Shown here: one piece after another, positions 1-64,000 of the stretch
How the letters are laid out: every line of letters begins with the position of its first letter
How positions within the stretch are numbered: position 1 is the first letter of the stretch
The notes under the pieces: model-generated
Seen by the model: only the letters and a program-made list of their open reading frames with translations
Database searches by the model: none
Told to the model about the DNA's origin: nothing
DNA from: Cellulophaga fucicola
GTDB taxonomy: Bacteria > Bacteroidota > Bacteroidia > Flavobacteriales > Flavobacteriaceae
Length of the DNA stretch: 64,000 nt
Direction: 5' to 3'
Assembly (NCBI RefSeq): GCF_900119145.1
Contig: NZ_FPIY01000002.1
Coordinates: 62,001-126,000, forward strand
Position numbers and translations under genes: made by a program

Positions 1-137
1 AAATAATAGAAATGGGTAATACAAACATTAGTGAAGTATCTTATAAAGTAGGTTTTTCTTCTCCTTCTTACTTTACAAAGTGTTTTAAAAATTATTTTGA
101 TTTGCTACCCACAGATATCAAACAAACAGATTCGTAA
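1..137 (+). CDS. C-terminal fragment of an AraC-family (probably hybrid two-component) regulator
   Basis: The open frame enters from the left edge (first full codon at base 3) and ends with TAA at 135-137. The 44 visible residues contain the second half of an AraC-type helix-turn-helix: NISEVSYKVGFSSPSYFTKCFK followed by a short tail is the classic recognition helix and signature of the family. In Bacteroidota an AraC-type DNA-binding domain directly upstream of a susC/susD pair is usually the output domain of a hybrid two-component sensor that activates that pair. That larger architecture is inferred, because the sensor and kinase portions lie outside the window. A plain AraC regulator is the alternative. 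Confidence 0.8.
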   Translation, partial: IIEMGNTNISEVSYKVGFSSPSYFTKCFKNYFDLLPTDIKQTDS

Positions 138-496
138 TTTTAAACAGTTTTAACGTTGATTTAAGCCTACTTAAGATTACTTTTTCATAACTAATACACG
201 CCTAAACACAATACATAATTAAGCACCTTAATAAGGTAATTACAATCCTTTTTAATAGATTAATTCTAATACTTAAATACAGTGTAAGTTTACTATAAAG
301 AGCTTCATCAATCTTACAAATAAAACTAAAATAACAGGAAGTACATACGTTATTTTAATGCATTTTTCATTTAAAAATCGGCTTCAATTAGATAATAATT
401 AAGAGATTTTATACACCGTAACACTCAAGTTACAAAAATAACAATACTACAACTCCACTACAAACGCTCCTCTACTAAAAGGTATGTTGTATACAA

Positions 497-551
497 TGCT
501 ACAAATGTTGCAAATAGCTCGTATTACCACATATTGCTACAAATCTTGTAG
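497..551. repeat. Direct repeat and hairpin in the susC leader, possible regulator site
   Basis: The 14-mer TGCTACAAATGTTG (497-510) recurs as TGCTACAAATCTTG (535-548), 38 bases apart, and the second copy forms an inverted repeat CTACAA-ATC-TTGTAG (537-551). They lie in a 718-base stretch (138-855) between the AraC-type regulator and susC. That stretch otherwise holds only AT-rich sequence, one promoter-like box and a possible 32-codon ORF. Direct repeats are a plausible target for the AraC-type domain encoded upstream, but this is inference. Confidence 0.3.
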
Positions 552-593
552 TAAACGCTTTATATGTTTTAGCAACTAGTATGGTTCTGTATC

Positions 594-601
594 TATATTT
601 G
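594..601 (+). promoter_or_regulatory. Candidate -7 promoter box TATATTTG
   Basis: The octamer matches the Bacteroidota -7 consensus TAnnTTTG exactly. No TTG is found at the expected distance upstream, so activation by a regulator would be needed. Transcription would start near 606-609, either at the ATG of the small ORF at 607 or as a roughly 250-base leader for susC. Confidence 0.35.
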
Positions 602-606
602 AAATT

Positions 607-705
607 ATGAAGATTAACTATTCCAGATGGAGACGCCTCATAGAAATAGGCCTAATAGCAGCAATAATTGCACTCCTCGTTTTTATTATTACTTATATAA
701 TATAA
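607..705 (+). CDS. Possible 32-residue single-span membrane peptide
   Basis: An ATG-to-TAA frame encodes 32 residues: a basic N-terminus (MKINYSRWRR) followed by about 20 hydrophobic residues (IGLIAAIIALLVFIITYII). This looks like a tiny inner-membrane peptide with a positive-inside N-terminus. It sits between the regulator fragment and susC, directly after a good -7 box. The composition argues for a real peptide, but random AT-rich DNA also yields hydrophobic ORFs, and no homologue is recognised. A non-coding leader is the alternative. Confidence 0.3.
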   Translation: MKINYSRWRRLIEIGLIAAIIALLVFIITYII

Positions 706-855
706 ACAATAACTTATTTACAAAACGTAACAATTAGAATAACTATATAATTAATGAAGAAAGCCTATGACAAACAACTCAAAAACGAATTAAAACTAAA
801 AACTAAACAATTATAACTCACAAAAAACTAATTTACTAACTTAAACTTTTTTAAT

Positions 856-3800
856 ATGATAATAAGGTTAAAATACGTGATTGCTACACTGGTAATTATC
901 TTTACACAAGCAGCATTCTCGCAGACAAAAACTGTAAGCGGAGTTGTTACAGACCAAAGCGGTATTCCGCTAGGTGGCGTAACTGTTCTTGTATCTGGAA
1001 CCACTAATGGTACTAGTACAGATTTTGATGGTAACTATACTATTGAAAACACTAAGGCTACAGACAAACTAGAGTTTACATATATAAGTATGGTAGCTCA
1101 GACAATTCTTATTGGTAACAAAACAACAATAAACGTAACACTACAAGAAGATGCACAAGCTCTTGACGAAGTTGTTATCGTAGGTTACGGAGCTAAGAAA
1201 AAGAGCTTAGTAACTGGTGCTATCTCTAGCATAGATAGCGAAGATATTAAAAGCGCATCTGGCCAAAGGGTAGAGCAAGTTTTACAAGGTAGAACTTCTG
1301 GTGTAAGCGTTTCTTCTTCTTCTGGTGCACCAGGTTCTGGAGCAAAAATTAGAATTAGAGGTGCTGGTTCTAGTGGTAACTCAGATCCTTTATACATCGT
1401 AGATGGTATGAAAACTTCTTCTATAGTAGATATAGCTCCTGGAGATATTGCTAATTTAGAAATTTTAAAAGATGCCGCTTCTGCTGCAATATATGGTACA
1501 GAAGGTGCAAATGGTGTTGTAATTATTACAACTAAAAAAGGTAAAATTGGTGGTTTAAAAGTTGGTTTTAATACACAAATAGCAATACAATCTGTTAAAA
1601 CTAAAATGGATTTAATGAATGCTGATCAGTTTGTAGAGTATATGAACGAAGCAGGACAAGCTAATGTTGTTAATAATGGTTACGATACAGATTGGATAGA
1701 CGAAACATTTAACAATGCTTTTATGTTTAGAAATGATGTTAACCTTTCTGGAGCAACAGAAAAACTATCTTACTATATGTCTGCCTCTAACTTAAACCAA
1801 GATGGTATTGTTGGTAAAGGCAATTCTTCTTTTGAACGTTCTACATTTAGAGCTAATGTAAAAGTAGATGTAACCAAGTGGTTAGAAGCTGGTGTAAATG
1901 CTACCTATTCTATTACAGACAAAAACGGTATACAAGAAAATAGCGACACTAGAGGTGTTATACAAAACATGTTAATTATAGACCCATTAACTCCTGCTAC
2001 TTATGCTAATGGTGCTGTACCACAATCTGTAATAGATAGAGCTACAAATAACAATGTACCTTTATTAACAGATAACAATGGTAATGTATATGGATACCCT
2101 AGTTATTCTACTGGAGAGGTAATTAATCCTGTAGCATTTGCTAATAGTATTAACAAAACTATTACAGACACAAATCAGTTTTTAGGTTCTGCTTATTTAA
2201 AGTTTAATTTATTTGAAGGATTCAATTTTACGTCTAGATTTGGATATGAAAACGGAGAAACTGAAGTAAGAAACAATGTAAACCCTTATTACGTTTCTTC
2301 TGAAGCTGCTAATACAAAATACACAACATCACAAACTAAGTACCAAACTAAAAAGTGGTTGTGGGAAAACTTTGCAACATACACTAAGTCTATAAACGAT
2401 CATAACTTTACGTTGTTAGCTGGTTATTCTGCAGAACAAACAAGATTTGAAACTACACTTTCTAGAAATGGTTCTATAGACATAGATCAGTTTACTGGAT
2501 TTGATTTAGACTTACCTGGTTACACTGTAGAAGTTAAAGATATTATACCTGCTCCAGATAATATGGTTTCTATGTATGGTAGATTATCTTATGATTTTGC
2601 TGGTAAATATTTATTTGAAACATCTATAAGAAGAGATAGATCTGATAAATTCCCTGATGCTAACAAAGCTGGTACTTTCCCTGCTTTTTCTGCAGGTTGG
2701 TTATTATCTAAAGAAGATTTCTGGAAAGAAGATTCTAAAATAAACTATGCAAAATTAAGAGCTAGTTGGGGACAAAACGGAAGTAGAAGTAACCTTAATG
2801 GAAACTCAGATAAAACATATGTTATTAGAGCTATTAATGGTATTGATATAAATTACGAAGGATTAACAGGTGCACAGATTTCTGGCTACTCTAACCCTAA
2901 CTTAGTTTGGGAAACATCTGAACAGTTAGATTTTGGTGCAGATTTTAGAGCTTTTGAAAACAGATTAAACTTTTCTGTAGATTATTATAAGAAGACTACA
3001 AGAGATGCTATTGTTAATGATGGTAGTTTAATTACTCCAGGTTCTGCAGGTTTTCAATCTAACGAATTTAACGCTGGTACTATAGAAAACAAAGGTTGGG
3101 AATTTGAGCTAGGTTATGGAGATACAACTAGTAGTGGTTTTAGATACGATATTAACGCTAACTTATCAACCCTAAAAAATGAAGTAACAGAAATTTTATT
3201 TGTACCAGAAGGTGCATCTATAATTGGTGCTGGTGCACAACAGAATCCTGATGGTGTTACACGTTTTACACAAGGACAACCTTCTTGGTACTTTTACGGT
3301 TACGAAACTAATGGTATAGATACTGCAACTGGTGAAGTTATTAAAGTAGATACTAATGGAGATAACATTATAAACAATGCAGATAAAGTTAATGTAGGTT
3401 CTCCTCACCCAGATGTTTTATTTGGTGGTAACATTGCTTTAGGATACAAAGCTATAGATTTTAATGTACAGTTTCAAGGTACAATTGGTAACGATATTTT
3501 TGCTACGTACCACCAACCTTCTAGACCTATAACTAACAAACCAGTACATTTTTATAATGAAAGATGGACACAACCTGGTGATGTTGCTACTTTTCCAGGA
3601 GCAGCTAATGTTATAGATTCTTACGATACAGATTTAATGGTAGAAGATGGTTCTTATATGAGAATTAAGCAAATACAAGTTGGGTATACATTACCTAAGA
3701 AAATTGCAGAGAAACTACGTATTAACAATTTAAGAATGTATGTATCTCTAGACGACTACTTTACATTTACAGATTACAAAGGTTTAGATCCAGAAATTGG

Positions 3801-3888
3801 TAACTTTAGCTATAATTCTATTGGTGTAGATAGAGGTTTTTATCCTACAGCTGCTAAAACTGTATTTGGTATTTCATTAGACTTTTAA
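856..3888 (+). CDS. SusC/RagA-family TonB-linked outer-membrane transporter
   Basis: This 1010-residue protein imports a ligand captured by its SusD partner across the outer membrane, energised by TonB. The order is: signal peptide (about residues 1-22, ending AAFSQ), a carboxypeptidase-D regulatory-like domain (about 27-95, with the family hallmark TSTDFDGNY), a SusC segment (DEVVIVGYG), a plug domain (about 115-230, with RIRG, PLYIVDGM and ANGVVIITTKKG), then a long beta-barrel ending in ISLDF. The length is normal. It is followed after 18 bases by a susD gene, forming the standard pair. No carbohydrate-active enzyme is adjacent, so the substrate cannot be deduced. Regulation is probably by the AraC-type protein upstream. 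Confidence 0.93.
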   Translation: MIIRLKYVIATLVIIFTQAAFSQTKTVSGVVTDQSGIPLGGVTVLVSGTTNGTSTDFDGNYTIENTKATDKLEFTYISMVAQTILIGNKTTINVTLQEDAQALDEVVIVGYGAKKKSLVTGAISSIDSEDIKSASGQRVEQVLQGRTSGVSVSSSSGAPGSGAKIRIRGAGSSGNSDPLYIVDGMKTSSIVDIAPGDIANLEILKDAASAAIYGTEGANGVVIITTKKGKIGGLKVGFNTQIAIQSVKTKMDLMNADQFVEYMNEAGQANVVNNGYDTDWIDETFNNAFMFRNDVNLSGATEKLSYYMSASNLNQDGIVGKGNSSFERSTFRANVKVDVTKWLEAGVNATYSITDKNGIQENSDTRGVIQNMLIIDPLTPATYANGAVPQSVIDRATNNNVPLLTDNNGNVYGYPSYSTGEVINPVAFANSINKTITDTNQFLGSAYLKFNLFEGFNFTSRFGYENGETEVRNNVNPYYVSSEAANTKYTTSQTKYQTKKWLWENFATYTKSINDHNFTLLAGYSAEQTRFETTLSRNGSIDIDQFTGFDLDLPGYTVEVKDIIPAPDNMVSMYGRLSYDFAGKYLFETSIRRDRSDKFPDANKAGTFPAFSAGWLLSKEDFWKEDSKINYAKLRASWGQNGSRSNLNGNSDKTYVIRAINGIDINYEGLTGAQISGYSNPNLVWETSEQLDFGADFRAFENRLNFSVDYYKKTTRDAIVNDGSLITPGSAGFQSNEFNAGTIENKGWEFELGYGDTTSSGFRYDINANLSTLKNEVTEILFVPEGASIIGAGAQQNPDGVTRFTQGQPSWYFYGYETNGIDTATGEVIKVDTNGDNIINNADKVNVGSPHPDVLFGGNIALGYKAIDFNVQFQGTIGNDIFATYHQPSRPITNKPVHFYNERWTQPGDVATFPGAANVIDSYDTDLMVEDGSYMRIKQIQVGYTLPKKIAEKLRINNLRMYVSLDDYFTFTDYKGLDPEIGNFSYNSIGVDRGFYPTAAKTVFGISLDF

Positions 3889-3906
3889 TAAAACAGATAT
3901 ATTATT

Positions 3907-5451
3907 ATGAAAAAAATTATAGTAACAATGGTAACTATCCTATTAATAGGAGGAGTTACTTCATGTAGTGAAGATTTTACAACCAACCCTCGTGAGGATG
4001 GTGAAGACCTAGCAACATTTTTTCTTGAAGAAGAAAATGTAGATGCTGCTGTTGTAGGTATATATGACCTTATGCAACACAACTATTCTGTAGATTGGAA
4101 CAGTGTATTTTTGGTAAAACAATTACCTGGAGATGATATGAATGCTGCTGGTGGTAACAGTGATGATCAACCACAATTACAAGATATAGACGATTACGCT
4201 AATGTATCTACATCTAACCAATCTATAAGAAGCGTTTGGGATTTGTTTTACAGAACAATTTCTTTATCAAACTTAGTTATAGAAAACATTAAAGACAGTG
4301 AGTTAAGTAACAAAGAACAAGCTTTAGCTGAAGCTAAATTTTTAAGAGCTTGGTCTTATTTTGAGCTTACAACTATGTTTGGTGATATTCCTTTAAGATT
4401 AACAATACCTGCTTCTGCTACAGAATTTGGAATTGCTAAATCTTCTAGAGCAGATATTTACGCACAAATAAAGCTAGACTTAACAGATGCAATTGCTGGT
4501 TTAAAAGATAAATCTGCATTAGCAGATAACTTTAGAGCTTCTAAAGGTGCTGCACAAGCATTAATGGGAAAAGTATTAGTTTTTGAAGGTAAATATGGCG
4601 AAGCAATTCCTTTTTTCGAGGATGTAATTGCTAATCCTGCTCACGACTTAGCTATAAATCCAGAAGATGTGTGGAGTATTAACCACGAATTTGGACCAGA
4701 ATCTTTATTCGAAATTGGTTTTATCTCTACTACCGGAAGAGACTGGGGTAATTTTGCTTGGGGAGGTAGAAACGAGAATAACATACACATACAGTTAATG
4801 GGCCCACGTGGAGATGGTATTTTTGATGTTTCTACAATTGGTTTAATTAACGGTTGGGGTTTTAACTTACCAACTGCAAAATTAATGAACGCTTTTGATG
4901 CTGCTGGTGATACAGAAAGAAAAGTAGCTACTGTAATGACAGAAGCAGAATTAATAGCTGCTGGTGGTGCTGTAGACCAATCTCTTGCAACTGGTGGTGC
5001 TGTTTGGGATTACGAAGGTGGTATTAGAATTAAATACGCTACAAAAGAAGAAGATACAAGTTCTGACGGTGTTAAGGAATTAAACTATGGTACAAACTAT
5101 AAACTGTTCCGTTATGCAGAAGTTTTATTATTAGCTGCTGAGGCTTACAATAAAGATAATAAAGATGGACAAGCTAGAACTGAGTTAAATAAAGTTAGAA
5201 ACAGAGCTGGTTTAGCAGATGTAGATGCTTCTTTAGCTGGTGACGATTTATTTGAAGCTATTGTAAATGAAAAGTTTTTAGAATTAGCTCACGAAGGTCA
5301 ACGTTTTTGGGATTTAGTACGTTGGGGTAAAGCTGCAACAGAATTAGCAGGTACAGGTTATACTGCTAAAAACGACTTGTTCCCTATTCCTGAAACAGAA
5401 ATTGAAAAAAATTCAGAATTAACGCAAGCAGACCAGAATCCTGGTTATTAA
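3907..5451 (+). CDS. SusD/RagB-family surface glycan-binding lipoprotein
   Basis: This 514-residue partner of the preceding SusC is predicted to cap the transporter and bind ligand at the cell surface. A lipoprotein signal ends at Cys20 (GGVTSC) followed by SED. Residues such as EAKFLRAWSYFELTTMFGDIPL mark the TPR-like SusD core, and the C-terminal part carries the typical NEKFLELAHEGQRFWDLVRWG segment. The protein ends NPGY, as many SusD proteins do. It lies 18 bases after susC and is followed by two strong hairpins, so the operon probably contains only these two genes. Substrate unknown. Confidence 0.92.
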   Translation: MKKIIVTMVTILLIGGVTSCSEDFTTNPREDGEDLATFFLEEENVDAAVVGIYDLMQHNYSVDWNSVFLVKQLPGDDMNAAGGNSDDQPQLQDIDDYANVSTSNQSIRSVWDLFYRTISLSNLVIENIKDSELSNKEQALAEAKFLRAWSYFELTTMFGDIPLRLTIPASATEFGIAKSSRADIYAQIKLDLTDAIAGLKDKSALADNFRASKGAAQALMGKVLVFEGKYGEAIPFFEDVIANPAHDLAINPEDVWSINHEFGPESLFEIGFISTTGRDWGNFAWGGRNENNIHIQLMGPRGDGIFDVSTIGLINGWGFNLPTAKLMNAFDAAGDTERKVATVMTEAELIAAGGAVDQSLATGGAVWDYEGGIRIKYATKEEDTSSDGVKELNYGTNYKLFRYAEVLLLAAEAYNKDNKDGQARTELNKVRNRAGLADVDASLAGDDLFEAIVNEKFLELAHEGQRFWDLVRWGKAATELAGTGYTAKNDLFPIPETEIEKNSELTQADQNPGY

Positions 5452-5487
5452 TTCTTAGAATATAGTAGTTAGATTTTTAGTTGAATT

Positions 5488-5531
5488 GATACGGCAGTTT
5501 AAGATTTCTTAAACTGTCGTATCTTTTTTAT
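5488..5531 (+). terminator. Intrinsic terminator after the first susCD pair
   Basis: A 16-bp stem (5488-5503 with 5508-5523, one G-U pair) with a four-base loop ATTT is followed by TTTTTT. It starts 37 bases after the susD stop codon. Confidence 0.85.
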
Positions 5532-5551
5532 ACCAAGTTCTAATCATCATT

Positions 5552-5605
5552 ATATAAAAAGTCGCTTAAAAGAACAGTACTGTTCTTTTAAGCGACTTTT
5601 TATAT
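5552..5605. repeat. Perfect 54-bp palindrome, probable second bidirectional terminator
   Basis: Bases 5552-5578 are the exact reverse complement of 5579-5605, with no spacer. The arms begin ATATAAAAAGTCGC and meet at AACAGT/ACTGTT. With a short loop this gives a very stable hairpin flanked by A- and T-runs on both sides, so it could end transcription in either direction. It could also extrude as a cruciform. It lies 28 bases after the susCD terminator. Confidence 0.7.
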
Positions 5606-5759
5606 GTATACAGTAGTTAATAATTAAATATACAGCTGTTTTTAAAGCGGTTAAATTAGTTAAAAAAGCCATTAAAATTTAAGAAATGATCAACTTAATA
5701 CATTCATTTTTAGATAATTAATAATAAAATCTACTTTAACAATTTATTAACTTCGTTTA

Positions 5760-5777
5760 GTTCGGGAGTTTCCGAAC
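5760..5777. promoter_or_regulatory. Probable operator of the efflux operon
   Basis: An 18-base inverted repeat GTTCGG-GAGTTT-CCGAAC lies immediately upstream of the -7 box at 5784, where the -33 element would be expected. A dyad in this position is a natural repressor site, and the first gene of the operon encodes a MarR-superfamily regulator, so autorepression is the simplest reading. Inference from position and symmetry. Confidence 0.65.
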
Positions 5778-5783
5778 CAACTA

Positions 5784-5791
5784 TATCTTTG
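5784..5791 (+). promoter_or_regulatory. -7 promoter box TATCTTTG of the efflux operon
   Basis: It matches TAnnTTTG exactly and sits 60 bases before the GbsR start codon. The expected -33 TTG is replaced by the TTCGG arm of the operator. Predicted transcription start is near 5798. Confidence 0.65.
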
Positions 5792-5851
5792 CACCTTTCT
5801 TTTACGCAAGAAATTAGTTTACTTAAGAATATGAATTCTAAAAAATAGCAA

Positions 5852-6343
5852 ATGAAAAAAAACATTTGTATTAAAAAAAATGCCTTAGTAGAAAAACTAG
5901 GAATACATATAGAAGACAATAATGGTTATGCACCATTAGCATCTAGAATATTAGCCTACGTAATACTAACAGGTAAAATAGGTACCACTTTTGAAGATTT
6001 GGTTTCTGTATTGTGCGCTAGTAAAAGTACCATATCTACACATTTAAATTATTTATCAGATTTAAAGGAAATAGAATATTTTACAAAAACAGGAGATCGT
6101 AAAAAATATTATGTAATTACAAGCAACAAAATTAAGAATCATATTAATACAATGATTCACAAATGGGAAGTAGAAAAAGAATTACATCAAGAAATTAGAG
6201 ATTATAAAGATGATATAAACAAAATAGAGACAACAACAGAAGAGGAAAAATTTGATTTAACATTTCATAACAATTACATACAATTTTTAAACCAAGCAAT
6301 TACGTCTATATCTAAACTACACATAGACAACATTAACCTATAA
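5852..6343 (+). CDS. GbsR/MarR-family transcriptional regulator
   Basis: This 163-residue winged-helix regulator has a helix-turn-helix around residues 45-75 (FEDLVSVLCASKSTISTHLNYL) and a wing with GDRKKYYVI, the pattern of GbsR-type members of the MarR superfamily. The C-terminal helical part (about 95-160) probably dimerises. It is the first gene of an RND efflux operon and ends 11 bases before the membrane fusion gene. It is preceded by its own candidate operator and promoter, so it probably represses the whole operon and responds to a toxic compound. The inducer cannot be told from the sequence. Confidence 0.85.
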   Translation: MKKNICIKKNALVEKLGIHIEDNNGYAPLASRILAYVILTGKIGTTFEDLVSVLCASKSTISTHLNYLSDLKEIEYFTKTGDRKKYYVITSNKIKNHINTMIHKWEVEKELHQEIRDYKDDINKIETTTEEEKFDLTFHNNYIQFLNQAITSISKLHIDNINL

Positions 6344-6354
6344 AGACAAACAAG

Positions 6355-7485
6355 ATGAAAAAGAGAACTATCAGTAAAATTTTAATACCAATGGCAGCAA
6401 TTCTTGTCATTGTTGGCTGTGGCGGTAAGCAAGAGCAACAAGCTCCGCAAGCACCACCGGCATCTTTACCAGTTGTACAATTACAACCAAAAACGGTAAC
6501 AGGGTTTACAGAGTACCCAACTACAATAGAAGGTGTTATTAATAGTAATGTTAGAGCTAAAGCTTCAGGATATATTCAGAAAGTATTAGTAGACGAAGGA
6601 CAAAAAGTACGTAAAGGTCAAATTTTATTTAGACTAGAAACGCAATCTTTAAGTCAGGATGCTGGTGCTGCAAAAGCACGTATTAATGTTGCACAAGTAG
6701 AGGTAGATAAACTAATACCTTTAGTAGAAAAAAACATTATTAGTGCTGTGCAATTAGAAACTGCTAAAGCTAATTTAGCACAAGCAAAAGCTAATTACAG
6801 TAGTGTTGCTGCTACTATTGGTTATGCTACAATTAAAAGCCCTGTAGATGGTTATGTTGGTGCTATTAATTTTAGAGAAGGTACTTTAATTAGTCCTAGC
6901 GACCCAACACCATTAACAACTGTTAGTGATATTAGTAAAGTATATGCTTTTTTTAGTTTAAACGAAACTCAGTATTTAGACTTTTTACAAAATGCTGAAG
7001 GAAAAAATGTAAAAGAAAAATTAGCAAATTATGCAGATGTTAATTTGATTCTAGCAAATGGTAGTATTTATTCTGAAAAAGGAAAAATACAAACAAGTAC
7101 AGGACAAGTAAATCCAAATACAGGTACTGTAAGCTTAAGAGCAATTTTTAACAACCCTAATCAACTTATTACAAACGGTAATAGTGGAAAAATACAAATT
7201 CCTACTGTTTATGAAAACGCTATAGTTATACCACAAGAAGCTACTTACGAGCAACAAGGTAATGTTATGCTTTTTAAATTAGGAGAAAATAATAAAGTGG
7301 TTAACACTATTGTAAAGGTAAAAGCAACTATAGGCAATTTATATGTTATAGAATCTGGTTTAGATGCTAAAGATAAAATTGTTACTACTGGTGTTGGCAA
7401 ATTAAGAGATGGCGTAGAAATAGCTCCAAAAGAAGTTTCTTTTGATGACGTTCTAAAGCCAATCGAAACATTATTTAAAAACTAG
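6355..7485 (+). CDS. RND efflux periplasmic adaptor (membrane fusion protein)
   Basis: This 376-residue lipoprotein (Cys22 in VIVGCGG) links the inner-membrane pump to the outer-membrane channel. It has the two halves of a lipoyl/barrel-sandwich domain around an alpha-helical hairpin: ASGYIQKVLVDEGQKVRKGQILFRLE (about 72-97) and YATIKSPVDGYVGAINFREGTLISP (about 157-182). A beta-barrel and membrane-proximal domain follow (IVIPQEATYEQQG). Length and layout are those of the AcrA/MexA family. It precedes the pump gene by 13 bases. A Pro/Gln/Ala-rich linker follows the lipid anchor. Confidence 0.93.
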   Translation: MKKRTISKILIPMAAILVIVGCGGKQEQQAPQAPPASLPVVQLQPKTVTGFTEYPTTIEGVINSNVRAKASGYIQKVLVDEGQKVRKGQILFRLETQSLSQDAGAAKARINVAQVEVDKLIPLVEKNIISAVQLETAKANLAQAKANYSSVAATIGYATIKSPVDGYVGAINFREGTLISPSDPTPLTTVSDISKVYAFFSLNETQYLDFLQNAEGKNVKEKLANYADVNLILANGSIYSEKGKIQTSTGQVNPNTGTVSLRAIFNNPNQLITNGNSGKIQIPTVYENAIVIPQEATYEQQGNVMLFKLGENNKVVNTIVKVKATIGNLYVIESGLDAKDKIVTTGVGKLRDGVEIAPKEVSFDDVLKPIETLFKN

Positions 7486-7498
7486 AAATTTAGAAACT

Positions 7499-10400
7499 AT
7501 GTTAAAAACATTTATTGAAAGGCCTGTACTTTCAACAGTTATTTCTATAATTATAGTTATGCTTGGTGTTATTAGTATCACCGGCTTACCTATAGAGGAA
7601 TACCCAGATATTGCGCCACCAACTATTAAGGTAACAGCATCTTACCCAGGTGCAAACGCAGAAACAGTTCTAGAAAGTGTAATTGTACCTATAGAAGAAC
7701 AAATTAACGGTGTAGAAGGTATGACGTATATTACCTCTACAGCATCTAACAATGGTACTGCAGATATTACTGTATATTTTGATCAGACAGTAGATGCAGA
7801 TATTGCTGCAGTAAACGTACAAAACCGTGTTGCTAGAGCAAATCCATTATTACCACAAGAGGTAAAACAAACTGGTGTTACTACACAAAAACAAGAGACA
7901 AGTGCATTAATGTTCTTATCTATGTATACAGATAGTGACGATTACGATGCTACTTTTATTCAGAATTACCTAAAAATCAACGTAATACCTGCAATGCAAC
8001 GTATTAAAGGTGTTGGTGATGTTAGTGTATTTTCTCAACAAGATTATGCAATGCGTATTTGGTTAAAACCAGAAAAACTTGCTGCATATGGTTTAATTCC
8101 TTCAGATATTTCTGCTGTATTAGCCGAGCAAAACTTAGAAGCTGCTGCAGGGTCTTTAGGAGAAAATAACGGAGAAGCATTTACATATACGTTAACCTAC
8201 AGCGGACGTTTTAAAGACGAGAAGCAATACGGAGACATTGTAATTAAAGCATTAGGAAACGGAGAATTTTTACGTTTAAACGATGTAGCTAAAATAGAGT
8301 TAGATGCACAATCTTACTCTTCAAACGCAATGAGTTTAGGACATCCTGCAGTATTTATGGGGGTTTTTCAAACTAAAGGATCTAATGCAAGAGAAATTAT
8401 TGAGAACATAAAAACAACTTTAGAATCTGTTGAAAGAGATTTACCAGAAGGATTAAACATTTTTGTTCCTTATGATACTAGTTTGTTCTTAAACGCATCT
8501 ATAGAAAAGGTAGTTAGCACTTTAATTGAAGCATTTTTACTAGTATTCTTAGTTGTATTTATCTTTTTACAAGATTTTAGATCTACATTAATACCTGCAA
8601 TAGCGGTACCAGTATCTATTATAGGTACGTTCTTTTTCCTTAGTGTTTTTGGTTATTCTATTAACCTATTAACTTTATTTGCTTTAGTCCTCGCCATAGG
8701 TATTGTGGTAGATGATGCCATTGTGGTTGTAGAAGCCGTACACGCAAAAATGGATGAAGGTGTTAAAAATCCTAAAAAAGCAACATTAGTTGCTATGAAC
8801 GAGATCTCTGGGGCTATTATATCTATTACTTTAGTAATGGCAGCAGTATTTATTCCGGTAACCTTTATTACAGGACCTACAGGTGTATTTTACGAGCAAT
8901 TTGGTGTAACATTAATTATTGCAATTCTTATTTCTGCAGTAAACGCATTAACGTTAAGTCCGGCTTTATGTGCTTTATTATTAAAAGAACATAAGGATGA
9001 TGAAGAGTTAAAAGGAAAAAGTCCTTTAAAGCGTTTTTACACATTATTTAATCGTGGTTTTAACGCTACAATAGAGAAATACGGTAAATCACTTCAGTTC
9101 TTATACAAGAAAAAATTTATATCTGTTATATTATTAATAATAGCAGTAATAGGTATTTTCTGGGCTGCTAAAACAACGCCAACTGGTTTTGTACCAGATG
9201 AAGATAGAGGTATTATTTTTGCCAATATAGAGTTGCCAGCAGGTTCTTCTTTGGATAGAACAAATGCTGTAGCAAAAGATTTATACGATAAGATAAATGG
9301 TATAGACGGTATTATTGGTGTTAACTTTATTAAAGGTCGAAGTTTAATTAGTGGATCTGGTACAAACTACGGTTTTGGTATTATAAAACTTAAAGATTGG
9401 GGTGAGCGTAAAGATCCATCACTATCTGCACAAGCAATTACTGGAAAATTATTTGGTGTTGCATCTTCAATACCAGAAGCAAACATTATTTTCTTCTCTC
9501 CTCCAAGTATTAGAGGTTTTGGTAACTCAGCTGGTTTTGAAGTTAACTTGTTAGATAAATTTGGTGGTGAATTTACAGACTTAGATAAAGCGAATCAAGA
9601 ATTTGCTGCAGCTTTAATGTCTCACCCAGAAATTAAATATGCACAATCTGCTTTTAACACAAAGTATCCACAGTACGAGATGGAAATTAATGTGCCTTTA
9701 GCTAAAGAAAAAGGAGTGCCAATTAATAGTATCTTCTCTACTCTACAAGGGTATATTGGAGGTATTTATGCTTCAGATTTCTCTAAATATGGTAAACAGT
9801 TTAGAGTTTACATACAAGCTCTACCAGAAGATCGTGCTAGCCTAGATGCTTTAAACAGTATGTATGTTAGGACTGATGCAGGAGAAATGACACCAATTAC
9901 ACAGTTTGTAAAATTAGAGCGTGTATATGGTCCGCAATCTGTAACTCGTTTTAACTTATTTAATTCTACAACAATTACAGGGGCAACAAATGCAGGTTTT
10001 AGTACTGGTGATGCCATTAAAATTATTGAAGAAGAGGTTGCAAAACTACCAAGTAATTACACTGTTGCATATTCTGGTTTAACTCGTGAAGAGGTAAACG
10101 CTGGTAACCAAACTACGTTTATATTTATATTAAGTATTTTGTTTGTTTACTTCTTATTAAGTGCACAGTACGAGAGTTACTTATTACCATTTGCAGTAAT
10201 ATTTTCTTTACCATTTGGTGTATTTGGAGCTTATATAAGTACTAAATTCTTTGGATTAGAAAACAACATCTATTTTCAAATTGCATTAATTATGCTTATT
10301 GGTCTACTAGCCAAGAACGCTATATTAATTGTGGAATTTGCCCTAGCTAGACGAAAAAATGGCGAAAGTATTGTAGATGCTGCCATACACGGTGCAAAAG

Positions 10401-10636
10401 CACGTTTACGTCCTATATTAATGACATCATTTGCCTTTATCTTAGGTTTAATGCCATTGGTATTAGCAAAAGGTGTTGGTGCAGAAGGTAACAACTCTAT
10501 TGGTACTGGTGCAGCTGGTGGTATGTTAATAGGTACAGTTTTAGGGGTATTTGTTATTCCAATATTGTTTATTTTATTTCAATGGTTACAAGAAAAAGTT
10601 TCTAGTAAACCAGCAGTTCAAACTACAGAAGAATAA
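7499..10636 (+). CDS. RND multidrug efflux pump, AcrB/HAE1 type
   Basis: This 1045-residue inner-membrane proton/drug antiporter has the expected two-fold architecture of 12 membrane spans with two large periplasmic loops. The proton-relay residues are present: Asp405-Asp406 in GIVVDDAIVV and Lys939 in LLAKNAILIVEF. Typical N-terminal residues (FIERPVLSTVISIIIVMLG, LPIEEYPDIAPP) and the conserved PTGFVPDEDRG at the start of the second half are visible. It likely expels hydrophobic toxins, antibiotics or bile-like compounds. Its place between the adaptor and the OprM-like channel completes a tripartite pump. Confidence 0.96.
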   Translation: MLKTFIERPVLSTVISIIIVMLGVISITGLPIEEYPDIAPPTIKVTASYPGANAETVLESVIVPIEEQINGVEGMTYITSTASNNGTADITVYFDQTVDADIAAVNVQNRVARANPLLPQEVKQTGVTTQKQETSALMFLSMYTDSDDYDATFIQNYLKINVIPAMQRIKGVGDVSVFSQQDYAMRIWLKPEKLAAYGLIPSDISAVLAEQNLEAAAGSLGENNGEAFTYTLTYSGRFKDEKQYGDIVIKALGNGEFLRLNDVAKIELDAQSYSSNAMSLGHPAVFMGVFQTKGSNAREIIENIKTTLESVERDLPEGLNIFVPYDTSLFLNASIEKVVSTLIEAFLLVFLVVFIFLQDFRSTLIPAIAVPVSIIGTFFFLSVFGYSINLLTLFALVLAIGIVVDDAIVVVEAVHAKMDEGVKNPKKATLVAMNEISGAIISITLVMAAVFIPVTFITGPTGVFYEQFGVTLIIAILISAVNALTLSPALCALLLKEHKDDEELKGKSPLKRFYTLFNRGFNATIEKYGKSLQFLYKKKFISVILLIIAVIGIFWAAKTTPTGFVPDEDRGIIFANIELPAGSSLDRTNAVAKDLYDKINGIDGIIGVNFIKGRSLISGSGTNYGFGIIKLKDWGERKDPSLSAQAITGKLFGVASSIPEANIIFFSPPSIRGFGNSAGFEVNLLDKFGGEFTDLDKANQEFAAALMSHPEIKYAQSAFNTKYPQYEMEINVPLAKEKGVPINSIFSTLQGYIGGIYASDFSKYGKQFRVYIQALPEDRASLDALNSMYVRTDAGEMTPITQFVKLERVYGPQSVTRFNLFNSTTITGATNAGFSTGDAIKIIEEEVAKLPSNYTVAYSGLTREEVNAGNQTTFIFILSILFVYFLLSAQYESYLLPFAVIFSLPFGVFGAYISTKFFGLENNIYFQIALIMLIGLLAKNAILIVEFALARRKNGESIVDAAIHGAKARLRPILMTSFAFILGLMPLVLAKGVGAEGNNSIGTGAAGGMLIGTVLGVFVIPILFILFQWLQEKVSSKPAVQTTEE

Positions 10637-10641
10637 GAATT

Positions 10642-12057
10642 ATGAAATCTACAACGAAATATAAATTTATTAGCAAAACAGCACTTGTCGTAGTTGTTGC
10701 ATTTACACTACAAAGTTGTTTTGTTGCTAAGGATTACGAAAGGACTGAGTTTAAAGAAACTGAAGCCCTATACAGAACAGACAATTTGCCTACAGATAGT
10801 ATATCTATGGCAAATGTGTCTTGGAAAACAATTTTTACAGACAATTATTTAGAGCAATATATTAATGAAGGATTGCAAAGCAATTTAGATATTAGAATTG
10901 CAATACAACAATTGGCTGCTGCAGAAGCTTATGCTAAACAAGGTAAAGCGGGCTATTTACCTACTTTAGACGTTGGTGCTAAATTAACGCACCAAGAGCT
11001 TTCTAAAAATAGTCAGTTTGGATCTTTCTTTAATGGTAGTTTAGACCAATATGATATTACAGCTAACCTATCTTGGGAAGCAGACATTTGGGGTAAAATA
11101 AGAAGCAATAAAAGAGCTACACAAGCTGCATATATGCAAAGTGTTGCTGGTCATCAGGCAGTAAAAACGCAACTTATCTCTAGTATCGCAAATACGTATT
11201 ATAACTTATTGGCTTTAGATGCTCAATTGGCTGTTACAAAAAAGACTATTGAGACAAGAGAAAGTAGTGTAGAAACTATAAAAGCTTTAAAAGATGCTGG
11301 TAACGTAACGCAAGTTGCAGTAGACCAAAACATAGCGCAATACAACAGCGCTAAGGCTTTAAAAGTAGATTTAGAAACTGCCATTTTTAAAACTGAAAAT
11401 ACACTTAGTATTTTATTAGGTAAAGCGCCACAAAACATTAAAAGAACTAGTCTAGATGTACAAGATATATCAACAGATTTAACTGTTGGTGTGCCTTCTA
11501 CCTTACTAAGCAACAGACCAGATGTAATGGCTGCTGAGTATGGACTAATTCAGTCTTTTGAGCTTACTAATGTTGCTAGAAGTAGTTTTTATCCATCATT
11601 AACGCTAACAGCTTCTGGAGGTTTTCAGAGTTTAGAATTAGACCAGTTAATAGATGCTAATTCGCTTTTTGCCAATATAATTGGTGGGTTAACACAACCT
11701 CTTTTTAATCAGCGTAAGCTAAAAACACAAAAAGAAGTTGCTTTAGCACAACAAGAACAGTCTTTATTACAATTTAAAAAGACATTACTAGTTGCTGGCT
11801 CAGAAGTTTCTAATGCTTTATACACATATAATGCTGAAACAGAAAAGTACGAGTATAGACAAAAACAAGTTGAAGCTTTACGTAGAGCAGAGCTTAATTC
11901 TGAAGAGTTACTTAAAAACGGGTACGCTAACTACCTAGATTTATTAACTGCTAGAGAGAGTGCTTTAAATGCAGAGCTTAGTATTATAGACAGTAAGTTA
12001 CAACAACTAACAAGTATTGTAAATCTATACGAAGCACTTGGTGGTGGCTGGAGATAA
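10642..12057 (+). CDS. Outer-membrane efflux channel lipoprotein, TolC/OprM (NodT) family
   Basis: This 471-residue protein forms the exit duct of the tripartite pump. A lipoprotein signal ends at Cys26 (LQSC). Two outer membrane efflux repeats follow: the first around residues 65-250, including the typical ADIWGKIRSNKRA, and the second around 285-465, including LLSNRPDVMAAEYGL, which is diagnostic of the NodT subfamily, and NGYANYLDLLTARESAL. It lies five bases after the pump gene and eight bases before the tetR-like gene, so all are probably on one transcript. Confidence 0.94.
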   Translation: MKSTTKYKFISKTALVVVVAFTLQSCFVAKDYERTEFKETEALYRTDNLPTDSISMANVSWKTIFTDNYLEQYINEGLQSNLDIRIAIQQLAAAEAYAKQGKAGYLPTLDVGAKLTHQELSKNSQFGSFFNGSLDQYDITANLSWEADIWGKIRSNKRATQAAYMQSVAGHQAVKTQLISSIANTYYNLLALDAQLAVTKKTIETRESSVETIKALKDAGNVTQVAVDQNIAQYNSAKALKVDLETAIFKTENTLSILLGKAPQNIKRTSLDVQDISTDLTVGVPSTLLSNRPDVMAAEYGLIQSFELTNVARSSFYPSLTLTASGGFQSLELDQLIDANSLFANIIGGLTQPLFNQRKLKTQKEVALAQQEQSLLQFKKTLLVAGSEVSNALYTYNAETEKYEYRQKQVEALRRAELNSEELLKNGYANYLDLLTARESALNAELSIIDSKLQQLTSIVNLYEALGGGWR

Positions 12058-12065
12058 AAACAGTA

Positions 12066-12659
12066 ATGATTACTAAAAAGGAACTTTTAAAGTGTGCAAT
12101 TACCAACTTTACAAAATTTGGTAGTAAACGTTTAACTTTAGATGAACTAGCAAAAATTTTAGGGATATCTAAAAAAACAATTTATATACATTTTAAAAAC
12201 AAAGAAACTTTAGTAGAAAATAGTTTAGAGTTTTTATTAGATGAATACAAAGCAGACATTAAAAGCATTATAGCGGATAACAAAAAAGACGCTATACTTA
12301 CTATTATATTAATATACAAAAGAGGGTTAGAGTATCTTAGATACTTTAAACCCTCTTTTATTTTTGGCCTAAAAAAATATTACCCTGATGCTTATACTAT
12401 TTTCGATAATTTTAGAGTAGAATTAGCATACGTTACCATTTTAGATTTACTTAAAAAAGCAAAAGAAGACGGCTATATACGTAACAATGTAAATCTTAAA
12501 TTAGTTACAGAACTCTATTTTTTAAGAATAGAATCTATTGCATTTACCGTAGATAATCTTTTTACGGTTTATGATATTAACACAATTCTAGACCACTTTA
12601 TTGTAAATAATTTAAGAGGAATAACTACAAGCCAATACTCTAATTGTTATTACAATTAA
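12066..12659 (+). CDS. TetR/AcrR-family transcriptional regulator
   Basis: This 197-residue protein has an N-terminal TetR helix-turn-helix (residues about 8-52, LTLDELAKILGISKKTIYIHFKNKETLV) and a divergent helical ligand domain. It is the last gene of the efflux operon, so the pump is bracketed by two regulators from different families. The stop codon overlaps the convergent DUF5916 gene in the four bases TTAA at 12656-12659, leaving no room for a terminator. It could regulate this operon or another target. Confidence 0.88.
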   Translation: MITKKELLKCAITNFTKFGSKRLTLDELAKILGISKKTIYIHFKNKETLVENSLEFLLDEYKADIKSIIADNKKDAILTIILIYKRGLEYLRYFKPSFIFGLKKYYPDAYTIFDNFRVELAYVTILDLLKKAKEDGYIRNNVNLKLVTELYFLRIESIAFTVDNLFTVYDINTILDHFIVNNLRGITTSQYSNCYYN

Positions 12660-15085
12660 CTCCTCTTTTTAAAAATATTAGCATCTAAAAAATAGGTCAT
12701 TTTTAATGATATTGTTGTGCTACTTTTCTCTTCTAAAACACGTTTAAAATTTGTACCATAGGTAGAGTTTACATCTGTGTTGTAATAGTTAGCCCCTAAC
12801 TTACAGGCCAAACTAATTTCACTCGCTGGAGCAAACTGCCATTTAGATATAAAATCTATATTAAACTGATTAAAATTATCATCGTAATCATCTGGATTTA
12901 TAGCAAAATTATGAGTTGTAAAATCTCCATTTTCTTTTAATGAAAACTGATCTTTATAATCTACAGTAATCCAATAATGACGCAAACGCATATTTACGTT
13001 TAAGGTAGAGTTTACAGCGTAATTTAACGTAATTGCATTACTTAATTCTTTTACTTTTCTACTACCAAAAATAATACTATTATCTTGTTTTGCTAAAAAA
13101 CCTACTCCGTTTGGTTTATCTTCTAAAGCCTGACTAAAATATAATGAAAAATGCTGACCAACCCTGGCATTTACACCATAACCTGCTATAAACTCTTTTT
13201 TGTAAATTTCAGAATTAAAATATTTTACTAAGACCATATAACCTGCTATAGAAACAGCTTTATTATCATTAGTTTGGTACTCTAAAAATGTTTCTGCTTG
13301 TGCTGGCACATTAAAATGCTTGTCTTTTGTACGAGCCTCAAAAAAGTTTTTACTCTTTTCTATATATCTAAACTCTCCAAAAAATGTATGGTTGTTTTTT
13401 TTAAATACTCCGTAAGACCCCAATTTATAATAAGTCTGTTCTTCCTTTAATAAGCTATAGTAATACGTTTGTTGGTGATCTAGAAAAACTTGATATCTAG
13501 AAAATATTTTTTCAGGGTTATTGTTTGTGTACCGCAAATCTCCTTTAAAACGGAACTCATTATTTCTAGACAAATATCCAAAGTCATTAGAATCAAATTT
13601 ATCATCTAATAATTTAACAGACACACCACCTGTCCATTTACCACTTACTTTACCTGCATACCCATAATATTCGTGTCCAAATTGGTCTTCTTCTCCTGTA
13701 AAATATTTTTGAGAAAGTGCCTTTTTAAAGTACATAGAATACGTTCTGTCTTTATTGTAATACCTGTACAAAAGTGCCGTTAAATTAGCATCGTACGCAG
13801 ATCCGCTACGTAAAACAGAATTATTTATAAAAGTTAAAGAAGAGTTGTTTTTTAGTGTCTTATCTAAAACAATTGCATTGTAATTCGTTAGTGGGTTAGT
13901 TAGTACATTTCTTGTAGTATTGGTATTTGTATTTTTAATTTCGGCTTTACTCTCTGCAGTAATTCCGTTTAAAATACCAATAGACAATCCGTTTTTAGAT
14001 TTACCTGTAAACTTTATAAGGTTTATAATATTAGACGTTACAGGGTTTTCTATAATCTCTTCTTCATCAGTCTTTGTAATAGTATCTTTATAGATTGGGG
14101 TACCTCCTATTCTACGTGTGTATAAATATCCACCTTTATCAAAAATCTCTGTACCCTCTACAAAAAACTGTCTGTTTTCATTAAATTTTACTTCAAACGG
14201 AGATAAATTAAAAATCTGATCGTCTGATGGTGCCTGACTAAAATCTGGAATAAGAGAAACATCTAATGTATATGCATTTTTATGCACGTATTTTACATCT
14301 AAACCGCCATTAAAAGTTGTGTTTTTATAACCTACAGGACTCTTTTCTGTAACAACAGACACAAAAGGATTAAACGATAAATTTAGCGGTGGTGCAATAT
14401 TATTTAATCCGTTTAATTTTCCAAGCTGATTTAAATACCCATCTAGATCTAACCGTATTGGACTCCAATAAGCATCTTCATTTAAACTATTAGTTATACG
14501 CTGAAAATTTATTTTAAAATTGCTTAAATCCTCTTTAGGAAAACGTATACTGTTAAAAGGTATTTTCATCTCCACAATCCATTTATCATTATACAATTTT
14601 ACTTTGCTCTGCCAAACTACGTTGTAATTGGAGTAAGAATCGGTTGCCGTTATTTTTTGATCTAACTGTACACCAGCTGCTGTAACAGAGAAATCGTAAC
14701 CTTCTCTTGCCTCACCAAAAGGATCTATTTGTATCCCAAAAACATCTGCATTACCAGTATCGTCCCTAGCGGTTAACTGGTTACTTATTGTTTCTTTATT
14801 CGCTACATATAAAACACCCAGAACATATAAATAAGCATCATCAAACAAAATAGCTATATCTGTTTTTTGTTTAGATGGTTTACCTGCTTCTGGCAAAGTT
14901 TGTGTAAAATTACCAGCTATTAAATGCTGTTGCCAAATAGACTCTGTTACTTCGCCATCAATCTTTATAGGTTCGTTTACTTTGTGTATTGTTATATTTT
15001 TTTGAGCAGACATTTTATGTACTATAAGACTTAATACACAAAAGACAAACAACTTATACATATTGTTTTTATTTGATAGTTTCAT
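12656..15085 (-). CDS. DUF5916 outer-membrane protein with CBM9-like N-terminal domain
   Basis: An 809-residue exported protein. Met1 or Met9 (MYKLFVFCVLSLIVHKMSAQ) may start the signal peptide; Met9 gives a cleaner one. Residues about 30-220 resemble carbohydrate-binding module family 9 (IKIDGEVTESIWQQ, AYLYVLGVLY, GFDFS-like segment, WIVEMKIPFNSIRF). The rest is a DUF5916 region (FNENRQFFVEGTEIFDKGG, LYTRRIGG) that reads as a beta-barrel with alternating hydrophobic residues. Function is unknown; surface binding or import is possible. It is divergent from a two-component system, and GTTAA repeats lie 56-84 bases upstream of its start, suggesting activation by that system. Confidence 0.85.
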   Translation of the reverse strand: MKLSNKNNMYKLFVFCVLSLIVHKMSAQKNITIHKVNEPIKIDGEVTESIWQQHLIAGNFTQTLPEAGKPSKQKTDIAILFDDAYLYVLGVLYVANKETISNQLTARDDTGNADVFGIQIDPFGEAREGYDFSVTAAGVQLDQKITATDSYSNYNVVWQSKVKLYNDKWIVEMKIPFNSIRFPKEDLSNFKINFQRITNSLNEDAYWSPIRLDLDGYLNQLGKLNGLNNIAPPLNLSFNPFVSVVTEKSPVGYKNTTFNGGLDVKYVHKNAYTLDVSLIPDFSQAPSDDQIFNLSPFEVKFNENRQFFVEGTEIFDKGGYLYTRRIGGTPIYKDTITKTDEEEIIENPVTSNIINLIKFTGKSKNGLSIGILNGITAESKAEIKNTNTNTTRNVLTNPLTNYNAIVLDKTLKNNSSLTFINNSVLRSGSAYDANLTALLYRYYNKDRTYSMYFKKALSQKYFTGEEDQFGHEYYGYAGKVSGKWTGGVSVKLLDDKFDSNDFGYLSRNNEFRFKGDLRYTNNNPEKIFSRYQVFLDHQQTYYYSLLKEEQTYYKLGSYGVFKKNNHTFFGEFRYIEKSKNFFEARTKDKHFNVPAQAETFLEYQTNDNKAVSIAGYMVLVKYFNSEIYKKEFIAGYGVNARVGQHFSLYFSQALEDKPNGVGFLAKQDNSIIFGSRKVKELSNAITLNYAVNSTLNVNMRLRHYWITVDYKDQFSLKENGDFTTHNFAINPDDYDDNFNQFNIDFISKWQFAPASEISLACKLGANYYNTDVNSTYGTNFKRVLEEKSSTTISLKMTYFLDANIFKKRS

Positions 15086-15140
15086 TATTGGTTGTTTTTT
15101 AATTGATGCCGCAAATGTGAGGTTGTTCTATTAATAAGTT

Positions 15141-15169
15141 GGTTAACCCAAGGTTAAAGGGCGGTTAAT
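15141..15169. promoter_or_regulatory. Three GGTTAA direct repeats with 11-bp period
   Basis: GGTTAA occurs at 15141, 15152 and 15163, each exactly 11 bases after the last. One helical turn spacing of direct repeats is the usual binding pattern of OmpR/PhoB-type response regulators, one of which is encoded at 16719. The array lies just upstream of a -7-like box for the DUF5916 gene (CACATTTG on the minus strand, 15112-15119), where an activator could replace the -33 element. Confidence 0.6.
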
Positions 15170-15242
15170 ACCAAGACTATTAGAATTTTTAAATAATTAA
15201 CAGAAGAATAAAAAGCCTTTAAACACTGTAAACACAGCATAT

Positions 15243-15265
15243 ATTAACGTTAATGAAGGGTTAAC
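15243..15265. promoter_or_regulatory. Second GTTAA pair, 11-bp spacing, upstream of the histidine kinase gene
   Basis: GTTAAT at 15249 and GTTAAC at 15260 repeat at the same 11-base period as the cluster at 15141-15169; the first is part of a 12-bp palindrome ATTAACGTTAAT (15243-15254). Position about 37 bases before the kinase -7 box suggests autoregulation by the response regulator. Confidence 0.5.
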
Positions 15266-15301
15266 GGTTTCTGTTTGCACTACTTAATCTAGGTTTATTG
15301 G

Positions 15302-15309
15302 TACTTTTG
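15302..15309 (+). promoter_or_regulatory. -7 promoter box TACTTTTG of the two-component operon
   Basis: An exact TAnnTTTG match 18 bases before the ATG at 15328. No well-spaced -33 TTG is seen. Because the predicted transcription start (about 15316) lies inside the longer TTG-started frame, this box also argues for the ATG at 15328 as the real start. Confidence 0.5.
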
Positions 15310-15327
15310 ACTTGCAGAAAAAAACCA

Positions 15328-16719
15328 ATGAAAAACAAAACAACCATATTAATAAGTACCGCTATACTAGTTTTAATAGCGTTATCGTCTATACAGGCAT
15401 ACTTAATAAACAATACCTATCAACTAAAAAAGAAGGCATTTATTAACGAAACAACAGATGTTATATCTATTATAGATGACAACCCTAAACTAGATTCTTT
15501 ATATAATATTTGGGGAGACGATTTAAAAAATAACATATCAGATTATAAAAACAATCGTTTATCTAAAGCTCAAATTATAAGTAGATCTAATGAAAAGAGT
15601 AACAGCTTAAACTCCGAGTTTAAAAGAATATTTAAAGAAGAATTAAAGAAAGTTAACTTAGGGTATGATGTAGATTTTAAAATGAATTTAACCAGCGTTG
15701 TTCTTTTAGATAAAATTAAAAACGACACTATATTTTCGGCTAGCAAAAACCAATCTAGATTATTTGGAGAAAAGTTTGATGATGAAAATGCAAAAACAAT
15801 AAATAATGCCAAATGGTTTTCTGAACAAGAGTTTGTAGAAAAAGTTGAAGGTGAAATAAAAATAAACACATTTGATTTAGAAGTTAAATCTGAAAATAAA
15901 ATATTAATTAAAGAATGGAAAAGCATTGTATACAAAAGAATGGCATTTCTACTCTTTGCCTCTGTACTTATATTTTTAATAGTTATTGGCCTTTTATATT
16001 ACTCTATAAAAAACCTAATAACACAGAAAAAAATAACAGCAATTAAAACCGACTTTATAAACAACATTACACACGAGTTAAAAACGCCTTTAGCAACCTT
16101 AAGTATTGCATCTAAAAGTCTTAAAAAAGCAGAAATTAAGAATAACGAAGCTATTTTTAATAGCACTCTTAATATTGTAGACAGACAAAATGAACGTTTA
16201 CAAAAGCTAATAGACCAAGTATTGACCAATAGTCTAAGTTCCGAAGAAATTGTTCTAAATAGAGAACAGATTATAGATAACGAATACTTTAAACATTTAA
16301 TTGAAGATTTTAAATTATCTGTACAACAACAAGATGTTACCATAATAAACAAAGTTTGCTCTGCAGAAGTTTTACTGCGCATAGATAAGTTTCATTTTAC
16401 TACGGCACTATTAAACATATTAGAAAATGCGGTAAAGTATGGTACAGAATCTATACAAATTACTATAGAAACCAAACATACAAACGGAGAGTATAGTATT
16501 GTAATTAAAGACAATGGCATTGGCATCCCAGAAAAAAACCTTCCATTAATTTTCGATAAATTCTATAGAGTTACAGATGGTAACCTACACAATGTAAAAG
16601 GCTTAGGACTGGGACTATATTACACAAAACAAATAATAAATGCGCACAATGGCACTATTACAATAGAAAGCCAATTGCATAAAGGAACAACGTTTACTAT
16701 TAAAACACCTATAAACTAA
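15328..16719 (+). CDS. Membrane sensor histidine kinase
   Basis: A 463-residue kinase with one membrane span near residues 6-28, a periplasmic sensor region of about 175 residues with no recognised fold, and a second span near 205-230. The cytoplasmic HisKA domain has the phosphoacceptor His249 in NNITHELKTPLATL, followed by HATPase_c with N (ILENAVKYG), G1 (DNGIGIPEKNLPLIFDKFYR) and G2 (GLGLGLYYTKQII) boxes. An upstream TTG at 15298 keeps the frame open but is rejected because the promoter box lies inside it. The stop overlaps the response regulator start (TAATG), so the two are co-translated. Confidence 0.93.
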   Translation: MKNKTTILISTAILVLIALSSIQAYLINNTYQLKKKAFINETTDVISIIDDNPKLDSLYNIWGDDLKNNISDYKNNRLSKAQIISRSNEKSNSLNSEFKRIFKEELKKVNLGYDVDFKMNLTSVVLLDKIKNDTIFSASKNQSRLFGEKFDDENAKTINNAKWFSEQEFVEKVEGEIKINTFDLEVKSENKILIKEWKSIVYKRMAFLLFASVLIFLIVIGLLYYSIKNLITQKKITAIKTDFINNITHELKTPLATLSIASKSLKKAEIKNNEAIFNSTLNIVDRQNERLQKLIDQVLTNSLSSEEIVLNREQIIDNEYFKHLIEDFKLSVQQQDVTIINKVCSAEVLLRIDKFHFTTALLNILENAVKYGTESIQITIETKHTNGEYSIVIKDNGIGIPEKNLPLIFDKFYRVTDGNLHNVKGLGLGLYYTKQIINAHNGTITIESQLHKGTTFTIKTPIN

Positions 16720-17429
16720 TGCAAAAGACAACTGTTTTATTAGCCGAGGACGATTTTGATTTTGGAAGTATTTTAAAGCAATACTTAGAAATTCACGATT
16801 TTACTGTTACCTGGGCAAAAGATGGAAAAGAAGCTTTAGACTCTTTTACAAAAGAAGCAAGTAACAACAACCCTTTTGACATTTGTGTTTTTGATGTTAT
16901 GATGCCAAAAATGGATGGTTTTACCTTAGCCGAAAAAATAATAAACAATAGTCCAGAAACTCCTTTTGTTTTTTTAACAGCCAAAAAAATGAAAGAAGAT
17001 AAGATTAAAGGGTTAAAGCTTGGAGCAGACGATTATATAGTAAAACCCTTTGAAGCAGATATACTAATATTACGATTAAAAAATATATTAAAAAGAACAC
17101 AAAAAATCATTCATCAATCAAAAAACAACAGTAGTTACAACATAGGCGCCTATGTTTTTAACCCTGTTAATTACCAATTACTTTTTAATAACAAAATACA
17201 ACGACTAACAGAAAAAGAAGCTCAGTTAATAGCCTATTTTTTTGAAAACAAAAACCAAATGGTAAAAAGAGATCATCTGCTTACTGCTGTTTGGGGCACA
17301 GATGATTTTTTCTCTGGTCGCAGTATGGACGTTTTTATTAGTAGACTCCGTAAATATTTTAAAGAAGACAACAACATTTCTATAGAAAGTGCGCGTGGTG
17401 TTGGCTTAACTTTTAAAATTAAGGAGTAA
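16719..17429 (+). CDS. OmpR/PhoB-type response regulator
   Basis: This 236-residue partner of the preceding kinase has a receiver domain (residues 1-120) with acidic pocket Glu10/Asp11/Asp12, phosphoacceptor Asp59 in VFDVMMPKMDG, Thr in FLTAKK and Lys in YIVKPFE. A winged-helix output domain follows (about 140-235, LTEKEAQLIAYFFENKNQMVKRDHLL, then SGRSMDVFISRLRKYF). OmpR-type proteins bind tandem direct repeats, and GTTAA repeats at 11-bp spacing lie upstream of both the kinase and the divergent DUF5916 gene, which makes these its likely targets. Confidence 0.94.
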   Translation: MQKTTVLLAEDDFDFGSILKQYLEIHDFTVTWAKDGKEALDSFTKEASNNNPFDICVFDVMMPKMDGFTLAEKIINNSPETPFVFLTAKKMKEDKIKGLKLGADDYIVKPFEADILILRLKNILKRTQKIIHQSKNNSSYNIGAYVFNPVNYQLLFNNKIQRLTEKEAQLIAYFFENKNQMVKRDHLLTAVWGTDDFFSGRSMDVFISRLRKYFKEDNNISIESARGVGLTFKIKE

Positions 17430-17479
17430 AATGTAACAACAAAAACTTCTGTAAAAAGCAGAAATTAAAAACAAAATCT

Positions 17480-18754
17480 ATGAAAAAAATAACAATATTA
17501 ACCGTACACATTATTTTATTTTTACTAGGAAACACAGTACTAGCACAAACAATACCAACTCCGCCAAAACCACCAACAACACATACATCTAGTTCTAGTT
17601 CTATGTCTTATTCTAGCTCTAGCAGCGATAATCGTGGTGGTAACATTTCTATAGCTATTAGCAATACAAATGACAGTTATAAGTTTAAAGCAAAATTCCC
17701 CGAAAAAAGATACTCAGAATTAGTATCTGTCTTAAAAAATGAATTAGAATCTAAAAAAATGACCAAATCTGGTAATTCTTATTCTTGGATTTCTAATGCT
17801 GATGAAAATGAAGTTTACAATGTAAATTTAAATTCTAAAAAACTAGTGATGTCTTTAGATAAAAATGTAGCTTCTGATGCACTTATTGATAAGTTTGAAG
17901 CCTTAGGAAAAACATTAAAAACAGTTATATCTGGTAGTAATGAAACAAAGCGAGAAGCAGAAGAATTACAACGTGAAGCAGATAGATTACTTAGAGATGC
18001 AGAAAGAATGCAACGTGAAGCAGATAGAATACACAGAGAAGCCAAACGTATAGAACAAGCCAGTTTAGAAAGCTATAGAGAAGATGCTATGCATATTGCA
18101 GAAGAAGCAAAACGCTTAGCAGAAAAAGCTGCAATAATTAGTGTAGAAGCAAGTCATAAAGGAGCTATTAATGCTCCTTTAAAAATGCTATTGCGTAGTA
18201 ACAAAACTTACTTAAGTAATACCCTAATAAACACAATTAATTATACTTGGCCAAGTGCGCAAAATGAACTTATTACGGCTCTTTTAAAAGATAATATAGT
18301 ACAATCTAAAAATGATATAGTTTTTAATACAGACCCAACAGGTGTTTACATAAACGGCACAAAACTTACCAATACACAAATTAACCAGTACAAGAGTATT
18401 TTAAAAAAATATAACATTACGCCAGATAATACATTCTCGTTCTACAAAACAGACAATAATATTGTTATTATTAATGACAATGCAAAACTTACTAGCTTTT
18501 TAAAAAGCTTAAAAGAAAAAGGATATATAAACTCTTTAAAAGACAAATTGCTTTTAGAAATTAACGGTACCAGTATTATAAAAAACGGAAAGGCAGTTTC
18601 TGCTAAAGATCTAGCAATTTACAATACGTTACTTTTAAAAAATAACATTATACCTGCACCCGGAAAAATTATAGAAATAACAACTTCTAATGCATATAAA
18701 TTAGGCTACACATTAAATAACAATGCACATTTAGGAACTTGGGTTATGCCTTAA
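17480..18754 (+). CDS. Exported protein of unknown function with a charged coiled coil
   Basis: This 424-residue protein is not recognised. A signal peptide (about residues 1-22, ending VLAQ) is followed by a Pro-rich then Ser-rich stretch (24-55). A folded region covers about 58-150 (RYSELVSVLKNELESKKM). A long Arg/Glu-rich coiled coil lies at about 150-220 with repeated READR/REAKR heptads. The C-terminal part (225-424) contains two similar helix-strand segments (GVYINGTKLTNTQINQYKSILKKYNI; GKAVSAKDLAIYNTLLLKNNI). It lies 50 bases after the response regulator in the same direction, so it may be co-transcribed and act as an accessory envelope-stress or sensor protein. That role is inference only. 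Confidence 0.75.
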   Translation: MKKITILTVHIILFLLGNTVLAQTIPTPPKPPTTHTSSSSSMSYSSSSSDNRGGNISIAISNTNDSYKFKAKFPEKRYSELVSVLKNELESKKMTKSGNSYSWISNADENEVYNVNLNSKKLVMSLDKNVASDALIDKFEALGKTLKTVISGSNETKREAEELQREADRLLRDAERMQREADRIHREAKRIEQASLESYREDAMHIAEEAKRLAEKAAIISVEASHKGAINAPLKMLLRSNKTYLSNTLINTINYTWPSAQNELITALLKDNIVQSKNDIVFNTDPTGVYINGTKLTNTQINQYKSILKKYNITPDNTFSFYKTDNNIVIINDNAKLTSFLKSLKEKGYINSLKDKLLLEINGTSIIKNGKAVSAKDLAIYNTLLLKNNIIPAPGKIIEITTSNAYKLGYTLNNNAHLGTWVMP

Positions 18755-18787
18755 CTAAAACACAACCCAGTTCTTATTTTTTTTTAA
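18736..18787 (+). terminator. Candidate terminator of the two-component operon
   Basis: A bulged 9-bp stem (AACT-T-GGGTT at 18736-18745 with AACCCAGTT at 18764-18772) is followed by CTTA and a run of ten T. It overlaps the end of the coiled-coil gene and lies before the convergent GH92 gene. Confidence 0.5.
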
Positions 18788-18788
18788 A

Positions 18789-21092
18789 CTACTTCTTGTT
18801 TACAGACATAGAGTATGGCTTAGCTTCTTTAGCTGTACCTCTACTCTTATTTGGTACATTTTTCATACTAAAATCGTATGTTGTACCATCCATAATATCA
18901 TCAAACGTAATATAGTTTTTATTGTAACTACTACCATTTTTCTGTACTGCATCAATATAAATATTCTCTTTAGTATTCTCTGGTGCATTTACTGTAAAAG
19001 TTTTACCGTTTCTTAAATGCATTTTTACACTTTTAAATAAAGGGCTACCTAAAGCATATTCACCTGTTCCTGGAGTTACAGGGTAAAAACCAGCTGCAGA
19101 AAATACGTACCAAGCAGATGTTTGTCCGTTATCCTCATCACCACACAAACCGTCTGGCGCAGAAGAATATAATTTATCCATTACATTACGTGTGTGCATT
19201 TGCGTTTTCCAAGGTTGCTCTAACCAATTATACAAATAAATTGCGTGTTGTATGGGTTGGTTACCGTGTGCATATTGCCCCATATCTGCAACTAACATTT
19301 CTGTAATTTCATGTATTTGTTGTCCGTAATAAGAATCGTTAAAAGTTGGTGCTGTTGTAAAAACATCGTCTAATCTAGAACGCATTTTGTCTACACCACC
19401 AAAGTCATCTGCTAACCCTAACGGATCGTGAAAAACACACCACGTCCAATGCCAAGCAGCACCCTCTGTAAAAGCATCTCCCCACTTATCTGGCGTGTAT
19501 GTAGTTGCCCAGGAACCATCTTTATTTTTACCACGCATAAAACCAATTTCAGGATCAAATACGTTTTTATAATTTAAAGAGCGTTGTCTAAATAACTTAA
19601 CCTCTTTTTTAGGTTTTCCTAAAGCTTCACCTAATTCTGCAATACTCCAATCTGCATATGCATATTCTAATGTACGCGCAGCATTTTCATTAACTCCAAC
19701 ATCATAAGGAACGTATCCTAAATCATTATAAAATTCAGCTCCAAAACGACCAACAGAATTAACTGGTCCTTTACTTGTTGAGTTTTTAACAACAGCCTCA
19801 TATAAGGTTTCAATATCAAAACCTCTAATACCTCTTAAATATGCATCTGTAATGTTTATGGCAGAGTTAGACCCTATCATACAATCTCTATGCCCTGGAC
19901 TTGCCCATTCTGGCAACCAACCACTTTCATTATATGTGTTTACAAGGCCTTGCATTACATTACTTAAGTAATCTGGATACATTATAGTAAAGAAAGGAAA
20001 AACAGCTCTAAATGTATCCCAAAAGCCATTATCTGTAAACATATAACCTGGTAATACTTTGCCATTGTAAGGACTGTAATGTACTATTTTATCATCTGCA
20101 TTTAGCTCATAAAACTTTCTAGGGAATAATAACACACGATACAAAGCAGTATAAAATGTTCTGTATTGTTCTACAGTACCACCATCTACTTCCATACGTC
20201 CTAATTCCTTATTCCATGCAGTTGCAGCTTTTTCTTTAGTCTGATTAAAAGTGTCTTCTCCTATTTCTCTTTTTAAGTTGATTTCTGCTTGTTCTAAACT
20301 TATAAAAGACGATGCCACTTTTGCAGTAACCTGCTCCCCGTCTTTTGTTGAAAAACTAATTGCAGCACCAACGTGGTATCCTTCTGCTTCTTTGGTGAAC
20401 GATATTTGTTCTTTACCTTCTTTTTCTTTTTTCCAAGTTAGAACCTCATCAAAATCTTTATCGAAAACTAAAACAAAGTAATTGTGAAAATTCTCTGGTA
20501 CACCACCACTATTATTTCTACAATAGCCAATAATTTTACGCTCTTCTGGTATTATTTTTACCATAGATCCTTTAAAAAAACCATCTACAAGAATATGAGA
20601 TTTTTTAGATTCTGGAAATGTAAACCTAAACTGTGCTCCTCTTTCTGTTGGTGTAATTTCTGTAGTTACATCATAATCTGCCAAGTAAGCACTGTAGTAA
20701 TGTGGTTTGCTAATTTCTGATTTATGTGAATACCAAGAAGCTCTATCGTCTTCATTAATTTTTAATTTTCCTGTTTCCGGAAACAAAGAAAAAGCAGCAT
20801 AATCATTGATCCACGGGCTTGGTTGATGCGTTTGTTTAAAACCTCTAAGTTTTAAAGCATCGTAGGTATATCCCCAGCCGTCTCCCATTTTACCAGTTTG
20901 CGGTGTCCAAAAGTTCATTCCCCAAGGCGTAGCAATTGCTGGGTAAGTATTACCATTAGATAAAGCAAACTCAGAATCTGAACCTACCAACGGGTTTACA
21001 TAATCTACATAAGATGTTGCCGATTTACTTTGAGCAAATATGGCTGTGTTTACAAGTACAATTAGGGGAAAAAGTATTTTTATTAATTTCAT
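18789..21092 (-). CDS. GH92 family alpha-mannosidase (first copy)
   Basis: A 767-residue secreted exo-alpha-mannosidase candidate. A signal peptide (ending AIFAQ) precedes a start typical of family GH92, YVDYVNPLVGSDSEFALSNGNTYPA. The N-terminal beta-sandwich is followed by the (alpha/alpha)6 catalytic part with GFWDTFRAVFPFF, EGAAWHWTW and the C-terminal GDEDNGQTSAWYVFSAAGFYPVTPG, the family's conserved acidic motif. GH92 enzymes are calcium-dependent and release mannose from N-glycans and mannans. It is the last gene of the minus-strand glycan locus, 136 bases after susD with a hairpin between. It is clearly different from the second GH92 in this window, so they may prefer different linkages. 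Confidence 0.93.
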   Translation of the reverse strand: MKLIKILFPLIVLVNTAIFAQSKSATSYVDYVNPLVGSDSEFALSNGNTYPAIATPWGMNFWTPQTGKMGDGWGYTYDALKLRGFKQTHQPSPWINDYAAFSLFPETGKLKINEDDRASWYSHKSEISKPHYYSAYLADYDVTTEITPTERGAQFRFTFPESKKSHILVDGFFKGSMVKIIPEERKIIGYCRNNSGGVPENFHNYFVLVFDKDFDEVLTWKKEKEGKEQISFTKEAEGYHVGAAISFSTKDGEQVTAKVASSFISLEQAEINLKREIGEDTFNQTKEKAATAWNKELGRMEVDGGTVEQYRTFYTALYRVLLFPRKFYELNADDKIVHYSPYNGKVLPGYMFTDNGFWDTFRAVFPFFTIMYPDYLSNVMQGLVNTYNESGWLPEWASPGHRDCMIGSNSAINITDAYLRGIRGFDIETLYEAVVKNSTSKGPVNSVGRFGAEFYNDLGYVPYDVGVNENAARTLEYAYADWSIAELGEALGKPKKEVKLFRQRSLNYKNVFDPEIGFMRGKNKDGSWATTYTPDKWGDAFTEGAAWHWTWCVFHDPLGLADDFGGVDKMRSRLDDVFTTAPTFNDSYYGQQIHEITEMLVADMGQYAHGNQPIQHAIYLYNWLEQPWKTQMHTRNVMDKLYSSAPDGLCGDEDNGQTSAWYVFSAAGFYPVTPGTGEYALGSPLFKSVKMHLRNGKTFTVNAPENTKENIYIDAVQKNGSSYNKNYITFDDIMDGTTYDFSMKNVPNKSRGTAKEAKPYSMSVNKK

Positions 21093-21170
21093 TTTTTGAG
21101 ATTGTTTACACTATTTTGAATAGGAAATATTTTACTAATTTAAGCTTATTTGCGCTCTTATTGTAACTAA

Positions 21171-21201
21171 AAAAAGAGGAGGAATAATTCCCTCCTCTTT
21201 T
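21171..21201 (-). terminator. Hairpin between susD and the first GH92 gene
   Basis: An 11-bp stem (21172-21182 AAAAGAGGAGG with 21191-21201 CCTCCTCTTTT) with an 8-base loop. On the minus strand it is followed by a run of T residues, the layout of an intrinsic terminator. It could end or attenuate the operon before the GH92 gene. Confidence 0.75.
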
Positions 21202-21228
21202 AAAAAACTAAATAATTACACTAAAAAA

Positions 21229-22713
21229 TTATTTATCCCACCATACTCTTGTTGTAAGTACATCTGGTCCTTGAGAAGCTATTGCCGCTGCATAGTTCTC
21301 TGGGTTATTACTTTGTTCGCTAGTTGCGTATGTAAGTCTTCTTGGTATAGTACCTCCTGTTTCATTACCTGGGTAATTAACTGGTGTTAAATTAGGAAAA
21401 CCTACTCTTCTCCAGTTTGCGAAAGCTTCATATTCATTTAAGAAAGTCGCAGCCCAATACTGTGTATTAATTTGCTCTATAGCATTAGCTGCATCAAACG
21501 GATTATTAGTTAAATATGTATCTATGTCTGCATCTGCAATAATAGCATCATCACCATAAATTGATAACATTTTCATTGCAGCTCTTACACCTGCATTGTA
21601 ATGTACCTCTGCATCACCACCAGCTAAGCCCCAACGCTCTGCTGCTTCTGCTAACATAAATTCTACCTCTGCATATGTTTGATAAAACATTGGAGCACCT
21701 TCACCTGTAATAATACTTCTATTAGGTTCTGCATACAAATCTGTATCTAATTCTCCTGTTGCGTCTTCTAATAACTGACTATCTAAACCATTAGGTAAAC
21801 CTTTAAGGTCTGCAATAGCAGTGCTACCATCACTTCTACGAGCAGCTAAAATTGGCAATCTAGGGTCGTCTTGTAAAAAATCTACAAAAGTCTTACTCAT
21901 ACGAGGATTACTATCCGCAGAAAAAGCTTCTCCATTACCATTTTTATTAATCCCTTCTGGCCCTGCAGTATGCTGTATGTAAGCAATATCTGCATTAGAC
22001 TCCATGACACCACCTGCTATAGCTTTAGTTACCCAAGCCTCAGAAGCACTAGCATCTACTTTTATTAAACGTAAACCTAATCTAAGCATCATAGAATTAC
22101 CAAATCTTTTCCATTTGCCTTGGTCTCCTTGAAACATTAAATCTGCATCTCCAAAACCAGAAGTTCCAGAACCTAAAACGGCTACAGATTCTTCTAATTC
22201 TTTTAACATATCTGCGTAAATATCACTCTGCTTGTCATATTTAGGAGTTAAGTTACCAGTAATAACGGCTTTACCAGCTTCAGAATAAGGTACATCTCCA
22301 TACAAATCTGTTAATCTGTGGTAAATAAAAACTCTCATTATTCTAGTAATAGCTTTCATTTCTTCTGGCTGCTCTTCTTCATCTAACTGTATAAGCATAT
22401 CTTCTACAGTTTTAATAGCATTACCATAAATACGATCTATCATAGAAGAAGCATATCCTTTGTTCCAAGTATACTTATCTCCTGACCAATAACCAGCTGT
22501 GGTAGACAAGTGCTGCATCATTGTAGAAGAGTAAATTAAATTTGCTCTCCAGTTTTCATATCGTTCACCAGAAGTGTACAACTGTGCTGCACTAAATTTG
22601 GTTGTAACTGGCACCTGATTTGGTGCTGTTGGGTTCACGTTTAACTCTTCAAAACCTTTATCACAGGCTCCAAGAACTAATACAAATGATAATATAAATA
22701 ATATTTTTCTCAT
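21229..22713 (-). CDS. SusD-like surface lipoprotein of the glycan locus
   Basis: A 494-residue SusD/RagB-superfamily lipoprotein with Cys17 in LGACDKG. The sequence resembles the SusD-like_2 subgroup (FEELNVNPTAPNQVP, RIMRVFIYHRLTDLYGDVPYSEAG, YAEVEFMLAEAAERWG, and INTQYWAATFLNEYEAFANWRRVGFP near the end) rather than the classical SusD of the pair at 3907. It would bind glycan on the surface and hand it to the SusC four bases upstream. Translation is probably coupled to susC. Confidence 0.92.
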   Translation of the reverse strand: MRKILFILSFVLVLGACDKGFEELNVNPTAPNQVPVTTKFSAAQLYTSGERYENWRANLIYSSTMMQHLSTTAGYWSGDKYTWNKGYASSMIDRIYGNAIKTVEDMLIQLDEEEQPEEMKAITRIMRVFIYHRLTDLYGDVPYSEAGKAVITGNLTPKYDKQSDIYADMLKELEESVAVLGSGTSGFGDADLMFQGDQGKWKRFGNSMMLRLGLRLIKVDASASEAWVTKAIAGGVMESNADIAYIQHTAGPEGINKNGNGEAFSADSNPRMSKTFVDFLQDDPRLPILAARRSDGSTAIADLKGLPNGLDSQLLEDATGELDTDLYAEPNRSIITGEGAPMFYQTYAEVEFMLAEAAERWGLAGGDAEVHYNAGVRAAMKMLSIYGDDAIIADADIDTYLTNNPFDAANAIEQINTQYWAATFLNEYEAFANWRRVGFPNLTPVNYPGNETGGTIPRRLTYATSEQSNNPENYAAAIASQGPDVLTTRVWWDK

Positions 22714-22717
22714 GTTC

Positions 22718-25700
22718 TTAAAATTTTACATTTAGACTAAAACCATAGTTTCTAGTTGATGGTACACCAAAATACTCTAAACCTTGAGAGTTACCCGAGT
22801 TGTATGTACTTTCTGGATCTACGTTATCTATACTTCTTGAAATGTAGAATAAGTTTCTAGCAATTAAAGAAACGCTTACACTATTAATAAATGTTTTTTC
22901 TAACATTGCTTCTGGTAAAGTGTAACCAATACTAAGTTCTCTAAATTTAATGTAATCTGAATCTTCTACAAACTCTTCTGCAATACGGCTAACTCTTCCG
23001 TAGTATGTTTGCAAATCTTCTGGAGCAACTGTTGTTGTAAATGGCAAACCTGTATCTCCGTCTATTCCAGAAACTTCTAATCCGTTTTCTCTTCCTTCTA
23101 AAGTTGTTTTATGTAAACCTGTACTATACCCTAATGCATTAGTTCCAGACAATAACTGTCCGCCAAATTTACCATCTATTAAAAATCCAAGATTAAAATC
23201 TTTGTATCTAAATGTGTTACTCCATCCTAAAGTTAATGGTGGCACTCCTTCTCCTAATATTTTACGTTCACCTTCTTGTGCAATTGGCACACCATCAGAA
23301 TCTATATCGTAAATAATATTACCTGTATTATCTCTATTATAAGATACACCTACGATTGAACCGTAAGGCTCACCTACAACGTGAGTAATTCTTGCATTTT
23401 GTGTTCTTGGTTCATCTAAACTAATAGGGTTTCCGTCATCATTAGTTGCAGTAACTTCACTCTTATTATAAGCTCCATTAAAGCTTGTGTTCCAGCTAAA
23501 GTCTTCTGTTTTTATTGGTGTTCCAGATATTAAAAACTCTATACCTTTATTTTCTAAGCTACCAATATTTGCAGTAGCACTATCATAACCAGAGAATACA
23601 GATGTAGAAATATTTACGATATCTTTAGTTGTCTCATTTTGGTAATAAGCAACATCTAAAGATAATCTACTACCAAAAAGTCTAAGATCTAAACCAATTT
23701 CAGTTTCATCCTTTTCCCAAGGAACTAAATTTGCGTTAGGAACTGAACTACCGTTAATTCTACCTAATGTTTGTCCTTGATGTCCTTGTCCAAAAATTTG
23801 ATATGTTGGAGACAATTGATACGCACCATCTCCACCACCAGCTACACCAGAATAACCACCTCTAATTTTTAAGAAATCTATAAAACTTGGTAGTTCTAAA
23901 ACATCAGATAAAATAATACTTGAGTTTACAGAAAAATAAAACTCATTGTTAGGTGTTGTTTTACCTGGGTAAGATAATGTAGAAAACCAATCGTTTCTAC
24001 CAGTAAATGTTAAGTAAGCCCATTTATCATAAGCAAAACCTAGAGAACCATAAATACCAGATATTTTTCTCTCTTCGTAGTCTCTACTTCTAGACTGATC
24101 TCTTAAATTAGAAATATCCTCAAAACCAGGAACAACAAAATTGTCTCCTCCTAAATATAAGTTTTCTGTTTTAACATGGTTAGAGTTTGCACCTAATAAA
24201 CCATCTATTGTAAATTTCTCTGTAATAGCTTTATTTACACCTAACATTACATCTGCATCTATCTGGGTATATCTTCCCTCAGTCTCTGTCATACCTCCTA
24301 AAACTTTATAAGCTGTTCCCCAAGGTTCTACATTAGTTGCTTTTCTTGTATAGTGATCTACACCAACACGAGTAGAAGCATATAACCAATCTAAAATATC
24401 ATAACGTAGAGAAGTAGAAGCTATAATTCTATTTTTAGAATCTTCATTATTAAAGTTATAAGCTGCGTAGTATGGGTTTTGAGAGTATATGTTTGCAGAA
24501 TATCCTCTTTCAGATCCATCTGGATTTGCACCCGGATTCATATCACGTACATCTATGTTTGGAGAAAGTAACGCTACAGAATAGTTTGCATTACCAGGAG
24601 CATCAGATAATCTTGGTCTATTATTTACGTTTTCTACTATGTATTTTACGTTAACCTGACTCGTTAATTTATCTGCTAATACTGCACTTGTGTTTAAAGA
24701 AAAAGATTTTCTGTTAATTCCTGAATTAGGAACAATATCTTCATTATCAAGATCAGATACAGAAAGTCTGTAACTCATATTTTCAGAACCACTAGTTATT
24801 GCAATTGTATTAATAAACGTAGTACCTGTTCTATAAAAATGATCTCTATTATCACCTACATAAGAATAAGGTCTTTCTACACCATCCCACTGTACAACAC
24901 TAGAGCCATCTAATTTTGGACCCCAAGAAGATAAACCTAAATCAAAAGCTTCAGACTGGTTAGATGGTACTCTACCTCTAGTTCCTTGCCCGTATGTAGT
25001 TTGAAAATCTGTTAAAGAAGTATCTACTTCATCAAAAGTAACAGAGCTACTAATTTCTACTCCTAAACCCTTTTTCTGAGAACCATTTTTTGTTGTAATA
25101 ATAATTACACCATTACCTGCCCTAGAACCATATAATGCAGCTGCTGCACCACCTTTTAAAACACTAACACTTGCTATATCATCTGGGTTAATACTAGAGA
25201 TACCATCACCACCGTCACTACCTCCGTATGTACCAGATGATCCATTGTTATCATTACCAATAGGAATACCATCTACTACGTATAGTGGCTGGTTATTACC
25301 CGTTAATGTACTATTACCACGAATAATTACTCTACTAGAACCTGATGCTCCAGTTGAGTTTTGTGTAATGTTTACACCTGCTACTTTACCTTGTAAAGAG
25401 TTAATTGCACTAACTTGTTTTACATTAGATAATTCGTCTCCACCAACTTCTGTTAATGAATATCCTAATGCTTTTGCTTCTTTTTTAATGCCTAAAGCTG
25501 TAACAACAACCTCTCCTAGTTGTTCTGCATCTTCAGCCATTGTAACATTTACAGTTGTTTTACCTGTTACAAAAGAAGTTTTAAACGTATAACCAATAGA
25601 TGTAAATTCTAAAACAGAAGATTCACCTGCAACAGTTATAGTATATTTTCCATCAAAATCTGTAGATGTACCGTTAGAAGTTCCTTTCTCTAATACATTA

Positions 25701-25825
25701 ACCCCCAAGAGAGGCATACCAGATTCATCTGTAACCGTACCGGTTACAGTCTTGCTCTGTGCTACCATACCAGTGGTAAGGAGAAACAGCACAAACAATA
25801 GTAAGTAATGAGTTTTTCTTTGCAT
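22718..25825 (-). CDS. SusC/RagA-family TonB-linked transporter of the glycan locus
   Basis: A 1035-residue outer-membrane importer. Signal peptide (ending GMVAQ), carboxypeptidase-like domain (about 25-100, NGTSTDFDGKY), SusC segment (GEVVVTALGIKKEAKALGYS), plug (about 120-245, SLQGKVAGVNI, VIIRGNSTL, PLYVVDGIPIG, AGNGVIIITTK) and barrel ending NYGFSLNVKF. The ALGIKKE variant is common in SusC proteins paired with SusD-like_2 partners, as here. It is separated from the upstream GH92 by 261 bases in which no TAnnTTTG box is found, so it may be read from the upstream genes or from a weaker promoter. Confidence 0.94.
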   Translation of the reverse strand: MQRKTHYLLLFVLFLLTTGMVAQSKTVTGTVTDESGMPLLGVNVLEKGTSNGTSTDFDGKYTITVAGESSVLEFTSIGYTFKTSFVTGKTTVNVTMAEDAEQLGEVVVTALGIKKEAKALGYSLTEVGGDELSNVKQVSAINSLQGKVAGVNITQNSTGASGSSRVIIRGNSTLTGNNQPLYVVDGIPIGNDNNGSSGTYGGSDGGDGISSINPDDIASVSVLKGGAAAALYGSRAGNGVIIITTKNGSQKKGLGVEISSSVTFDEVDTSLTDFQTTYGQGTRGRVPSNQSEAFDLGLSSWGPKLDGSSVVQWDGVERPYSYVGDNRDHFYRTGTTFINTIAITSGSENMSYRLSVSDLDNEDIVPNSGINRKSFSLNTSAVLADKLTSQVNVKYIVENVNNRPRLSDAPGNANYSVALLSPNIDVRDMNPGANPDGSERGYSANIYSQNPYYAAYNFNNEDSKNRIIASTSLRYDILDWLYASTRVGVDHYTRKATNVEPWGTAYKVLGGMTETEGRYTQIDADVMLGVNKAITEKFTIDGLLGANSNHVKTENLYLGGDNFVVPGFEDISNLRDQSRSRDYEERKISGIYGSLGFAYDKWAYLTFTGRNDWFSTLSYPGKTTPNNEFYFSVNSSIILSDVLELPSFIDFLKIRGGYSGVAGGGDGAYQLSPTYQIFGQGHQGQTLGRINGSSVPNANLVPWEKDETEIGLDLRLFGSRLSLDVAYYQNETTKDIVNISTSVFSGYDSATANIGSLENKGIEFLISGTPIKTEDFSWNTSFNGAYNKSEVTATNDDGNPISLDEPRTQNARITHVVGEPYGSIVGVSYNRDNTGNIIYDIDSDGVPIAQEGERKILGEGVPPLTLGWSNTFRYKDFNLGFLIDGKFGGQLLSGTNALGYSTGLHKTTLEGRENGLEVSGIDGDTGLPFTTTVAPEDLQTYYGRVSRIAEEFVEDSDYIKFRELSIGYTLPEAMLEKTFINSVSVSLIARNLFYISRSIDNVDPESTYNSGNSQGLEYFGVPSTRNYGFSLNVKF

Positions 25826-26086
25826 ACTTAATTGAGTTTAATTGTTAAGTTAGTTTTAGTTAATTAATGATTAAATTTTACGTATTAATGTTAAAAGCAG
25901 AAATTAATTCGACTAACAACTTTGTGGAAAAGCTAAGCGACATTAAAAAGAGGTACAAAAAAGTAATAAGTGTTAACCATTTGCTTAATACTTGCTATGT
26001 TATGTTAAATAAAACAAACACAAAACCTTACAACTACTAGATAATTAGAAGGTTACAAAGGAAAAAACTTGTTAAAAAAAGTACTC

Positions 26087-28294
26087 TTAATCCATCTTAA
26101 TTTCTAAAACAGCACCGTTTAATAAGTCTTGATGATTAATAAAATAGCCTTGAACAACTTTATTATTTAATTTAATAGACTTTATTTTTCCGTCTAAATC
26201 TCCTGTTCTTTTTATAACCAACTTTTTATTTTTGTAATAGGTAGTATCTAAATGAATGGTCATAGATGTAAACCTTGGTGTAGAAATAGTATAAACTGGT
26301 GTAGTCGGACTAACAGGGTATATACCCATCATTGCATATACCAACCAAGCAGACATTGTACCTGTATCATCATTACCTGGTAAACCTGCTGGTGTATTTG
26401 TAAAATATGTTTTTATTAATTGCTGTACACGTTGTTGCGTTTTCCACTCGTCTCCTTTACTATAGTTGTATAAAAAAGGATATGCTATATCTGGCTCGTT
26501 AGCCATATCAAACTGGTTATTGTCAAAAATATAATCTAAATGAGAAACAAATTGTTTTTTACCTCCCATTAATTTCATTAATCCCTTAATGTCATGCGGT
26601 ACCATAAAAGCATATTGCCAAGCATTACCCTCTATATACCCAACATTCTTCTCAAAATTAGCTCCCTTGTATGGATCAAAGGGTGTGTACCAACTACCAT
26701 CACTATTTTTAGGTCGCATTAGTTTAAGTTTTTTATCAAACAATTTTCTGTAAGATAAAGACTGATTATAAAACTTTTTATAATCGTCTTTTTTACCCAA
26801 TGTTTTTGCTAATTGCGCTATTGCAAAGTCAGATATATTATATTCTTCGGTTGAAGAAACAGGTCCTTCCCCGCCTCCATCTACACTTAAATATCCATTT
26901 TCCCAATATTCTTTTATTCCTGGTCGTAGCGGATTATTATTTAGCTGAGTTGCTCCTTTTACCATTGCAGCATATGCCTCATCAACATTAAAATCTGTAA
27001 TACCGCGTAAATATGTATCTGCAATAACTACAGGTGCAGGGTCACCAACCATTGTAAAAGTTTCGGTTGAATTTAGCTCCCATTTAGGCAACCAACCATT
27101 CTCTTTATACATAGACAACATACTATTAACCATATTAGATTGTTGTGCTGGGTACAAGGTACTCATTAACGGATGGTAATTTCTGTAGGTATCCCAAAGT
27201 GAAAAGACAGTGTATCTAGTCCCCTTTGTATTCCCTATTTTACCCGTTGCAATTTCTGGATAGTCTCCATTAAAATCGTTTAGCGTATTAGGGTGTATTT
27301 GTGTATGGTACAATGCTGTGTAAAATATTGTTTTATCATCGGTTGTGCCTCCTTCTACTTCTACCGTAGATAAAGTCTTGTTCCAAACTGCTTTTGTCTC
27401 TGTATATATATCTTCAAAACTTTTAGTAGCTGTTTCTTGTTCTAAATTTTCTCTAGCGTTTTCTATACTAACATAAGAAACTCCTATTTTAACCTCAACA
27501 CTCGTTTTTTGCTTAAAATTGTAACGCATATATGCACCAATACTATCGCCAACAACCTCTTTGGTGTATCCTTTCATCAATCTAGTCTTACCATTATAAG
27601 TCATCCATTGTGCTTCTACACCATTGTATTTCCTAGGTTTTTTCCAAGCACCAAATTCTTCCGCCGGTTTAGAGAATTTAGCAACAAAATATACCGGATA
27701 AGCGTGTTCTGGGCTATTGTAACAAAAAGAGCCAACTGTACGCATCCCCTCAATCTCTGTATTAGAAACTACCTTTACCATAGCACCTTGCTCATTGGTT
27801 AAACCCAATCCTAGGTTTACAAGTATGTTAGATTCTCCTGCAGGAAAACTATATCTAGAAACACCTACTCTTGTTGTTGCAGTAAGCTCTGTTTTTATTT
27901 TATATTTTGATAAGTTAACCGAATAATAACCTGCACTAGAAACCTCATCTGTGTATGTGGTTCCATATTCCATATGGTTTGTTTTTAGATTTCCAGTTGT
28001 AGGCATTGTTAGTATTACACCTAAATCTGGACAACCAACACCACTTAAGTTAACGTGAGTAAAACCTGTTAAAAAGGTATTTTGTTTTACATATGGGTTA
28101 GACAACCAACCAGCATCTTTCTCTACAGCTACATTAAAAGGAGATACACTTGCCATACCTCTTGGTGCAATAGCTCCTGGATTTGTTGCTCCAAAATTAG
28201 AAGTGCCAATAAACGGATTTACATAATCTACAGGCTTTTGCGCATAAACAAATGCAACTGCAACTAAAAAAATACTTAAAACTTTAAATTTCAT
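26087..28294 (-). CDS. GH92 family alpha-mannosidase (second copy)
   Basis: A 735-residue secreted enzyme of the GH92 family. Signal peptide (ending AFVYAQ), then PVDYVNPFIGTSNFGATNPGA, the canonical GH92 N-terminus. Further hallmarks are FSLWDTYRNYHPL, EGNAWQYAFMVPHD and LPGNDDTGTMSAWLVYAMMGIYPVSP, which carries the catalytic-base region. The last motif is closer to the well-studied mannosidases than that of the copy at 18789. It lies ten bases after the GH20 gene, so the two are co-transcribed. Likely product is mannose released from high-mannose N-glycan or mannan chains. Confidence 0.94.
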   Translation of the reverse strand: MKFKVLSIFLVAVAFVYAQKPVDYVNPFIGTSNFGATNPGAIAPRGMASVSPFNVAVEKDAGWLSNPYVKQNTFLTGFTHVNLSGVGCPDLGVILTMPTTGNLKTNHMEYGTTYTDEVSSAGYYSVNLSKYKIKTELTATTRVGVSRYSFPAGESNILVNLGLGLTNEQGAMVKVVSNTEIEGMRTVGSFCYNSPEHAYPVYFVAKFSKPAEEFGAWKKPRKYNGVEAQWMTYNGKTRLMKGYTKEVVGDSIGAYMRYNFKQKTSVEVKIGVSYVSIENARENLEQETATKSFEDIYTETKAVWNKTLSTVEVEGGTTDDKTIFYTALYHTQIHPNTLNDFNGDYPEIATGKIGNTKGTRYTVFSLWDTYRNYHPLMSTLYPAQQSNMVNSMLSMYKENGWLPKWELNSTETFTMVGDPAPVVIADTYLRGITDFNVDEAYAAMVKGATQLNNNPLRPGIKEYWENGYLSVDGGGEGPVSSTEEYNISDFAIAQLAKTLGKKDDYKKFYNQSLSYRKLFDKKLKLMRPKNSDGSWYTPFDPYKGANFEKNVGYIEGNAWQYAFMVPHDIKGLMKLMGGKKQFVSHLDYIFDNNQFDMANEPDIAYPFLYNYSKGDEWKTQQRVQQLIKTYFTNTPAGLPGNDDTGTMSAWLVYAMMGIYPVSPTTPVYTISTPRFTSMTIHLDTTYYKNKKLVIKRTGDLDGKIKSIKLNNKVVQGYFINHQDLLNGAVLEIKMD

Positions 28295-28304
28295 ATTTAT
28301 CTAT

Positions 28305-30629
28305 TTATTCTACAACAATTTCATCTACAAACAACCAAGCTCCTCCTCCTGTTGGCGGACTACTTAAGTTAGTTGCTATTACTTTTATATACCTTGCTTT
28401 TGTTTTATCAAAATTTATTGTAAAATCTTTTAATTCTGATTTCCCATTAACTTTAAATGCTCTACTAATTTCTCCTACTTTGGTAAACTTTTTTCTATGT
28501 TTAGATGTAAACACTTCAACTTTTATTGGAAAATAAATACCAGACCCTTGATTTTCTAATGTACCTAAAATCATTTTAGAAAATTCGGTTTCTTTCTCTA
28601 AATCTATAACCACTTCCATATTATTACCTAACCAACCTTGCCATTGACCGTCGTGAAAATTTTTAGAACCTCGCAGCACATTTACCAGTCCTACTTCTTT
28701 TGCTCCTTGGTAACTTTTATGATATTCCTCTTTATAAACAACCTCCTTAGCAGTAGCTTTATGGTAATTTATTTCTTTTTCTAAAACCGGACCTACCTTT
28801 TTTCCGTTTTCAAACATTGCTACTTTTATCTTTGTTGAAGCTGTTAATGTTATAGGTTCTTTGTATTGTAATGAAGATTGATGAACAGCACTACCATCTA
28901 TAGAATATCTAATATCAGAATTAGGAAATTCGTTTTTTAAAGCAATGGTTAAAATTCCTGTTTTTACATCAATTTTAGTATCTGTTGTAATTTGATAAGC
29001 ACTTTTAGCATAATTAACACCCATTACATCGTAACGCTTAAACAACTCTTTTACACGTCCTGAAAAATTTGTCCAATCTTTATTTTCTTTTGAACTCCAT
29101 ACAGCTTCTGACATAGCTGCTAGTCTAGGAAAAATCATATACTCAGACTGTTCTTCTGTTGGCAAATACTCTGCCCATAAATTTGCTTGTCCGCCTAATA
29201 CGTGTTTTTCTTGTTCTAAAGTCATTTCTTCTACTATAGGGTCAAAATTATACACCTTACTTAAAGGTGTGTACCCACCAAAAGCAAGAGGTTCTTTATC
29301 TTGATCTCCTTGGTAATGATCAAAATAACAATGCGTTCCTGGAGTCATTACAACATCATGACCTTCTGCAGAGGCCTCTAAACCTCCCTTTACACCTCGC
29401 CAGCTCATAACCGTAGCTCCTGGAGCTAAGCCACCTTCTAGAATTTCGTCCCAACCAATTAAAACTCGGTCATTAGAACTTATAAAACGCTCCATTCTCT
29501 TAATAAAATAGCTTTGTAACTCTTCTACATTTGCTAAACCTTCTGTTTGTAATCTAGCGGTACAATGCGGACACGTTTCCCAATTGGTTTTAGTAGCTTC
29601 ATCTCCGCCAATGTGTATATATTTAGACGGAAACAAATCCATTACCTCTGTTAATACATCTTCTAAAAAAGTAAAGGTTTCTTCTTTGCCTGCACAATAA
29701 ATATCTGTTATTGGCCACACACCACCAGACGGAACTACAATAGGTTTAGCCAAACAAGAAAATTCTGGATATGCAGCTATTGCACTACTAACATGGGCTG
29801 GCATTTCTATTTCTGGAACTACCGTAATGCCTCTTTCTGCTGCATAAGCAACAACTTCTTTTATTTGTTCTTGTGTATAAAAACCACCGTAAGTAGCTTT
29901 TGTTCCTAAAGGTGCATTTGGTCTAGCATTCCAAGGTTTATCTTCTTGGTTTACTCTAAAACCACCAACTCCTGTAAGTTTTGGGTACTTTTTTATTTCT
30001 ATACGCCATCCTTGATCGTCTACCAAGTGCCAATGAAAAGTATTCATTTTTAGCATTGCCATACGGTCTAACGTTTTTTTAATATAATCTACTTCAAAGA
30101 AATGTCTAGATACATCTAACATTAATCCTCTCCATTTAAAACGAGGAGCATCTTTAATTTCTACATTAGGAACAACCCAATTTTCTTGCACTAACGCAGC
30201 ACTTTCTATAGCTACAGGAAGTAATTGTTTAATAGTTTCTAAGCCGTAAACAAAACCAGCATAGGCATTTGCTTTTACAACAATTGCATTTGTTTTTATT
30301 GCCAAGTTATACTCCTCATCTTTTAAAGTTGTATCTACTACAAACTGAATATAATTGGTTGTTGGCACTATAGAAGCAACTTCTGTTTTTATGCCAGAGA
30401 CTTTTTCTAACTTAATAGAAAAAGAGCGCAATAAGTTTTGCTGTTCTTTTGTTTCTGCAATTAATTTAGTGTCATTAGTAAACTTAAAGCTACCTGTATT
30501 TAGCTCAGTAAATATTGGCTTAGGAATTATATTTATATCTTTTTCTGTAAATATTTTTTCTTCTTTATTTTCACAACTAAAAGCAGCTACTAAAAATAAA
30601 AAGGCTAATATGTATTTAGAGTGCTTCAT
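28305..30629 (-). CDS. GH20 beta-N-acetylhexosaminidase lipoprotein with C-terminal binding module
   Basis: A 774-residue lipoprotein (Cys19 in VAAFSCEN). A GH20b N-terminal domain (about 30-145) precedes the catalytic barrel (about 150-500) with FKWRGLMLDVSRHFF, HWHLVDDQGWR and the catalytic Asp343-Glu344 pair in HIGGDEATK. Residues about 540-620 resemble a chitobiase C-terminal domain, and about 630-774 a discoidin-like fold ending WLFVDEIVVE. It releases terminal GlcNAc or GalNAc. The ATG at 30629 is chosen over a TTG four codons upstream because it gives a cleaner signal peptide. The same C-terminal pair occurs in two proteins of the cytochrome cluster (39960 and 40766). Confidence 0.94.
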   Translation of the reverse strand: MKHSKYILAFLFLVAAFSCENKEEKIFTEKDINIIPKPIFTELNTGSFKFTNDTKLIAETKEQQNLLRSFSIKLEKVSGIKTEVASIVPTTNYIQFVVDTTLKDEEYNLAIKTNAIVVKANAYAGFVYGLETIKQLLPVAIESAALVQENWVVPNVEIKDAPRFKWRGLMLDVSRHFFEVDYIKKTLDRMAMLKMNTFHWHLVDDQGWRIEIKKYPKLTGVGGFRVNQEDKPWNARPNAPLGTKATYGGFYTQEQIKEVVAYAAERGITVVPEIEMPAHVSSAIAAYPEFSCLAKPIVVPSGGVWPITDIYCAGKEETFTFLEDVLTEVMDLFPSKYIHIGGDEATKTNWETCPHCTARLQTEGLANVEELQSYFIKRMERFISSNDRVLIGWDEILEGGLAPGATVMSWRGVKGGLEASAEGHDVVMTPGTHCYFDHYQGDQDKEPLAFGGYTPLSKVYNFDPIVEEMTLEQEKHVLGGQANLWAEYLPTEEQSEYMIFPRLAAMSEAVWSSKENKDWTNFSGRVKELFKRYDVMGVNYAKSAYQITTDTKIDVKTGILTIALKNEFPNSDIRYSIDGSAVHQSSLQYKEPITLTASTKIKVAMFENGKKVGPVLEKEINYHKATAKEVVYKEEYHKSYQGAKEVGLVNVLRGSKNFHDGQWQGWLGNNMEVVIDLEKETEFSKMILGTLENQGSGIYFPIKVEVFTSKHRKKFTKVGEISRAFKVNGKSELKDFTINFDKTKARYIKVIATNLSSPPTGGGAWLFVDEIVVE

Positions 30630-30641
30630 AAATTGTAGCAA

Positions 30642-31766
30642 TTAATTTAGTTCTTTACTAAGTCTTTTTATCACTTTAAATTGTTCATCTGTAAGTGCAT
30701 TACCATCAAAAATAGAAACTCCTTTTGCGCCATTATCTTTTGCTAATAGAATTGCTTTTTCTAAATCAGAAACCGACATATCTGGCACATAAATACCTGT
30801 ATGCAATTCGGTTTTAGAGTTTTTTAAATCTTTTACCCCCTCTCCTGTTGCATAACCAATCCAATCTATTTCTTCATTATAAAAATTATGATAAATCATT
30901 GGTAATACTTTATCTACATTCCATTTATCCCAACGTTGACGTACCATATGATCTGCCATTTCTGGGTAAGGAAATACTGCTGCAGTTAATATTTTATTGT
31001 TATTATGGGCAATTTCATAAGCCTCGTCTACAATAGCTTTTACCTTATTTAATCTAAACTGTTTCCACTCCATATCTATGGCAGGGTTTTCTGAATCTCT
31101 AGGATTTTTATGATGTTCCTTTTCAAACTCAGCTACACATACATCACAGTAACAAAAATCGAACTCAGGTAACTCTATCTCTTGTTTTAAATTATATTTT
31201 GGCAATAAACCAATAGGTAAAAAGATATCTGAATAACGAATGTAATCTAAATGTACACTTGACACACCTTCTACTTTTGCTAAACCTTCTACCAAACTTA
31301 AAATATGTGCTTTAGATTCTTTTCTAGTAGGACACAACCATTTGTAATAACCAACATAAGGTGGCTCATCAAAACAAGATTTACCATCTCTACTTACAGC
31401 ATACCATTCTGGATGTTGCTCTGCTACAGCATCTCCTGGTCTGTTTACTGTAAACATCCAAGCGTGTACATCTAAACCTTCTTTTTTTGCTATAGGTGTA
31501 ATTCTGCTTAATAACTTAGGATCTGTACCTGTGTTTATTAAAACATCTGTAATACCATTGGCTTTATATTTTGCAAACTCTTCTTGGTAAGCAGCATCTT
31601 CTTTTTCTGCATTAGCAGATGTCCACGTCCAAAATGTAAAACTATCTGTAGTAGTATTAGCCACTGGAGCTACTATTTCTTTTGTTTTTTTCTCTTCACA
31701 AGAAAACAACAATATAACTGCTAAAAAACCCACTACTACCTGTAAAAATATCTTATTCTGCTTCAT
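30642..31766 (-). CDS. GHL10-like putative glycoside hydrolase lipoprotein
   Basis: A 374-residue lipoprotein (Cys23 in ILLFSCEEKK). The body reads as a TIM barrel: FWTWTSAN, GITDVLINTGTDPKLL, LDVHAWMFTVNRPGD and SSVHLDYIRYSD. The HLDYIRY segment is the mark of the family-10-like glycosyl hydrolases (GHL10/YngK type). Two cysteine-rich spots (FCYCDVC and WLCPTR) are unusual and could bind metal or form disulfides. Activity and substrate are unknown. Within this locus it is the only candidate for an endo-acting enzyme, which is inference. It overlaps the upstream CBM9-like gene by 14 bases and ends 12 bases before the GH20 start. Confidence 0.75.
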   Translation of the reverse strand: MKQNKIFLQVVVGFLAVILLFSCEEKKTKEIVAPVANTTTDSFTFWTWTSANAEKEDAAYQEEFAKYKANGITDVLINTGTDPKLLSRITPIAKKEGLDVHAWMFTVNRPGDAVAEQHPEWYAVSRDGKSCFDEPPYVGYYKWLCPTRKESKAHILSLVEGLAKVEGVSSVHLDYIRYSDIFLPIGLLPKYNLKQEIELPEFDFCYCDVCVAEFEKEHHKNPRDSENPAIDMEWKQFRLNKVKAIVDEAYEIAHNNNKILTAAVFPYPEMADHMVRQRWDKWNVDKVLPMIYHNFYNEEIDWIGYATGEGVKDLKNSKTELHTGIYVPDMSVSDLEKAILLAKDNGAKGVSIFDGNALTDEQFKVIKRLSKELN

Positions 31767-32814
31767 AACTACTAAATTTTCCGTTTTCTTTAATTACTAG
31801 TATTTTATTTGTAAATGGACTCTTTACCCATATATTAAATCCTGTTGTGTGTTTTTCTAATCTAGGTTCTATTAGTTTACCTAATACCTTTTTAGATTGT
31901 ATTAAACTTTCATCCTTATGATATACAAAGCTTAAAAAAACATCATATAAATACCATTTAAGATGTTCGTCTTTTGGAATATTCCATTTTGGTTGCTTAC
32001 CATTAACCTCATCAGAAAAATAAACATACCCCCATTTATTAGGCTTATGCATATTAATTACCCCTTGCGGAGACCAAACCCAATTGTATTCTGGTAATAC
32101 TTTACCATTAGCATCTTTCTTTTTAGCATACTTACCATCTTCTATAGTATGCTGCCATTGTACTCGTGAAAAATTTATACGCCAAAAATCGTTTACAGGT
32201 ATTGTTTTTAAATTAGATGGCTCTAACATAGCCGCCCAAGGAATAGCAATTTCAACTGTCCAGCTTTTATCTGTATCACTACTATTATTTAAAGTTCCGT
32301 TTATATGTACTGCAGATTTTAAGCCGTTTATATCCCAATTATTTATAGCTGCACCACCTTGGCTATAGGTTTTTGTTAGCAACAAATCCCAAACAGTATT
32401 TAATACATTTACCTCTAATTCCATATAATTATGAGTGGTGCCTTTAGGATCTATAAAAATCTCAAAATCGTTGTTATAAAAAATTACAGCATCTCTTTTT
32501 GTTATATCTCCCCAAATATGAGGCTCTTCTAATTTTGCGAAAAAATACAGGTATTTTGCATCCCAAAGCATTTTAACTCTTGTGGCATAATTTGCTTTTT
32601 TATCTCCTTCAATATCTATAAAAACATCTGACCACTCTGCATTTTGCCAAGATTTCTCTGTATCTAAACCATCTACAATTAAACTATCTAACACTTTAAA
32701 AGCTGTATATTTTTTTGGTGCTTCTTGGGCAGCTGCTGCAGCACAACCTAAGTACAATAGAAAAAGAAAGATTGCTATTTTTTGTTTGGTTTTAACAGAA
32801 GTATCTAAACTCAT
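31753..32814 (-). CDS. Exported CBM9-like carbohydrate-binding protein
   Basis: A 353-residue protein with an N-terminal signal peptide (hydrophobic core about residues 13-25, followed by CAAAAAQEAP). Residues about 35-270 match the carbohydrate-binding family 9-like pattern: DSLIVDGLDTEKSWQNAEWSD, KMLWDAKYLYFFAKLEEPH, NDFEIFIDPKGTTHNYMELEVN, WTVEIAIPWAAM and NFWRINFSRVQW-like residues. It is the promoter-proximal gene of the minus-strand locus and faces the LytS gene across 249 bases. It probably binds sugar outside the cytoplasm and presents glycan to the locus's hydrolases. Confidence 0.82.
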   Translation of the reverse strand: MSLDTSVKTKQKIAIFLFLLYLGCAAAAAQEAPKKYTAFKVLDSLIVDGLDTEKSWQNAEWSDVFIDIEGDKKANYATRVKMLWDAKYLYFFAKLEEPHIWGDITKRDAVIFYNNDFEIFIDPKGTTHNYMELEVNVLNTVWDLLLTKTYSQGGAAINNWDINGLKSAVHINGTLNNSSDTDKSWTVEIAIPWAAMLEPSNLKTIPVNDFWRINFSRVQWQHTIEDGKYAKKKDANGKVLPEYNWVWSPQGVINMHKPNKWGYVYFSDEVNGKQPKWNIPKDEHLKWYLYDVFLSFVYHKDESLIQSKKVLGKLIEPRLEKHTTGFNIWVKSPFTNKILVIKENGKFSSYEAE

Positions 32815-33063
32815 AATCTTATATTATTGGTAACTTTATTTTAACCTTATTATAATTTAGTTGTTAATTAAATTATTTTTTATACTTTTCACGAGTCCTA
32901 TTCTGCATATAGTACAAAGCAGACATATCTAGTTTTTAGACTGTACAACAACTCTTTATAAATATTCTTTTTTTTATTTATACTGAAAATAATTTTAGAC
33001 CAATAACGACAGGCAAATGCTAAACGATTAAATAGTAGAGACAAAAACAACGAAACCAAACCA

Positions 33064-34149
33064 ATGAATATAAATAATAATGTAGACTCTTTTATAGATC
33101 AAAACTCCTCTAAAGGTTTTGATATTAACTACAAACACCACATTATTTTTTGGTGTATCTACTTTATATTTAACAGCTTACGATATAGTAATATTCATCA
33201 AGATTTTATGCTTTCTTTTCATATGAATCTTATTGGTTTTCCAATACATATGGCTATTGCATACTTTAATGTGTATTATTTAATGCCAAAGTTTGTTTTC
33301 AAAAAAAAATACTTTAGCTATACCATTTCCGTAATTGCTACTTTACTCGTAATGCTACTGGTAAAATACTATGCAACATATTATTTTATTGGTCCTAATG
33401 TTTGGCCAGAAGGTCCTGAAGAGTTAGAAGGTTTAACTTTAAACTACGCTACAACTATGATGGTTGGCGAGCTTTATGTTTCTTCTTTTGTTGCCGCTAT
33501 AAAACTTACCATAGATTGGTTAAAAGAACATAGCAAACTACATGAATTAGAAAAAAGACAACTAAGTACAGAATTACGTTTTTTACGCTCTCAAGTATCA
33601 CCTCATTTCTTTTTTAACACACTTAATAATGTCTATTCCTTAACCTTAGAAAAGTCTGACAGAGCTCCTGAAGTTATTTTAAAACTATCTGAATTAATGC
33701 GTTACTTATTATACGCAACCAAAAAGAACAAACAAGATCTTAAAAGTGAATTAGACTGTATACAAAACTACTTAGACTTAGAACGTTTACGTTTTGATGA
33801 GTCTTTAAACATAAACTTTAGTATTTCTGGAGATCTAGAAAACAAACGTATTTCACCTATGTTATTAATACCTGTCATAGAAAATTGCTTTAAACACGGT
33901 GCTAGTAAAAACATTGGAGATATGATTATAGATATAGATGTGCAAGTAAGTGAAGACTTTTTACACTTTAAAGTATCCAATACTATCCCTGTACATAGTC
34001 CAGAAAGTTTAATACCTATTAGAAGTGGTGGTATTGGACTAAGTAATTTAAAAAAGCGCCTGGAGTTAGGTTACAAGAAAGAAGACTACCACTTATCTAT
34101 TTATGAAAAAGAGAAAATGTTTAATGTAATTCTAAAACTTAAAGTATGA
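33064..34149 (+). CDS. LytS/YehU-type sensor histidine kinase
   Basis: A 361-residue kinase with four membrane spans in residues about 25-170 and no large extracellular domain. The His_kinase domain (PF06580 type) has phosphoacceptor His181 in SQVSPHFFFNTLNNVYSL, an N-box region (LLIPVIENCFKHG) and a glycine box (SGGIGLSNLKKRLELGY). The C-terminus overlaps the regulator gene by four bases (ATGA). It lies between the glycan locus and the cytochrome/DUF1501 cluster and is the obvious candidate to control one or both. Confidence 0.93.
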   Translation: MNINNNVDSFIDQNSSKGFDINYKHHIIFWCIYFIFNSLRYSNIHQDFMLSFHMNLIGFPIHMAIAYFNVYYLMPKFVFKKKYFSYTISVIATLLVMLLVKYYATYYFIGPNVWPEGPEELEGLTLNYATTMMVGELYVSSFVAAIKLTIDWLKEHSKLHELEKRQLSTELRFLRSQVSPHFFFNTLNNVYSLTLEKSDRAPEVILKLSELMRYLLYATKKNKQDLKSELDCIQNYLDLERLRFDESLNINFSISGDLENKRISPMLLIPVIENCFKHGASKNIGDMIIDIDVQVSEDFLHFKVSNTIPVHSPESLIPIRSGGIGLSNLKKRLELGYKKEDYHLSIYEKEKMFNVILKLKV

Positions 34150-34862
34150 TTAAATTACGAACCATAATTGTAGATGATGAGCCGCTTGCTATTAATGTTT
34201 TAAAAAATTATGTTTCTCAAGTACAAGAATTAGAATTAATAGAAACCTTCTCTAATGCTGTTGCTGCAACCACTTTTGTTCAGAAAAACACAGTAGATAT
34301 TATTTTTTTAGATATTAATATGCCCATTTTAGATGGTTTAGATTTTTTAAAAAATCTACAATCTGTTCCAATGGTTGTTATTACTACTGCTCACGAAGAA
34401 TATGCATTAACAAGTTACGAGCTACAAGCTATAGACTACCTAGTTAAACCAATTCCGTTCCCTAGATTTTTACAATCTGTACAACGTATTATCAAACTAA
34501 AACAAAGCAGTACAACTCCTGTTAGCGCAAGTAATACTGCAGAAAACCCTAGTATTTTTATAAAAATTGATAAAAAGAAATTACAAAAAATATTTTTAGA
34601 AGATATTTTGGTAATTGAAAGTCTAAAAGATTACATCCGTATAAAAACAAAATCAGATAAATACATCATTCATAGAACCTTAAGTAGTTTTACAGACGAA
34701 TTACCCAGCGATAAATTTATAAGAATACATAGATCTTACACAATATCTATTTGTAAAGTAGATACTATAGAAGGTAACAGCCTAGAAATTGGTGGTATAC
34801 GTTATACTATTGGTCGTAGTTATATTAATGATGTAAAAGAAACCCTATTAGGAAACGCATAA
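34146..34862 (+). CDS. LytR/AlgR-type response regulator (LytTR)
   Basis: A 238-residue partner of the LytS-type kinase. Receiver domain (1-120) with Asp10/Asp11, phosphoacceptor Asp56 in FLDINMPILDG, and Lys in YLVKPIPF. A LytTR DNA-binding domain follows (about 137-238) with DILVIESLKDYIRIKT, FIRIHRSYTIS and a terminal GRSY segment. LytTR proteins bind spaced direct repeats; no clear pair was found by eye in 32815-33063 or 34863-35016. The downstream gene starts 154 bases later. Confidence 0.93.
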   Translation: MIKLRTIIVDDEPLAINVLKNYVSQVQELELIETFSNAVAATTFVQKNTVDIIFLDINMPILDGLDFLKNLQSVPMVVITTAHEEYALTSYELQAIDYLVKPIPFPRFLQSVQRIIKLKQSSTTPVSASNTAENPSIFIKIDKKKLQKIFLEDILVIESLKDYIRIKTKSDKYIIHRTLSSFTDELPSDKFIRIHRSYTISICKVDTIEGNSLEIGGIRYTIGRSYINDVKETLLGNA

Positions 34863-35016
34863 TATTAAAACTGCATTTTCTTACTTAAAAAAATAACAGA
34901 AGCTTAGTTTTTTAATCATATTAAGCTATTATCATTTGTTATTGGTCGATATTTATTGTGAATCACTTTTATAATAACAATATTTAGTACCTATATAAAT
35001 GCTTATTTTTTAAGGT

Positions 35017-37380
35017 ATGATAAAAAAGAACTGGTTTCTATTAGCTAAAAAATCTCTGCTAAAAATAGCATTCGCTATTTTATCTACCATTAGTATAATA
35101 AGCTGCAAAACAGATAACAAATATTCTGAAGTTGCAATTGCAGAAAATGGTGAAATTGCTGTTCCTGATAAAATTGATTTTACATTCCATGTAAAACCAA
35201 TAATATCAGACAGATGTTTTATATGTCACGGACCAGATAAAAATGCTGTAGAAGGTAACTTTTCTATGGTATCTCCAGAAGAAGCTTATAAAGCTTTAGG
35301 TGAAAAAATGGATCATTTTGCAATAGTTCCTGGAAATGTAGAAAAAAGCGGAATGATAAACCGTATTTATTCTGAAGATCCTAGTGCTATTATGCCACCA
35401 CCAGAATCTAACTTAATTCTTACAGATTATGAAAAAGCTATACTAAAAAAATGGGTAGAGCAAGGTGCAGAATATAAAGATCATTGGGCTTTTATACCAC
35501 CTGTAGAACAAACTGTTCCAGAGAAAAAAGAAGATTGGGGCAACAATGAAATAGATAATTTTATTTATCAAAAACTAGAAGAGAACAACTTAAAGCCTTC
35601 TGAAAAAGCATCTAAAGAAAAATTAATTAGAAGAGTCTATTTCGATTTAACTGGCTTACCACCATCGCCAAAAGCAATACATCAATTTTTAAAAGACTCA
35701 TCTTCTAATGCATATGAAAAAGTAATAGACAATTTACTTTCTTCTCAAGATTATGCAGAAAATATGGCAGCCGAATGGATGGATATTGCTCGCTATGCAG
35801 ATACTCACGGTTACCAAGACGATTTTGAACGTACAATGTGGCCTTGGAGAGACTGGGTTATTCACGCCTTTAAAAACAATATACCGTATAACGAGTTTGT
35901 AACAGACCAACTAGCCGGAGATTTAATACCAAATGCATCTTTAGAACAAATTTTAGCTACGGGTTTTAATCGCAACCATAAGATTACTTATGAAGGCGGT
36001 GTAATTCCTGAAGAATATAGAGTTGAGTATGTAGAAGATCGTATACAAACCTTTGGCACAGCCTTTTTAGGATTAACCTTAGAGTGTGCACGTTGTCACG
36101 ATCACAAGTACGATCCAATAAGTCAAAAAGCACACTTCTCTTTCTTTAGCTTTTTTAATAATATAGATGAAGACGGACTAGTTAATGGCGGTGCTGGTGT
36201 AATTCCTAAACCATACATAACTATTACAGAAAAAGAGAAAAGTGATGTTCTAAATTTTGTTCAATTAAACAAATCTGAAGCTAAAGAAATTCCTGTAATG
36301 GTAATGCAAGAAATGGATACTCCAAGACAAGCATATATACTTAATAGAGGAGCTTACGATCAGCACGGAGAAAAAGTATATCCAGATACACCTGCATCTA
36401 TATTAAGTTATCCTGAAGAATTTGAAAAAAACCGATTAGGACTTGCTAAATGGTTGTTTCATGAAGACAACCCATTAACAGCTAGAGTTGCTGTAAATCG
36501 TTTTTGGCAACGTATGTTTGGCACAGGTATAGTGGCCAGTTCTTATGATTTTGGTAATCAAGGGGCATTGCCTTCTCATCCTGAATTATTAGACTATTTA
36601 GCTATTAAATTTAGAAAAAGTGGCTGGGACACTAAAGATATTCTTAAATCTATAGCAATGTCGCAAACCTACCAACAGAGTACAGTTATATCAAAAGAAA
36701 ATTTAGAAAAAGACCCGCCTAACAAATGGCTTGCTCGTGCACCAAGGTTACGTTTATCTGCAGAAATGATAAGAGATCAAGCACTTTTTGTTAGTGGATT
36801 ATTAAATACAGAGGTTGGTGGCCCAAGTGTAAAACCTTACCAACCAGATGGTATTTGGGAAGAAACAACTGGCGGCGGTGGCGGTAGTACATCTTCTTAC
36901 ATTTTAAGTGAAGGCAAGGATTTGTACAGAAAAAGTTTATATACATTCTGGAAAAGAACCGTACCACCACCTAGTATGATAACTTTTGATGCTGCATCTA
37001 GAGATTTATGTTCTGTAAAAAGACAAGAAACAAATACTCCGCTACAGGCACTGGTGCTTTTAAACGATCCGCAACTTATAGAAGCAGCAAGAGTATTAGC
37101 AAGTAATGCAATTACAACTAACGAAGAGTTAGCAAAACAAATAATCTACATTTTTGAATCTGCAACTTCTAGGTTACCAGACGAAACCGAAATTACAGAG
37201 CTTAGCAACCATTACAACGATATGCTTAACAGAATAAGTAGTAATGAAATTAAGGCAGACGAATACTTATCTATTGGTTCGTACAAGGTAGATACTACAA
37301 TTTCATCAGATAAGCTAGCTGCATTGTCTTTAACAGCGCATACCATTTTAAATCTAGATGAAACTATAACAAAAGGATAG
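35017..37380 (+). CDS. PSCyt1-DUF1549-DUF1553 cytochrome-like lipoprotein
   Basis: A 787-residue lipoprotein (Cys30 in SIISCKTDN) with the domain set best known from planctomycetes. A PSCyt1 domain (about 50-150) carries a haem c motif, Cys67-x-x-Cys70-His71 (CFICHGPDKN). DUF1549 follows (about 175-380) with GLPPSPKAIHQFL, MDIARYADTHGYQDD and a second CXXCH, Cys357-Cys360-His361 (CARCHDHKYDP). DUF1553 covers about 465-725 (RVAVNRFWQRMFGTGIV, RLSAEMIRDQAL, RQETNTPLQALVLLNDP). The family's biochemical role is not established. It starts 154 bases after the LytTR gene and ends two bases before its usual partner, a DUF1501 gene. Confidence 0.92.
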   Translation: MIKKNWFLLAKKSLLKIAFAILSTISIISCKTDNKYSEVAIAENGEIAVPDKIDFTFHVKPIISDRCFICHGPDKNAVEGNFSMVSPEEAYKALGEKMDHFAIVPGNVEKSGMINRIYSEDPSAIMPPPESNLILTDYEKAILKKWVEQGAEYKDHWAFIPPVEQTVPEKKEDWGNNEIDNFIYQKLEENNLKPSEKASKEKLIRRVYFDLTGLPPSPKAIHQFLKDSSSNAYEKVIDNLLSSQDYAENMAAEWMDIARYADTHGYQDDFERTMWPWRDWVIHAFKNNIPYNEFVTDQLAGDLIPNASLEQILATGFNRNHKITYEGGVIPEEYRVEYVEDRIQTFGTAFLGLTLECARCHDHKYDPISQKAHFSFFSFFNNIDEDGLVNGGAGVIPKPYITITEKEKSDVLNFVQLNKSEAKEIPVMVMQEMDTPRQAYILNRGAYDQHGEKVYPDTPASILSYPEEFEKNRLGLAKWLFHEDNPLTARVAVNRFWQRMFGTGIVASSYDFGNQGALPSHPELLDYLAIKFRKSGWDTKDILKSIAMSQTYQQSTVISKENLEKDPPNKWLARAPRLRLSAEMIRDQALFVSGLLNTEVGGPSVKPYQPDGIWEETTGGGGGSTSSYILSEGKDLYRKSLYTFWKRTVPPPSMITFDAASRDLCSVKRQETNTPLQALVLLNDPQLIEAARVLASNAITTNEELAKQIIYIFESATSRLPDETEITELSNHYNDMLNRISSNEIKADEYLSIGSYKVDTTISSDKLAALSLTAHTILNLDETITKG

Positions 37381-37382
37381 TT

Positions 37383-38876
37383 ATGAGTGAGAAGAAAATT
37401 TTAGAAGAGCGGTCGTTAATTTTAAATCGTAGAGCTTTTTTAGGAAAAACGGCTTTAGGTCTTGGCGGTACTGCTCTAGCATCCTTAATGGGCTATAGCT
37501 ATTTTAATAAGAGTCCAAACGGAGTACTTTCTCCTTCTAACACAATAGCAGGCTCTAAAGGTGCATTAAACACATTGCATCATCCTGCAAAAGTTAAAAG
37601 AGTTATTTACTTGTTTCAGAGTGGTGGCCCTTCTCAGTTAGAATTGTTTGACTATAAACCTCTTTTAAATTTACGTAGAGGTGAAGATTTACCAGAATCT
37701 ATTAGAAACGGTCAACGCTTAACAGGAATGACCTCTGGTCAAGATAAATTTCCTTTGGTGGGTTCTCAGTTCGATTTTAAACAATACGGAAAAAATGGCA
37801 CTTGGATTAGCGATTTGTTACCCTATACCGCAAAAATGGTAGATGACTTATGTATTGTAAAATCGATGCATACTGAAGCTATAAACCACGATCCTGCAGT
37901 TACTTTTTTTCAAACAGGATCTCAACAACCAGGCAGACCTAGTATAGGTTCTTGGTTAAGTTATGGTATTGGTAGTGAAAACGATAATTTACCTGCTTTT
38001 ACTGTTCTATTATCAAGAGGAACAGGCAGACCACAAGGTCAGCCACTATATACAAGATTATGGGGTAACGGATTTTTAAATTCATTACACCAAGGTGTTC
38101 AATTTAGAGCAGCAAAAGACCCTGTTTTATATTTAAACGATCCTAAAGGAACTACAAAAGACACTAAACGTGCCGTTTTAGATAAATTAGCTTCTTTAAA
38201 TGATAAGCAATACACAGAATTTGGAGATCCAGAAATACAAAGTAGAATTGCACAATATGAGATGGCATACAGAATGCAAACTTCTGTTCCAGATGTTATG
38301 AATATAGATAACGAACCAGATTATATTTATAAAATGTATGGTTCAGATGCTAAAATACCGGGCACCTTTGCTGCAAACTGCCTACTAGCCAGAAAATTAG
38401 CAGAAAAAGATGTTCGTTTTATACAACTTTACCATATGGGTTGGGACCAGCATGATAATTTACCAGGTGCAATTAAAAAACAAGCCAAAGACGTAGACCA
38501 GGCATCTGCAGCTCTTGTCGCAGATTTAAAACAACGTGGTTTATTAGAAGATACACTTATTGTTTGGGGTGGCGAGTTTGGAAGAACCAACTACTCTCAA
38601 GGTATATTAACAGAAGATAACTACGGAAGAGATCACCATCCAAGAAGTTTTACAATGTGGATGGCCGGCGGCGGTATTAAACCAGGAATTAGCTACGGAG
38701 AAACAGATGACTTTGGATATAACATTGTAAAGAATCCTGTACATGTACACGATTTTCAGGCAACAATGATGCATCTCCTGGGCATAGACCATAAAAAACT
38801 AACCTACAAATACCAAGGACGTAGATTTAGATTAACAGATGTAGAAGGCCATGTTATAAAAGATATTTTATCTTAA
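37383..38876 (+). CDS. Tat-exported DUF1501 protein
   Basis: A 497-residue protein with a twin-arginine signal (Arg16-Arg17 in NRRAFLGKTALGLGGTALAS), so it is exported folded. The body belongs to DUF1501, a family in the alkaline phosphatase/sulfatase fold: YLFQSGGPSQLELFDYKP, MHTEAINHDPAVTFFQTG, RFIQLYHMGWDQHDNLP, VWGGEFGRTNYSQG, GRDHHPRSFTMWMAGGGIKPG and the C-terminal VHDFQATMMHLLGID. His and Asp residues in these motifs suggest a metal centre. No sulfatase C/S-x-P-x-R motif is visible. DUF1501 genes almost always accompany DUF1549/1553 genes, as here; the reaction is unknown. Confidence 0.93.
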   Translation: MSEKKILEERSLILNRRAFLGKTALGLGGTALASLMGYSYFNKSPNGVLSPSNTIAGSKGALNTLHHPAKVKRVIYLFQSGGPSQLELFDYKPLLNLRRGEDLPESIRNGQRLTGMTSGQDKFPLVGSQFDFKQYGKNGTWISDLLPYTAKMVDDLCIVKSMHTEAINHDPAVTFFQTGSQQPGRPSIGSWLSYGIGSENDNLPAFTVLLSRGTGRPQGQPLYTRLWGNGFLNSLHQGVQFRAAKDPVLYLNDPKGTTKDTKRAVLDKLASLNDKQYTEFGDPEIQSRIAQYEMAYRMQTSVPDVMNIDNEPDYIYKMYGSDAKIPGTFAANCLLARKLAEKDVRFIQLYHMGWDQHDNLPGAIKKQAKDVDQASAALVADLKQRGLLEDTLIVWGGEFGRTNYSQGILTEDNYGRDHHPRSFTMWMAGGGIKPGISYGETDDFGYNIVKNPVHVHDFQATMMHLLGIDHKKLTYKYQGRRFRLTDVEGHVIKDILS

Positions 38877-38906
38877 CAAAAATCAACCAGCCATTTTAAA
38901 CCATTT

Positions 38907-39941
38907 ATGAACAGAAGAAACTTTATACAAAGTACTAGTTTAGCCAGCGCTGGACTACTTTTTTGTACTCCAGCACTACACGCTATGCATCCTTATAAAG
39001 ATGCAATAATTGGTCACGGAAATTTTAAATACAAAATAGACCTAAATTGGGGAGCATTAAATGCTAATTTTTATCCCGTAGAAAATTGTCATGAAATGGT
39101 ACAAGATTCTAAAGGCAGAATTATTCTACTAACAGACCATATTAAAAACAATGTTATTGTTTACGATAAAAATGGGAACTTAATTGAGGTTTGGGGTACC
39201 GAATTTCCTGGTGCACACGGACTAACTTTAAACGTAGAAAACGGAGAAGACTTCTTATACATTGCAGATAACAATAGGCATGAGGTAATTAAAACAACTA
39301 TAGATGGTAAGGTTGTTCAAATTTTTAAGTTTCCTGAAACTGCTGGAAAGTATAAGAACAAAGAAGAATATATACCTACAGAAACCGCTGTTGCTGCTAA
39401 CGGAGATGTTTACATTACAGACGGCTATGGAGCACAATACATTCTACATTACAATGAAAAAGGACATTTACTAAACGTTTTTGGCGGTAAAGGTAAAGAA
39501 GATCATTTATTTGGTAATGCACATGGTATTACTATAGATACACGAGAAAATGAACCTACACTACTTATTACAGACCGTATGGAAAATAAGTTTAAACGTT
39601 TTAATATGGAGGGCAAATATATAAGCACCATACATTTACCGGGAGCTTTTGTATGCAGACCTGTAATACACAAAGAAAATATTTATACTGCTACTATTTG
39701 GTCTGGAGAAGGAGCTATGGATACAGGTTTTATATCAATCTTAAATAAAGAAAATAAATTGGTTTCTGCCCCAGGAGGTACAGAGCCAATTTATAGCAAA
39801 GACGGCATTTTGCAACCTATGCAACAGGCTTTAAAAGTTTTTAAGAATCCGCATGACGTTTGTATAGATACAGATGAAAATCTTTATGTAGCGCAATGGA
39901 GCTCTGGAAAAACATATCCTATTAAACTAACTAGAGTATAA
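38907..39941 (+). CDS. Tat-exported NHL-type beta-propeller protein
   Basis: A 344-residue protein with a twin-arginine-like signal (Arg3-Arg4 in NRRNFIQSTSLASAGLL), ending near ALHA. The rest is made of propeller-blade segments of the NHL/six-bladed type: GNLIEVWGTEFPGAHGLTLN, FLYIADNNRHEVIKTT, EKGHLLNVFGGKGKEDHLFGNAHG, LLITDRMENKFKRF and PHDVCIDTDENLYVAQW. It resembles peptidylglycine amidating lyase-like propellers, but an enzyme function cannot be claimed. It follows DUF1501 by 30 bases in the same operon and may be a scaffold or a lyase of the complex. Confidence 0.88.
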   Translation: MNRRNFIQSTSLASAGLLFCTPALHAMHPYKDAIIGHGNFKYKIDLNWGALNANFYPVENCHEMVQDSKGRIILLTDHIKNNVIVYDKNGNLIEVWGTEFPGAHGLTLNVENGEDFLYIADNNRHEVIKTTIDGKVVQIFKFPETAGKYKNKEEYIPTETAVAANGDVYITDGYGAQYILHYNEKGHLLNVFGGKGKEDHLFGNAHGITIDTRENEPTLLITDRMENKFKRFNMEGKYISTIHLPGAFVCRPVIHKENIYTATIWSGEGAMDTGFISILNKENKLVSAPGGTEPIYSKDGILQPMQQALKVFKNPHDVCIDTDENLYVAQWSSGKTYPIKLTRV

Positions 39942-39959
39942 TTTGCAACGAATTAATCT

Positions 39960-40766
39960 ATGAAAAACATAGTATACATAATGGTTATAGCATTGTTTTT
40001 TTCTTGTACAGAAAGTAAAGAAACAAGTTTTGCCCAAACCAAAGACATCAAGGTAGTTTCCCCAAATTTTACCGTAGATTCTATATTTTTTAAAAACAAT
40101 GCTACCATTAACTTTAGAACTGCAATAGGCAATACAGAGCTAAGGTATACTACAGATACAAGTAACATTACTAACAACTCTAAACTTATTACAACTCCTT
40201 TAAAGGTAAATAAGTCTTCATTTTTAAAAGTAAAGGCTTATCATCCAGATTTTAAAGAAAGTGAAACTATTAAACTTCAATTAAAAAAAGTAAAACATTC
40301 TATTTCTAATGCCACGGTAACAATTAATCCTATGCCTAGTGATAGCTACCCTGCCAATGGCCCTAGTAGTCTTACCGATTTAAAAAGTGGCACCATTCAA
40401 TTTAAAAAAAACAATACGTGGCTAGGTTTTAATACTAAAGAAGTAACTATTAAGGTAGATTTAGCAAAAGAACTTACACTTTCTACTATTACACTACATA
40501 CGCTTACAGCACAAGGAGATTGGATATTTGCTCCTGAAGAGATATCTATTTACAGCGACTCTAAGTTAATTGGTAATTACAATAGTAAAAATGCTAGTTC
40601 GCAAACAAAAGAAAGTACAATCATAGATTTTATAGAAGTTCCTGTTACAACTAACACTTATTCTTCTTTTGCTATTACAATTAAAAGTTTAGACAAAATT
40701 CCTGCTTGGCATCCAGGAGCCAACAGCATACCTTGGTTTTTTATTGACGAAATTATTGTAGAATAA
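39960..40766 (+). CDS. Lipoprotein with chitobiase-C-like and discoidin-like modules
   Basis: A 268-residue lipoprotein (Cys16 in ALFFSCTES). Residues about 38-115 resemble a chitobiase/hexosaminidase C-terminal domain (LRYTTDTSNITNNSK, PLKVNKSSFLKVKAYHPDFKES). Residues about 135-268 form a discoidin-like region (SSLTDLKSGTIQFKKNNTW, TITLHTLTAQGDWIFAPEEISIYS, IPWFFIDEIIVE). There is no catalytic domain: it is the C-terminal tail of the GH20 enzyme of the neighbouring locus reproduced as a stand-alone protein. It probably anchors or targets the cluster's proteins to a HexNAc-type glycan. Its stop overlaps the next start (TAATG). Confidence 0.8.
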   Translation: MKNIVYIMVIALFFSCTESKETSFAQTKDIKVVSPNFTVDSIFFKNNATINFRTAIGNTELRYTTDTSNITNNSKLITTPLKVNKSSFLKVKAYHPDFKESETIKLQLKKVKHSISNATVTINPMPSDSYPANGPSSLTDLKSGTIQFKKNNTWLGFNTKEVTIKVDLAKELTLSTITLHTLTAQGDWIFAPEEISIYSDSKLIGNYNSKNASSQTKESTIIDFIEVPVTTNTYSSFAITIKSLDKIPAWHPGANSIPWFFIDEIIVE

Positions 40767-42826
40767 TGCAGATACACCTTTTAACAATTCAGATAGGAAA
40801 TTTACACCCATTGTTTGTACACTTACCAATTGGGATACTAACCTTTGCTTTTATTTTAGAGATTTATTTAAAAATTAAAAAGTCCAAACAAACAGATATT
40901 GCTAAATTAGCTTTAGGTTTAACTGCAATTACAGCATTATTTTCTTTAGGTACAGGCTGGCTTTTAGGAGACAATGGTGGTTATGACGAGCTTGCTTTAT
41001 CTAGACATAAGTGGATGGCAGTTGGGCTAACCGTTTGTAGTATTTTACTTTTTGTTTTAAGAACACTACCTCATAATTGGTGTAAAAAAGTATATGTTCC
41101 TTTATTTTTAGTTACACTTGCTTTGTTAGGTATTACAGGCCACCTAGGAGGGAATATGACTCACGGAGATGATTTTCTTTTTAAGGAACATACCTTAAGT
41201 GAAGTTGCCATAGTAGACATAAATAAGGCTAATGCATATAGAGACATTATACAGCCTATTCTAGACTCTAAATGCGTTAGTTGTCACAATGCAAATAAAG
41301 CCAAAGGAGAGCTGTTACTTACCTCTAAGGCATCTATTATAGCTGGCGGAGAAAACGGTAGCATTTTAGACTCTATTAACGGAGAAGCTGCCTCTCTATT
41401 AACAAGATTACATTTGCCTTTAGATGATAAATTACATATGCCACCTAAAGGAAAAGTACAACTTACCGCAGAAGAAATAAGTTTATTAAAATGGTGGATA
41501 AAAAATAACAATTGTTTTGATTGTACTGTGGAAGAAACAGATGCTAGTCCGCAAACAAAATCTATTTTAAAAACACTAGAAAAAGACACCACAGCATTAG
41601 GAATATTAACTGCAACAGCAGAAATTGTACCCTTAGAATGGATTTCTAAAATGAATGCAAATGGTTATAGTGTTATACCTTTAGCTGAAAAGAGTCCGTT
41701 ACTAATTGTAACATTAGCCAGTAAAAAAAATATAACTTCTAAAGATTTTAAATACTTAAACGAATACGCAGAAAACATTGTTGAACTAAATTTAGCATAC
41801 ACCAATTTTAATGATGATTTAACTAGTGCTTTACCTAAATTCAAAAACCTTTTAAAATTACAATTACAAAAAACTAAAATTACTTCTGCTGCTTTAAAAG
41901 ATATTGAAAAGTTAAGCTTATTAGAATCTTTAAATTTATATGGCACTGCTGTTAAGAGTGATGCATTTGAACACATTAAAAAGTTAAAGAATCTAAAAAA
42001 ACTATACTTGTACCAAACAGCTATAACTAAAACAGAATTAGCTAGTTTAAAAAAGGAAAAACCAAACCTTATTACAAAGCATTTAGCAGATACACTTTTT
42101 AATAATGCTGTTCTAAACAACCCATACATAGTAGATGCATCAGACTTTTTTAATGATAAACTAGATTTACAATTAGAACACGTTTTTAAAAGTGCTACTA
42201 TATTTTATACAACAGATGGTACAGAACCAGATACTACTGCAACAAAATACACCTCACCTATTCGTATTAAAGAATCTAAAACAGTTAAGTTTTTTGCTTA
42301 CAAAAAAGATTGGGTCCAAAGTGATGTAGTAACTGCTAATATTAAAAAAAGTGGATTGCTTTTAGATTCTATTTGGTTACAAAAAAAACCTCATGAAAAT
42401 TATATAGGAGATGGTGCAAACACCTTAAAAGACTTAAAAAGGGGAACTATAAATTTTCAAGATGGATCTTGGCTTGCTTATCAAGGAGAAAACCTAAATA
42501 CAACTATTGTTTTTAATGAACCTAAAAAAATAAGCACTGTTTCTATTGGCTCATTAACAAAACCTACCAGCTGGATTTTTCATCCAATAGGCTATAAAGT
42601 TTGGGTCTCTAACAACAACAAAGACTTTAAGTTACTTAAATCTATAAAATTACCTATTCCAAAAAAGTATGTAGATGATGCAATTGCCTTCTACGATATT
42701 ACTTTTGAAGAAACCGAGGCTAAGTTTGTAAAAATTGAAGTTAAAAACATAACAAAAAACCCAGTTTGGCATCCAAATCCTGGAGGTCAAAGCTGGGTTT
42801 TTGTAGATGAAATTCTTATTAATTAA
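40766..42826 (+). CDS. Membrane protein with PSCyt1 haem motif, leucine-rich repeats and C-terminal binding modules
   Basis: A 686-residue multidomain protein. Residues about 1-130 hold four membrane spans (HPLFVHLPIGILTFAFILEIY, DUF2231-like). A PSCyt1-like domain (about 155-260) has Cys170-x-x-Cys173-His174 (CVSCHNANKAKGELLL) and HMPPKGKVQLTAEEI. Leucine-rich repeats lie at about 325-440 (NLLKLQLQKTKIT, LLESLNLYGTAVK, NLKKLYLYQTAIT). A chitobiase-C-like domain (about 460-530, YTTDGTEPDTTATKY) and a discoidin-like domain ending WVFVDEILIN close the protein. A haem domain fused to LRRs recalls planctomycete proteins. It probably spans the inner membrane and receives electrons; this is inference. 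Confidence 0.85.
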   Translation: MQIHLLTIQIGNLHPLFVHLPIGILTFAFILEIYLKIKKSKQTDIAKLALGLTAITALFSLGTGWLLGDNGGYDELALSRHKWMAVGLTVCSILLFVLRTLPHNWCKKVYVPLFLVTLALLGITGHLGGNMTHGDDFLFKEHTLSEVAIVDINKANAYRDIIQPILDSKCVSCHNANKAKGELLLTSKASIIAGGENGSILDSINGEAASLLTRLHLPLDDKLHMPPKGKVQLTAEEISLLKWWIKNNNCFDCTVEETDASPQTKSILKTLEKDTTALGILTATAEIVPLEWISKMNANGYSVIPLAEKSPLLIVTLASKKNITSKDFKYLNEYAENIVELNLAYTNFNDDLTSALPKFKNLLKLQLQKTKITSAALKDIEKLSLLESLNLYGTAVKSDAFEHIKKLKNLKKLYLYQTAITKTELASLKKEKPNLITKHLADTLFNNAVLNNPYIVDASDFFNDKLDLQLEHVFKSATIFYTTDGTEPDTTATKYTSPIRIKESKTVKFFAYKKDWVQSDVVTANIKKSGLLLDSIWLQKKPHENYIGDGANTLKDLKRGTINFQDGSWLAYQGENLNTTIVFNEPKKISTVSIGSLTKPTSWIFHPIGYKVWVSNNNKDFKLLKSIKLPIPKKYVDDAIAFYDITFEETEAKFVKIEVKNITKNPVWHPNPGGQSWVFVDEILIN

Positions 42827-43098
42827 ACTATTTCTGCACTTAAGCCTGCTTGTAATAGCTTACTACATCTTGGTTCTAAATCTTTATAATCACCTGTTTT
42901 TACAGTGCATTTACCTTTGTAATGTACTAAAAAAGCACATTGTTCTGCCTGTAAAGGTGTATGGTCGCAAGCATCTACTAAAGTATCTATAACATGATCA
43001 AATGTATTTACATCATCATTAAATAATACTATTTCATTGTTGTTTGCTACCTCTTCTTCTACTAATAGTTCTTCTAAATATTTTTCCTGATTACTCAT
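42823..43098 (-). CDS. clpS: ClpS, adaptor of the ClpAP/ClpCP protease
   Basis: A 91-residue cytoplasmic adaptor that delivers N-degron substrates to Clp. The binding motif is present: VLFNDDVNTFDHVIDTLVDAC, with the Asn-Asp pair that reads the N-terminus of the substrate, then HTPLQAEQCAFLVHYKGKCTV. The gene follows prmA by 22 bases. Its stop shares four bases (TTAA) with the convergent cytochrome/LRR gene, so no terminator separates them. Confidence 0.95.
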   Translation of the reverse strand: MSNQEKYLEELLVEEEVANNNEIVLFNDDVNTFDHVIDTLVDACDHTPLQAEQCAFLVHYKGKCTVKTGDYKDLEPRCSKLLQAGLSAEIV

Positions 43099-43120
43099 AA
43101 CCCTCTAACATTTATACTAT

Positions 43121-43957
43121 CTAAAATACATATTTTACTGCAACCCAATTATTTTTTTCTAGGTTTTTTTCAAACTTTAATCCTACTTCATTACATTTTT
43201 CAGTAATTACAGGAATGTCTTCTTTGTAAAATCCGCTTAAAAATAAAATACCATCTTTAGTTAAACATTTAGCATACGATGGTATATCTGCTAATAAAAT
43301 ATTACGATTTATATTCGCTATAATAATATTGTATTTCTGGTCTTTTAATAAGCTAACATCGCCCTCAAAAACATTTATTTGATTGCAATTGTTACGCTCC
43401 TTGTTTTCTACAGCATTTAAATAACACCAGTTATCTATATCTATTGCATCTACAGAACCTGCATTTTTCATTGCTGCTAAAATTGCCAAAACACCTGTTC
43501 CGCTACCCATATCTAAAACCGATTTTCCTTTAAAATCGTGCTCTAAAATATGTTGTAACATCATATGTGTAGTCTCATGATGCCCGGTACCAAAACTCAT
43601 TTTTGGTTCAATAACAATATCAAACTCGGTATTTGGTTTTTCGTGAAAAGGGGCACGTACAGTACAGATATCCTCTACTACAATTTTCTCAAAGTTTTTT
43701 TCCCACTCAGAGTTCCAGTTTTGTTGTTCAATTTCTTTAAAGTCGTAACTAATATTAAAGTTCTCATTCGTTAATATTTGCACATCTTTTACACTATCTT
43801 CTTTCCAAAGATCTTTTAAAATATACGCTTGTACTCCTTCTTCATTTTCTACAAAACTATCAAACCCAATTTCGCCTAATTGCGCAATTAAAATGTCTGA
43901 TGCTGGTTGCAATGGTGCAACTGTAAAATTGTATTCTATATAGATTAGATCTGCCAT
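43121..43957 (-). CDS. prmA: Ribosomal protein L11 methyltransferase
   Basis: A 278-residue SAM-dependent methyltransferase that methylates ribosomal protein L11. Motifs: IEPKMSFGTGHHETTHMML, the SAM loop VLDMGSGTGVLAILAA and DAIDIDNWCYLNAVEN, and NIIIANINRNILL, which fits the catalytic region. The order tpiA-prmA-clpS is common in Flavobacteriaceae. A promoter-like box lies at 43996-44003. Confidence 0.95.
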   Translation of the reverse strand: MADLIYIEYNFTVAPLQPASDILIAQLGEIGFDSFVENEEGVQAYILKDLWKEDSVKDVQILTNENFNISYDFKEIEQQNWNSEWEKNFEKIVVEDICTVRAPFHEKPNTEFDIVIEPKMSFGTGHHETTHMMLQHILEHDFKGKSVLDMGSGTGVLAILAAMKNAGSVDAIDIDNWCYLNAVENKERNNCNQINVFEGDVSLLKDQKYNIIIANINRNILLADIPSYAKCLTKDGILFLSGFYKEDIPVITEKCNEVGLKFEKNLEKNNWVAVKYVF

Positions 43958-43995
43958 TGTGTACTTGTATCTGTAAACTTGTTTTTTTAGAAATA

Positions 43996-44003
43996 CAAAG
44001 GTA
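43996..44003 (-). promoter_or_regulatory. Candidate -7 box upstream of prmA-clpS
   Basis: The minus strand reads TACCTTTG, an exact TAnnTTTG match, 38 bases before the prmA start. A TTG occurs 23 bases further upstream, longer than the usual spacer. Confidence 0.4.
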
Positions 44004-44006
44004 CTA

Positions 44007-44756
44007 TTATATTGCTTCTATTATAGCAATAAAATCGTCTGCTTTTAATGCTGCGCCGCCAATAAGGCCACCATCTACATCTACTTTAGAGAAAATTTCT
44101 TTAGCGTTTGCAGGTTTTACACTACCACCGTATAGGATAGATACAGCTTCTGCTATTTCTGTTGTATACTCGTTAGCAATAGTTTTTCTAATAAAAGCGT
44201 GCATTTCTTGCGCTTGTTCTGGAGATGCAGTTTCACCTGTACCAATAGCCCAAACAGGCTCGTAAGCTAAAACAATTTTAGACCAAGCTTCTGGCTTTAG
44301 GTTAAAAAGTCCGTTTTTTAATTGAGATGCTACTAAGTTAAAATGATTGTCAGATTTACGATCTTCTAACTCTTCACCAAAACAGAAAACAACTCGTAAA
44401 TTCTTTTCTAAAGCTGTAATTACTTTTTTAGCTAAAATCTCATCTGTTTCACCAAAATAAGCTCTACGTTCAGAGTGACCAATAATTACAGTATCTACAC
44501 CTATATCTAACAACATATCTGCAGATATTTCTCCTGTGTAAGCACCATTTTCTGCAAAGTGCATGTTCTGTGCAATTACTTGTATTGTAGAAGAATTAAC
44601 ATCTTGTACTGCTGCTGCTAAATTAACAAATGTAGGTGCTACCATTACTTCTGCATCTGTGTCTGGTAATTTACCTGCTAGCTCTGCTAATAATGCATTA
44701 GTTTCTGTTAAAGTCTTGTTCATTTTCCAGTTACCTGCAACTATTTTTGATCTCAT
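44007..44756 (-). CDS. tpiA: Triosephosphate isomerase
   Basis: A 249-residue TIM-barrel enzyme interconverting dihydroxyacetone phosphate and glyceraldehyde 3-phosphate in glycolysis. All catalytic motifs are seen: AGNWKMNKT with the N-terminal Lys, IIGHSERRAYFGE with the catalytic His, the Glu loop LAYEPVWAIGTGETASPEQ and the phosphate loop ILYGGSVKPANA. Full normal length. A -7 box lies 40 bases upstream, so it can be transcribed independently of the genes before it. Confidence 0.97.
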   Translation of the reverse strand: MRSKIVAGNWKMNKTLTETNALLAELAGKLPDTDAEVMVAPTFVNLAAAVQDVNSSTIQVIAQNMHFAENGAYTGEISADMLLDIGVDTVIIGHSERRAYFGETDEILAKKVITALEKNLRVVFCFGEELEDRKSDNHFNLVASQLKNGLFNLKPEAWSKIVLAYEPVWAIGTGETASPEQAQEMHAFIRKTIANEYTTEIAEAVSILYGGSVKPANAKEIFSKVDVDGGLIGGAALKADDFIAIIEAI

Positions 44757-44795
44757 TTTATGTGTTTTTATGCGTTAAATATCAATCTAAGATAT

Positions 44796-44803
44796 CAAAG
44801 ATA
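44796..44803 (-). promoter_or_regulatory. Candidate -7 box upstream of tpiA
   Basis: The minus strand reads TATCTTTG, identical to the efflux-operon box, 40 bases before the tpiA ATG. No TTG at the ideal spacing is seen. Confidence 0.5.
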
Positions 44804-44892
44804 ACACATAATATTTGTATCACTTAATCATTTAGTATTAGTAACAAATAACTATCTAATCCTTAAAAAAAGAGCCTTAAGATGATAAATAT

Positions 44893-45402
44893 TTAAAGAT
44901 TTTTGCTTTTTATTGGAATCCAAACTTCTTCTTCTGATTTAGGGTTTGCTGCACCTAAGTACCTTTTATCTAAAAACTCAAAATGTGGTCTATTATCTAA
45001 TTGATAATTAGAATTAGGCATCCATTCAGAAAAAATATATTGAAAAGTGTTTGAAAAGTCTTTAGCCATACCTCTGTGAATAAACACAGCATACAAACCT
45101 CCTTGAAGATGCAACACATCCATATTCTCTGGAATATCTTGTGGTTCTGGCACAGCTACAGCTGCCCATTTTTTAAATGTTGCAGCAGGATTAAAATTTG
45201 AAAAAGAATACGACTCTCCGTATTCTTGAACCGAATAATACTCACCTATTATATGGTTAGCTATTTCTTCTCTCCTACACATAAAGCTTTTCCAGTGAGC
45301 AACATTATCCATAGTAAGTACAGAAACCTCCTTTTTTATACCTACTAAAATTCTTGATTCTAGTTCTTTTATTTCTGGCGTTGTACTTACTAAATTTTTC
45401 AT
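44893..45402 (-). CDS. GyrI-like small-molecule-binding domain protein
   Basis: A 169-residue cytoplasmic protein that reads as a stand-alone GyrI-like/AraC effector-binding domain: ESRILVGIKKEVSVL, AAVAVPEPQDIPENMDVLHLQGGLYAVFIHRGMAKDFSNTFQYIFSEWMPNSNYQLDNRPHFEFL. Such proteins bind small or cationic compounds, and some hydrolyse or sequester them. There is no DNA-binding domain. It follows the small membrane-protein gene by two bases, so the two are co-translated. Ligand unknown. Confidence 0.75.
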   Translation of the reverse strand: MKNLVSTTPEIKELESRILVGIKKEVSVLTMDNVAHWKSFMCRREEIANHIIGEYYSVQEYGESYSFSNFNPAATFKKWAAVAVPEPQDIPENMDVLHLQGGLYAVFIHRGMAKDFSNTFQYIFSEWMPNSNYQLDNRPHFEFLDKRYLGAANPKSEEEVWIPIKSKNL

Positions 45403-45404
45403 TC

Positions 45405-45836
45405 TTATGCTGTAATAATTTCTATAGTACTTTTGTGTGTTAAAATCTCTTTAATAAAACTATCGTTGGTTTCTGGGCTAATATAAAGCTCGTTATACTT
45501 ACCATATTTTATAATTAACCCTTTGCTTGCTGTGGCAGGTTTAAGACCAACCCAAAGTGTTCTTCCTTTTATAATTTGGTGTATTTCTACTATAGGAACA
45601 TTGCCTTTTATAGGTCCGCTCTTATAATTTAAAGTAGTAGAAGTTAGCTTGTAGCTTGTTCCAAAAAATATCCATAGTAAAAGACATAAAACCAAGCTTG
45701 TTATAATAATACTTATAACACCATCTGTAGTTGTCGTATTTTCTAAAAGGCATAAATAAAGTATAAAAAATAGCAGTGCAACAATAGCAATCATTACACT
45801 TTTAAATAAGCTATCTTTTCTACTTTTAAAAATCAT
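45405..45836 (-). CDS. Small membrane protein with bacterial PH-like domain
   Basis: A 143-residue protein with two membrane spans (about residues 11-30 and 35-55) and a C-terminal beta-rich region of the bacterial PH type (YKLTSTTLNYKSGPIKGNVPIVEIHQIIKGRTLW, GLIIKYGKYNELYISPE). Function unknown. It is one base from the DoxX-like gene upstream and two from the GyrI-like gene downstream, so it is part of that operon. Confidence 0.65.
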   Translation of the reverse strand: MIFKSRKDSLFKSVMIAIVALLFFILYLCLLENTTTTDGVISIIITSLVLCLLLWIFFGTSYKLTSTTLNYKSGPIKGNVPIVEIHQIIKGRTLWVGLKPATASKGLIIKYGKYNELYISPETNDSFIKEILTHKSTIEIITA

Positions 45837-45837
45837 T

Positions 45838-46932
45838 TTAAAACTTTAAATCGTCTACATCATTGTAGTGTACTTTTTGTTTAATTGTACCTTTTTCTAA
45901 TACTAAAACAGCAGGGTTAGAACGTACAATTGTTTTTAAGGCAGTTTCATCTGTAAAATAAAAACTAAAATCTAGATTGTATTTAGCTACTATTTTACCA
46001 GACAACTCGTCGTTAGAAGCAGACATACCAATTACTTTGTACCCTTTAGCTTTTGCCTTATCTGTTACTGTCTTAATTGCCGTAAAAGCATCATAATCAC
46101 TCTTAGCTAAATCATATGCAATTACCATTACCAACTTATCTTCTTGCAGTAAAGATTCTGCAAAATTTTCTCCTTCTTGTTCTATTGTAAAATCGTGTAT
46201 GGGTGGCTCATAGCCTTTTTGTATTTCTGTGGTTTCTACACTAACATACTCACCGTCTACTGTTGGATAATCTCCTTGTGTAACGTATATTTTTTCTTCT
46301 CCGTTTACATTAAACTTCCATTCGTAATTAAAAATAGCTTGTGGAGCATTTTCTGGCATAGACATACCTTCTTCTATATTTGCACCTATTTTATATGGCC
46401 TAAAATCTACAACTGGTAAATGGTTTAATACGTGGTTTGCAAAAAGAACACAACCAAGTAAAGCCAATAAAACAATACCTCTTCTTATGTTATAGTTAGC
46501 AATAGAATTAACATATTTTATACCTACAGTTAAAACTATTATTAACACCAACAACGCAATGTCTTTATAGAAAGATTGCCAAGGGGTTAATTTTATGGCG
46601 TCTCCAAAACAACCACAATCTGTAACTTTATTAAAATAAGCTGAATAGAAGGTTAAGAATGTAAAAAAGACAATCATCCCTAACAAACTATACACCGTAA
46701 ATTTTGGTCTATATCCTACCAAAAGCATAATACCAAGTAGTACTTCTAAAATTACAACTACAATAGAAATAGATAAGGCGTGTGGCTCTAGAAAAGGAAT
46801 ATTTAAAACACCTTGACTAAAATATTCTTCTAATTTAAACGAAAAACCAACTGGATCGTTAAGTTTTATAAGACCACTTATAATAAATAATATACCAACT
46901 ACCCACCTACTTAAACCTACTATATATTTCAT
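45838..46932 (-). CDS. DoxX/MauE-like membrane protein (BT_3928 type) with thioredoxin-like domain
   Basis: A 364-residue protein. Residues about 5-165 form four membrane spans of the DoxX/MauE type (WVVGILFIISGLIKLNDPVGFSFKLEEYF and the MauE-like CGCFGDAIKLTPWQSFYKD with two nearby cysteines). The C-terminal third (about 250-364) looks like a thioredoxin fold without a CXXC pair (KLVMVIAYDLAKSDYDAF, KVIGMSASNDEL, NPAVLVLEKGTIKQKVHY). It is conserved in Bacteroidota next to DUF1599 and tpiA. A redox or disulfide role is likely but not shown. Confidence 0.82.
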   Translation of the reverse strand: MKYIVGLSRWVVGILFIISGLIKLNDPVGFSFKLEEYFSQGVLNIPFLEPHALSISIVVVILEVLLGIMLLVGYRPKFTVYSLLGMIVFFTFLTFYSAYFNKVTDCGCFGDAIKLTPWQSFYKDIALLVLIIVLTVGIKYVNSIANYNIRRGIVLLALLGCVLFANHVLNHLPVVDFRPYKIGANIEEGMSMPENAPQAIFNYEWKFNVNGEEKIYVTQGDYPTVDGEYVSVETTEIQKGYEPPIHDFTIEQEGENFAESLLQEDKLVMVIAYDLAKSDYDAFTAIKTVTDKAKAKGYKVIGMSASNDELSGKIVAKYNLDFSFYFTDETALKTIVRSNPAVLVLEKGTIKQKVHYNDVDDLKF

Positions 46933-47004
46933 AAAATAATATAAAATTGAAAAAATACTACTTAAAAGTTAATCATTATAACTTTTAACTTTTGCTTTTA
47001 TTTT

Positions 47005-47541
47005 TTACCCGTTTAAGTGAATTAATGCAAAAACCGAATAATTAATAATATCCTGGTAATTAGCATCTATACCTTCACTTACCAAAGTTTTACCTTTATT
47101 ATCTTCTATCTGCTTTACACGCAGTAACTTTTGCAAAATAAGATCTGTTAAAGAACTAACACGCATTTCTCTCCAAGCCTCACCATAATCGTGATTCTTA
47201 TTTTCCATTAGTGTTTTAGTAATAGTAATATGCTTATTATACAATTCTACTGCTGCAGTAACATCTAAATCTGGTTGTTCTACAATGCCTTTTTCAATTT
47301 GCACCAAAGCCATAATAGCATAGTTTATAATGCCTATAAATTCAGATTTTTCTCCCTCATCTACCTTTCTAACCTCATTTTCTTGTAATCCGCGTATGCG
47401 TTGTGCTTTAATGTAAATCTGGTCTGTTAAAGATGGTAAACGTAAAATGCGCCAAGCACTACCATAATCTTTCATTTTTTTCTGAAACAGCTCACGGCAT
47501 TCTTTTATAACCGCATCATATTGTTCTGAAGTATTCTGCAT
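47005..47541 (-). CDS. DUF1599 protein made of two repeats
   Basis: A 178-residue cytoplasmic protein with an internal duplication: KDYGSAWRILRLPSLTDQI (about 24-42) recurs as HDYGEAWREMRVSSLTDLI (about 115-133), and each half ends with an INY-A-MALV/INYSVFALI segment. This is the DUF1599 family, conserved in Bacteroidota next to the DoxX-like gene and opposite folP. Function unknown; the all-helical repeats recall nucleotide pyrophosphohydrolases (MazG-like), which is inference. A -7-like box (TACTTTTG, minus strand, 47589-47596) lies upstream. Confidence 0.85.
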   Translation of the reverse strand: MQNTSEQYDAVIKECRELFQKKMKDYGSAWRILRLPSLTDQIYIKAQRIRGLQENEVRKVDEGEKSEFIGIINYAIMALVQIEKGIVEQPDLDVTAAVELYNKHITITKTLMENKNHDYGEAWREMRVSSLTDLILQKLLRVKQIEDNKGKTLVSEGIDANYQDIINYSVFALIHLNG

Positions 47542-47657
47542 TTATCTTATCTAATTTGTGTAAATTTCGCTTAAAATTTTGAACTATTCAAAAGTAAGGG
47601 TTTTATCTTAAATCATTTATTTTTTATCAGTTTTAGAAAATCAATTTAACAAACAGT

Positions 47658-48488
47658 ATGACAATTAATTGCAACGGAAATTTAATAGACTTATCTACGC
47701 CCAAAGTAATGGGTATTTTAAATCTTACACCAGATTCTTTTTATGATGGTGGAAGCTATAAAGATGAAAAATCTATTTTATTACAGGTTGATAAAATGCT
47801 TAAAGACGGTGCTACTTTTATAGATGTTGGTGCATATAGCTCTAGGCCAAATGCAACCAATATCTCTGTTGAAGAAGAAATTAGTCGTATTGTACCTATT
47901 GTAAAACTATTAATCAAAGAGTTTCCTTCTATTTTACTTTCTATTGACACTTTTAGAAGTGCTGTTGCAAAAGCTTGTTTAGAAAATGGCGCTACACTAA
48001 TTAACGACATTTCGGCTGGTAGTTTAGATGATGAGATGATGAGTGTTATTGCAGCATATAAAGTTCCTTATATACTTATGCATATGCGTGGCACACCTGC
48101 AACAATGCAACAACTAACAGAATACACAGATGTAACTTTAGATATTAAGCATTATTTTGCTGAAAAAATAGCTAAAGCAAGAGCCAAAGGAATTATAGAC
48201 ATAATTATAGATCCTGGTTTTGGTTTTGCAAAAACAACTGCGCAAAATTTTACCCTTTTACAAAATTTAGATCTATTTAAAAGCATAGATGTACCTATAT
48301 TAGCAGGGTTAAGCAGAAAATCTATGATTTATAAAACACTAGACACTACTGCCGCAAATGCATTAAACGGCACAACAGCATTAAACACTATTGCACTGAC
48401 CAAAGGAGCTGGCATTTTACGTGTGCACGACGTTAAAGAAGCTGTTGAATGTATTGCACTAACTAATGCTTTAAAGTTTAATGAATAG
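47658..48488 (+). CDS. folP: Dihydropteroate synthase
   Basis: A 276-residue TIM-barrel enzyme of folate synthesis that joins p-aminobenzoate to dihydropterin pyrophosphate; it is the sulfonamide target. Motifs: GILNLTPDSFYDGG, DVGAYSSRP (an S-x-R-P loop), SIDTFRSAVAKACLENGATLINDISAG, YILMHMRGTPATMQ, IIIDPGFGFAKTTAQNF and LAGLSRKSMIY. Full length. It is followed by dacA, a common flavobacterial order. Confidence 0.97.
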   Translation: MTINCNGNLIDLSTPKVMGILNLTPDSFYDGGSYKDEKSILLQVDKMLKDGATFIDVGAYSSRPNATNISVEEEISRIVPIVKLLIKEFPSILLSIDTFRSAVAKACLENGATLINDISAGSLDDEMMSVIAAYKVPYILMHMRGTPATMQQLTEYTDVTLDIKHYFAEKIAKARAKGIIDIIIDPGFGFAKTTAQNFTLLQNLDLFKSIDVPILAGLSRKSMIYKTLDTTAANALNGTTALNTIALTKGAGILRVHDVKEAVECIALTNALKFNE

Positions 48489-48538
48489 ATGTAATTTCAT
48501 TCTTCATTTTTTTATAATTTTACAAAAACCCGTTATAC

Positions 48539-49327
48539 TTGGATTTTCTAAATTTTCTTGATTTTAAAATAACAGATGTTATAGACATTATTTTAGTGGC
48601 TGTATTACTGTACTACATTTATAAACTAGTACGTGGTTCTGTTGCTATTAATATTTTTATAGGTATTGTTATTGTATGGGCACTTTGGAAACTTACCGAA
48701 TTGCTAGATATGAAAATGATAAGCAGTATGGTTGGTGGCTTTATGAACATTGGTTTAATTGCCCTTATTATTGTTTTTCAGCAAGAATTGCGTAAGTTTT
48801 TATTAATGATAGGCTCTACTAATTTTGCCAATAAGCGTAACTTTATAAAACACTTTAAGTTTTTAAAGCAAGAAGCTATGACATCTGATACAAATGTAGA
48901 AGCTATTGTAACTGCTTGTGATAAAATGGGCAAAACTAAAACAGGAGCTTTATTAGTTTTAGAACGTACCAACTCTTTAGATTTTGTAAAAAGTTCTGGA
49001 GATAAAATGAATATTGAGGTTACACAACCTATTTTAGAAAGTATTTTTTATAAAAACAGCCCTCTGCATGATGGTGCTGCTGTATTGGTAAACAATACCA
49101 TTGTTGCCACTAGAGTTATTTTACCTGTCTCACAAGAACGTACAATACCTTTACGTTTTGGATTAAGACATAGAGCAGCCGTTGGTATTACAGAAAAAAC
49201 AGATAGCTTAGCTCTTGTTGTTAGTGAAGAAACTGGCGCTATTTCTTACATAAAAAACGGAGAGTTTGTACTTTACAAAGATTTAGACGAACTTACGAGT
49301 CTTATTAAAGAGGACTTAATATCTTAA
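48539..49327 (+). CDS. dacA: Diadenylate cyclase (c-di-AMP synthase), TTG start
   Basis: A 262-residue CdaA-type enzyme producing cyclic di-AMP. Three N-terminal membrane spans (about 12-100) precede the DAC domain, with the catalytic Asp178-Gly179-Ala180 (SPLHDGAAVLV) and Arg210-His211-Arg212 (LRHRAAVGITE). No ATG occurs at the conserved start; TTG at 48539 gives the expected sequence [M]DFLNFLDFKITDVIDIILVA, and the next ATG would cut the membrane region. Cyclic di-AMP controls osmolyte balance and wall homeostasis. It lies 50 bases after folP and one base before the DUF3667 gene. Confidence 0.94.
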   Translation: MDFLNFLDFKITDVIDIILVAVLLYYIYKLVRGSVAINIFIGIVIVWALWKLTELLDMKMISSMVGGFMNIGLIALIIVFQQELRKFLLMIGSTNFANKRNFIKHFKFLKQEAMTSDTNVEAIVTACDKMGKTKTGALLVLERTNSLDFVKSSGDKMNIEVTQPILESIFYKNSPLHDGAAVLVNNTIVATRVILPVSQERTIPLRFGLRHRAAVGITEKTDSLALVVSEETGAISYIKNGEFVLYKDLDELTSLIKEDLIS

Positions 49328-49328
49328 A

Positions 49329-50108
49329 ATGAATTGTAAAAATTGTGCAAATAATCTACAAACAGATTATTCTTTTTGTCCAGATTGTGGTGCAAAAGTG
49401 ATTAGAAATAGGCTTACTATTAAAAATTTACTTAGTGACATTACAGAACGTTACTTTAACCTAGATAACACTTTTTTACGTACTTTTTTACATTTATTTA
49501 CAAAACCAGATGTTGTTATAAATGGTTATGTAAACGGTACCAGAAGAAAGTATTTGAACCCTATTAGTTATTTTGGTATTGCTTTAATGCTAGCTGGTTT
49601 CTTAATGTTTTTTATGCGTAAGGTTTTTGATTTTGAAATGGATCTTGATGCTTTTGACCAAGGAATGAATCCTGAGTTTACTAAAAAAATGATAGATGTA
49701 ATATATGATTACTCTTCCTTATCTTTTATAAGTTATATTCCTGTTTTTTTAATTGTAGGCCTCATTACATTAAACAAAAGAAAACACATACTAGCAGAAT
49801 ATACAATTAGTGTAATTTATAGCTTAGCACAATGGAGTATTTTGTCTTTTTTTACAAGTATGTTTATAATTGCCTACTTCCCGGAATCATTCACAAACTA
49901 CAGCCTTACTGCATTATTATTTATGATTTTATATTTTCTTTATGTTCAGCAAAAGTTAAATAAGTATTCTGCTTGGCAAATAATTTACAAATCAGTATTA
50001 TTTACAGGTATATTTTTTACAATATTTATGGGGCTAATACTTTTTATTATGATAGTGGGTTTTGCAACTGGAAATTTAAACCCTGCAGATTTTGTTCCTG
50101 CAAAATAA
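49329..50108 (+). CDS. DUF3667 membrane protein with zinc ribbon
   Basis: A 259-residue protein beginning with a two-CXXC zinc ribbon (CKNCANN...CPDCGAKV, residues 3-22) and carrying about five membrane spans (about 80-245). This is the DUF3667 layout (TERYFNLDNTFLRTFLHLFTKPDVVINGYVNGTRRKYLNPISYF). Function unknown. It starts one base after the dacA stop, so it is co-translated with c-di-AMP synthase. Its end is one base from the convergent ABC exporter gene. Confidence 0.85.
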   Translation: MNCKNCANNLQTDYSFCPDCGAKVIRNRLTIKNLLSDITERYFNLDNTFLRTFLHLFTKPDVVINGYVNGTRRKYLNPISYFGIALMLAGFLMFFMRKVFDFEMDLDAFDQGMNPEFTKKMIDVIYDYSSLSFISYIPVFLIVGLITLNKRKHILAEYTISVIYSLAQWSILSFFTSMFIIAYFPESFTNYSLTALLFMILYFLYVQQKLNKYSAWQIIYKSVLFTGIFFTIFMGLILFIMIVGFATGNLNPADFVPAK

Positions 50109-50109
50109 T

Positions 50110-51888
50110 TTAAGCTACGTCTTCTGCTAAAAATTGTGCTTGGTATAAGCTCTTGTAGTAACCACCTTTTTTAAGAAGTTCTTTGTGTGTACCGCTTTCT
50201 ATTATAGCACCAGCATCCATAACAATAATCTTGTCTGCTTTTTTAATAGTTGCTAAACGGTGCGCTATAACTATAGATGTTCTGCCTTGTGTTATTTTTT
50301 CTGTCGCTTTCTGTATTAATTGCTCTGAGTATGTATCTACAGAAGATGTTGCCTCATCTAAAATTAAAATACTAGGTTTACTAACATATGCACGTAAAAA
50401 AGCTAGTAGTTGTCGTTGTCCGCTAGACAACATAGACCCACGTTCTTTTACATTGTATTGGTAACTATTAGGCAGACTAGTAATAAAATCGTGTACAGAT
50501 ATTTCTTGTGCTGCTTGGGTTATGGTTTCTAGGGTTATATCTTCATTCTTTAAAGAAATATTATTCTCAATAGTATCAGCAAATAAAAATACATCTTGTA
50601 AAACAATGGCTATTTTCTCTCTTAAAGATGCTAGTTTATAATCCTTAATATCTACGCCATCTACCAAAATTTGACCCGAATTTATTTCATAAAAACGATT
50701 TAATAAATTAATAATAGTGGACTTACCTGCACCAGTTGCACCAACAATAGCAACAGTTTCACCAGCTTTAACATCAAAAGAAATTCCGTGTAATACTTCT
50801 TCTCCTTCTACATATCCAAAATGAACATTTTTAAATGAGATATCTCCTTTTATAGAAGGTTTCTCAAAAGATCCTTCATTTGTAATTGTGTCTTCTCTGT
50901 CTAAAATTGCAAAAACTCTATTTGCAGCAACCATTCCCATTTGCAATACATTAAACTTATCTGCTATTTGGCGTAATGGCCTAAACAGCATTTGTGATAA
51001 TTGTATAAACATAAAAATAGTACCTAACTCATCTACATTATTATTTAGCACAACGCGTAAACCACCATACCAAACAATTAATCCTATAGCTACAGAAGAA
51101 ACAATTTCTGCTATTGGAAAAAAGATAGAATTATACCAAACCGTTTTTAACCAAGCATTTTGGTGCTTCTCATTAATTAATCTAAACTTTTCTTGCTCTA
51201 TTTTTTCTCTATTAAATAACTGAACAATTTTCATCCCTGTGATACGCTCTTGTACAAATGTATTTAGATTAGATACCTGACCTCTTACATCTATAAAAGC
51301 ACCTTTCATTGCTTTTTGAAAAACTTTTGTTGCATATAATATAATTGGCATTATAGCAAACACTATTAAAGCCAGTTTCCAACTATAAAAAAGCATAACA
51401 CCAGCAACAACAACCATTTTAAGAAGGTCAGACACAATCATAAAAAAACCTTGGCTAAAGATTTCTCCTATACGTTGTATGTCTGTAACAGCACGTGTTA
51501 CCAATAAACCCACAGATGAATTATCGTAATACTTCATCTTAAAACTAAGCATATGCTTAAAGAGTTTTATTCTAATATCTTTAATAACAGATTCTCCCAA
51601 CCAATTAGCATAGTACACAAAAGAAAGCTGACTAACAACTTCAAAAATTAACACAACCATCATTAAAACAATAAGGTTTAACAATAAAGATTGGTCTTTA
51701 TTTTCTAAAGCTGTATTAACAATTTCTCTTAATAATACTGGGCTTAAAATTGCAAATACAGATAATAATATTGCAGCTAAAATAACTCCGTAAAAGGTAA
51801 TTCTATAAGGTTTAATAAACTGTAATAATCGTTTTAACAACGTATAGTCAAACGCTTTTCCTGTATCTTTTTCTGTCTTTTTAGCCAT
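50110..51888 (-). CDS. ABC exporter with fused membrane and ATPase domains (MsbA-like)
   Basis: A 592-residue half-transporter. Six membrane spans (about 20-320, ABC_membrane) precede the ATPase with Walker A GATGAGKST, Q-loop VLQDVFLF, signature LSSGQRQLLAFLRA, Walker B ILILDEATSSVD and H-loop IVIAHRLATI. It would dimerise and export a lipid or hydrophobic drug; MsbA-like flippases share this layout, but the substrate cannot be assigned. The start overlaps the end of truA by eight bases, so they are co-transcribed. Confidence 0.94.
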   Translation of the reverse strand: MAKKTEKDTGKAFDYTLLKRLLQFIKPYRITFYGVILAAILLSVFAILSPVLLREIVNTALENKDQSLLLNLIVLMMVVLIFEVVSQLSFVYYANWLGESVIKDIRIKLFKHMLSFKMKYYDNSSVGLLVTRAVTDIQRIGEIFSQGFFMIVSDLLKMVVVAGVMLFYSWKLALIVFAIMPIILYATKVFQKAMKGAFIDVRGQVSNLNTFVQERITGMKIVQLFNREKIEQEKFRLINEKHQNAWLKTVWYNSIFFPIAEIVSSVAIGLIVWYGGLRVVLNNNVDELGTIFMFIQLSQMLFRPLRQIADKFNVLQMGMVAANRVFAILDREDTITNEGSFEKPSIKGDISFKNVHFGYVEGEEVLHGISFDVKAGETVAIVGATGAGKSTIINLLNRFYEINSGQILVDGVDIKDYKLASLREKIAIVLQDVFLFADTIENNISLKNEDITLETITQAAQEISVHDFITSLPNSYQYNVKERGSMLSSGQRQLLAFLRAYVSKPSILILDEATSSVDTYSEQLIQKATEKITQGRTSIVIAHRLATIKKADKIIVMDAGAIIESGTHKELLKKGGYYKSLYQAQFLAEDVA

Positions 51889-52636
51889 TCGTTTTTTTGA
51901 TAATATTTTCTGGGTACAAAACCTGAGTTAAATATAATGCTTTGGCTGGTACAGATGTACCTGCCTCTGCTCTACTTTTACTAGAAATAACAGTATGCAT
52001 ATGTTCTACTGTTATTTTACCAGTACCTACATCTAATAATGTACCTACAATGGCTCTTACCATATTGCGTAAAAACCGATCTGCAGTTATAGTAAATACA
52101 AATTTATCTTCTTTTTGCTCCCATACTGCTTTTTTAACATTACAGTAAAAGGTTTTAACATCTGTTTTAGATTTAGAAAAACACTCAAAATCCTGTCTTC
52201 CTAAAAGTAAAGCTGCTGCTTGGTTCATCTTACCTATGTTTAGTTCTTGCTTTACATAGTAAGTTGATGGTATTGTAAAAGGGTTTTTGTGTTGTGTAAC
52301 CCAATATTCATAGGTGCGTTCTGTTGCATTAAACCTTGCGTGTGCATCTTCAGGTACATTAATTATATTTTGTACAGCAATATCATCTGGCAAAAAAGAA
52401 TTTAACCTACGCACTAAATCTTCTTCATTAGCTATAGTTGCTACATTAAAGTGTGCATACATCTGTTTGGCGTGCACACCTGCATCTGTTCTACCAGCTC
52501 CCATTAAAGAAATTTTTTCTCTTAAAAGCGTACTAAATGCTTTTTCTAGTTCTTCTTGTACAGTTATTGCGTTTGGTTGAATTTGCCAACCATGGTATGC
52601 TGCTCCAAAGTATGAAAATGCTACAAAATATCTCAA
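51881..52636 (-). CDS. truA: tRNA pseudouridine(38-40) synthase
   Basis: A 251-residue enzyme that converts uridines 38-40 in the anticodon arm to pseudouridine. The catalytic Asp lies in MGAGRTDAGVHAKQMYAHF. Further TruA marks are FSYFGAAYHGWQIQPN, FNATERTYEYWV and FLRNMVRAIVGTLLDVG. A TATCTTTG box 26 bases upstream probably drives truA and the ABC exporter. Confidence 0.96.
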   Translation of the reverse strand: MRYFVAFSYFGAAYHGWQIQPNAITVQEELEKAFSTLLREKISLMGAGRTDAGVHAKQMYAHFNVATIANEEDLVRRLNSFLPDDIAVQNIINVPEDAHARFNATERTYEYWVTQHKNPFTIPSTYYVKQELNIGKMNQAAALLLGRQDFECFSKSKTDVKTFYCNVKKAVWEQKEDKFVFTITADRFLRNMVRAIVGTLLDVGTGKITVEHMHTVISSKSRAEAGTSVPAKALYLTQVLYPENIIKKTNG

Positions 52637-52661
52637 ATTGAATACCTATTTTTGTAAACCA

Positions 52662-52669
52662 CAAAGATA
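52662..52669 (-). promoter_or_regulatory. Candidate -7 box upstream of truA
   Basis: The minus strand reads TATCTTTG, 26 bases before the truA ATG. It is the same octamer as at the efflux operon and tpiA. On the plus strand, TATTTTTG at 52647-52654 is a further match but lies far from the phosphoesterase gene. Confidence 0.5.
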
Positions 52670-52762
52670 CTTAATATAAGTAAGATTTTAGCAGGCAGTT
52701 CTGGGTATTACTTTATTTTTAGATTACATTACAACACTACTTTTTAAAACCGATTATTTAGA

Positions 52763-53257
52763 ATGACAAAAATTTTATTACTGTCTGATACGCATAGCCA
52801 TATAGACGATACAATTTTAAAATATATTAAGCAAGCTGATGAAGTCTGGCACGCAGGCGATATTGGCAGCTTAGACGTTACAGATAAAATAAAAGAATTA
52901 AAACCATTAAGAGCTGTATATGGCAATATTGATGATGACAAAGCTAGATTAGAGTTTCCGTTAGATAATAAATTTACTTGCGAAAAAGTCTCTGTTTGGA
53001 TTACCCATATTGGCGGTTACCCAGATAAATACAATGTGCGTATACGTGAAGAAATAAAGAAAAATTCTCCTAAAATATTTATAAGCGGACACTCTCACAT
53101 ACTAAAAGTAATGTATGACAAAAAGCTTAACCTATTACATATGAATCCTGGTGCCTGTGGCAAGCACGGTTTTCATCAAGTACGTACAATGTTACGTTTT
53201 ACAATAGATGGCAGTGATATAAAAGACCTAGAAGTTATAGAAATAGGTAAAAAATAA
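52763..53257 (+). CDS. YfcE/MJ0936-type metallophosphoesterase
   Basis: A 164-residue calcineurin-like phosphoesterase. The metal-binding motifs are complete: LLLSDTHSHIDD, WHAGDIGSLD, VYGNIDDD, ISGHSHILKV and MNPGACGKHG. Small YfcE-like enzymes hydrolyse phosphodiesters in vitro; the natural substrate is uncertain. It is divergent from truA across 126 bases. Confidence 0.93.
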   Translation: MTKILLLSDTHSHIDDTILKYIKQADEVWHAGDIGSLDVTDKIKELKPLRAVYGNIDDDKARLEFPLDNKFTCEKVSVWITHIGGYPDKYNVRIREEIKKNSPKIFISGHSHILKVMYDKKLNLLHMNPGACGKHGFHQVRTMLRFTIDGSDIKDLEVIEIGKK

Positions 53258-53422
53258 TCAGCAAAAATGATATTTATCAACAAATAAAAAGGTAAATATG
53301 TTAAAATTACACTAATTTTATTAAAAAAATGCCCACTTTACTTTATAATGGTTTTCTTATATTTAACTTAGAACTATTGTAAAAAACCTTAAAACAGCCT
53401 AGTCAATAAATCCCAAAAATTT

Positions 53423-54256
53423 ATGAGTAATAGCCCCAATGTTACTGTAGTAGATTTAGAAACATACAGATCTAATCCCGACTTATACACTAACAAACAT
53501 TATTATAAAGTCTGCATTATACATCCAAAAAGCATATTGCATTACCCTAATAAATCTGTAACAATAGATAAAACAGCACTAGTATTTACAAACCCTTTAT
53601 TAGTATATAACTGGGAACCTGTTTCTAAAAAACAGATTGGTTACTCTTGCTTATTTAATCCTACTTTTTTAGCAACTAACACAACAGAGTTAGAGAAAAA
53701 CAACCCATTATTTAAGGTTGATGCAAATAATGTTATTTATTTAAATCCTGATCAAGAAAAACATATAACCAGTTTATATCTAAAAATTAAAGAAGAATTA
53801 AATAGTAGTTACAAAAATAAAGAAGCCGTAGTAAGCAACTATATTAGCCTAATACTGCACGAAGCTCTTAAAATAAATTCTGATTTTGGCACAAATTCTC
53901 CAAAATGCGCAGCAAGTAGAATTACCTCTTTATTTATAGAGCAATTAAACAGACAGTTTCCTATAAAAGATGCAAACAAGACAATTTCTCTAAAAACGCC
54001 TAATGATTTTTCTACGTTTTTATCTGTACATATAAATCATTTAAACGACTCCGTAAAAAGCATAACAGGGAAATCCACATCTACCCACATAAAAGAAAAA
54101 ATTATTGTTGAAGCAGAAAATATGCTCTACAATACAGATTTAAATATATCCGAAATTGCATTTTGCCTTGGATTTAAATACCCAAATAACTTTAGCAAGT
54201 TTTTTAAAACAAATACAGGTAAATCTCCTTTAGAGTTTAGAACTGTTACCCTTTGA
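53423..54256 (+). CDS. AraC-family transcriptional regulator
   Basis: A 277-residue regulator. The N-terminal part (about 1-150) has a cupin-like pattern (DKTALVFTNPLLVYNWEPVSKKQIGYSCLFN, typical of flavobacterial AraC proteins). The C-terminal AraC domain (about 180-277) has two helix-turn-helix motifs, the second marked by LNISEIAFCLGFKYPNNFSKFFKTNTGKSPLEFR. Target genes and ligand are unknown. No TAnnTTTG box is found in the 165 bases upstream. Confidence 0.92.
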   Translation: MSNSPNVTVVDLETYRSNPDLYTNKHYYKVCIIHPKSILHYPNKSVTIDKTALVFTNPLLVYNWEPVSKKQIGYSCLFNPTFLATNTTELEKNNPLFKVDANNVIYLNPDQEKHITSLYLKIKEELNSSYKNKEAVVSNYISLILHEALKINSDFGTNSPKCAASRITSLFIEQLNRQFPIKDANKTISLKTPNDFSTFLSVHINHLNDSVKSITGKSTSTHIKEKIIVEAENMLYNTDLNISEIAFCLGFKYPNNFSKFFKTNTGKSPLEFRTVTL

Positions 54257-54341
54257 TATGCATATATTATAGTTTGATTTAGATACCTTTTTACGGATAT
54301 GATTAAATAAATTTACTTTACAAACCAAAGTAAACCTATTT

Positions 54342-54551
54342 ATGATTAACAAAATTAAGCTTGAAGGAAAAAGTAAAGACGAAATACTTAATCTTTTTGG
54401 CCAACCAACAAAAGGAGGTATTACTGATGTATGGACTTATAAAATTTCATCTAAACTAGCAAATGAAAATATAGATTCTACAGTTGTTATCTATTTTGAC
54501 CCAGAAAATGGAGAAGTTGTTTTATCTGAAACCGAAGAAATAGCATCTTAA
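54342..54551 (+). CDS. Small protein resembling a BamE/SmpA fold
   Basis: A 69-residue protein, not clearly recognised. The pattern GKSKDEILNLFGQPT, VWTYKIS and VVIYFDPENGEVV resembles the core of the SmpA/OmlA (BamE) family: a glycine-led helix, a G-x-P turn, a W-x-Y strand and a strand ending in F. It has no signal peptide, so if correct it would be a cytoplasmic relative. It is followed by a terminator. Confidence 0.6.
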   Translation: MINKIKLEGKSKDEILNLFGQPTKGGITDVWTYKISSKLANENIDSTVVIYFDPENGEVVLSETEEIAS

Positions 54552-54558
54552 AATTAAA

Positions 54559-54582
54559 AAACCCGGGAACAACCCCGGGTTT
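54559..54582. terminator. Bidirectional terminator between convergent genes
   Basis: A 9-bp GC-rich stem (54559-54567 AAACCCGGG with 54574-54582 CCCGGGTTT). A run of six T follows on the minus strand, so it best serves the DUF4293 gene; on the plus strand the T-run is short. Confidence 0.8.
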
Positions 54583-54611
54583 AACGCACTAATATAACTA
54601 AGATGTTAGGT

Positions 54612-55022
54612 TTAACGCAAACGATCAACAGATTTTACAAGATCTTCATCCTTTTTAATGAACCTATTGGCTAGCACTAAAAATACGATAGAAAATAGTG
54701 GAATCAACATCCCAATACCCTTCTCAGAAACAACAGTTCCTCCGGATAAGTTTAGCGATCTGGAAACGAAAAATCCTAGTATAAAAAGATTACATATCAT
54801 ATTCAACCTGTTTACTACAAATTGATTTTTTCTACTTTTAAACAATAAAATGGCAATAAAAGCCAATGCTGCGGAAACATAAAACGCGATTGAAATATAC
54901 GTTTCATTTTTGGCAAAAACAACAGTTCCGTCGTCTAATGTCCATAAACTTGCAAAAAAAGGAAGTACAGCTGCTAGTATAGCAACTATTAATAAAAACA
55001 CAGTTTGTACTCTCTGAATCAT
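54612..55022 (-). CDS. DUF4293 membrane protein
   Basis: A 136-residue protein with four membrane spans, beginning MIQRVQTVFLLIVAILAAVLPFFA, the usual DUF4293 N-terminus. The frame stays open upstream to 55103, but the ATG at 55022 is chosen because a perfect promoter (TTG, 19 bases, TATTTTTG) at 55041-55070 places transcription start near 55034, inside the longer frame. Function unknown; in Flavobacteriaceae the gene commonly lies beside rho, as here. Confidence 0.9.
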   Translation of the reverse strand: MIQRVQTVFLLIVAILAAVLPFFASLWTLDDGTVVFAKNETYISIAFYVSAALAFIAILLFKSRKNQFVVNRLNMICNLFILGFFVSRSLNLSGGTVVSEKGIGMLIPLFSIVFLVLANRFIKKDEDLVKSVDRLR

Positions 55023-55040
55023 ATTTCTTTTTTCTTCTGA

Positions 55041-55070
55041 CAAAAATAGCGTCTTTTTAAGATTTATCAA
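55041..55070 (-). promoter_or_regulatory. Consensus promoter of the DUF4293 gene
   Basis: On the minus strand, TTG (55070-55068), a 19-base spacer and TATTTTTG (55048-55041) match the Bacteroidota promoter consensus exactly. Transcription would start about 12 bases before the ATG at 55022. Confidence 0.75.
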
Positions 55071-55217
55071 TGAAATATTAAAAATAATTTGTAATATTGT
55101 CATATAATATTAGTAATATCGCTTACCGACAGGGACTTTCAAGTCCAAATAAGTACCCAAATTACACACTTCATTATTACATATTTTTTCAAAAAAGTAT
55201 AACTTATTCAACATTAC

Positions 55218-56897
55218 ATGTTTGAGATTTCCGATTTAAAAGCAAAAAAGCTTCCTGAGTTACAGGATATTGCAAAAGGTTTAAATGTTCCTAAGTTTAA
55301 AACATTAAAAAAACTAGATTTAGTATACCAAATTCTAGACGTTCAAGCAGCTAACCCTAAAGCGGTAGAAGAAGTTGTTATAAAGGAACCAAAACTAAAA
55401 GAACAAGCACCTACAGCTAAAGTTAAACCTTCTGACAAGCCTAAACCACGTCCTGTAAAAAGAGAACGCGTTTTAAGAGAAAAGCCAAAACCAAAGGCTA
55501 AAGAAGAAACCACCACTACCTCTTCTACCGAAGAAGTTCAAAAAAAACAACCTGTTGCTAAAAAAGCTCCTATTGCAAGTAAAGCTCCAGAGGCTAAATC
55601 TGAAAAAGTAGCTTCAGCACCAGAAAAAAAGCCTATACACAAGAATAACAACACACAACAAGGGCAAAAAAATAATCAGCATAAAAATCAGCCTAAAAAA
55701 CCACAACATCAAAAAACTCCAAGAGACAAAAGTAATTTTGACAAGGATTTAAAAAATAGATACAGAGAGCCTGAATTTGAGTTCGACAGTATTATTGCTA
55801 GTGAAGGTGTTTTAGACATTATGCAAGACGGTTATGGTTTCTTAAGATCGTCAGATTACAATTACCTTTCTTCTCCTGATGATATATATGTATCTCAGTC
55901 TCAAATTAGATTATTTGGATTAAAAACTGGCGATACAGTATTAGGAAATATTCGTCCACCAAAAGAAGGTGAAAAATATTTTCCTCTTATTAAAGTAAAT
56001 AAAATTAATGGTATAGATCCACAAGTAGTACGTGATCGTGTTTCTTTTGAGCATTTAACACCATTATTTCCTCAAGAAAAATTCAATTTATCAGGTAGAC
56101 AGGGTACTATATCAACAAGAATAATAGATTTATTCTCACCTATAGGAAAAGGACAGCGTGGTATGATTGTTTCTCAGCCTAAGTCTGGTAAAACTATGCT
56201 ACTTAAAGATATTGCAAACGGCATAGCAGCAAACCATCCAGAAGTTTATCAAATTATATTATTAATTGATGAACGACCTGAAGAAGTTACAGACATGCAA
56301 CGTAATGTTCGTGGAGAAGTTGTTGCTTCTACTTTTGACAAAGAACCAACAGAACACGTAAGAGTTGCAAATATCGTTTTAGAAAAAGCAAAAAGATTGG
56401 TGGAATGTGGCCATGATGTAGTTATCTTATTAGATTCTATTACACGTTTAGCACGTGCATACAACACTGTACAACCTCCTTCTGGAAAAGTGTTAAGTGG
56501 TGGTGTAGATGCCAATGCACTACACAAACCAAAACGTTTCTTTGGAGCTGCCCGTAACATAGAAGGCGGTGGTTCTTTATCTATTATTGCAACTGCATTA
56601 ACAGAGACAGGCTCTAAAATGGATGAAGTAATCTTTGAGGAATTTAAAGGTACAGGTAACATGGAACTACAACTAGATCGTAAAATTGCTAACCGTAGAA
56701 TATTCCCTGCTATTGACCTTACTTCTTCTAGTACACGTAGAGATGATCTTTTATTAGATGAGTCTACTATACAACGTATGTGGATTATGCGTAAATACCT
56801 TGCCGATATGAACCCTGTAGAGGCTATGGAGTTTATAGAACAACGTATTAAACAAACTAAAAACAATGAAGAGTTTTTACTAACAATGAACCAGTAA
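55218..56897 (+). CDS. rho: Transcription termination factor Rho
   Basis: A 559-residue hexameric RNA helicase. A Rho_N domain (about 1-45) is followed by a long Lys/Pro/Gln-rich disordered insertion (about 50-180) typical of Bacteroidota Rho. A cold-shock-like RNA-binding domain (about 190-270, [21 protein letters not shown]) and the ATPase domain follow, with Walker A QPKSGKT (Lys325), Walker [19 protein letters not shown] and the Q/R-loop regions. Complete and longer than E. coli Rho because of the insertion. Its transcript ends in an ordinary intrinsic hairpin. Confidence 0.97.
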
Positions 56898-56919
56898 TAC
56901 AAACTTCTTGTACATATAA

Positions 56920-56956
56920 AAAAAATCCTGCTAATTAATTTTTAGCAGGATTTTTT
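56920..56956 (+). terminator. Intrinsic terminator of rho
   Basis: A 15-bp stem (56920-56934 with 56942-56956) around CCTGCTAA with a 7-base loop, flanked by A- and T-runs. Confidence 0.88.
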
Positions 56957-57022
56957 ATTTCCTGATTTTCAAATTAGTACAAAAAAGTGACTATATTTAT
57001 GCGACCGTAAAATCCTATTAAT

Positions 57023-57664
57023 ATGACAACCTCCAAAAAAAAAATACTTCACTTTATTTTTCCTCTAGCACTTTTAGCAATTATCAGTAGCTGTAATGAA
57101 CAAAAAAAAGAGCATGAAGAACAACCAGAACCAGTAACTGAAGTAAAACCACCGGCTCAAATAATTAGCACAAAAAAGGCGCAAGTACTTTTTGACACTT
57201 ATTCCGAAAGAAGAGCTCCGCTAATACAAGAATATGAAGACAAACTAGATCCTAGTACAACTTTTGATGTTGCCAGATATGGTTATTACGACCTTGAAAC
57301 TTTAAAAAACTACATCACTTTTATAGAGCAAGAAGCCAAAAAAGCAAATGTAAAAATTAGCAACTTACGTTTTTACCTGGCTAATTACCCAGATAGCAAA
57401 GAATACAAGCACCCTAAACAAAATACATTTTTTATAGCACCTACAACTACTGTAGACGGTAAAGACTACGCGTTTTCCGTAGTTACAGATGGCAAAACAT
57501 ACAAACCAAAGCTTTTAAAAGATAACTTTATTATAAAACCATTTAAGAAAACCACAACAGAAGAGGCTTCATTTTTTCCTAAAATTTCATTTTTTAATGA
57601 CGATAATGAACAGAGTTTAATTCTGAACGAAACTCATATGGTCCCTCCTCCTTATCAAGAATAA
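57023..57664 (+). CDS. Lipoprotein of unknown function
   Basis: A 213-residue lipoprotein (Cys24 in AIISSCNEQ), then a Glu/Pro-rich linker (26-45). The remainder (about 50-213) has no recognised domain. Visible features are DTYSERRAPLIQEYE, DVARYGYYDLETLKNYITFIEQEAKKANVKISNLRFYLANYPDSKEYKHPKQNTFFIAPTT and a C-terminal PPPYQE. Such proteins occur as small families in Flavobacteriaceae. A hairpin terminator follows, so it is probably a single-gene unit. Confidence 0.75.
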   Translation: MTTSKKKILHFIFPLALLAIISSCNEQKKEHEEQPEPVTEVKPPAQIISTKKAQVLFDTYSERRAPLIQEYEDKLDPSTTFDVARYGYYDLETLKNYITFIEQEAKKANVKISNLRFYLANYPDSKEYKHPKQNTFFIAPTTTVDGKDYAFSVVTDGKTYKPKLLKDNFIIKPFKKTTTEEASFFPKISFFNDDNEQSLILNETHMVPPPYQE

Positions 57665-57668
57665 AAAC

Positions 57669-57714
57669 AATAAAACAACCTCAAAACTATTCTTTTTGAA
57701 GTTGTTTTATTTTT
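57669..57714 (+). terminator. Terminator after the lipoprotein gene
   Basis: A 15-bp stem with one C-A mismatch (about 57672-57686 with 57694-57708) around AACAAC/GTTGTT, followed by a T-rich tail. It begins four bases after the stop codon. Confidence 0.75.
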
Positions 57715-57725
57715 AAACCAAACTT

Positions 57726-58412
57726 ATGCCAACATGGATTTCATTTATCATATTTTCCTCATATAGCATCACCCTAATTCTAGCACTTTGGCGATACCCT
57801 AAATATTATGACACAGAGTTAAAATATTATCCTGCATTAATTGCATATACCCTATTTACAGAGATTTTAGGCGCATTTTTCATGAAGTATCCAGATGCTT
57901 TTACCCTACCTATATCCAATTTTTACAACAACTACAACATCGTTATCTATAACATTTACAATATTGTGTTTTTCTTATACTTTTTTAATTTATACAAAAA
58001 ATTTACATTAAACAAAACTCACAAAAAACTTATAAAGGCAGGAATAGTACTTTTTATTTCTTTAAGCATCATAAATATTTTTACACAAAATATACTTAAA
58101 GAAGGCCAAATTCTAACCTACATAACGGGAGGTATAATTCTAGTTATCATAATCTTAAATTATTTAAATCAAATAGACTGGCATCAAAACAAAAAAGAAC
58201 CCATTAAAAATTTTATGTTTTGGTTAAGCTGGGGGTTACTTATTTTTTACTCCGGATATATGCCCATAAAATTATCTTATCATTTCAGAATAATACACAA
58301 CCAAGAGAGCTATCTATTAATTAGAACATTACACTTATCTTTAGCTCCAATAATGTATCTCTGCTTTATTATCGGCTTTCTAAAAATGAGACGAAAATTA
58401 GTTAAAGGCTAA
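57726..58412 (+). CDS. Integral membrane protein of unknown function
   Basis: A 228-residue protein with about seven hydrophobic segments, starting MPTWISFIIFSSYSITLIL without a cleavable signal and ending in a basic tail (FLKMRRKLVKG). Tyr and Asn are common in the loops (FYNNYNIVIYNIYNIVFFLYF). It is not recognised; it resembles the 7TM sensor-like membrane proteins of Bacteroidetes without any output domain. A decayed copy follows directly at about 58440-59062, so the gene was duplicated in tandem and one copy was lost. Confidence 0.75.
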   Translation: MPTWISFIIFSSYSITLILALWRYPKYYDTELKYYPALIAYTLFTEILGAFFMKYPDAFTLPISNFYNNYNIVIYNIYNIVFFLYFFNLYKKFTLNKTHKKLIKAGIVLFISLSIINIFTQNILKEGQILTYITGGIILVIIILNYLNQIDWHQNKKEPIKNFMFWLSWGLLIFYSGYMPIKLSYHFRIIHNQESYLLIRTLHLSLAPIMYLCFIIGFLKMRRKLVKG

Positions 58413-58439
58413 ATTTATAAATGTAATATTGATCAATTA

Positions 58440-59062
58440 CCGTATTCATTTTTTTACAGCGGAAGATTTGCAGTAACACTATACAGATATAGCAAATACT
58501 ACAATACATAATTAAAGCATTACCCCATTTTAAATGCATTCAGCTTATCAATAGAAGATCTAGGTTGGCTTATAAAATACTATCCAGGCTTTTAACCTAA
58601 CCATTACCATCATCTAACAATACTACAATATCTTTATTTACTACATATATAATATTGTGTTTTTTCTATACAAGCTCTACATTAAAAATAAAAGCAATAT
58701 AAAAATAGGCATAACACCATTTTGCGCAGTCAGTATTTTAAATGTTTTTTTTTAATATTAGATAGTCAAACAATAACCTTGACCACTAGAAGTACAATAC
58801 TTACACTAACCACACTTAGTTATTTAAAACAAATAAATTGGTAGCAAAACAAAAGAGCCTATTAAGAATATCTTGTTTTAGCTAAGCTGAGGATTGTTTA
58901 TTTTTCTTATACAGGCTACTTACTAACAAAACCAACCTATTAGTTTTAGATCGATAAAAGATAAAGAGAGTTGTGAAATAATTAGAAACCTATACTATAT
59001 CTCAAAAAGCATTAATGTACACTTGTTTTATTTATCGTTTTATTAAAATGAAGAAAAAATAA
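58440..59062 (+). pseudogene. Decayed tandem copy of the preceding membrane-protein gene
   Basis: The stretch aligns along its length with 57726-58412 but is broken by many stop codons and indels. Matching landmarks are AAATACTAC / AAATATTAT, CTATCCAGGCTTTTA / GTATCCAGATGCTTTTA, AATATTGTGTTTTT, AGTTATTTAAAACAAATAAATTGGT / AATTATTTAAATCAAATAGACTGGC, GAGCCTATTAAGAAT, TTTTAGCTAAGCTGAGGATT / TTGGTTAAGCTGGGGGTT, and the end TATTAAAATGAAGAAAAAATAA. The start is approximate; 59062 is the inherited stop. No frame is open for more than a short stretch. Confidence 0.8.
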
Positions 59063-59077
59063 AAAAGAATAAAACAC

Positions 59078-59106
59078 AAAAAGCGCTCTATAAAAGAGCG
59101 CTTTTT
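59078..59106. terminator. Bidirectional terminator downstream of rpsT
   Basis: A 12-bp stem AAAAAGCGCTCT (59078-59089) with AGAGCGCTTTTT (59095-59106) and a 5-base loop; A/T runs on both sides. It closes rpsT on the minus strand. Confidence 0.88.
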
Positions 59107-59130
59107 AATATGATTACTAAAAACTACAAC

Positions 59131-59382
59131 TTATAAAGCTGCTATTTGCTTAGTTAATTTACTTTTAAGGTTAGAAGCCTTGTTAGCGTGTATAATGTTA
59201 CGTTTAGCTAACCTATCTAACATACTAATAACTGTAGGCAACATAGTTTCGGCAGATTTTTTATCTTCCTCAGCACGTAATTTTCTCAATGCATTACGCA
59301 TTGTTTTGTGCTGGTACTTGTTACGTACACGTGCTGCTTCGTTTCTTCTAATTCTTTTTAATGCTGACTTGTGATTTGCCAT
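59131..59382 (-). CDS. rpsT: 30S ribosomal protein S20
   Basis: An 83-residue basic helical protein that binds 16S rRNA. It begins [30 protein letters not shown] and contains [24 protein letters not shown], both characteristic of S20. Full length. It lies 46 bases after the tRNA-Glu genes on the minus strand and may share their transcript. Confidence 0.97.
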
Positions 59383-59428
59383 TTTATTTTTGTTATTATG
59401 TTTTTAACGGGCTTTCACCCAAAAATTG

Positions 59429-59500
59429 TAGTCCGTAGGGGAATCGAACCCCTGTTACCAGGATGAAAACCTGGCGTCCTAACCCCTAGACGAACGGACC
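59429..59500 (-). tRNA. tRNA-Glu (anticodon TTC), copy 1
   Basis: The minus strand folds into a full cloverleaf: acceptor GGTCCGT with ACGGACT (G-U at position 1-72), anticodon stem CCAGG/CCTGG with loop TTTTCAT (anticodon TTC), and T-arm AGGGGTTCGATTCCCCT. The discriminator is A and no CCA is encoded. Identical in sequence to the copy 81 bases upstream on the same strand. Confidence 0.96.
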
Positions 59501-59581
59501 ATTATTACTATCTGCATAGTGGCTTGCAAAATAAAGAAAACTTTATGTAACTACCAAAACTATACTTGCTTAAAAAACTTG

Positions 59582-59653
59582 TAGTCCGTAGGGGAATCGA
59601 ACCCCTGTTACCAGGATGAAAACCTGGCGTCCTAACCCCTAGACGAACGGACC
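59582..59653 (-). tRNA. tRNA-Glu (anticodon TTC), copy 2
   Basis: Same 72-base sequence and cloverleaf as the copy at 59429-59500. It is promoter-proximal: a consensus promoter lies 26 bases upstream. The identity stretches a few bases beyond the mature ends on both sides, so the duplication is recent or kept uniform by conversion. Confidence 0.96.
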
Positions 59654-59678
59654 ATTAACTTTTTGCGTATTGCGGATG

Positions 59679-59708
59679 CAAAAATACAACTATTTTTAAT
59701 TATTGCAA
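59679..59708 (-). promoter_or_regulatory. Consensus promoter of the tRNA-Glu genes
   Basis: On the minus strand: TTG (59708-59706), a 19-base spacer, then TATTTTTG (59686-59679), the Bacteroidota consensus. It probably reads both tRNAs and perhaps rpsT. A second box, TAGTTTTG (59562-59555), lies between the two tRNA genes. Confidence 0.75.
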
Positions 59709-59733
59709 TACCTAAGTCAATTTTTTTTGAAAA

Positions 59734-61212
59734 TTAATACGCTTTAGCAAACAACACCCTATATTTAGAGGGCTTACCCGTTACCATACAGCTTCCATTT
59801 TCTTCTTTTGCATCTATAGGAATACACCTAATAGTTGCTTTTGTATCGTTTTTAATCTTTTCCTCTGTCTCTTCTGTACCATCCCAATGAGCAGATATAA
59901 ATCCGCCTTTGTTTTCTAAAACATCTTTAAACTCTTCATAAGAGTTTACTTCTGTCATATGAGACGCTCTGTGCTCTATTGCTTTGTTATAAATATTTTT
60001 CTGAATATCTTCTAATAAAAATTCAATTTTAGCAACAACATCATCTGCATTAACAATTTGCTTCTCTAGAGTATCTCTACGCGCAACTTCGTAAGTACCA
60101 TTTTCTAGGTCTCTTTTTCCTATTGCAATACGTACAGGAACACCTTTTAGCTCGTACTCGTTAAACTTAAATCCTGGTTTATGTGTATCTCTATTATCAT
60201 ACTTAACAGAAATTCCTTTAGCTCTTAACTCCTTTACTAATGGATTTACTCTTTCAGAAATAGCATCTAATTGCTCATCTCCTTTATAGATAGGCACAAT
60301 AACAACTTGTATTGGTGCTAATTTAGGAGGCAGTACTAAACCGTTATCATCACTATGTGTCATTACCAAAGCTCCCATTAAACGAGTAGACACACCCCAA
60401 GAAGTTGCCCATACGTGCTCTTGCTTACCTTCTTTAGTAGCAAACTTTACATCAAAAGCTTTTGCAAAATTTTGACCTAAAAAGTGAGATGTACCCGCCT
60501 GTAAAGCTTTACCATCTTGCATTAATGCCTCTATACAATAAGTTTCTACTGCACCTGCAAAACGTTCACTAGCTGTTTTAACACCTTTAATTACAGGCAT
60601 AGCCATAAACGTTTCTGTAAATTCAGCATAAACATTCATCATTAGCTCCGCTTCAGTTATTGCCTCTTGCTCTGTTGCATGTGCTGTATGGCCTTCTTGC
60701 CATAAAAATTCTGCTGTACGTAAAAATAAACGTGTACGCATTTCCCAACGTACTACATTAGCCCATTGGTTAATTAATAATGGTAAATCTCTGTAAGATT
60801 GTATCCAACCTTTGTATGTATTCCAAATAATAGCCTCACTAGTAGGTCGCACAACTAGCTCTTCCTCTAATTTAGCATTAGGATCTACTCTTAATTTACC
60901 AGGTTTATCTGGATCGTTTTGAAGTCTATAGTGTGTAACTACTGCGCACTCTTTTGCAAAGCCTTCTGCATTTTTCTCTTCAGCTTCAAACAAGCTTTTA
61001 GGTACAAATAATGGAAAATAGGCATTCTCATGTCCTGTTTCCTTAAACATCCTATCTAACTCGGCTTGCATCTTCTCCCATATTGCATAACCGTATGGTT
61101 TAATAACCATACAACCACGCACTGCTGAATTTTCTGCAAGATCTGCTTTTACAACCAACTCATTATACCATTTGGAATAATCTTCGTCTCTTTTAGTTAA
61201 CTTCTTGCTCAT
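59734..61212 (-). CDS. proS: Prolyl-tRNA synthetase, short (archaeal/eukaryotic-type) form
   Basis: A 492-residue class II synthetase that charges tRNA-Pro. It begins [46 protein letters not shown], typical of the short ProRS form lacking the bacterial editing insertion. Class II motifs: motif 2 ([26 protein letters not shown]) and motif 3 ([25 protein letters not shown]), with RPTSEAIIW as the proline-site signature. A C-terminal extension with a Cys follows and ends LFAKAY. This form is usual in Bacteroidota. Confidence 0.96.
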
Positions 61213-61268
61213 TATTAGTAGTTTGGCACAAATATTGTGTTTTTATCAATTAAAAAGTATTAGTTCGA

Positions 61269-61299
61269 CAAAACTAACTATTTTTACATTGTACAACAA
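61269..61299 (-). promoter_or_regulatory. Promoter of proS
   Basis: On the minus strand: TTG (61299-61297), 20-base spacer, TAGTTTTG (61276-61269); 57 bases before the proS start. Confidence 0.6.
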
Positions 61300-61310
61300 T
61301 TAAATTTAAT

Positions 61311-62537
61311 ATGATGATACATTCCCAATCCATCCAGAAAATTAAAAAAGTTGCTTTTAGTCTACTAGTAGGCTCATTAATTGTTTCTTGTGGTTCTTAC
61401 CAAGAGGCTTCTTATTACGATAATGACGGTATTTATTCTACTGGCACTAGACAACAAGTCACAGAAGCTGAAGCTGCACCTAACAACCAAGCTAACGAGT
61501 ACCAAGATTACTTTAGCCAACAGGCAAATGAGTATGGTGCTATTTTAGATGGTGAGGTTTTTACAGATGTAGACGAATATTATAGTGATGCAGATGTACA
61601 AGATGACAATATAGCAAATAATTACAACGGAAATCCAGGATGGGGAGATAACCCAACACAAATAAGCATTAACATACACGACAACGGTTGGAATAATTAC
61701 GGTGGTTTTTATGATCCATGGGGATATGGGTACGGAAACTTCGGGTATTACAATTCATGGAGAAGTCCTTGGGGATGGAACAACTGGGGATATAGAGGAT
61801 ACAACAACTTTGGTTGGGGTGGATTTGGTTACAGCTACGGATGGGGCAACCACTACTACAATAGAAGATTTTACAACCCTTACTACGGGGGTAGATATTA
61901 TAATAACTACGGTAGAAACTCTTATACCTATAACAATAGCAGAAGAGGTCGTTATGACAACGTTATTTACGCAAACAACAGAAACACATATGCACGTTCT
62001 AGTAGATCTAACTTAAACACAAGTACATCTAGATCTAATGTAAGTTACAGATCTGGGAAGTCTGCAACATCATCAAGAAGCAACACAAGCTACAGAAATT
62101 CTGGAACATACAGTAACCGATCTAATGTTAGCGCAGATGGCATAGACCGTAATAGATCTTACAGAACTAGCCGAAGCACAAGAACACAACCTAGATATAG
62201 CTCATCTAGAAGTAACACATATAACAGAGGAACATCTACTTCTGCTAACAGAGGCTCAACATACAGTCGCAGCAACTCTAGCAGCACTAGACCAACATAC
62301 AGAACATCTTCTAGCTCATCTAGATCTAATTCTACGTACTCTAAACCATCATCATCTAGAAGCACTGGAACTAGCACAAGAAGCTCTGGAACAACAACTA
62401 CAAGAAGTAGTAGTTCTTCTTCTAGATCATCATCTGCAGGTAGATCTTCTTCATCTAGTAGTAGGTCATCTTCTAGCGGAAGGTCATCTTCTAGTAGTAG
62501 ATCTTCAGGCGGTAGATCATCTGGCGGTAGAGGGTAA
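61311..62537 (+). CDS. Lipoprotein with Gly/Tyr-rich and Ser/Arg-rich low-complexity regions
   Basis: A 408-residue lipoprotein (Cys27 in GSLIVSCGSY; the second Met could also start). Residues about 30-120 are acidic and rich in Tyr, Asp and Asn. About 126-205 is a Gly/Tyr/Trp/Asn-rich stretch (WGYGYGNFGYY, WGWNNWGYRGY), and about 225-408 is almost entirely Ser, Arg, Thr and Gly with runs of SRSS and SSGRSS. No folded domain is evident. The protein is predicted to be disordered and strongly basic at the C-terminus, possibly interacting with surface polymers or nucleic acid. The gene lies 40 bases before an outer-membrane protein gene. Confidence 0.8.
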   Translation: MMIHSQSIQKIKKVAFSLLVGSLIVSCGSYQEASYYDNDGIYSTGTRQQVTEAEAAPNNQANEYQDYFSQQANEYGAILDGEVFTDVDEYYSDADVQDDNIANNYNGNPGWGDNPTQISINIHDNGWNNYGGFYDPWGYGYGNFGYYNSWRSPWGWNNWGYRGYNNFGWGGFGYSYGWGNHYYNRRFYNPYYGGRYYNNYGRNSYTYNNSRRGRYDNVIYANNRNTYARSSRSNLNTSTSRSNVSYRSGKSATSSRSNTSYRNSGTYSNRSNVSADGIDRNRSYRTSRSTRTQPRYSSSRSNTYNRGTSTSANRGSTYSRSNSSSTRPTYRTSSSSSRSNSTYSKPSSSRSTGTSTRSSGTTTTRSSSSSSRSSSAGRSSSSSSRSSSSGRSSSSSRSSGGRSSGGRG

Positions 62538-62577
62538 ACTATAAAATTTAATAAAGAAATAACTAAAAACTCAAAGG

Positions 62578-64000
62578 ATGAAAAATTACATCGTCTTAGC
62601 GTTTGGGCTGGTATGCTCTATGGCTACTGCTCAAAATATAAATGACGCATTACTATATAGTCAGCAAAACACACAGGGAACAGCGCGTTATCAAGGAATG
62701 AGTGGTGCTTTTGGAGCTTTAGGAGGAGATTTATCTGCCCTAAATATTAACCCTGCTGGTGCTGCAGTTTTTAACAATCACTTGTTCTCTGCAACCCTAT
62801 CTAACTACAATAAAAAAAATAGTTCTAATTATTTTGGAACCAATAGAGAGTCTAAGGAAAATTACTTAGAAATTAATCAAGTTGGTGGAGTTATGGTTTT
62901 TAAAGCCAACAACTCTAACTGGAAAAAAATTGCTATTGCTGCCAATTACGATTTAGTTCAGAATTTTGATAATAATTTTACTATTTCTGGAAATAGCAAT
63001 CAAGGTATAGACCAGTACTTTTTAAGCTATGCAGACGAAACTCCTTATGGACCTTTAAAAGTAAGAAGTGGCGAATACCTAGAAGAAGCTTATTTAGACA
63101 TTGGTAACTCTTTAGGATTTAGAGATCAGCAAGCATTTTTAGGTATTGAAGGAGGCATTATAAGCCCCGTAAGTACTAATGACAATAATAATTCTTATGT
63201 TAAAAACGCAGATTACACTACAGTAGACCAAAATTATTTTGAAAACACAACTGGTTATAACAGTAAATTTATTTTAGATTTTGCAACACAATACCAAGAC
63301 AATTTATACTTAGGAGCATCTTTAAATTTTCACAGTATAAATTACGACAAATACACTGAGTTTACAGAAACAGGCTATGCTTCTGGATCTCCTATTTCTA
63401 GAACTACTTTTGATAATTATTTACACACAGAGGGTAACGGTTTTTCTTTTGCTTTAGGAGCAATTGCTAAAGTAAACGAATTTGTAAGAATTGGAGCAAG
63501 TTACGAATCTCCTACTTGGTACAGGTTAACTGATGATACTGCACAACGTATTTCTTCAGACTTAGCTAACCCCGACATTAATTTTATCAACTTTAATATT
63601 GTAAATCTATATGAAGAATACAAAATTAAAACTCCAGCTAAAGCTACAGGTAGTTTAGCTGTAATTTTTGGAAAATCTGGATTATTGAGTTTAGATTACG
63701 GTTACCAAGATATGAGTAATGCAGAAATAAGACCAACAAATGATCCTGGCTTCGCAAGTGCTAATGAAGATATTTCTAATGAGTTAGGAGCTGTATCCAC
63801 ACTAAGATTTGGTGGTGAGTACAGAATTGATGACGTAAGCCTTAGAGCTGGTTACAGATACGAACAAAGTCCTTACCTAGACGAAGAAACTATTGGAGAT
63901 TTAAATGGTTTTTCTTTAGGGTTTGGATATTCTTTTGGTCCTAACAGAATAGATTTAGCATATAACAGAGTAGAACAAGATGTTAACAAACAATTATTTA
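62578..64000 (+). CDS. FadL/OmpP1/TodX-type outer-membrane transport protein, 3' end cut off
   Basis: The frame opens with ATG at 62578 and stays open to the window edge (474 codons visible). A signal peptide ends near SMATAQ. The mature N-terminus NTQGTARYQGMSGAFGALGGDLSALNINPAG is the mark of the OmpP1/FadL family (GGDLSALNINPA), followed by alternating beta-strands of a barrel (GAIAKVNEFVRIGASYESPTWY, LRFGGEYRIDDVSLRAGYRYE). Such proteins pass hydrophobic molecules across the outer membrane. It lies 40 bases after the Ser/Arg-rich lipoprotein gene and is probably co-transcribed. Confidence 0.88.
   Translation, partial: MKNYIVLAFGLVCSMATAQNINDALLYSQQNTQGTARYQGMSGAFGALGGDLSALNINPAGAAVFNNHLFSATLSNYNKKNSSNYFGTNRESKENYLEINQVGGVMVFKANNSNWKKIAIAANYDLVQNFDNNFTISGNSNQGIDQYFLSYADETPYGPLKVRSGEYLEEAYLDIGNSLGFRDQQAFLGIEGGIISPVSTNDNNNSYVKNADYTTVDQNYFENTTGYNSKFILDFATQYQDNLYLGASLNFHSINYDKYTEFTETGYASGSPISRTTFDNYLHTEGNGFSFALGAIAKVNEFVRIGASYESPTWYRLTDDTAQRISSDLANPDINFINFNIVNLYEEYKIKTPAKATGSLAVIFGKSGLLSLDYGYQDMSNAEIRPTNDPGFASANEDISNELGAVSTLRFGGEYRIDDVSLRAGYRYEQSPYLDEETIGDLNGFSLGFGYSFGPNRIDLAYNRVEQDVNKQLF

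Follow-up and report, generated by a model that had tools for sequence, protein, structure and literature searches.

A probable N-glycan utilisation locus of Cellulophaga fucicola and a neighbouring haem/DUF1501 operon appear to share one LytS/LytR switch

In a 64,000-nucleotide window of the Cellulophaga fucicola genome (contig NZ_FPIY01000002.1, positions 62,001 to 126,000), a minus-strand set of glycan genes and a plus-strand set of haem and DUF1501 genes diverge around a single LytS/LytR pair, which raises the question of whether the two halves form one system and, if so, what the second half contributes. To our knowledge, the PSD1/DUF1501 pairs that characterise this second half have no established function.

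The domain content that an earlier note on this DNA had assigned to the two strands was borne out by Pfam, and the gene coordinates are those in the open-reading-frame list. The minus strand encodes a GH92 alpha-mannosidase, GH92a (18789..21092; Pfam 554.5 bits), whose best solved relative is the putative alpha-1,2-mannosidase 2wvx (1036 bits), a SusD-like lipoprotein (21229..22713; SusD-like_2, 276.6 bits), a SusC-like TonB-dependent transporter (22718..25825; Plug and CarbopepD_reg_2), a second alpha-mannosidase, GH92b (26087..28294; Pfam 540.2 bits, 6f8z 393.6 bits), a GH20 beta-hexosaminidase lipoprotein with an Fn3_assoc tail (28305..30641; Pfam 415.3 bits, 6q63 562 bits), a GHL10-type glycosidase-like lipoprotein (30642..31766; Pfam 41.3 bits), for which a sequence search found no PDB relative, and a CBM9_1 domain protein (31753..32814; Pfam 44.5 bits). 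The adjacent SusC/SusD pair and the linked CAZymes, two of GH92 and one of GH20, are those of a polysaccharide utilisation locus. On the plus strand, a LytS-type sensor histidine kinase (33064..34149; His_kinase, 86 bits) and the LytTR response regulator LytR (34146..34862; Response_reg and LytTR) are followed by PSD1 (35017..37380), in which PSCyt1-DUF1549-DUF1553 are joined, a DUF1501 protein (37383..38876; Pfam 523.1 bits), an NHL/DUF5128 beta-propeller (38907..39941), and a lipoprotein (39960..40766) carrying an Fn3_assoc match and, by pairwise comparison, a C-terminal domain in common with the GH20 protein. The last gene (40766..42826) combines a DUF2231 membrane domain, a PSCyt1 cytochrome with one CxxCH motif at residue 170, an Fn3_assoc tail and a weak LRR match (E 0.00087, below the Pfam cut-off).

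The arrangement recurs in other genomes. In four relatives, the PSCyt1-DUF1549-DUF1553/DUF1501 block sits next to or within a group of genes for GH92, GH20, CBM9, GHL10 and the like; in three of them it adjoins the same LytS/LytR pair, and in genomes G006, G021 and G115 its genes are intermixed with those of the glycosidases on a single strand. Of 25 short-form PSD1 genes, 5 have a GH92 gene within 12 kb, against 0.33 expected under random placement with kinship ignored, and the linkage falls on several lines of the tree. The co-location is real, exceeding chance and amounting to more than neighbourhood. The gene-neighbourhood comparison proposed in the earlier note thus came out in favour of positional co-occurrence, while co-occurrence at the genome level, taken alone, was weak: any PSD1 was present in 7 of 20 genomes with a GHL10 gene (defined at ≥54% identity) and in 26 of 129 others (Fisher p = 0.15). 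PSD1 is absent from the remaining 13 GHL10 genomes, and at least one of the tested glycan genes lies within 10 kb in 22 of 112 PSD1-DUF1501 rows, with none in that range in the other 90 (a count made without G032). Since both modules are also found on their own, the haem block is best regarded as an optional accessory.

The strongest evidence for pairing the halves is a bipartite DNA element, GACYAAYAAC-N11-GCYNAAY. A whole-genome search at no more than one mismatch returned three matches in 3.9 Mb, all inside the locus; two of these sites had been used to define the pattern, so that the susC site is the sole independent prediction. Exact copies lie in the divergent CBM9/lytS gap (32998..33025, plus strand) and 70 bp before the PSD1 start (34920..34947, minus strand), and a copy with one mismatch, a predicted LytR site, lies 86 bp before the susC start (25911..25938, plus strand). 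In G075, the PSD1 block is on a separate contig from the glycan genes, yet the element is kept in both parts. The 10-mer core, allowing one mismatch, stands upstream of lytS in all six clade-A loci that have lytS. Certain linked loci are without a good site before PSD1 (five mismatches in L108), and no in-system match at one mismatch was found in 6 of 12 relatives (G115, G102, G024, G139, G013 and G030) or in 6 of 12 named genomes; across those 24 genomes, out-of-system matches were about as numerous as control matches. Because the element is locus-specific and is retained in both parts of G075, the reading of one system under one switch, in which LytR would bind the shared element, is well supported, and the two halves very probably form one regulon. 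It appears that in marine flavobacteria the glycan genes and the haem/alkaline-phosphatase-like genes are switched on together, and the earlier proposal of a single system around one LytS/LytR pair held up on both the conserved co-location and the confined promoter element. That two unrelated operons merely flank a common intergenic region would fit the occurrence of each half on its own, but this reading is already disfavoured, and is highly improbable, given the excess linkage on several tree lines and an element common to both halves that persists even where they are unlinked.

The substrate was judged from the loci of relatives. Among the partner genes scanned there are GH18, GH130, GH29, glycosylasparaginase and PNGase F, which favours N-glycans of proteins over mannan or chitin and so narrows the choice of substrates named in the earlier note. 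N-glycans are probably the substrate of the system, and the C. fucicola locus, with its alpha-mannosidases and hexosaminidase (Pfam, solved relatives), would presumably act on them as well. Within 18789-42826, Pfam found neither a glycan-freeing enzyme (PNGase, endo-GH18/85) nor a GlcNAc-Asn cutter, both of which occur in relatives' loci; elsewhere in the genome there is one GH130-family gene, on a different contig, and a PNGase F search of the genome was uninformative, as it picked up none of the controls. The GH18 of G021 is closest to chitinases. In the Bacteroides N-glycan loci outlined in a review (PMC10154615), the GH18 BT3987 and three GH92 stand in one operon. Our locus is like them in its several GH92, SusC/SusD and GH20, with GH18 and GH130 in relatives, and differs in the linked LytS/LytR regulator, the co-regulated haem/DUF1501 operon and, in some relatives, PNGase F or glycosylasparaginase.

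What the accessory operon does was approached through its proteins. PSD1 carries PSCyt1, PSCyt2 and PSD1 domains in a single protein, with CxxCH motifs at residues 67 and 357; a fold search gave no match beyond the cytochrome domain, and sequence and fold searches found no known enzyme relative. The suggestion that a haem-linked enzyme is Tat-exported applies, by eye, to DUF1501 and the propeller, which have RR motifs of the Tat type, and not to PSD1, whose start resembles a lipoprotein signal. In planctomycetes and Verrucomicrobia, DUF1501 is an adjacent partner of PSCyt-PSD genes, and here too it adjoins PSD1 (Pfam). Its modelled structure points to the fold of the alkaline phosphatase superfamily (sulfatases, NPP, PafA), with low Foldseek TM-scores of about 0.3 and a large rmsd. 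The sulfatase signature C/S-x-P-x-R, which all 11 of the neighbouring sulfatases have, is missing in 49 of 50 DUF1501 rows; in the remaining row it falls at an unrelated place, residue 255. In an alignment by eye, the corresponding place reads N168-H169-x-P-A, and E398-F399-G stands where a sulfatase has D-N-G; DUF1501 thus does not carry the formylglycine signature of an S1 sulfatase.

With gene content, conserved linkage, shared element and, by model, the fold type of DUF1501 established, the most likely reading of the whole, chemistry included, is that the locus serves the utilisation of N-glycans and has a redox accessory in the periplasm under the same control; we assign this a probability of about 0.6. 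LytS would sense a glycan or a breakdown signal, and LytR would act at the bipartite element before three transcription units, namely the CBM9-GHL10-GH20-GH92 set, susCD and the operon from PSD1 through DUF1501, propeller and lipoprotein to DUF2231. The hydrolases and SusCD would release and import the glycan, while the accessory operon, most likely in the periplasm, would use PSD1, with two c-type haems, and DUF1501 to change residues that the hydrolases cannot process, with the DUF2231 cytochrome handing electrons on to the respiratory chain. That the sugar itself undergoes redox chemistry is somewhat doubtful. More speculatively, PSD1-DUF1501 might be a new kind of periplasmic enzyme with two haems, able to unmask or cleave by oxidation the decorated (e.g. 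O-methylated, sulfated) mannose of algal N-glycans and feeding respiration via that cytochrome; this is unlikely as a specific proposal, though if true the PSD1-DUF1501 pairs of planctomycetes and Verrucomicrobia would work alongside glycosidases as their oxidative partners.

Sulfatases near the block bear on a related alternative, in which the operon is specific to decorated N-glycans, PSD1 removing or oxidising a cap such as O-methyl and DUF1501 and/or a neighbouring sulfatase removing an ester before GH92 proceeds. Outside the core genes, the neighbour most often seen with the block is a sulfatase cluster (Pfam identified one member), in 19 of 107 loci or regions; a sulfatase closely follows the DUF2231 gene in L089, L091 and G075 and precedes PSD1 in L096 and L098. 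A passage of PMC10877868 places mannose-rich N-glycans in microalgae, and a work cited there (Mocsai 2019) describes Chlorella N-glycans, by its title, as oligomannosidic but highly methylated. We nevertheless consider this alternative improbable, as Pfam found no sulfatase in the C. fucicola locus, BLAST with one sulfatase gave no match in the G021, G115, G006 and G032 stretches, the searches turned up no relative of PSD1 among demethylases and DUF1501 has no sulfatase signature. An equally doubtful possibility is that the operon has the switch but not the substrate in common with the glycan genes, as an electron-transfer or protective system of the periplasm that serves growth on glycoprotein and leaves the glycan untouched. 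The 90 rows without the tested glycan genes nearby and the 13 GHL10 genomes without the operon would suit it, but the interleaving with glycosidases on one strand, and several other contexts that are themselves glycan-related (sulfatase, FGE, GH109-type and MocA oxidoreductases, GH29), speak against it.

The new element here is that both its position and a promoter element that is shared and locus-specific tie a PSD1/DUF1501 pair to a flavobacterial N-glycan system. This uncharacterised group thereby gains a likely role, and a SusCD locus gains a candidate LytS/LytR regulon. As the flavobacteria with the system include named strains, e.g. Arenibacter algicola E3M18 and Gaetbulibacter sp. 4G1, the function can be tested directly. 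For planctomycete-specific cytochrome genes of Verrucomicrobia, the relevant section of He et al. 2017 (PMC5615132) proposes, from their context, that they take part in carbohydrate metabolism, and defines no substrate. They resemble ours in joining PSCyt and PSD domains in one gene with sulfatases nearby; ours differ in lying in Bacteroidota, in their tie to a defined glycan locus and shared promoter element, and in the added DUF2231 cytochrome, propeller and Fn3 lipoprotein. The DUF1501-DUF1800 pairs that lie next to bacterial chitin synthases (PMC5122149) likewise join a Tat-signal DUF1501 to another protein in the setting of a polysaccharide, although here the partner is a haem-bearing PSD1 instead of DUF1800, its DUF1553 being at most a possible homologue, and the process is breakdown rather than synthesis. 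Comparison of PSD1 with DUF1800 by hhalign gave 1.4% (E 0.036), and the DUF1800 model matched two of the PSD1 frames (5.6e-4 and 8.3e-4).

An ORF list and a domain search bore out the genes and domains that the earlier note had assigned to the locus (window 18789-42826). The minus-strand set comprises CBM9_1, GHL10, GH20 with an Fn3_assoc tail, GH92 (GH92b, 26087..28294), SusC (22718..25825), SusD and a second GH92 (GH92a, 18789..21092). The plus-strand set comprises LytS, LytR (LytTR) and a block made up of PSD1 (a haem protein, PSCyt1-DUF1549-DUF1553), DUF1501, an NHL/DUF5128 propeller, an Fn3_assoc lipoprotein and lastly a DUF2231-PSCyt1-Fn3_assoc protein that also matches LRR weakly. Genes lie close together from CBM9 through GHL10 and GH20 to GH92b (gaps of -14 to 10 bp) and in the PSD1 operon (-1 to 30 bp). 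There are two CxxCH motifs in PSD1 and one in the DUF2231 protein. N-termini, judged by eye, are lipoprotein-like in PSD1, GH20, GHL10, SusD and the Fn3 protein and twin-arginine in DUF1501 and the propeller. The structural model of DUF1501 agrees with the alkaline-phosphatase-type fold expected for it. The right flank holds housekeeping-type genes (PrmA-like, triosephosphate isomerase, pterin-binding). To the left of the locus, a DUF5916 protein at 12656-15085 carries a CBM9_1 domain. Elsewhere in the window, a tandem tRNA-Glu pair with identical anticodon stands at 59428-59653.

Both gene sets carry a common promoter element, for which our literature search found no earlier report. Among the 240 10-mers of the CBM9-lytS gap, only GACCAATAAC was matched (at most one mismatch) upstream of PSD1 in the window, G032 and G021, and at the same tolerance it begins 51-93 bp upstream of lytS in six clade-A loci having lytS (the window, L090, L091, L093, L095 and G032). 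At most one mismatch being allowed, the bipartite pattern GACYAAYAAC-N11-GCYNAAY has three matches in the whole 3.9-Mb genome, every one in the locus: upstream of susC (25911..25938), in the CBM9-lytS gap (32998..33025) and upstream of PSD1 (34920..34947), with none for a reversed-pattern control. The pattern was partly defined from the two exact sites, CBM9-lytS and PSD1, the one upstream of susC being an independent prediction. From the position of the element, LytR would be the protein that binds it.

In 12 relatives, 34 matches were found at this tolerance vs 14 for the control, and 14 of the 34 precede lytS or the first glycan gene, susC or PSD1 (G006 2/2, G021 3/5, G032 3/6, G135 2/4, G142 2/4, G075 2/4), with no such in-system match in G115, G102, G024, G139, G013 or G030; G021 has a fourth match nearby, at a gene of no assigned identity. 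The genomes of 12 named loci gave 31 matches vs 22 for the control, and 12 of the 30 inspected were in-system (G149 1/1, G150 3/3, G151 2/4, G153 3/3, G154 2/3, G160 1/1), none being recognised in the remaining six genomes. By these counts, matches that lie elsewhere in the genomes are about as common as control matches. When 79 short-form PSD1 genes were scanned from -150 to +90 about their starts (at most three mismatches), 12 carried the element in the window's orientation, compared with 0/79 in the opposite orientation and 0/79 for the control. Eleven of these 12 are on the tree, where they belong to the clade of the window or to the interleaved group; L092, whose contig is short, was excluded from it. 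In G075, a lytSR-CBM9-GHL10-GH20-SusCD locus lies on a different contig from the PSD1 block and the element is present at both, which is the best evidence for a functional link over a neighbourhood effect.

The earlier note had proposed that the glycan genes and the DUF1501/haem cluster form one system around LytS/LytR, and the co-occurrence it looked for in relatives was found, with the PSD1 block amid or beside GH92/GH20 in four genomes. In G006, G021 and G115 the block lies within a run of GH92, GH20, CBM9 and GHL10 genes, all on one strand, the G006 block being without propeller and Fn3 protein, while G032 resembles the window, its block diverging from the glycan genes at LytS/LytR. A LytS/LytR pair also stands at one end of the locus in G021 and G115; none was found in the stretch examined around the G006 block. 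PSD1 was present in 33 of 149 genomes sampled from the family, its short form (open frame of 768-814 aa) at 25 places in 22 genomes, in which GH92 and GH20 were mapped and the surroundings compared. GH92 lay within 12 kb of 5 of the 25 short-form genes vs 0.33 expected under random placement (P ~1e-5, ancestry ignored). Among the best 80 of at least 586 loci confirmed in a DUF1501-alignment scan, glycan-linked loci occur in Arenibacter algicola, Allomuricauda, Gaetbulibacter, Phaeodactylibacter, Saprospiraceae and others, and in a Calditrichia bin with GH20 only. A tree was built from 82 PSD1+DUF1501 rows, of which 17, from 16 loci, are strictly linked; it requires at least 8 changes of the linked label vs an average of 15.5 for shuffled labels. 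Divergent and interleaved layouts form two separate groups, and the tree does not distinguish gain from loss.

The window's GH92a and GH20 are nearest to 2wvx (1036 bits) and 6q63 (562 bits), which we take to be Bacteroides thetaiotaomicron N-glycan enzymes. Partners scanned in G021 and/or G115 were GH18, GH130, an SSF symporter, Asparaginase_2, GH29 and GH3, with PNGase F additionally in G032; the Asparaginase_2 protein is nearest to glycosylasparaginase (421 bits) and the GH130 to UHGB_MP (510 bits). The GH18 of G021 is nearest to chitinases, which speaks against an N-glycan assignment. The window's own locus holds no glycan-freeing enzymes, and its N-glycan assignment therefore leans on the relatives. 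The window's genome has one GH130-family gene, on a different contig, and a PNGase F search of that genome gave no match, the controls being equally silent and the blank thus uninformative.

He et al. 2017 (PMC5615132) had already proposed a role of PSCyt genes in carbohydrate metabolism and reported sulfatases nearby; our literature search found no earlier report linking PSD1/DUF1501 to an N-glycan system in Bacteroidota. In five loci, sulfatase genes adjoin the PSD1-DUF1501 block, either just downstream (L089:15419-16876, L091:13570-15009, G075:C10:528405-529856) or upstream (L096:6005-7402, L098:3837-5234), and the sulfatase signature is present in those aligned, the G075 sulfatase lying outside the alignment. 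A second cluster of PSD1 (1084 aa), DUF1501, propeller and cytochrome in the window's genome (C14:37437-46263; L082, L084) has at least two GH29 alpha-fucosidase genes close by. The module is thus used again next to a different glycan locus. At least two consecutive PSD1-DUF1501 sets occur in L098, L115, L117, L121 and L124. In a group of mostly Cryomorphaceae/Flavobacteriales bins (L119, L120, L123, L128, L133, L140, L146 and G004:C11), the pair shares a neighbourhood of GH109-type and MocA oxidoreductases, an SSF symporter and GDSL or other esterases, as identified from one scanned representative per cluster. The DUF1800 model weakly matches DUF1553 frames at G045:C8:338627-338881 and G034:C1:960728-961045 (5.6e-4 and 8.3e-4), a sequence-level hint that the two partners of DUF1501, DUF1800 and DUF1553, may be related.
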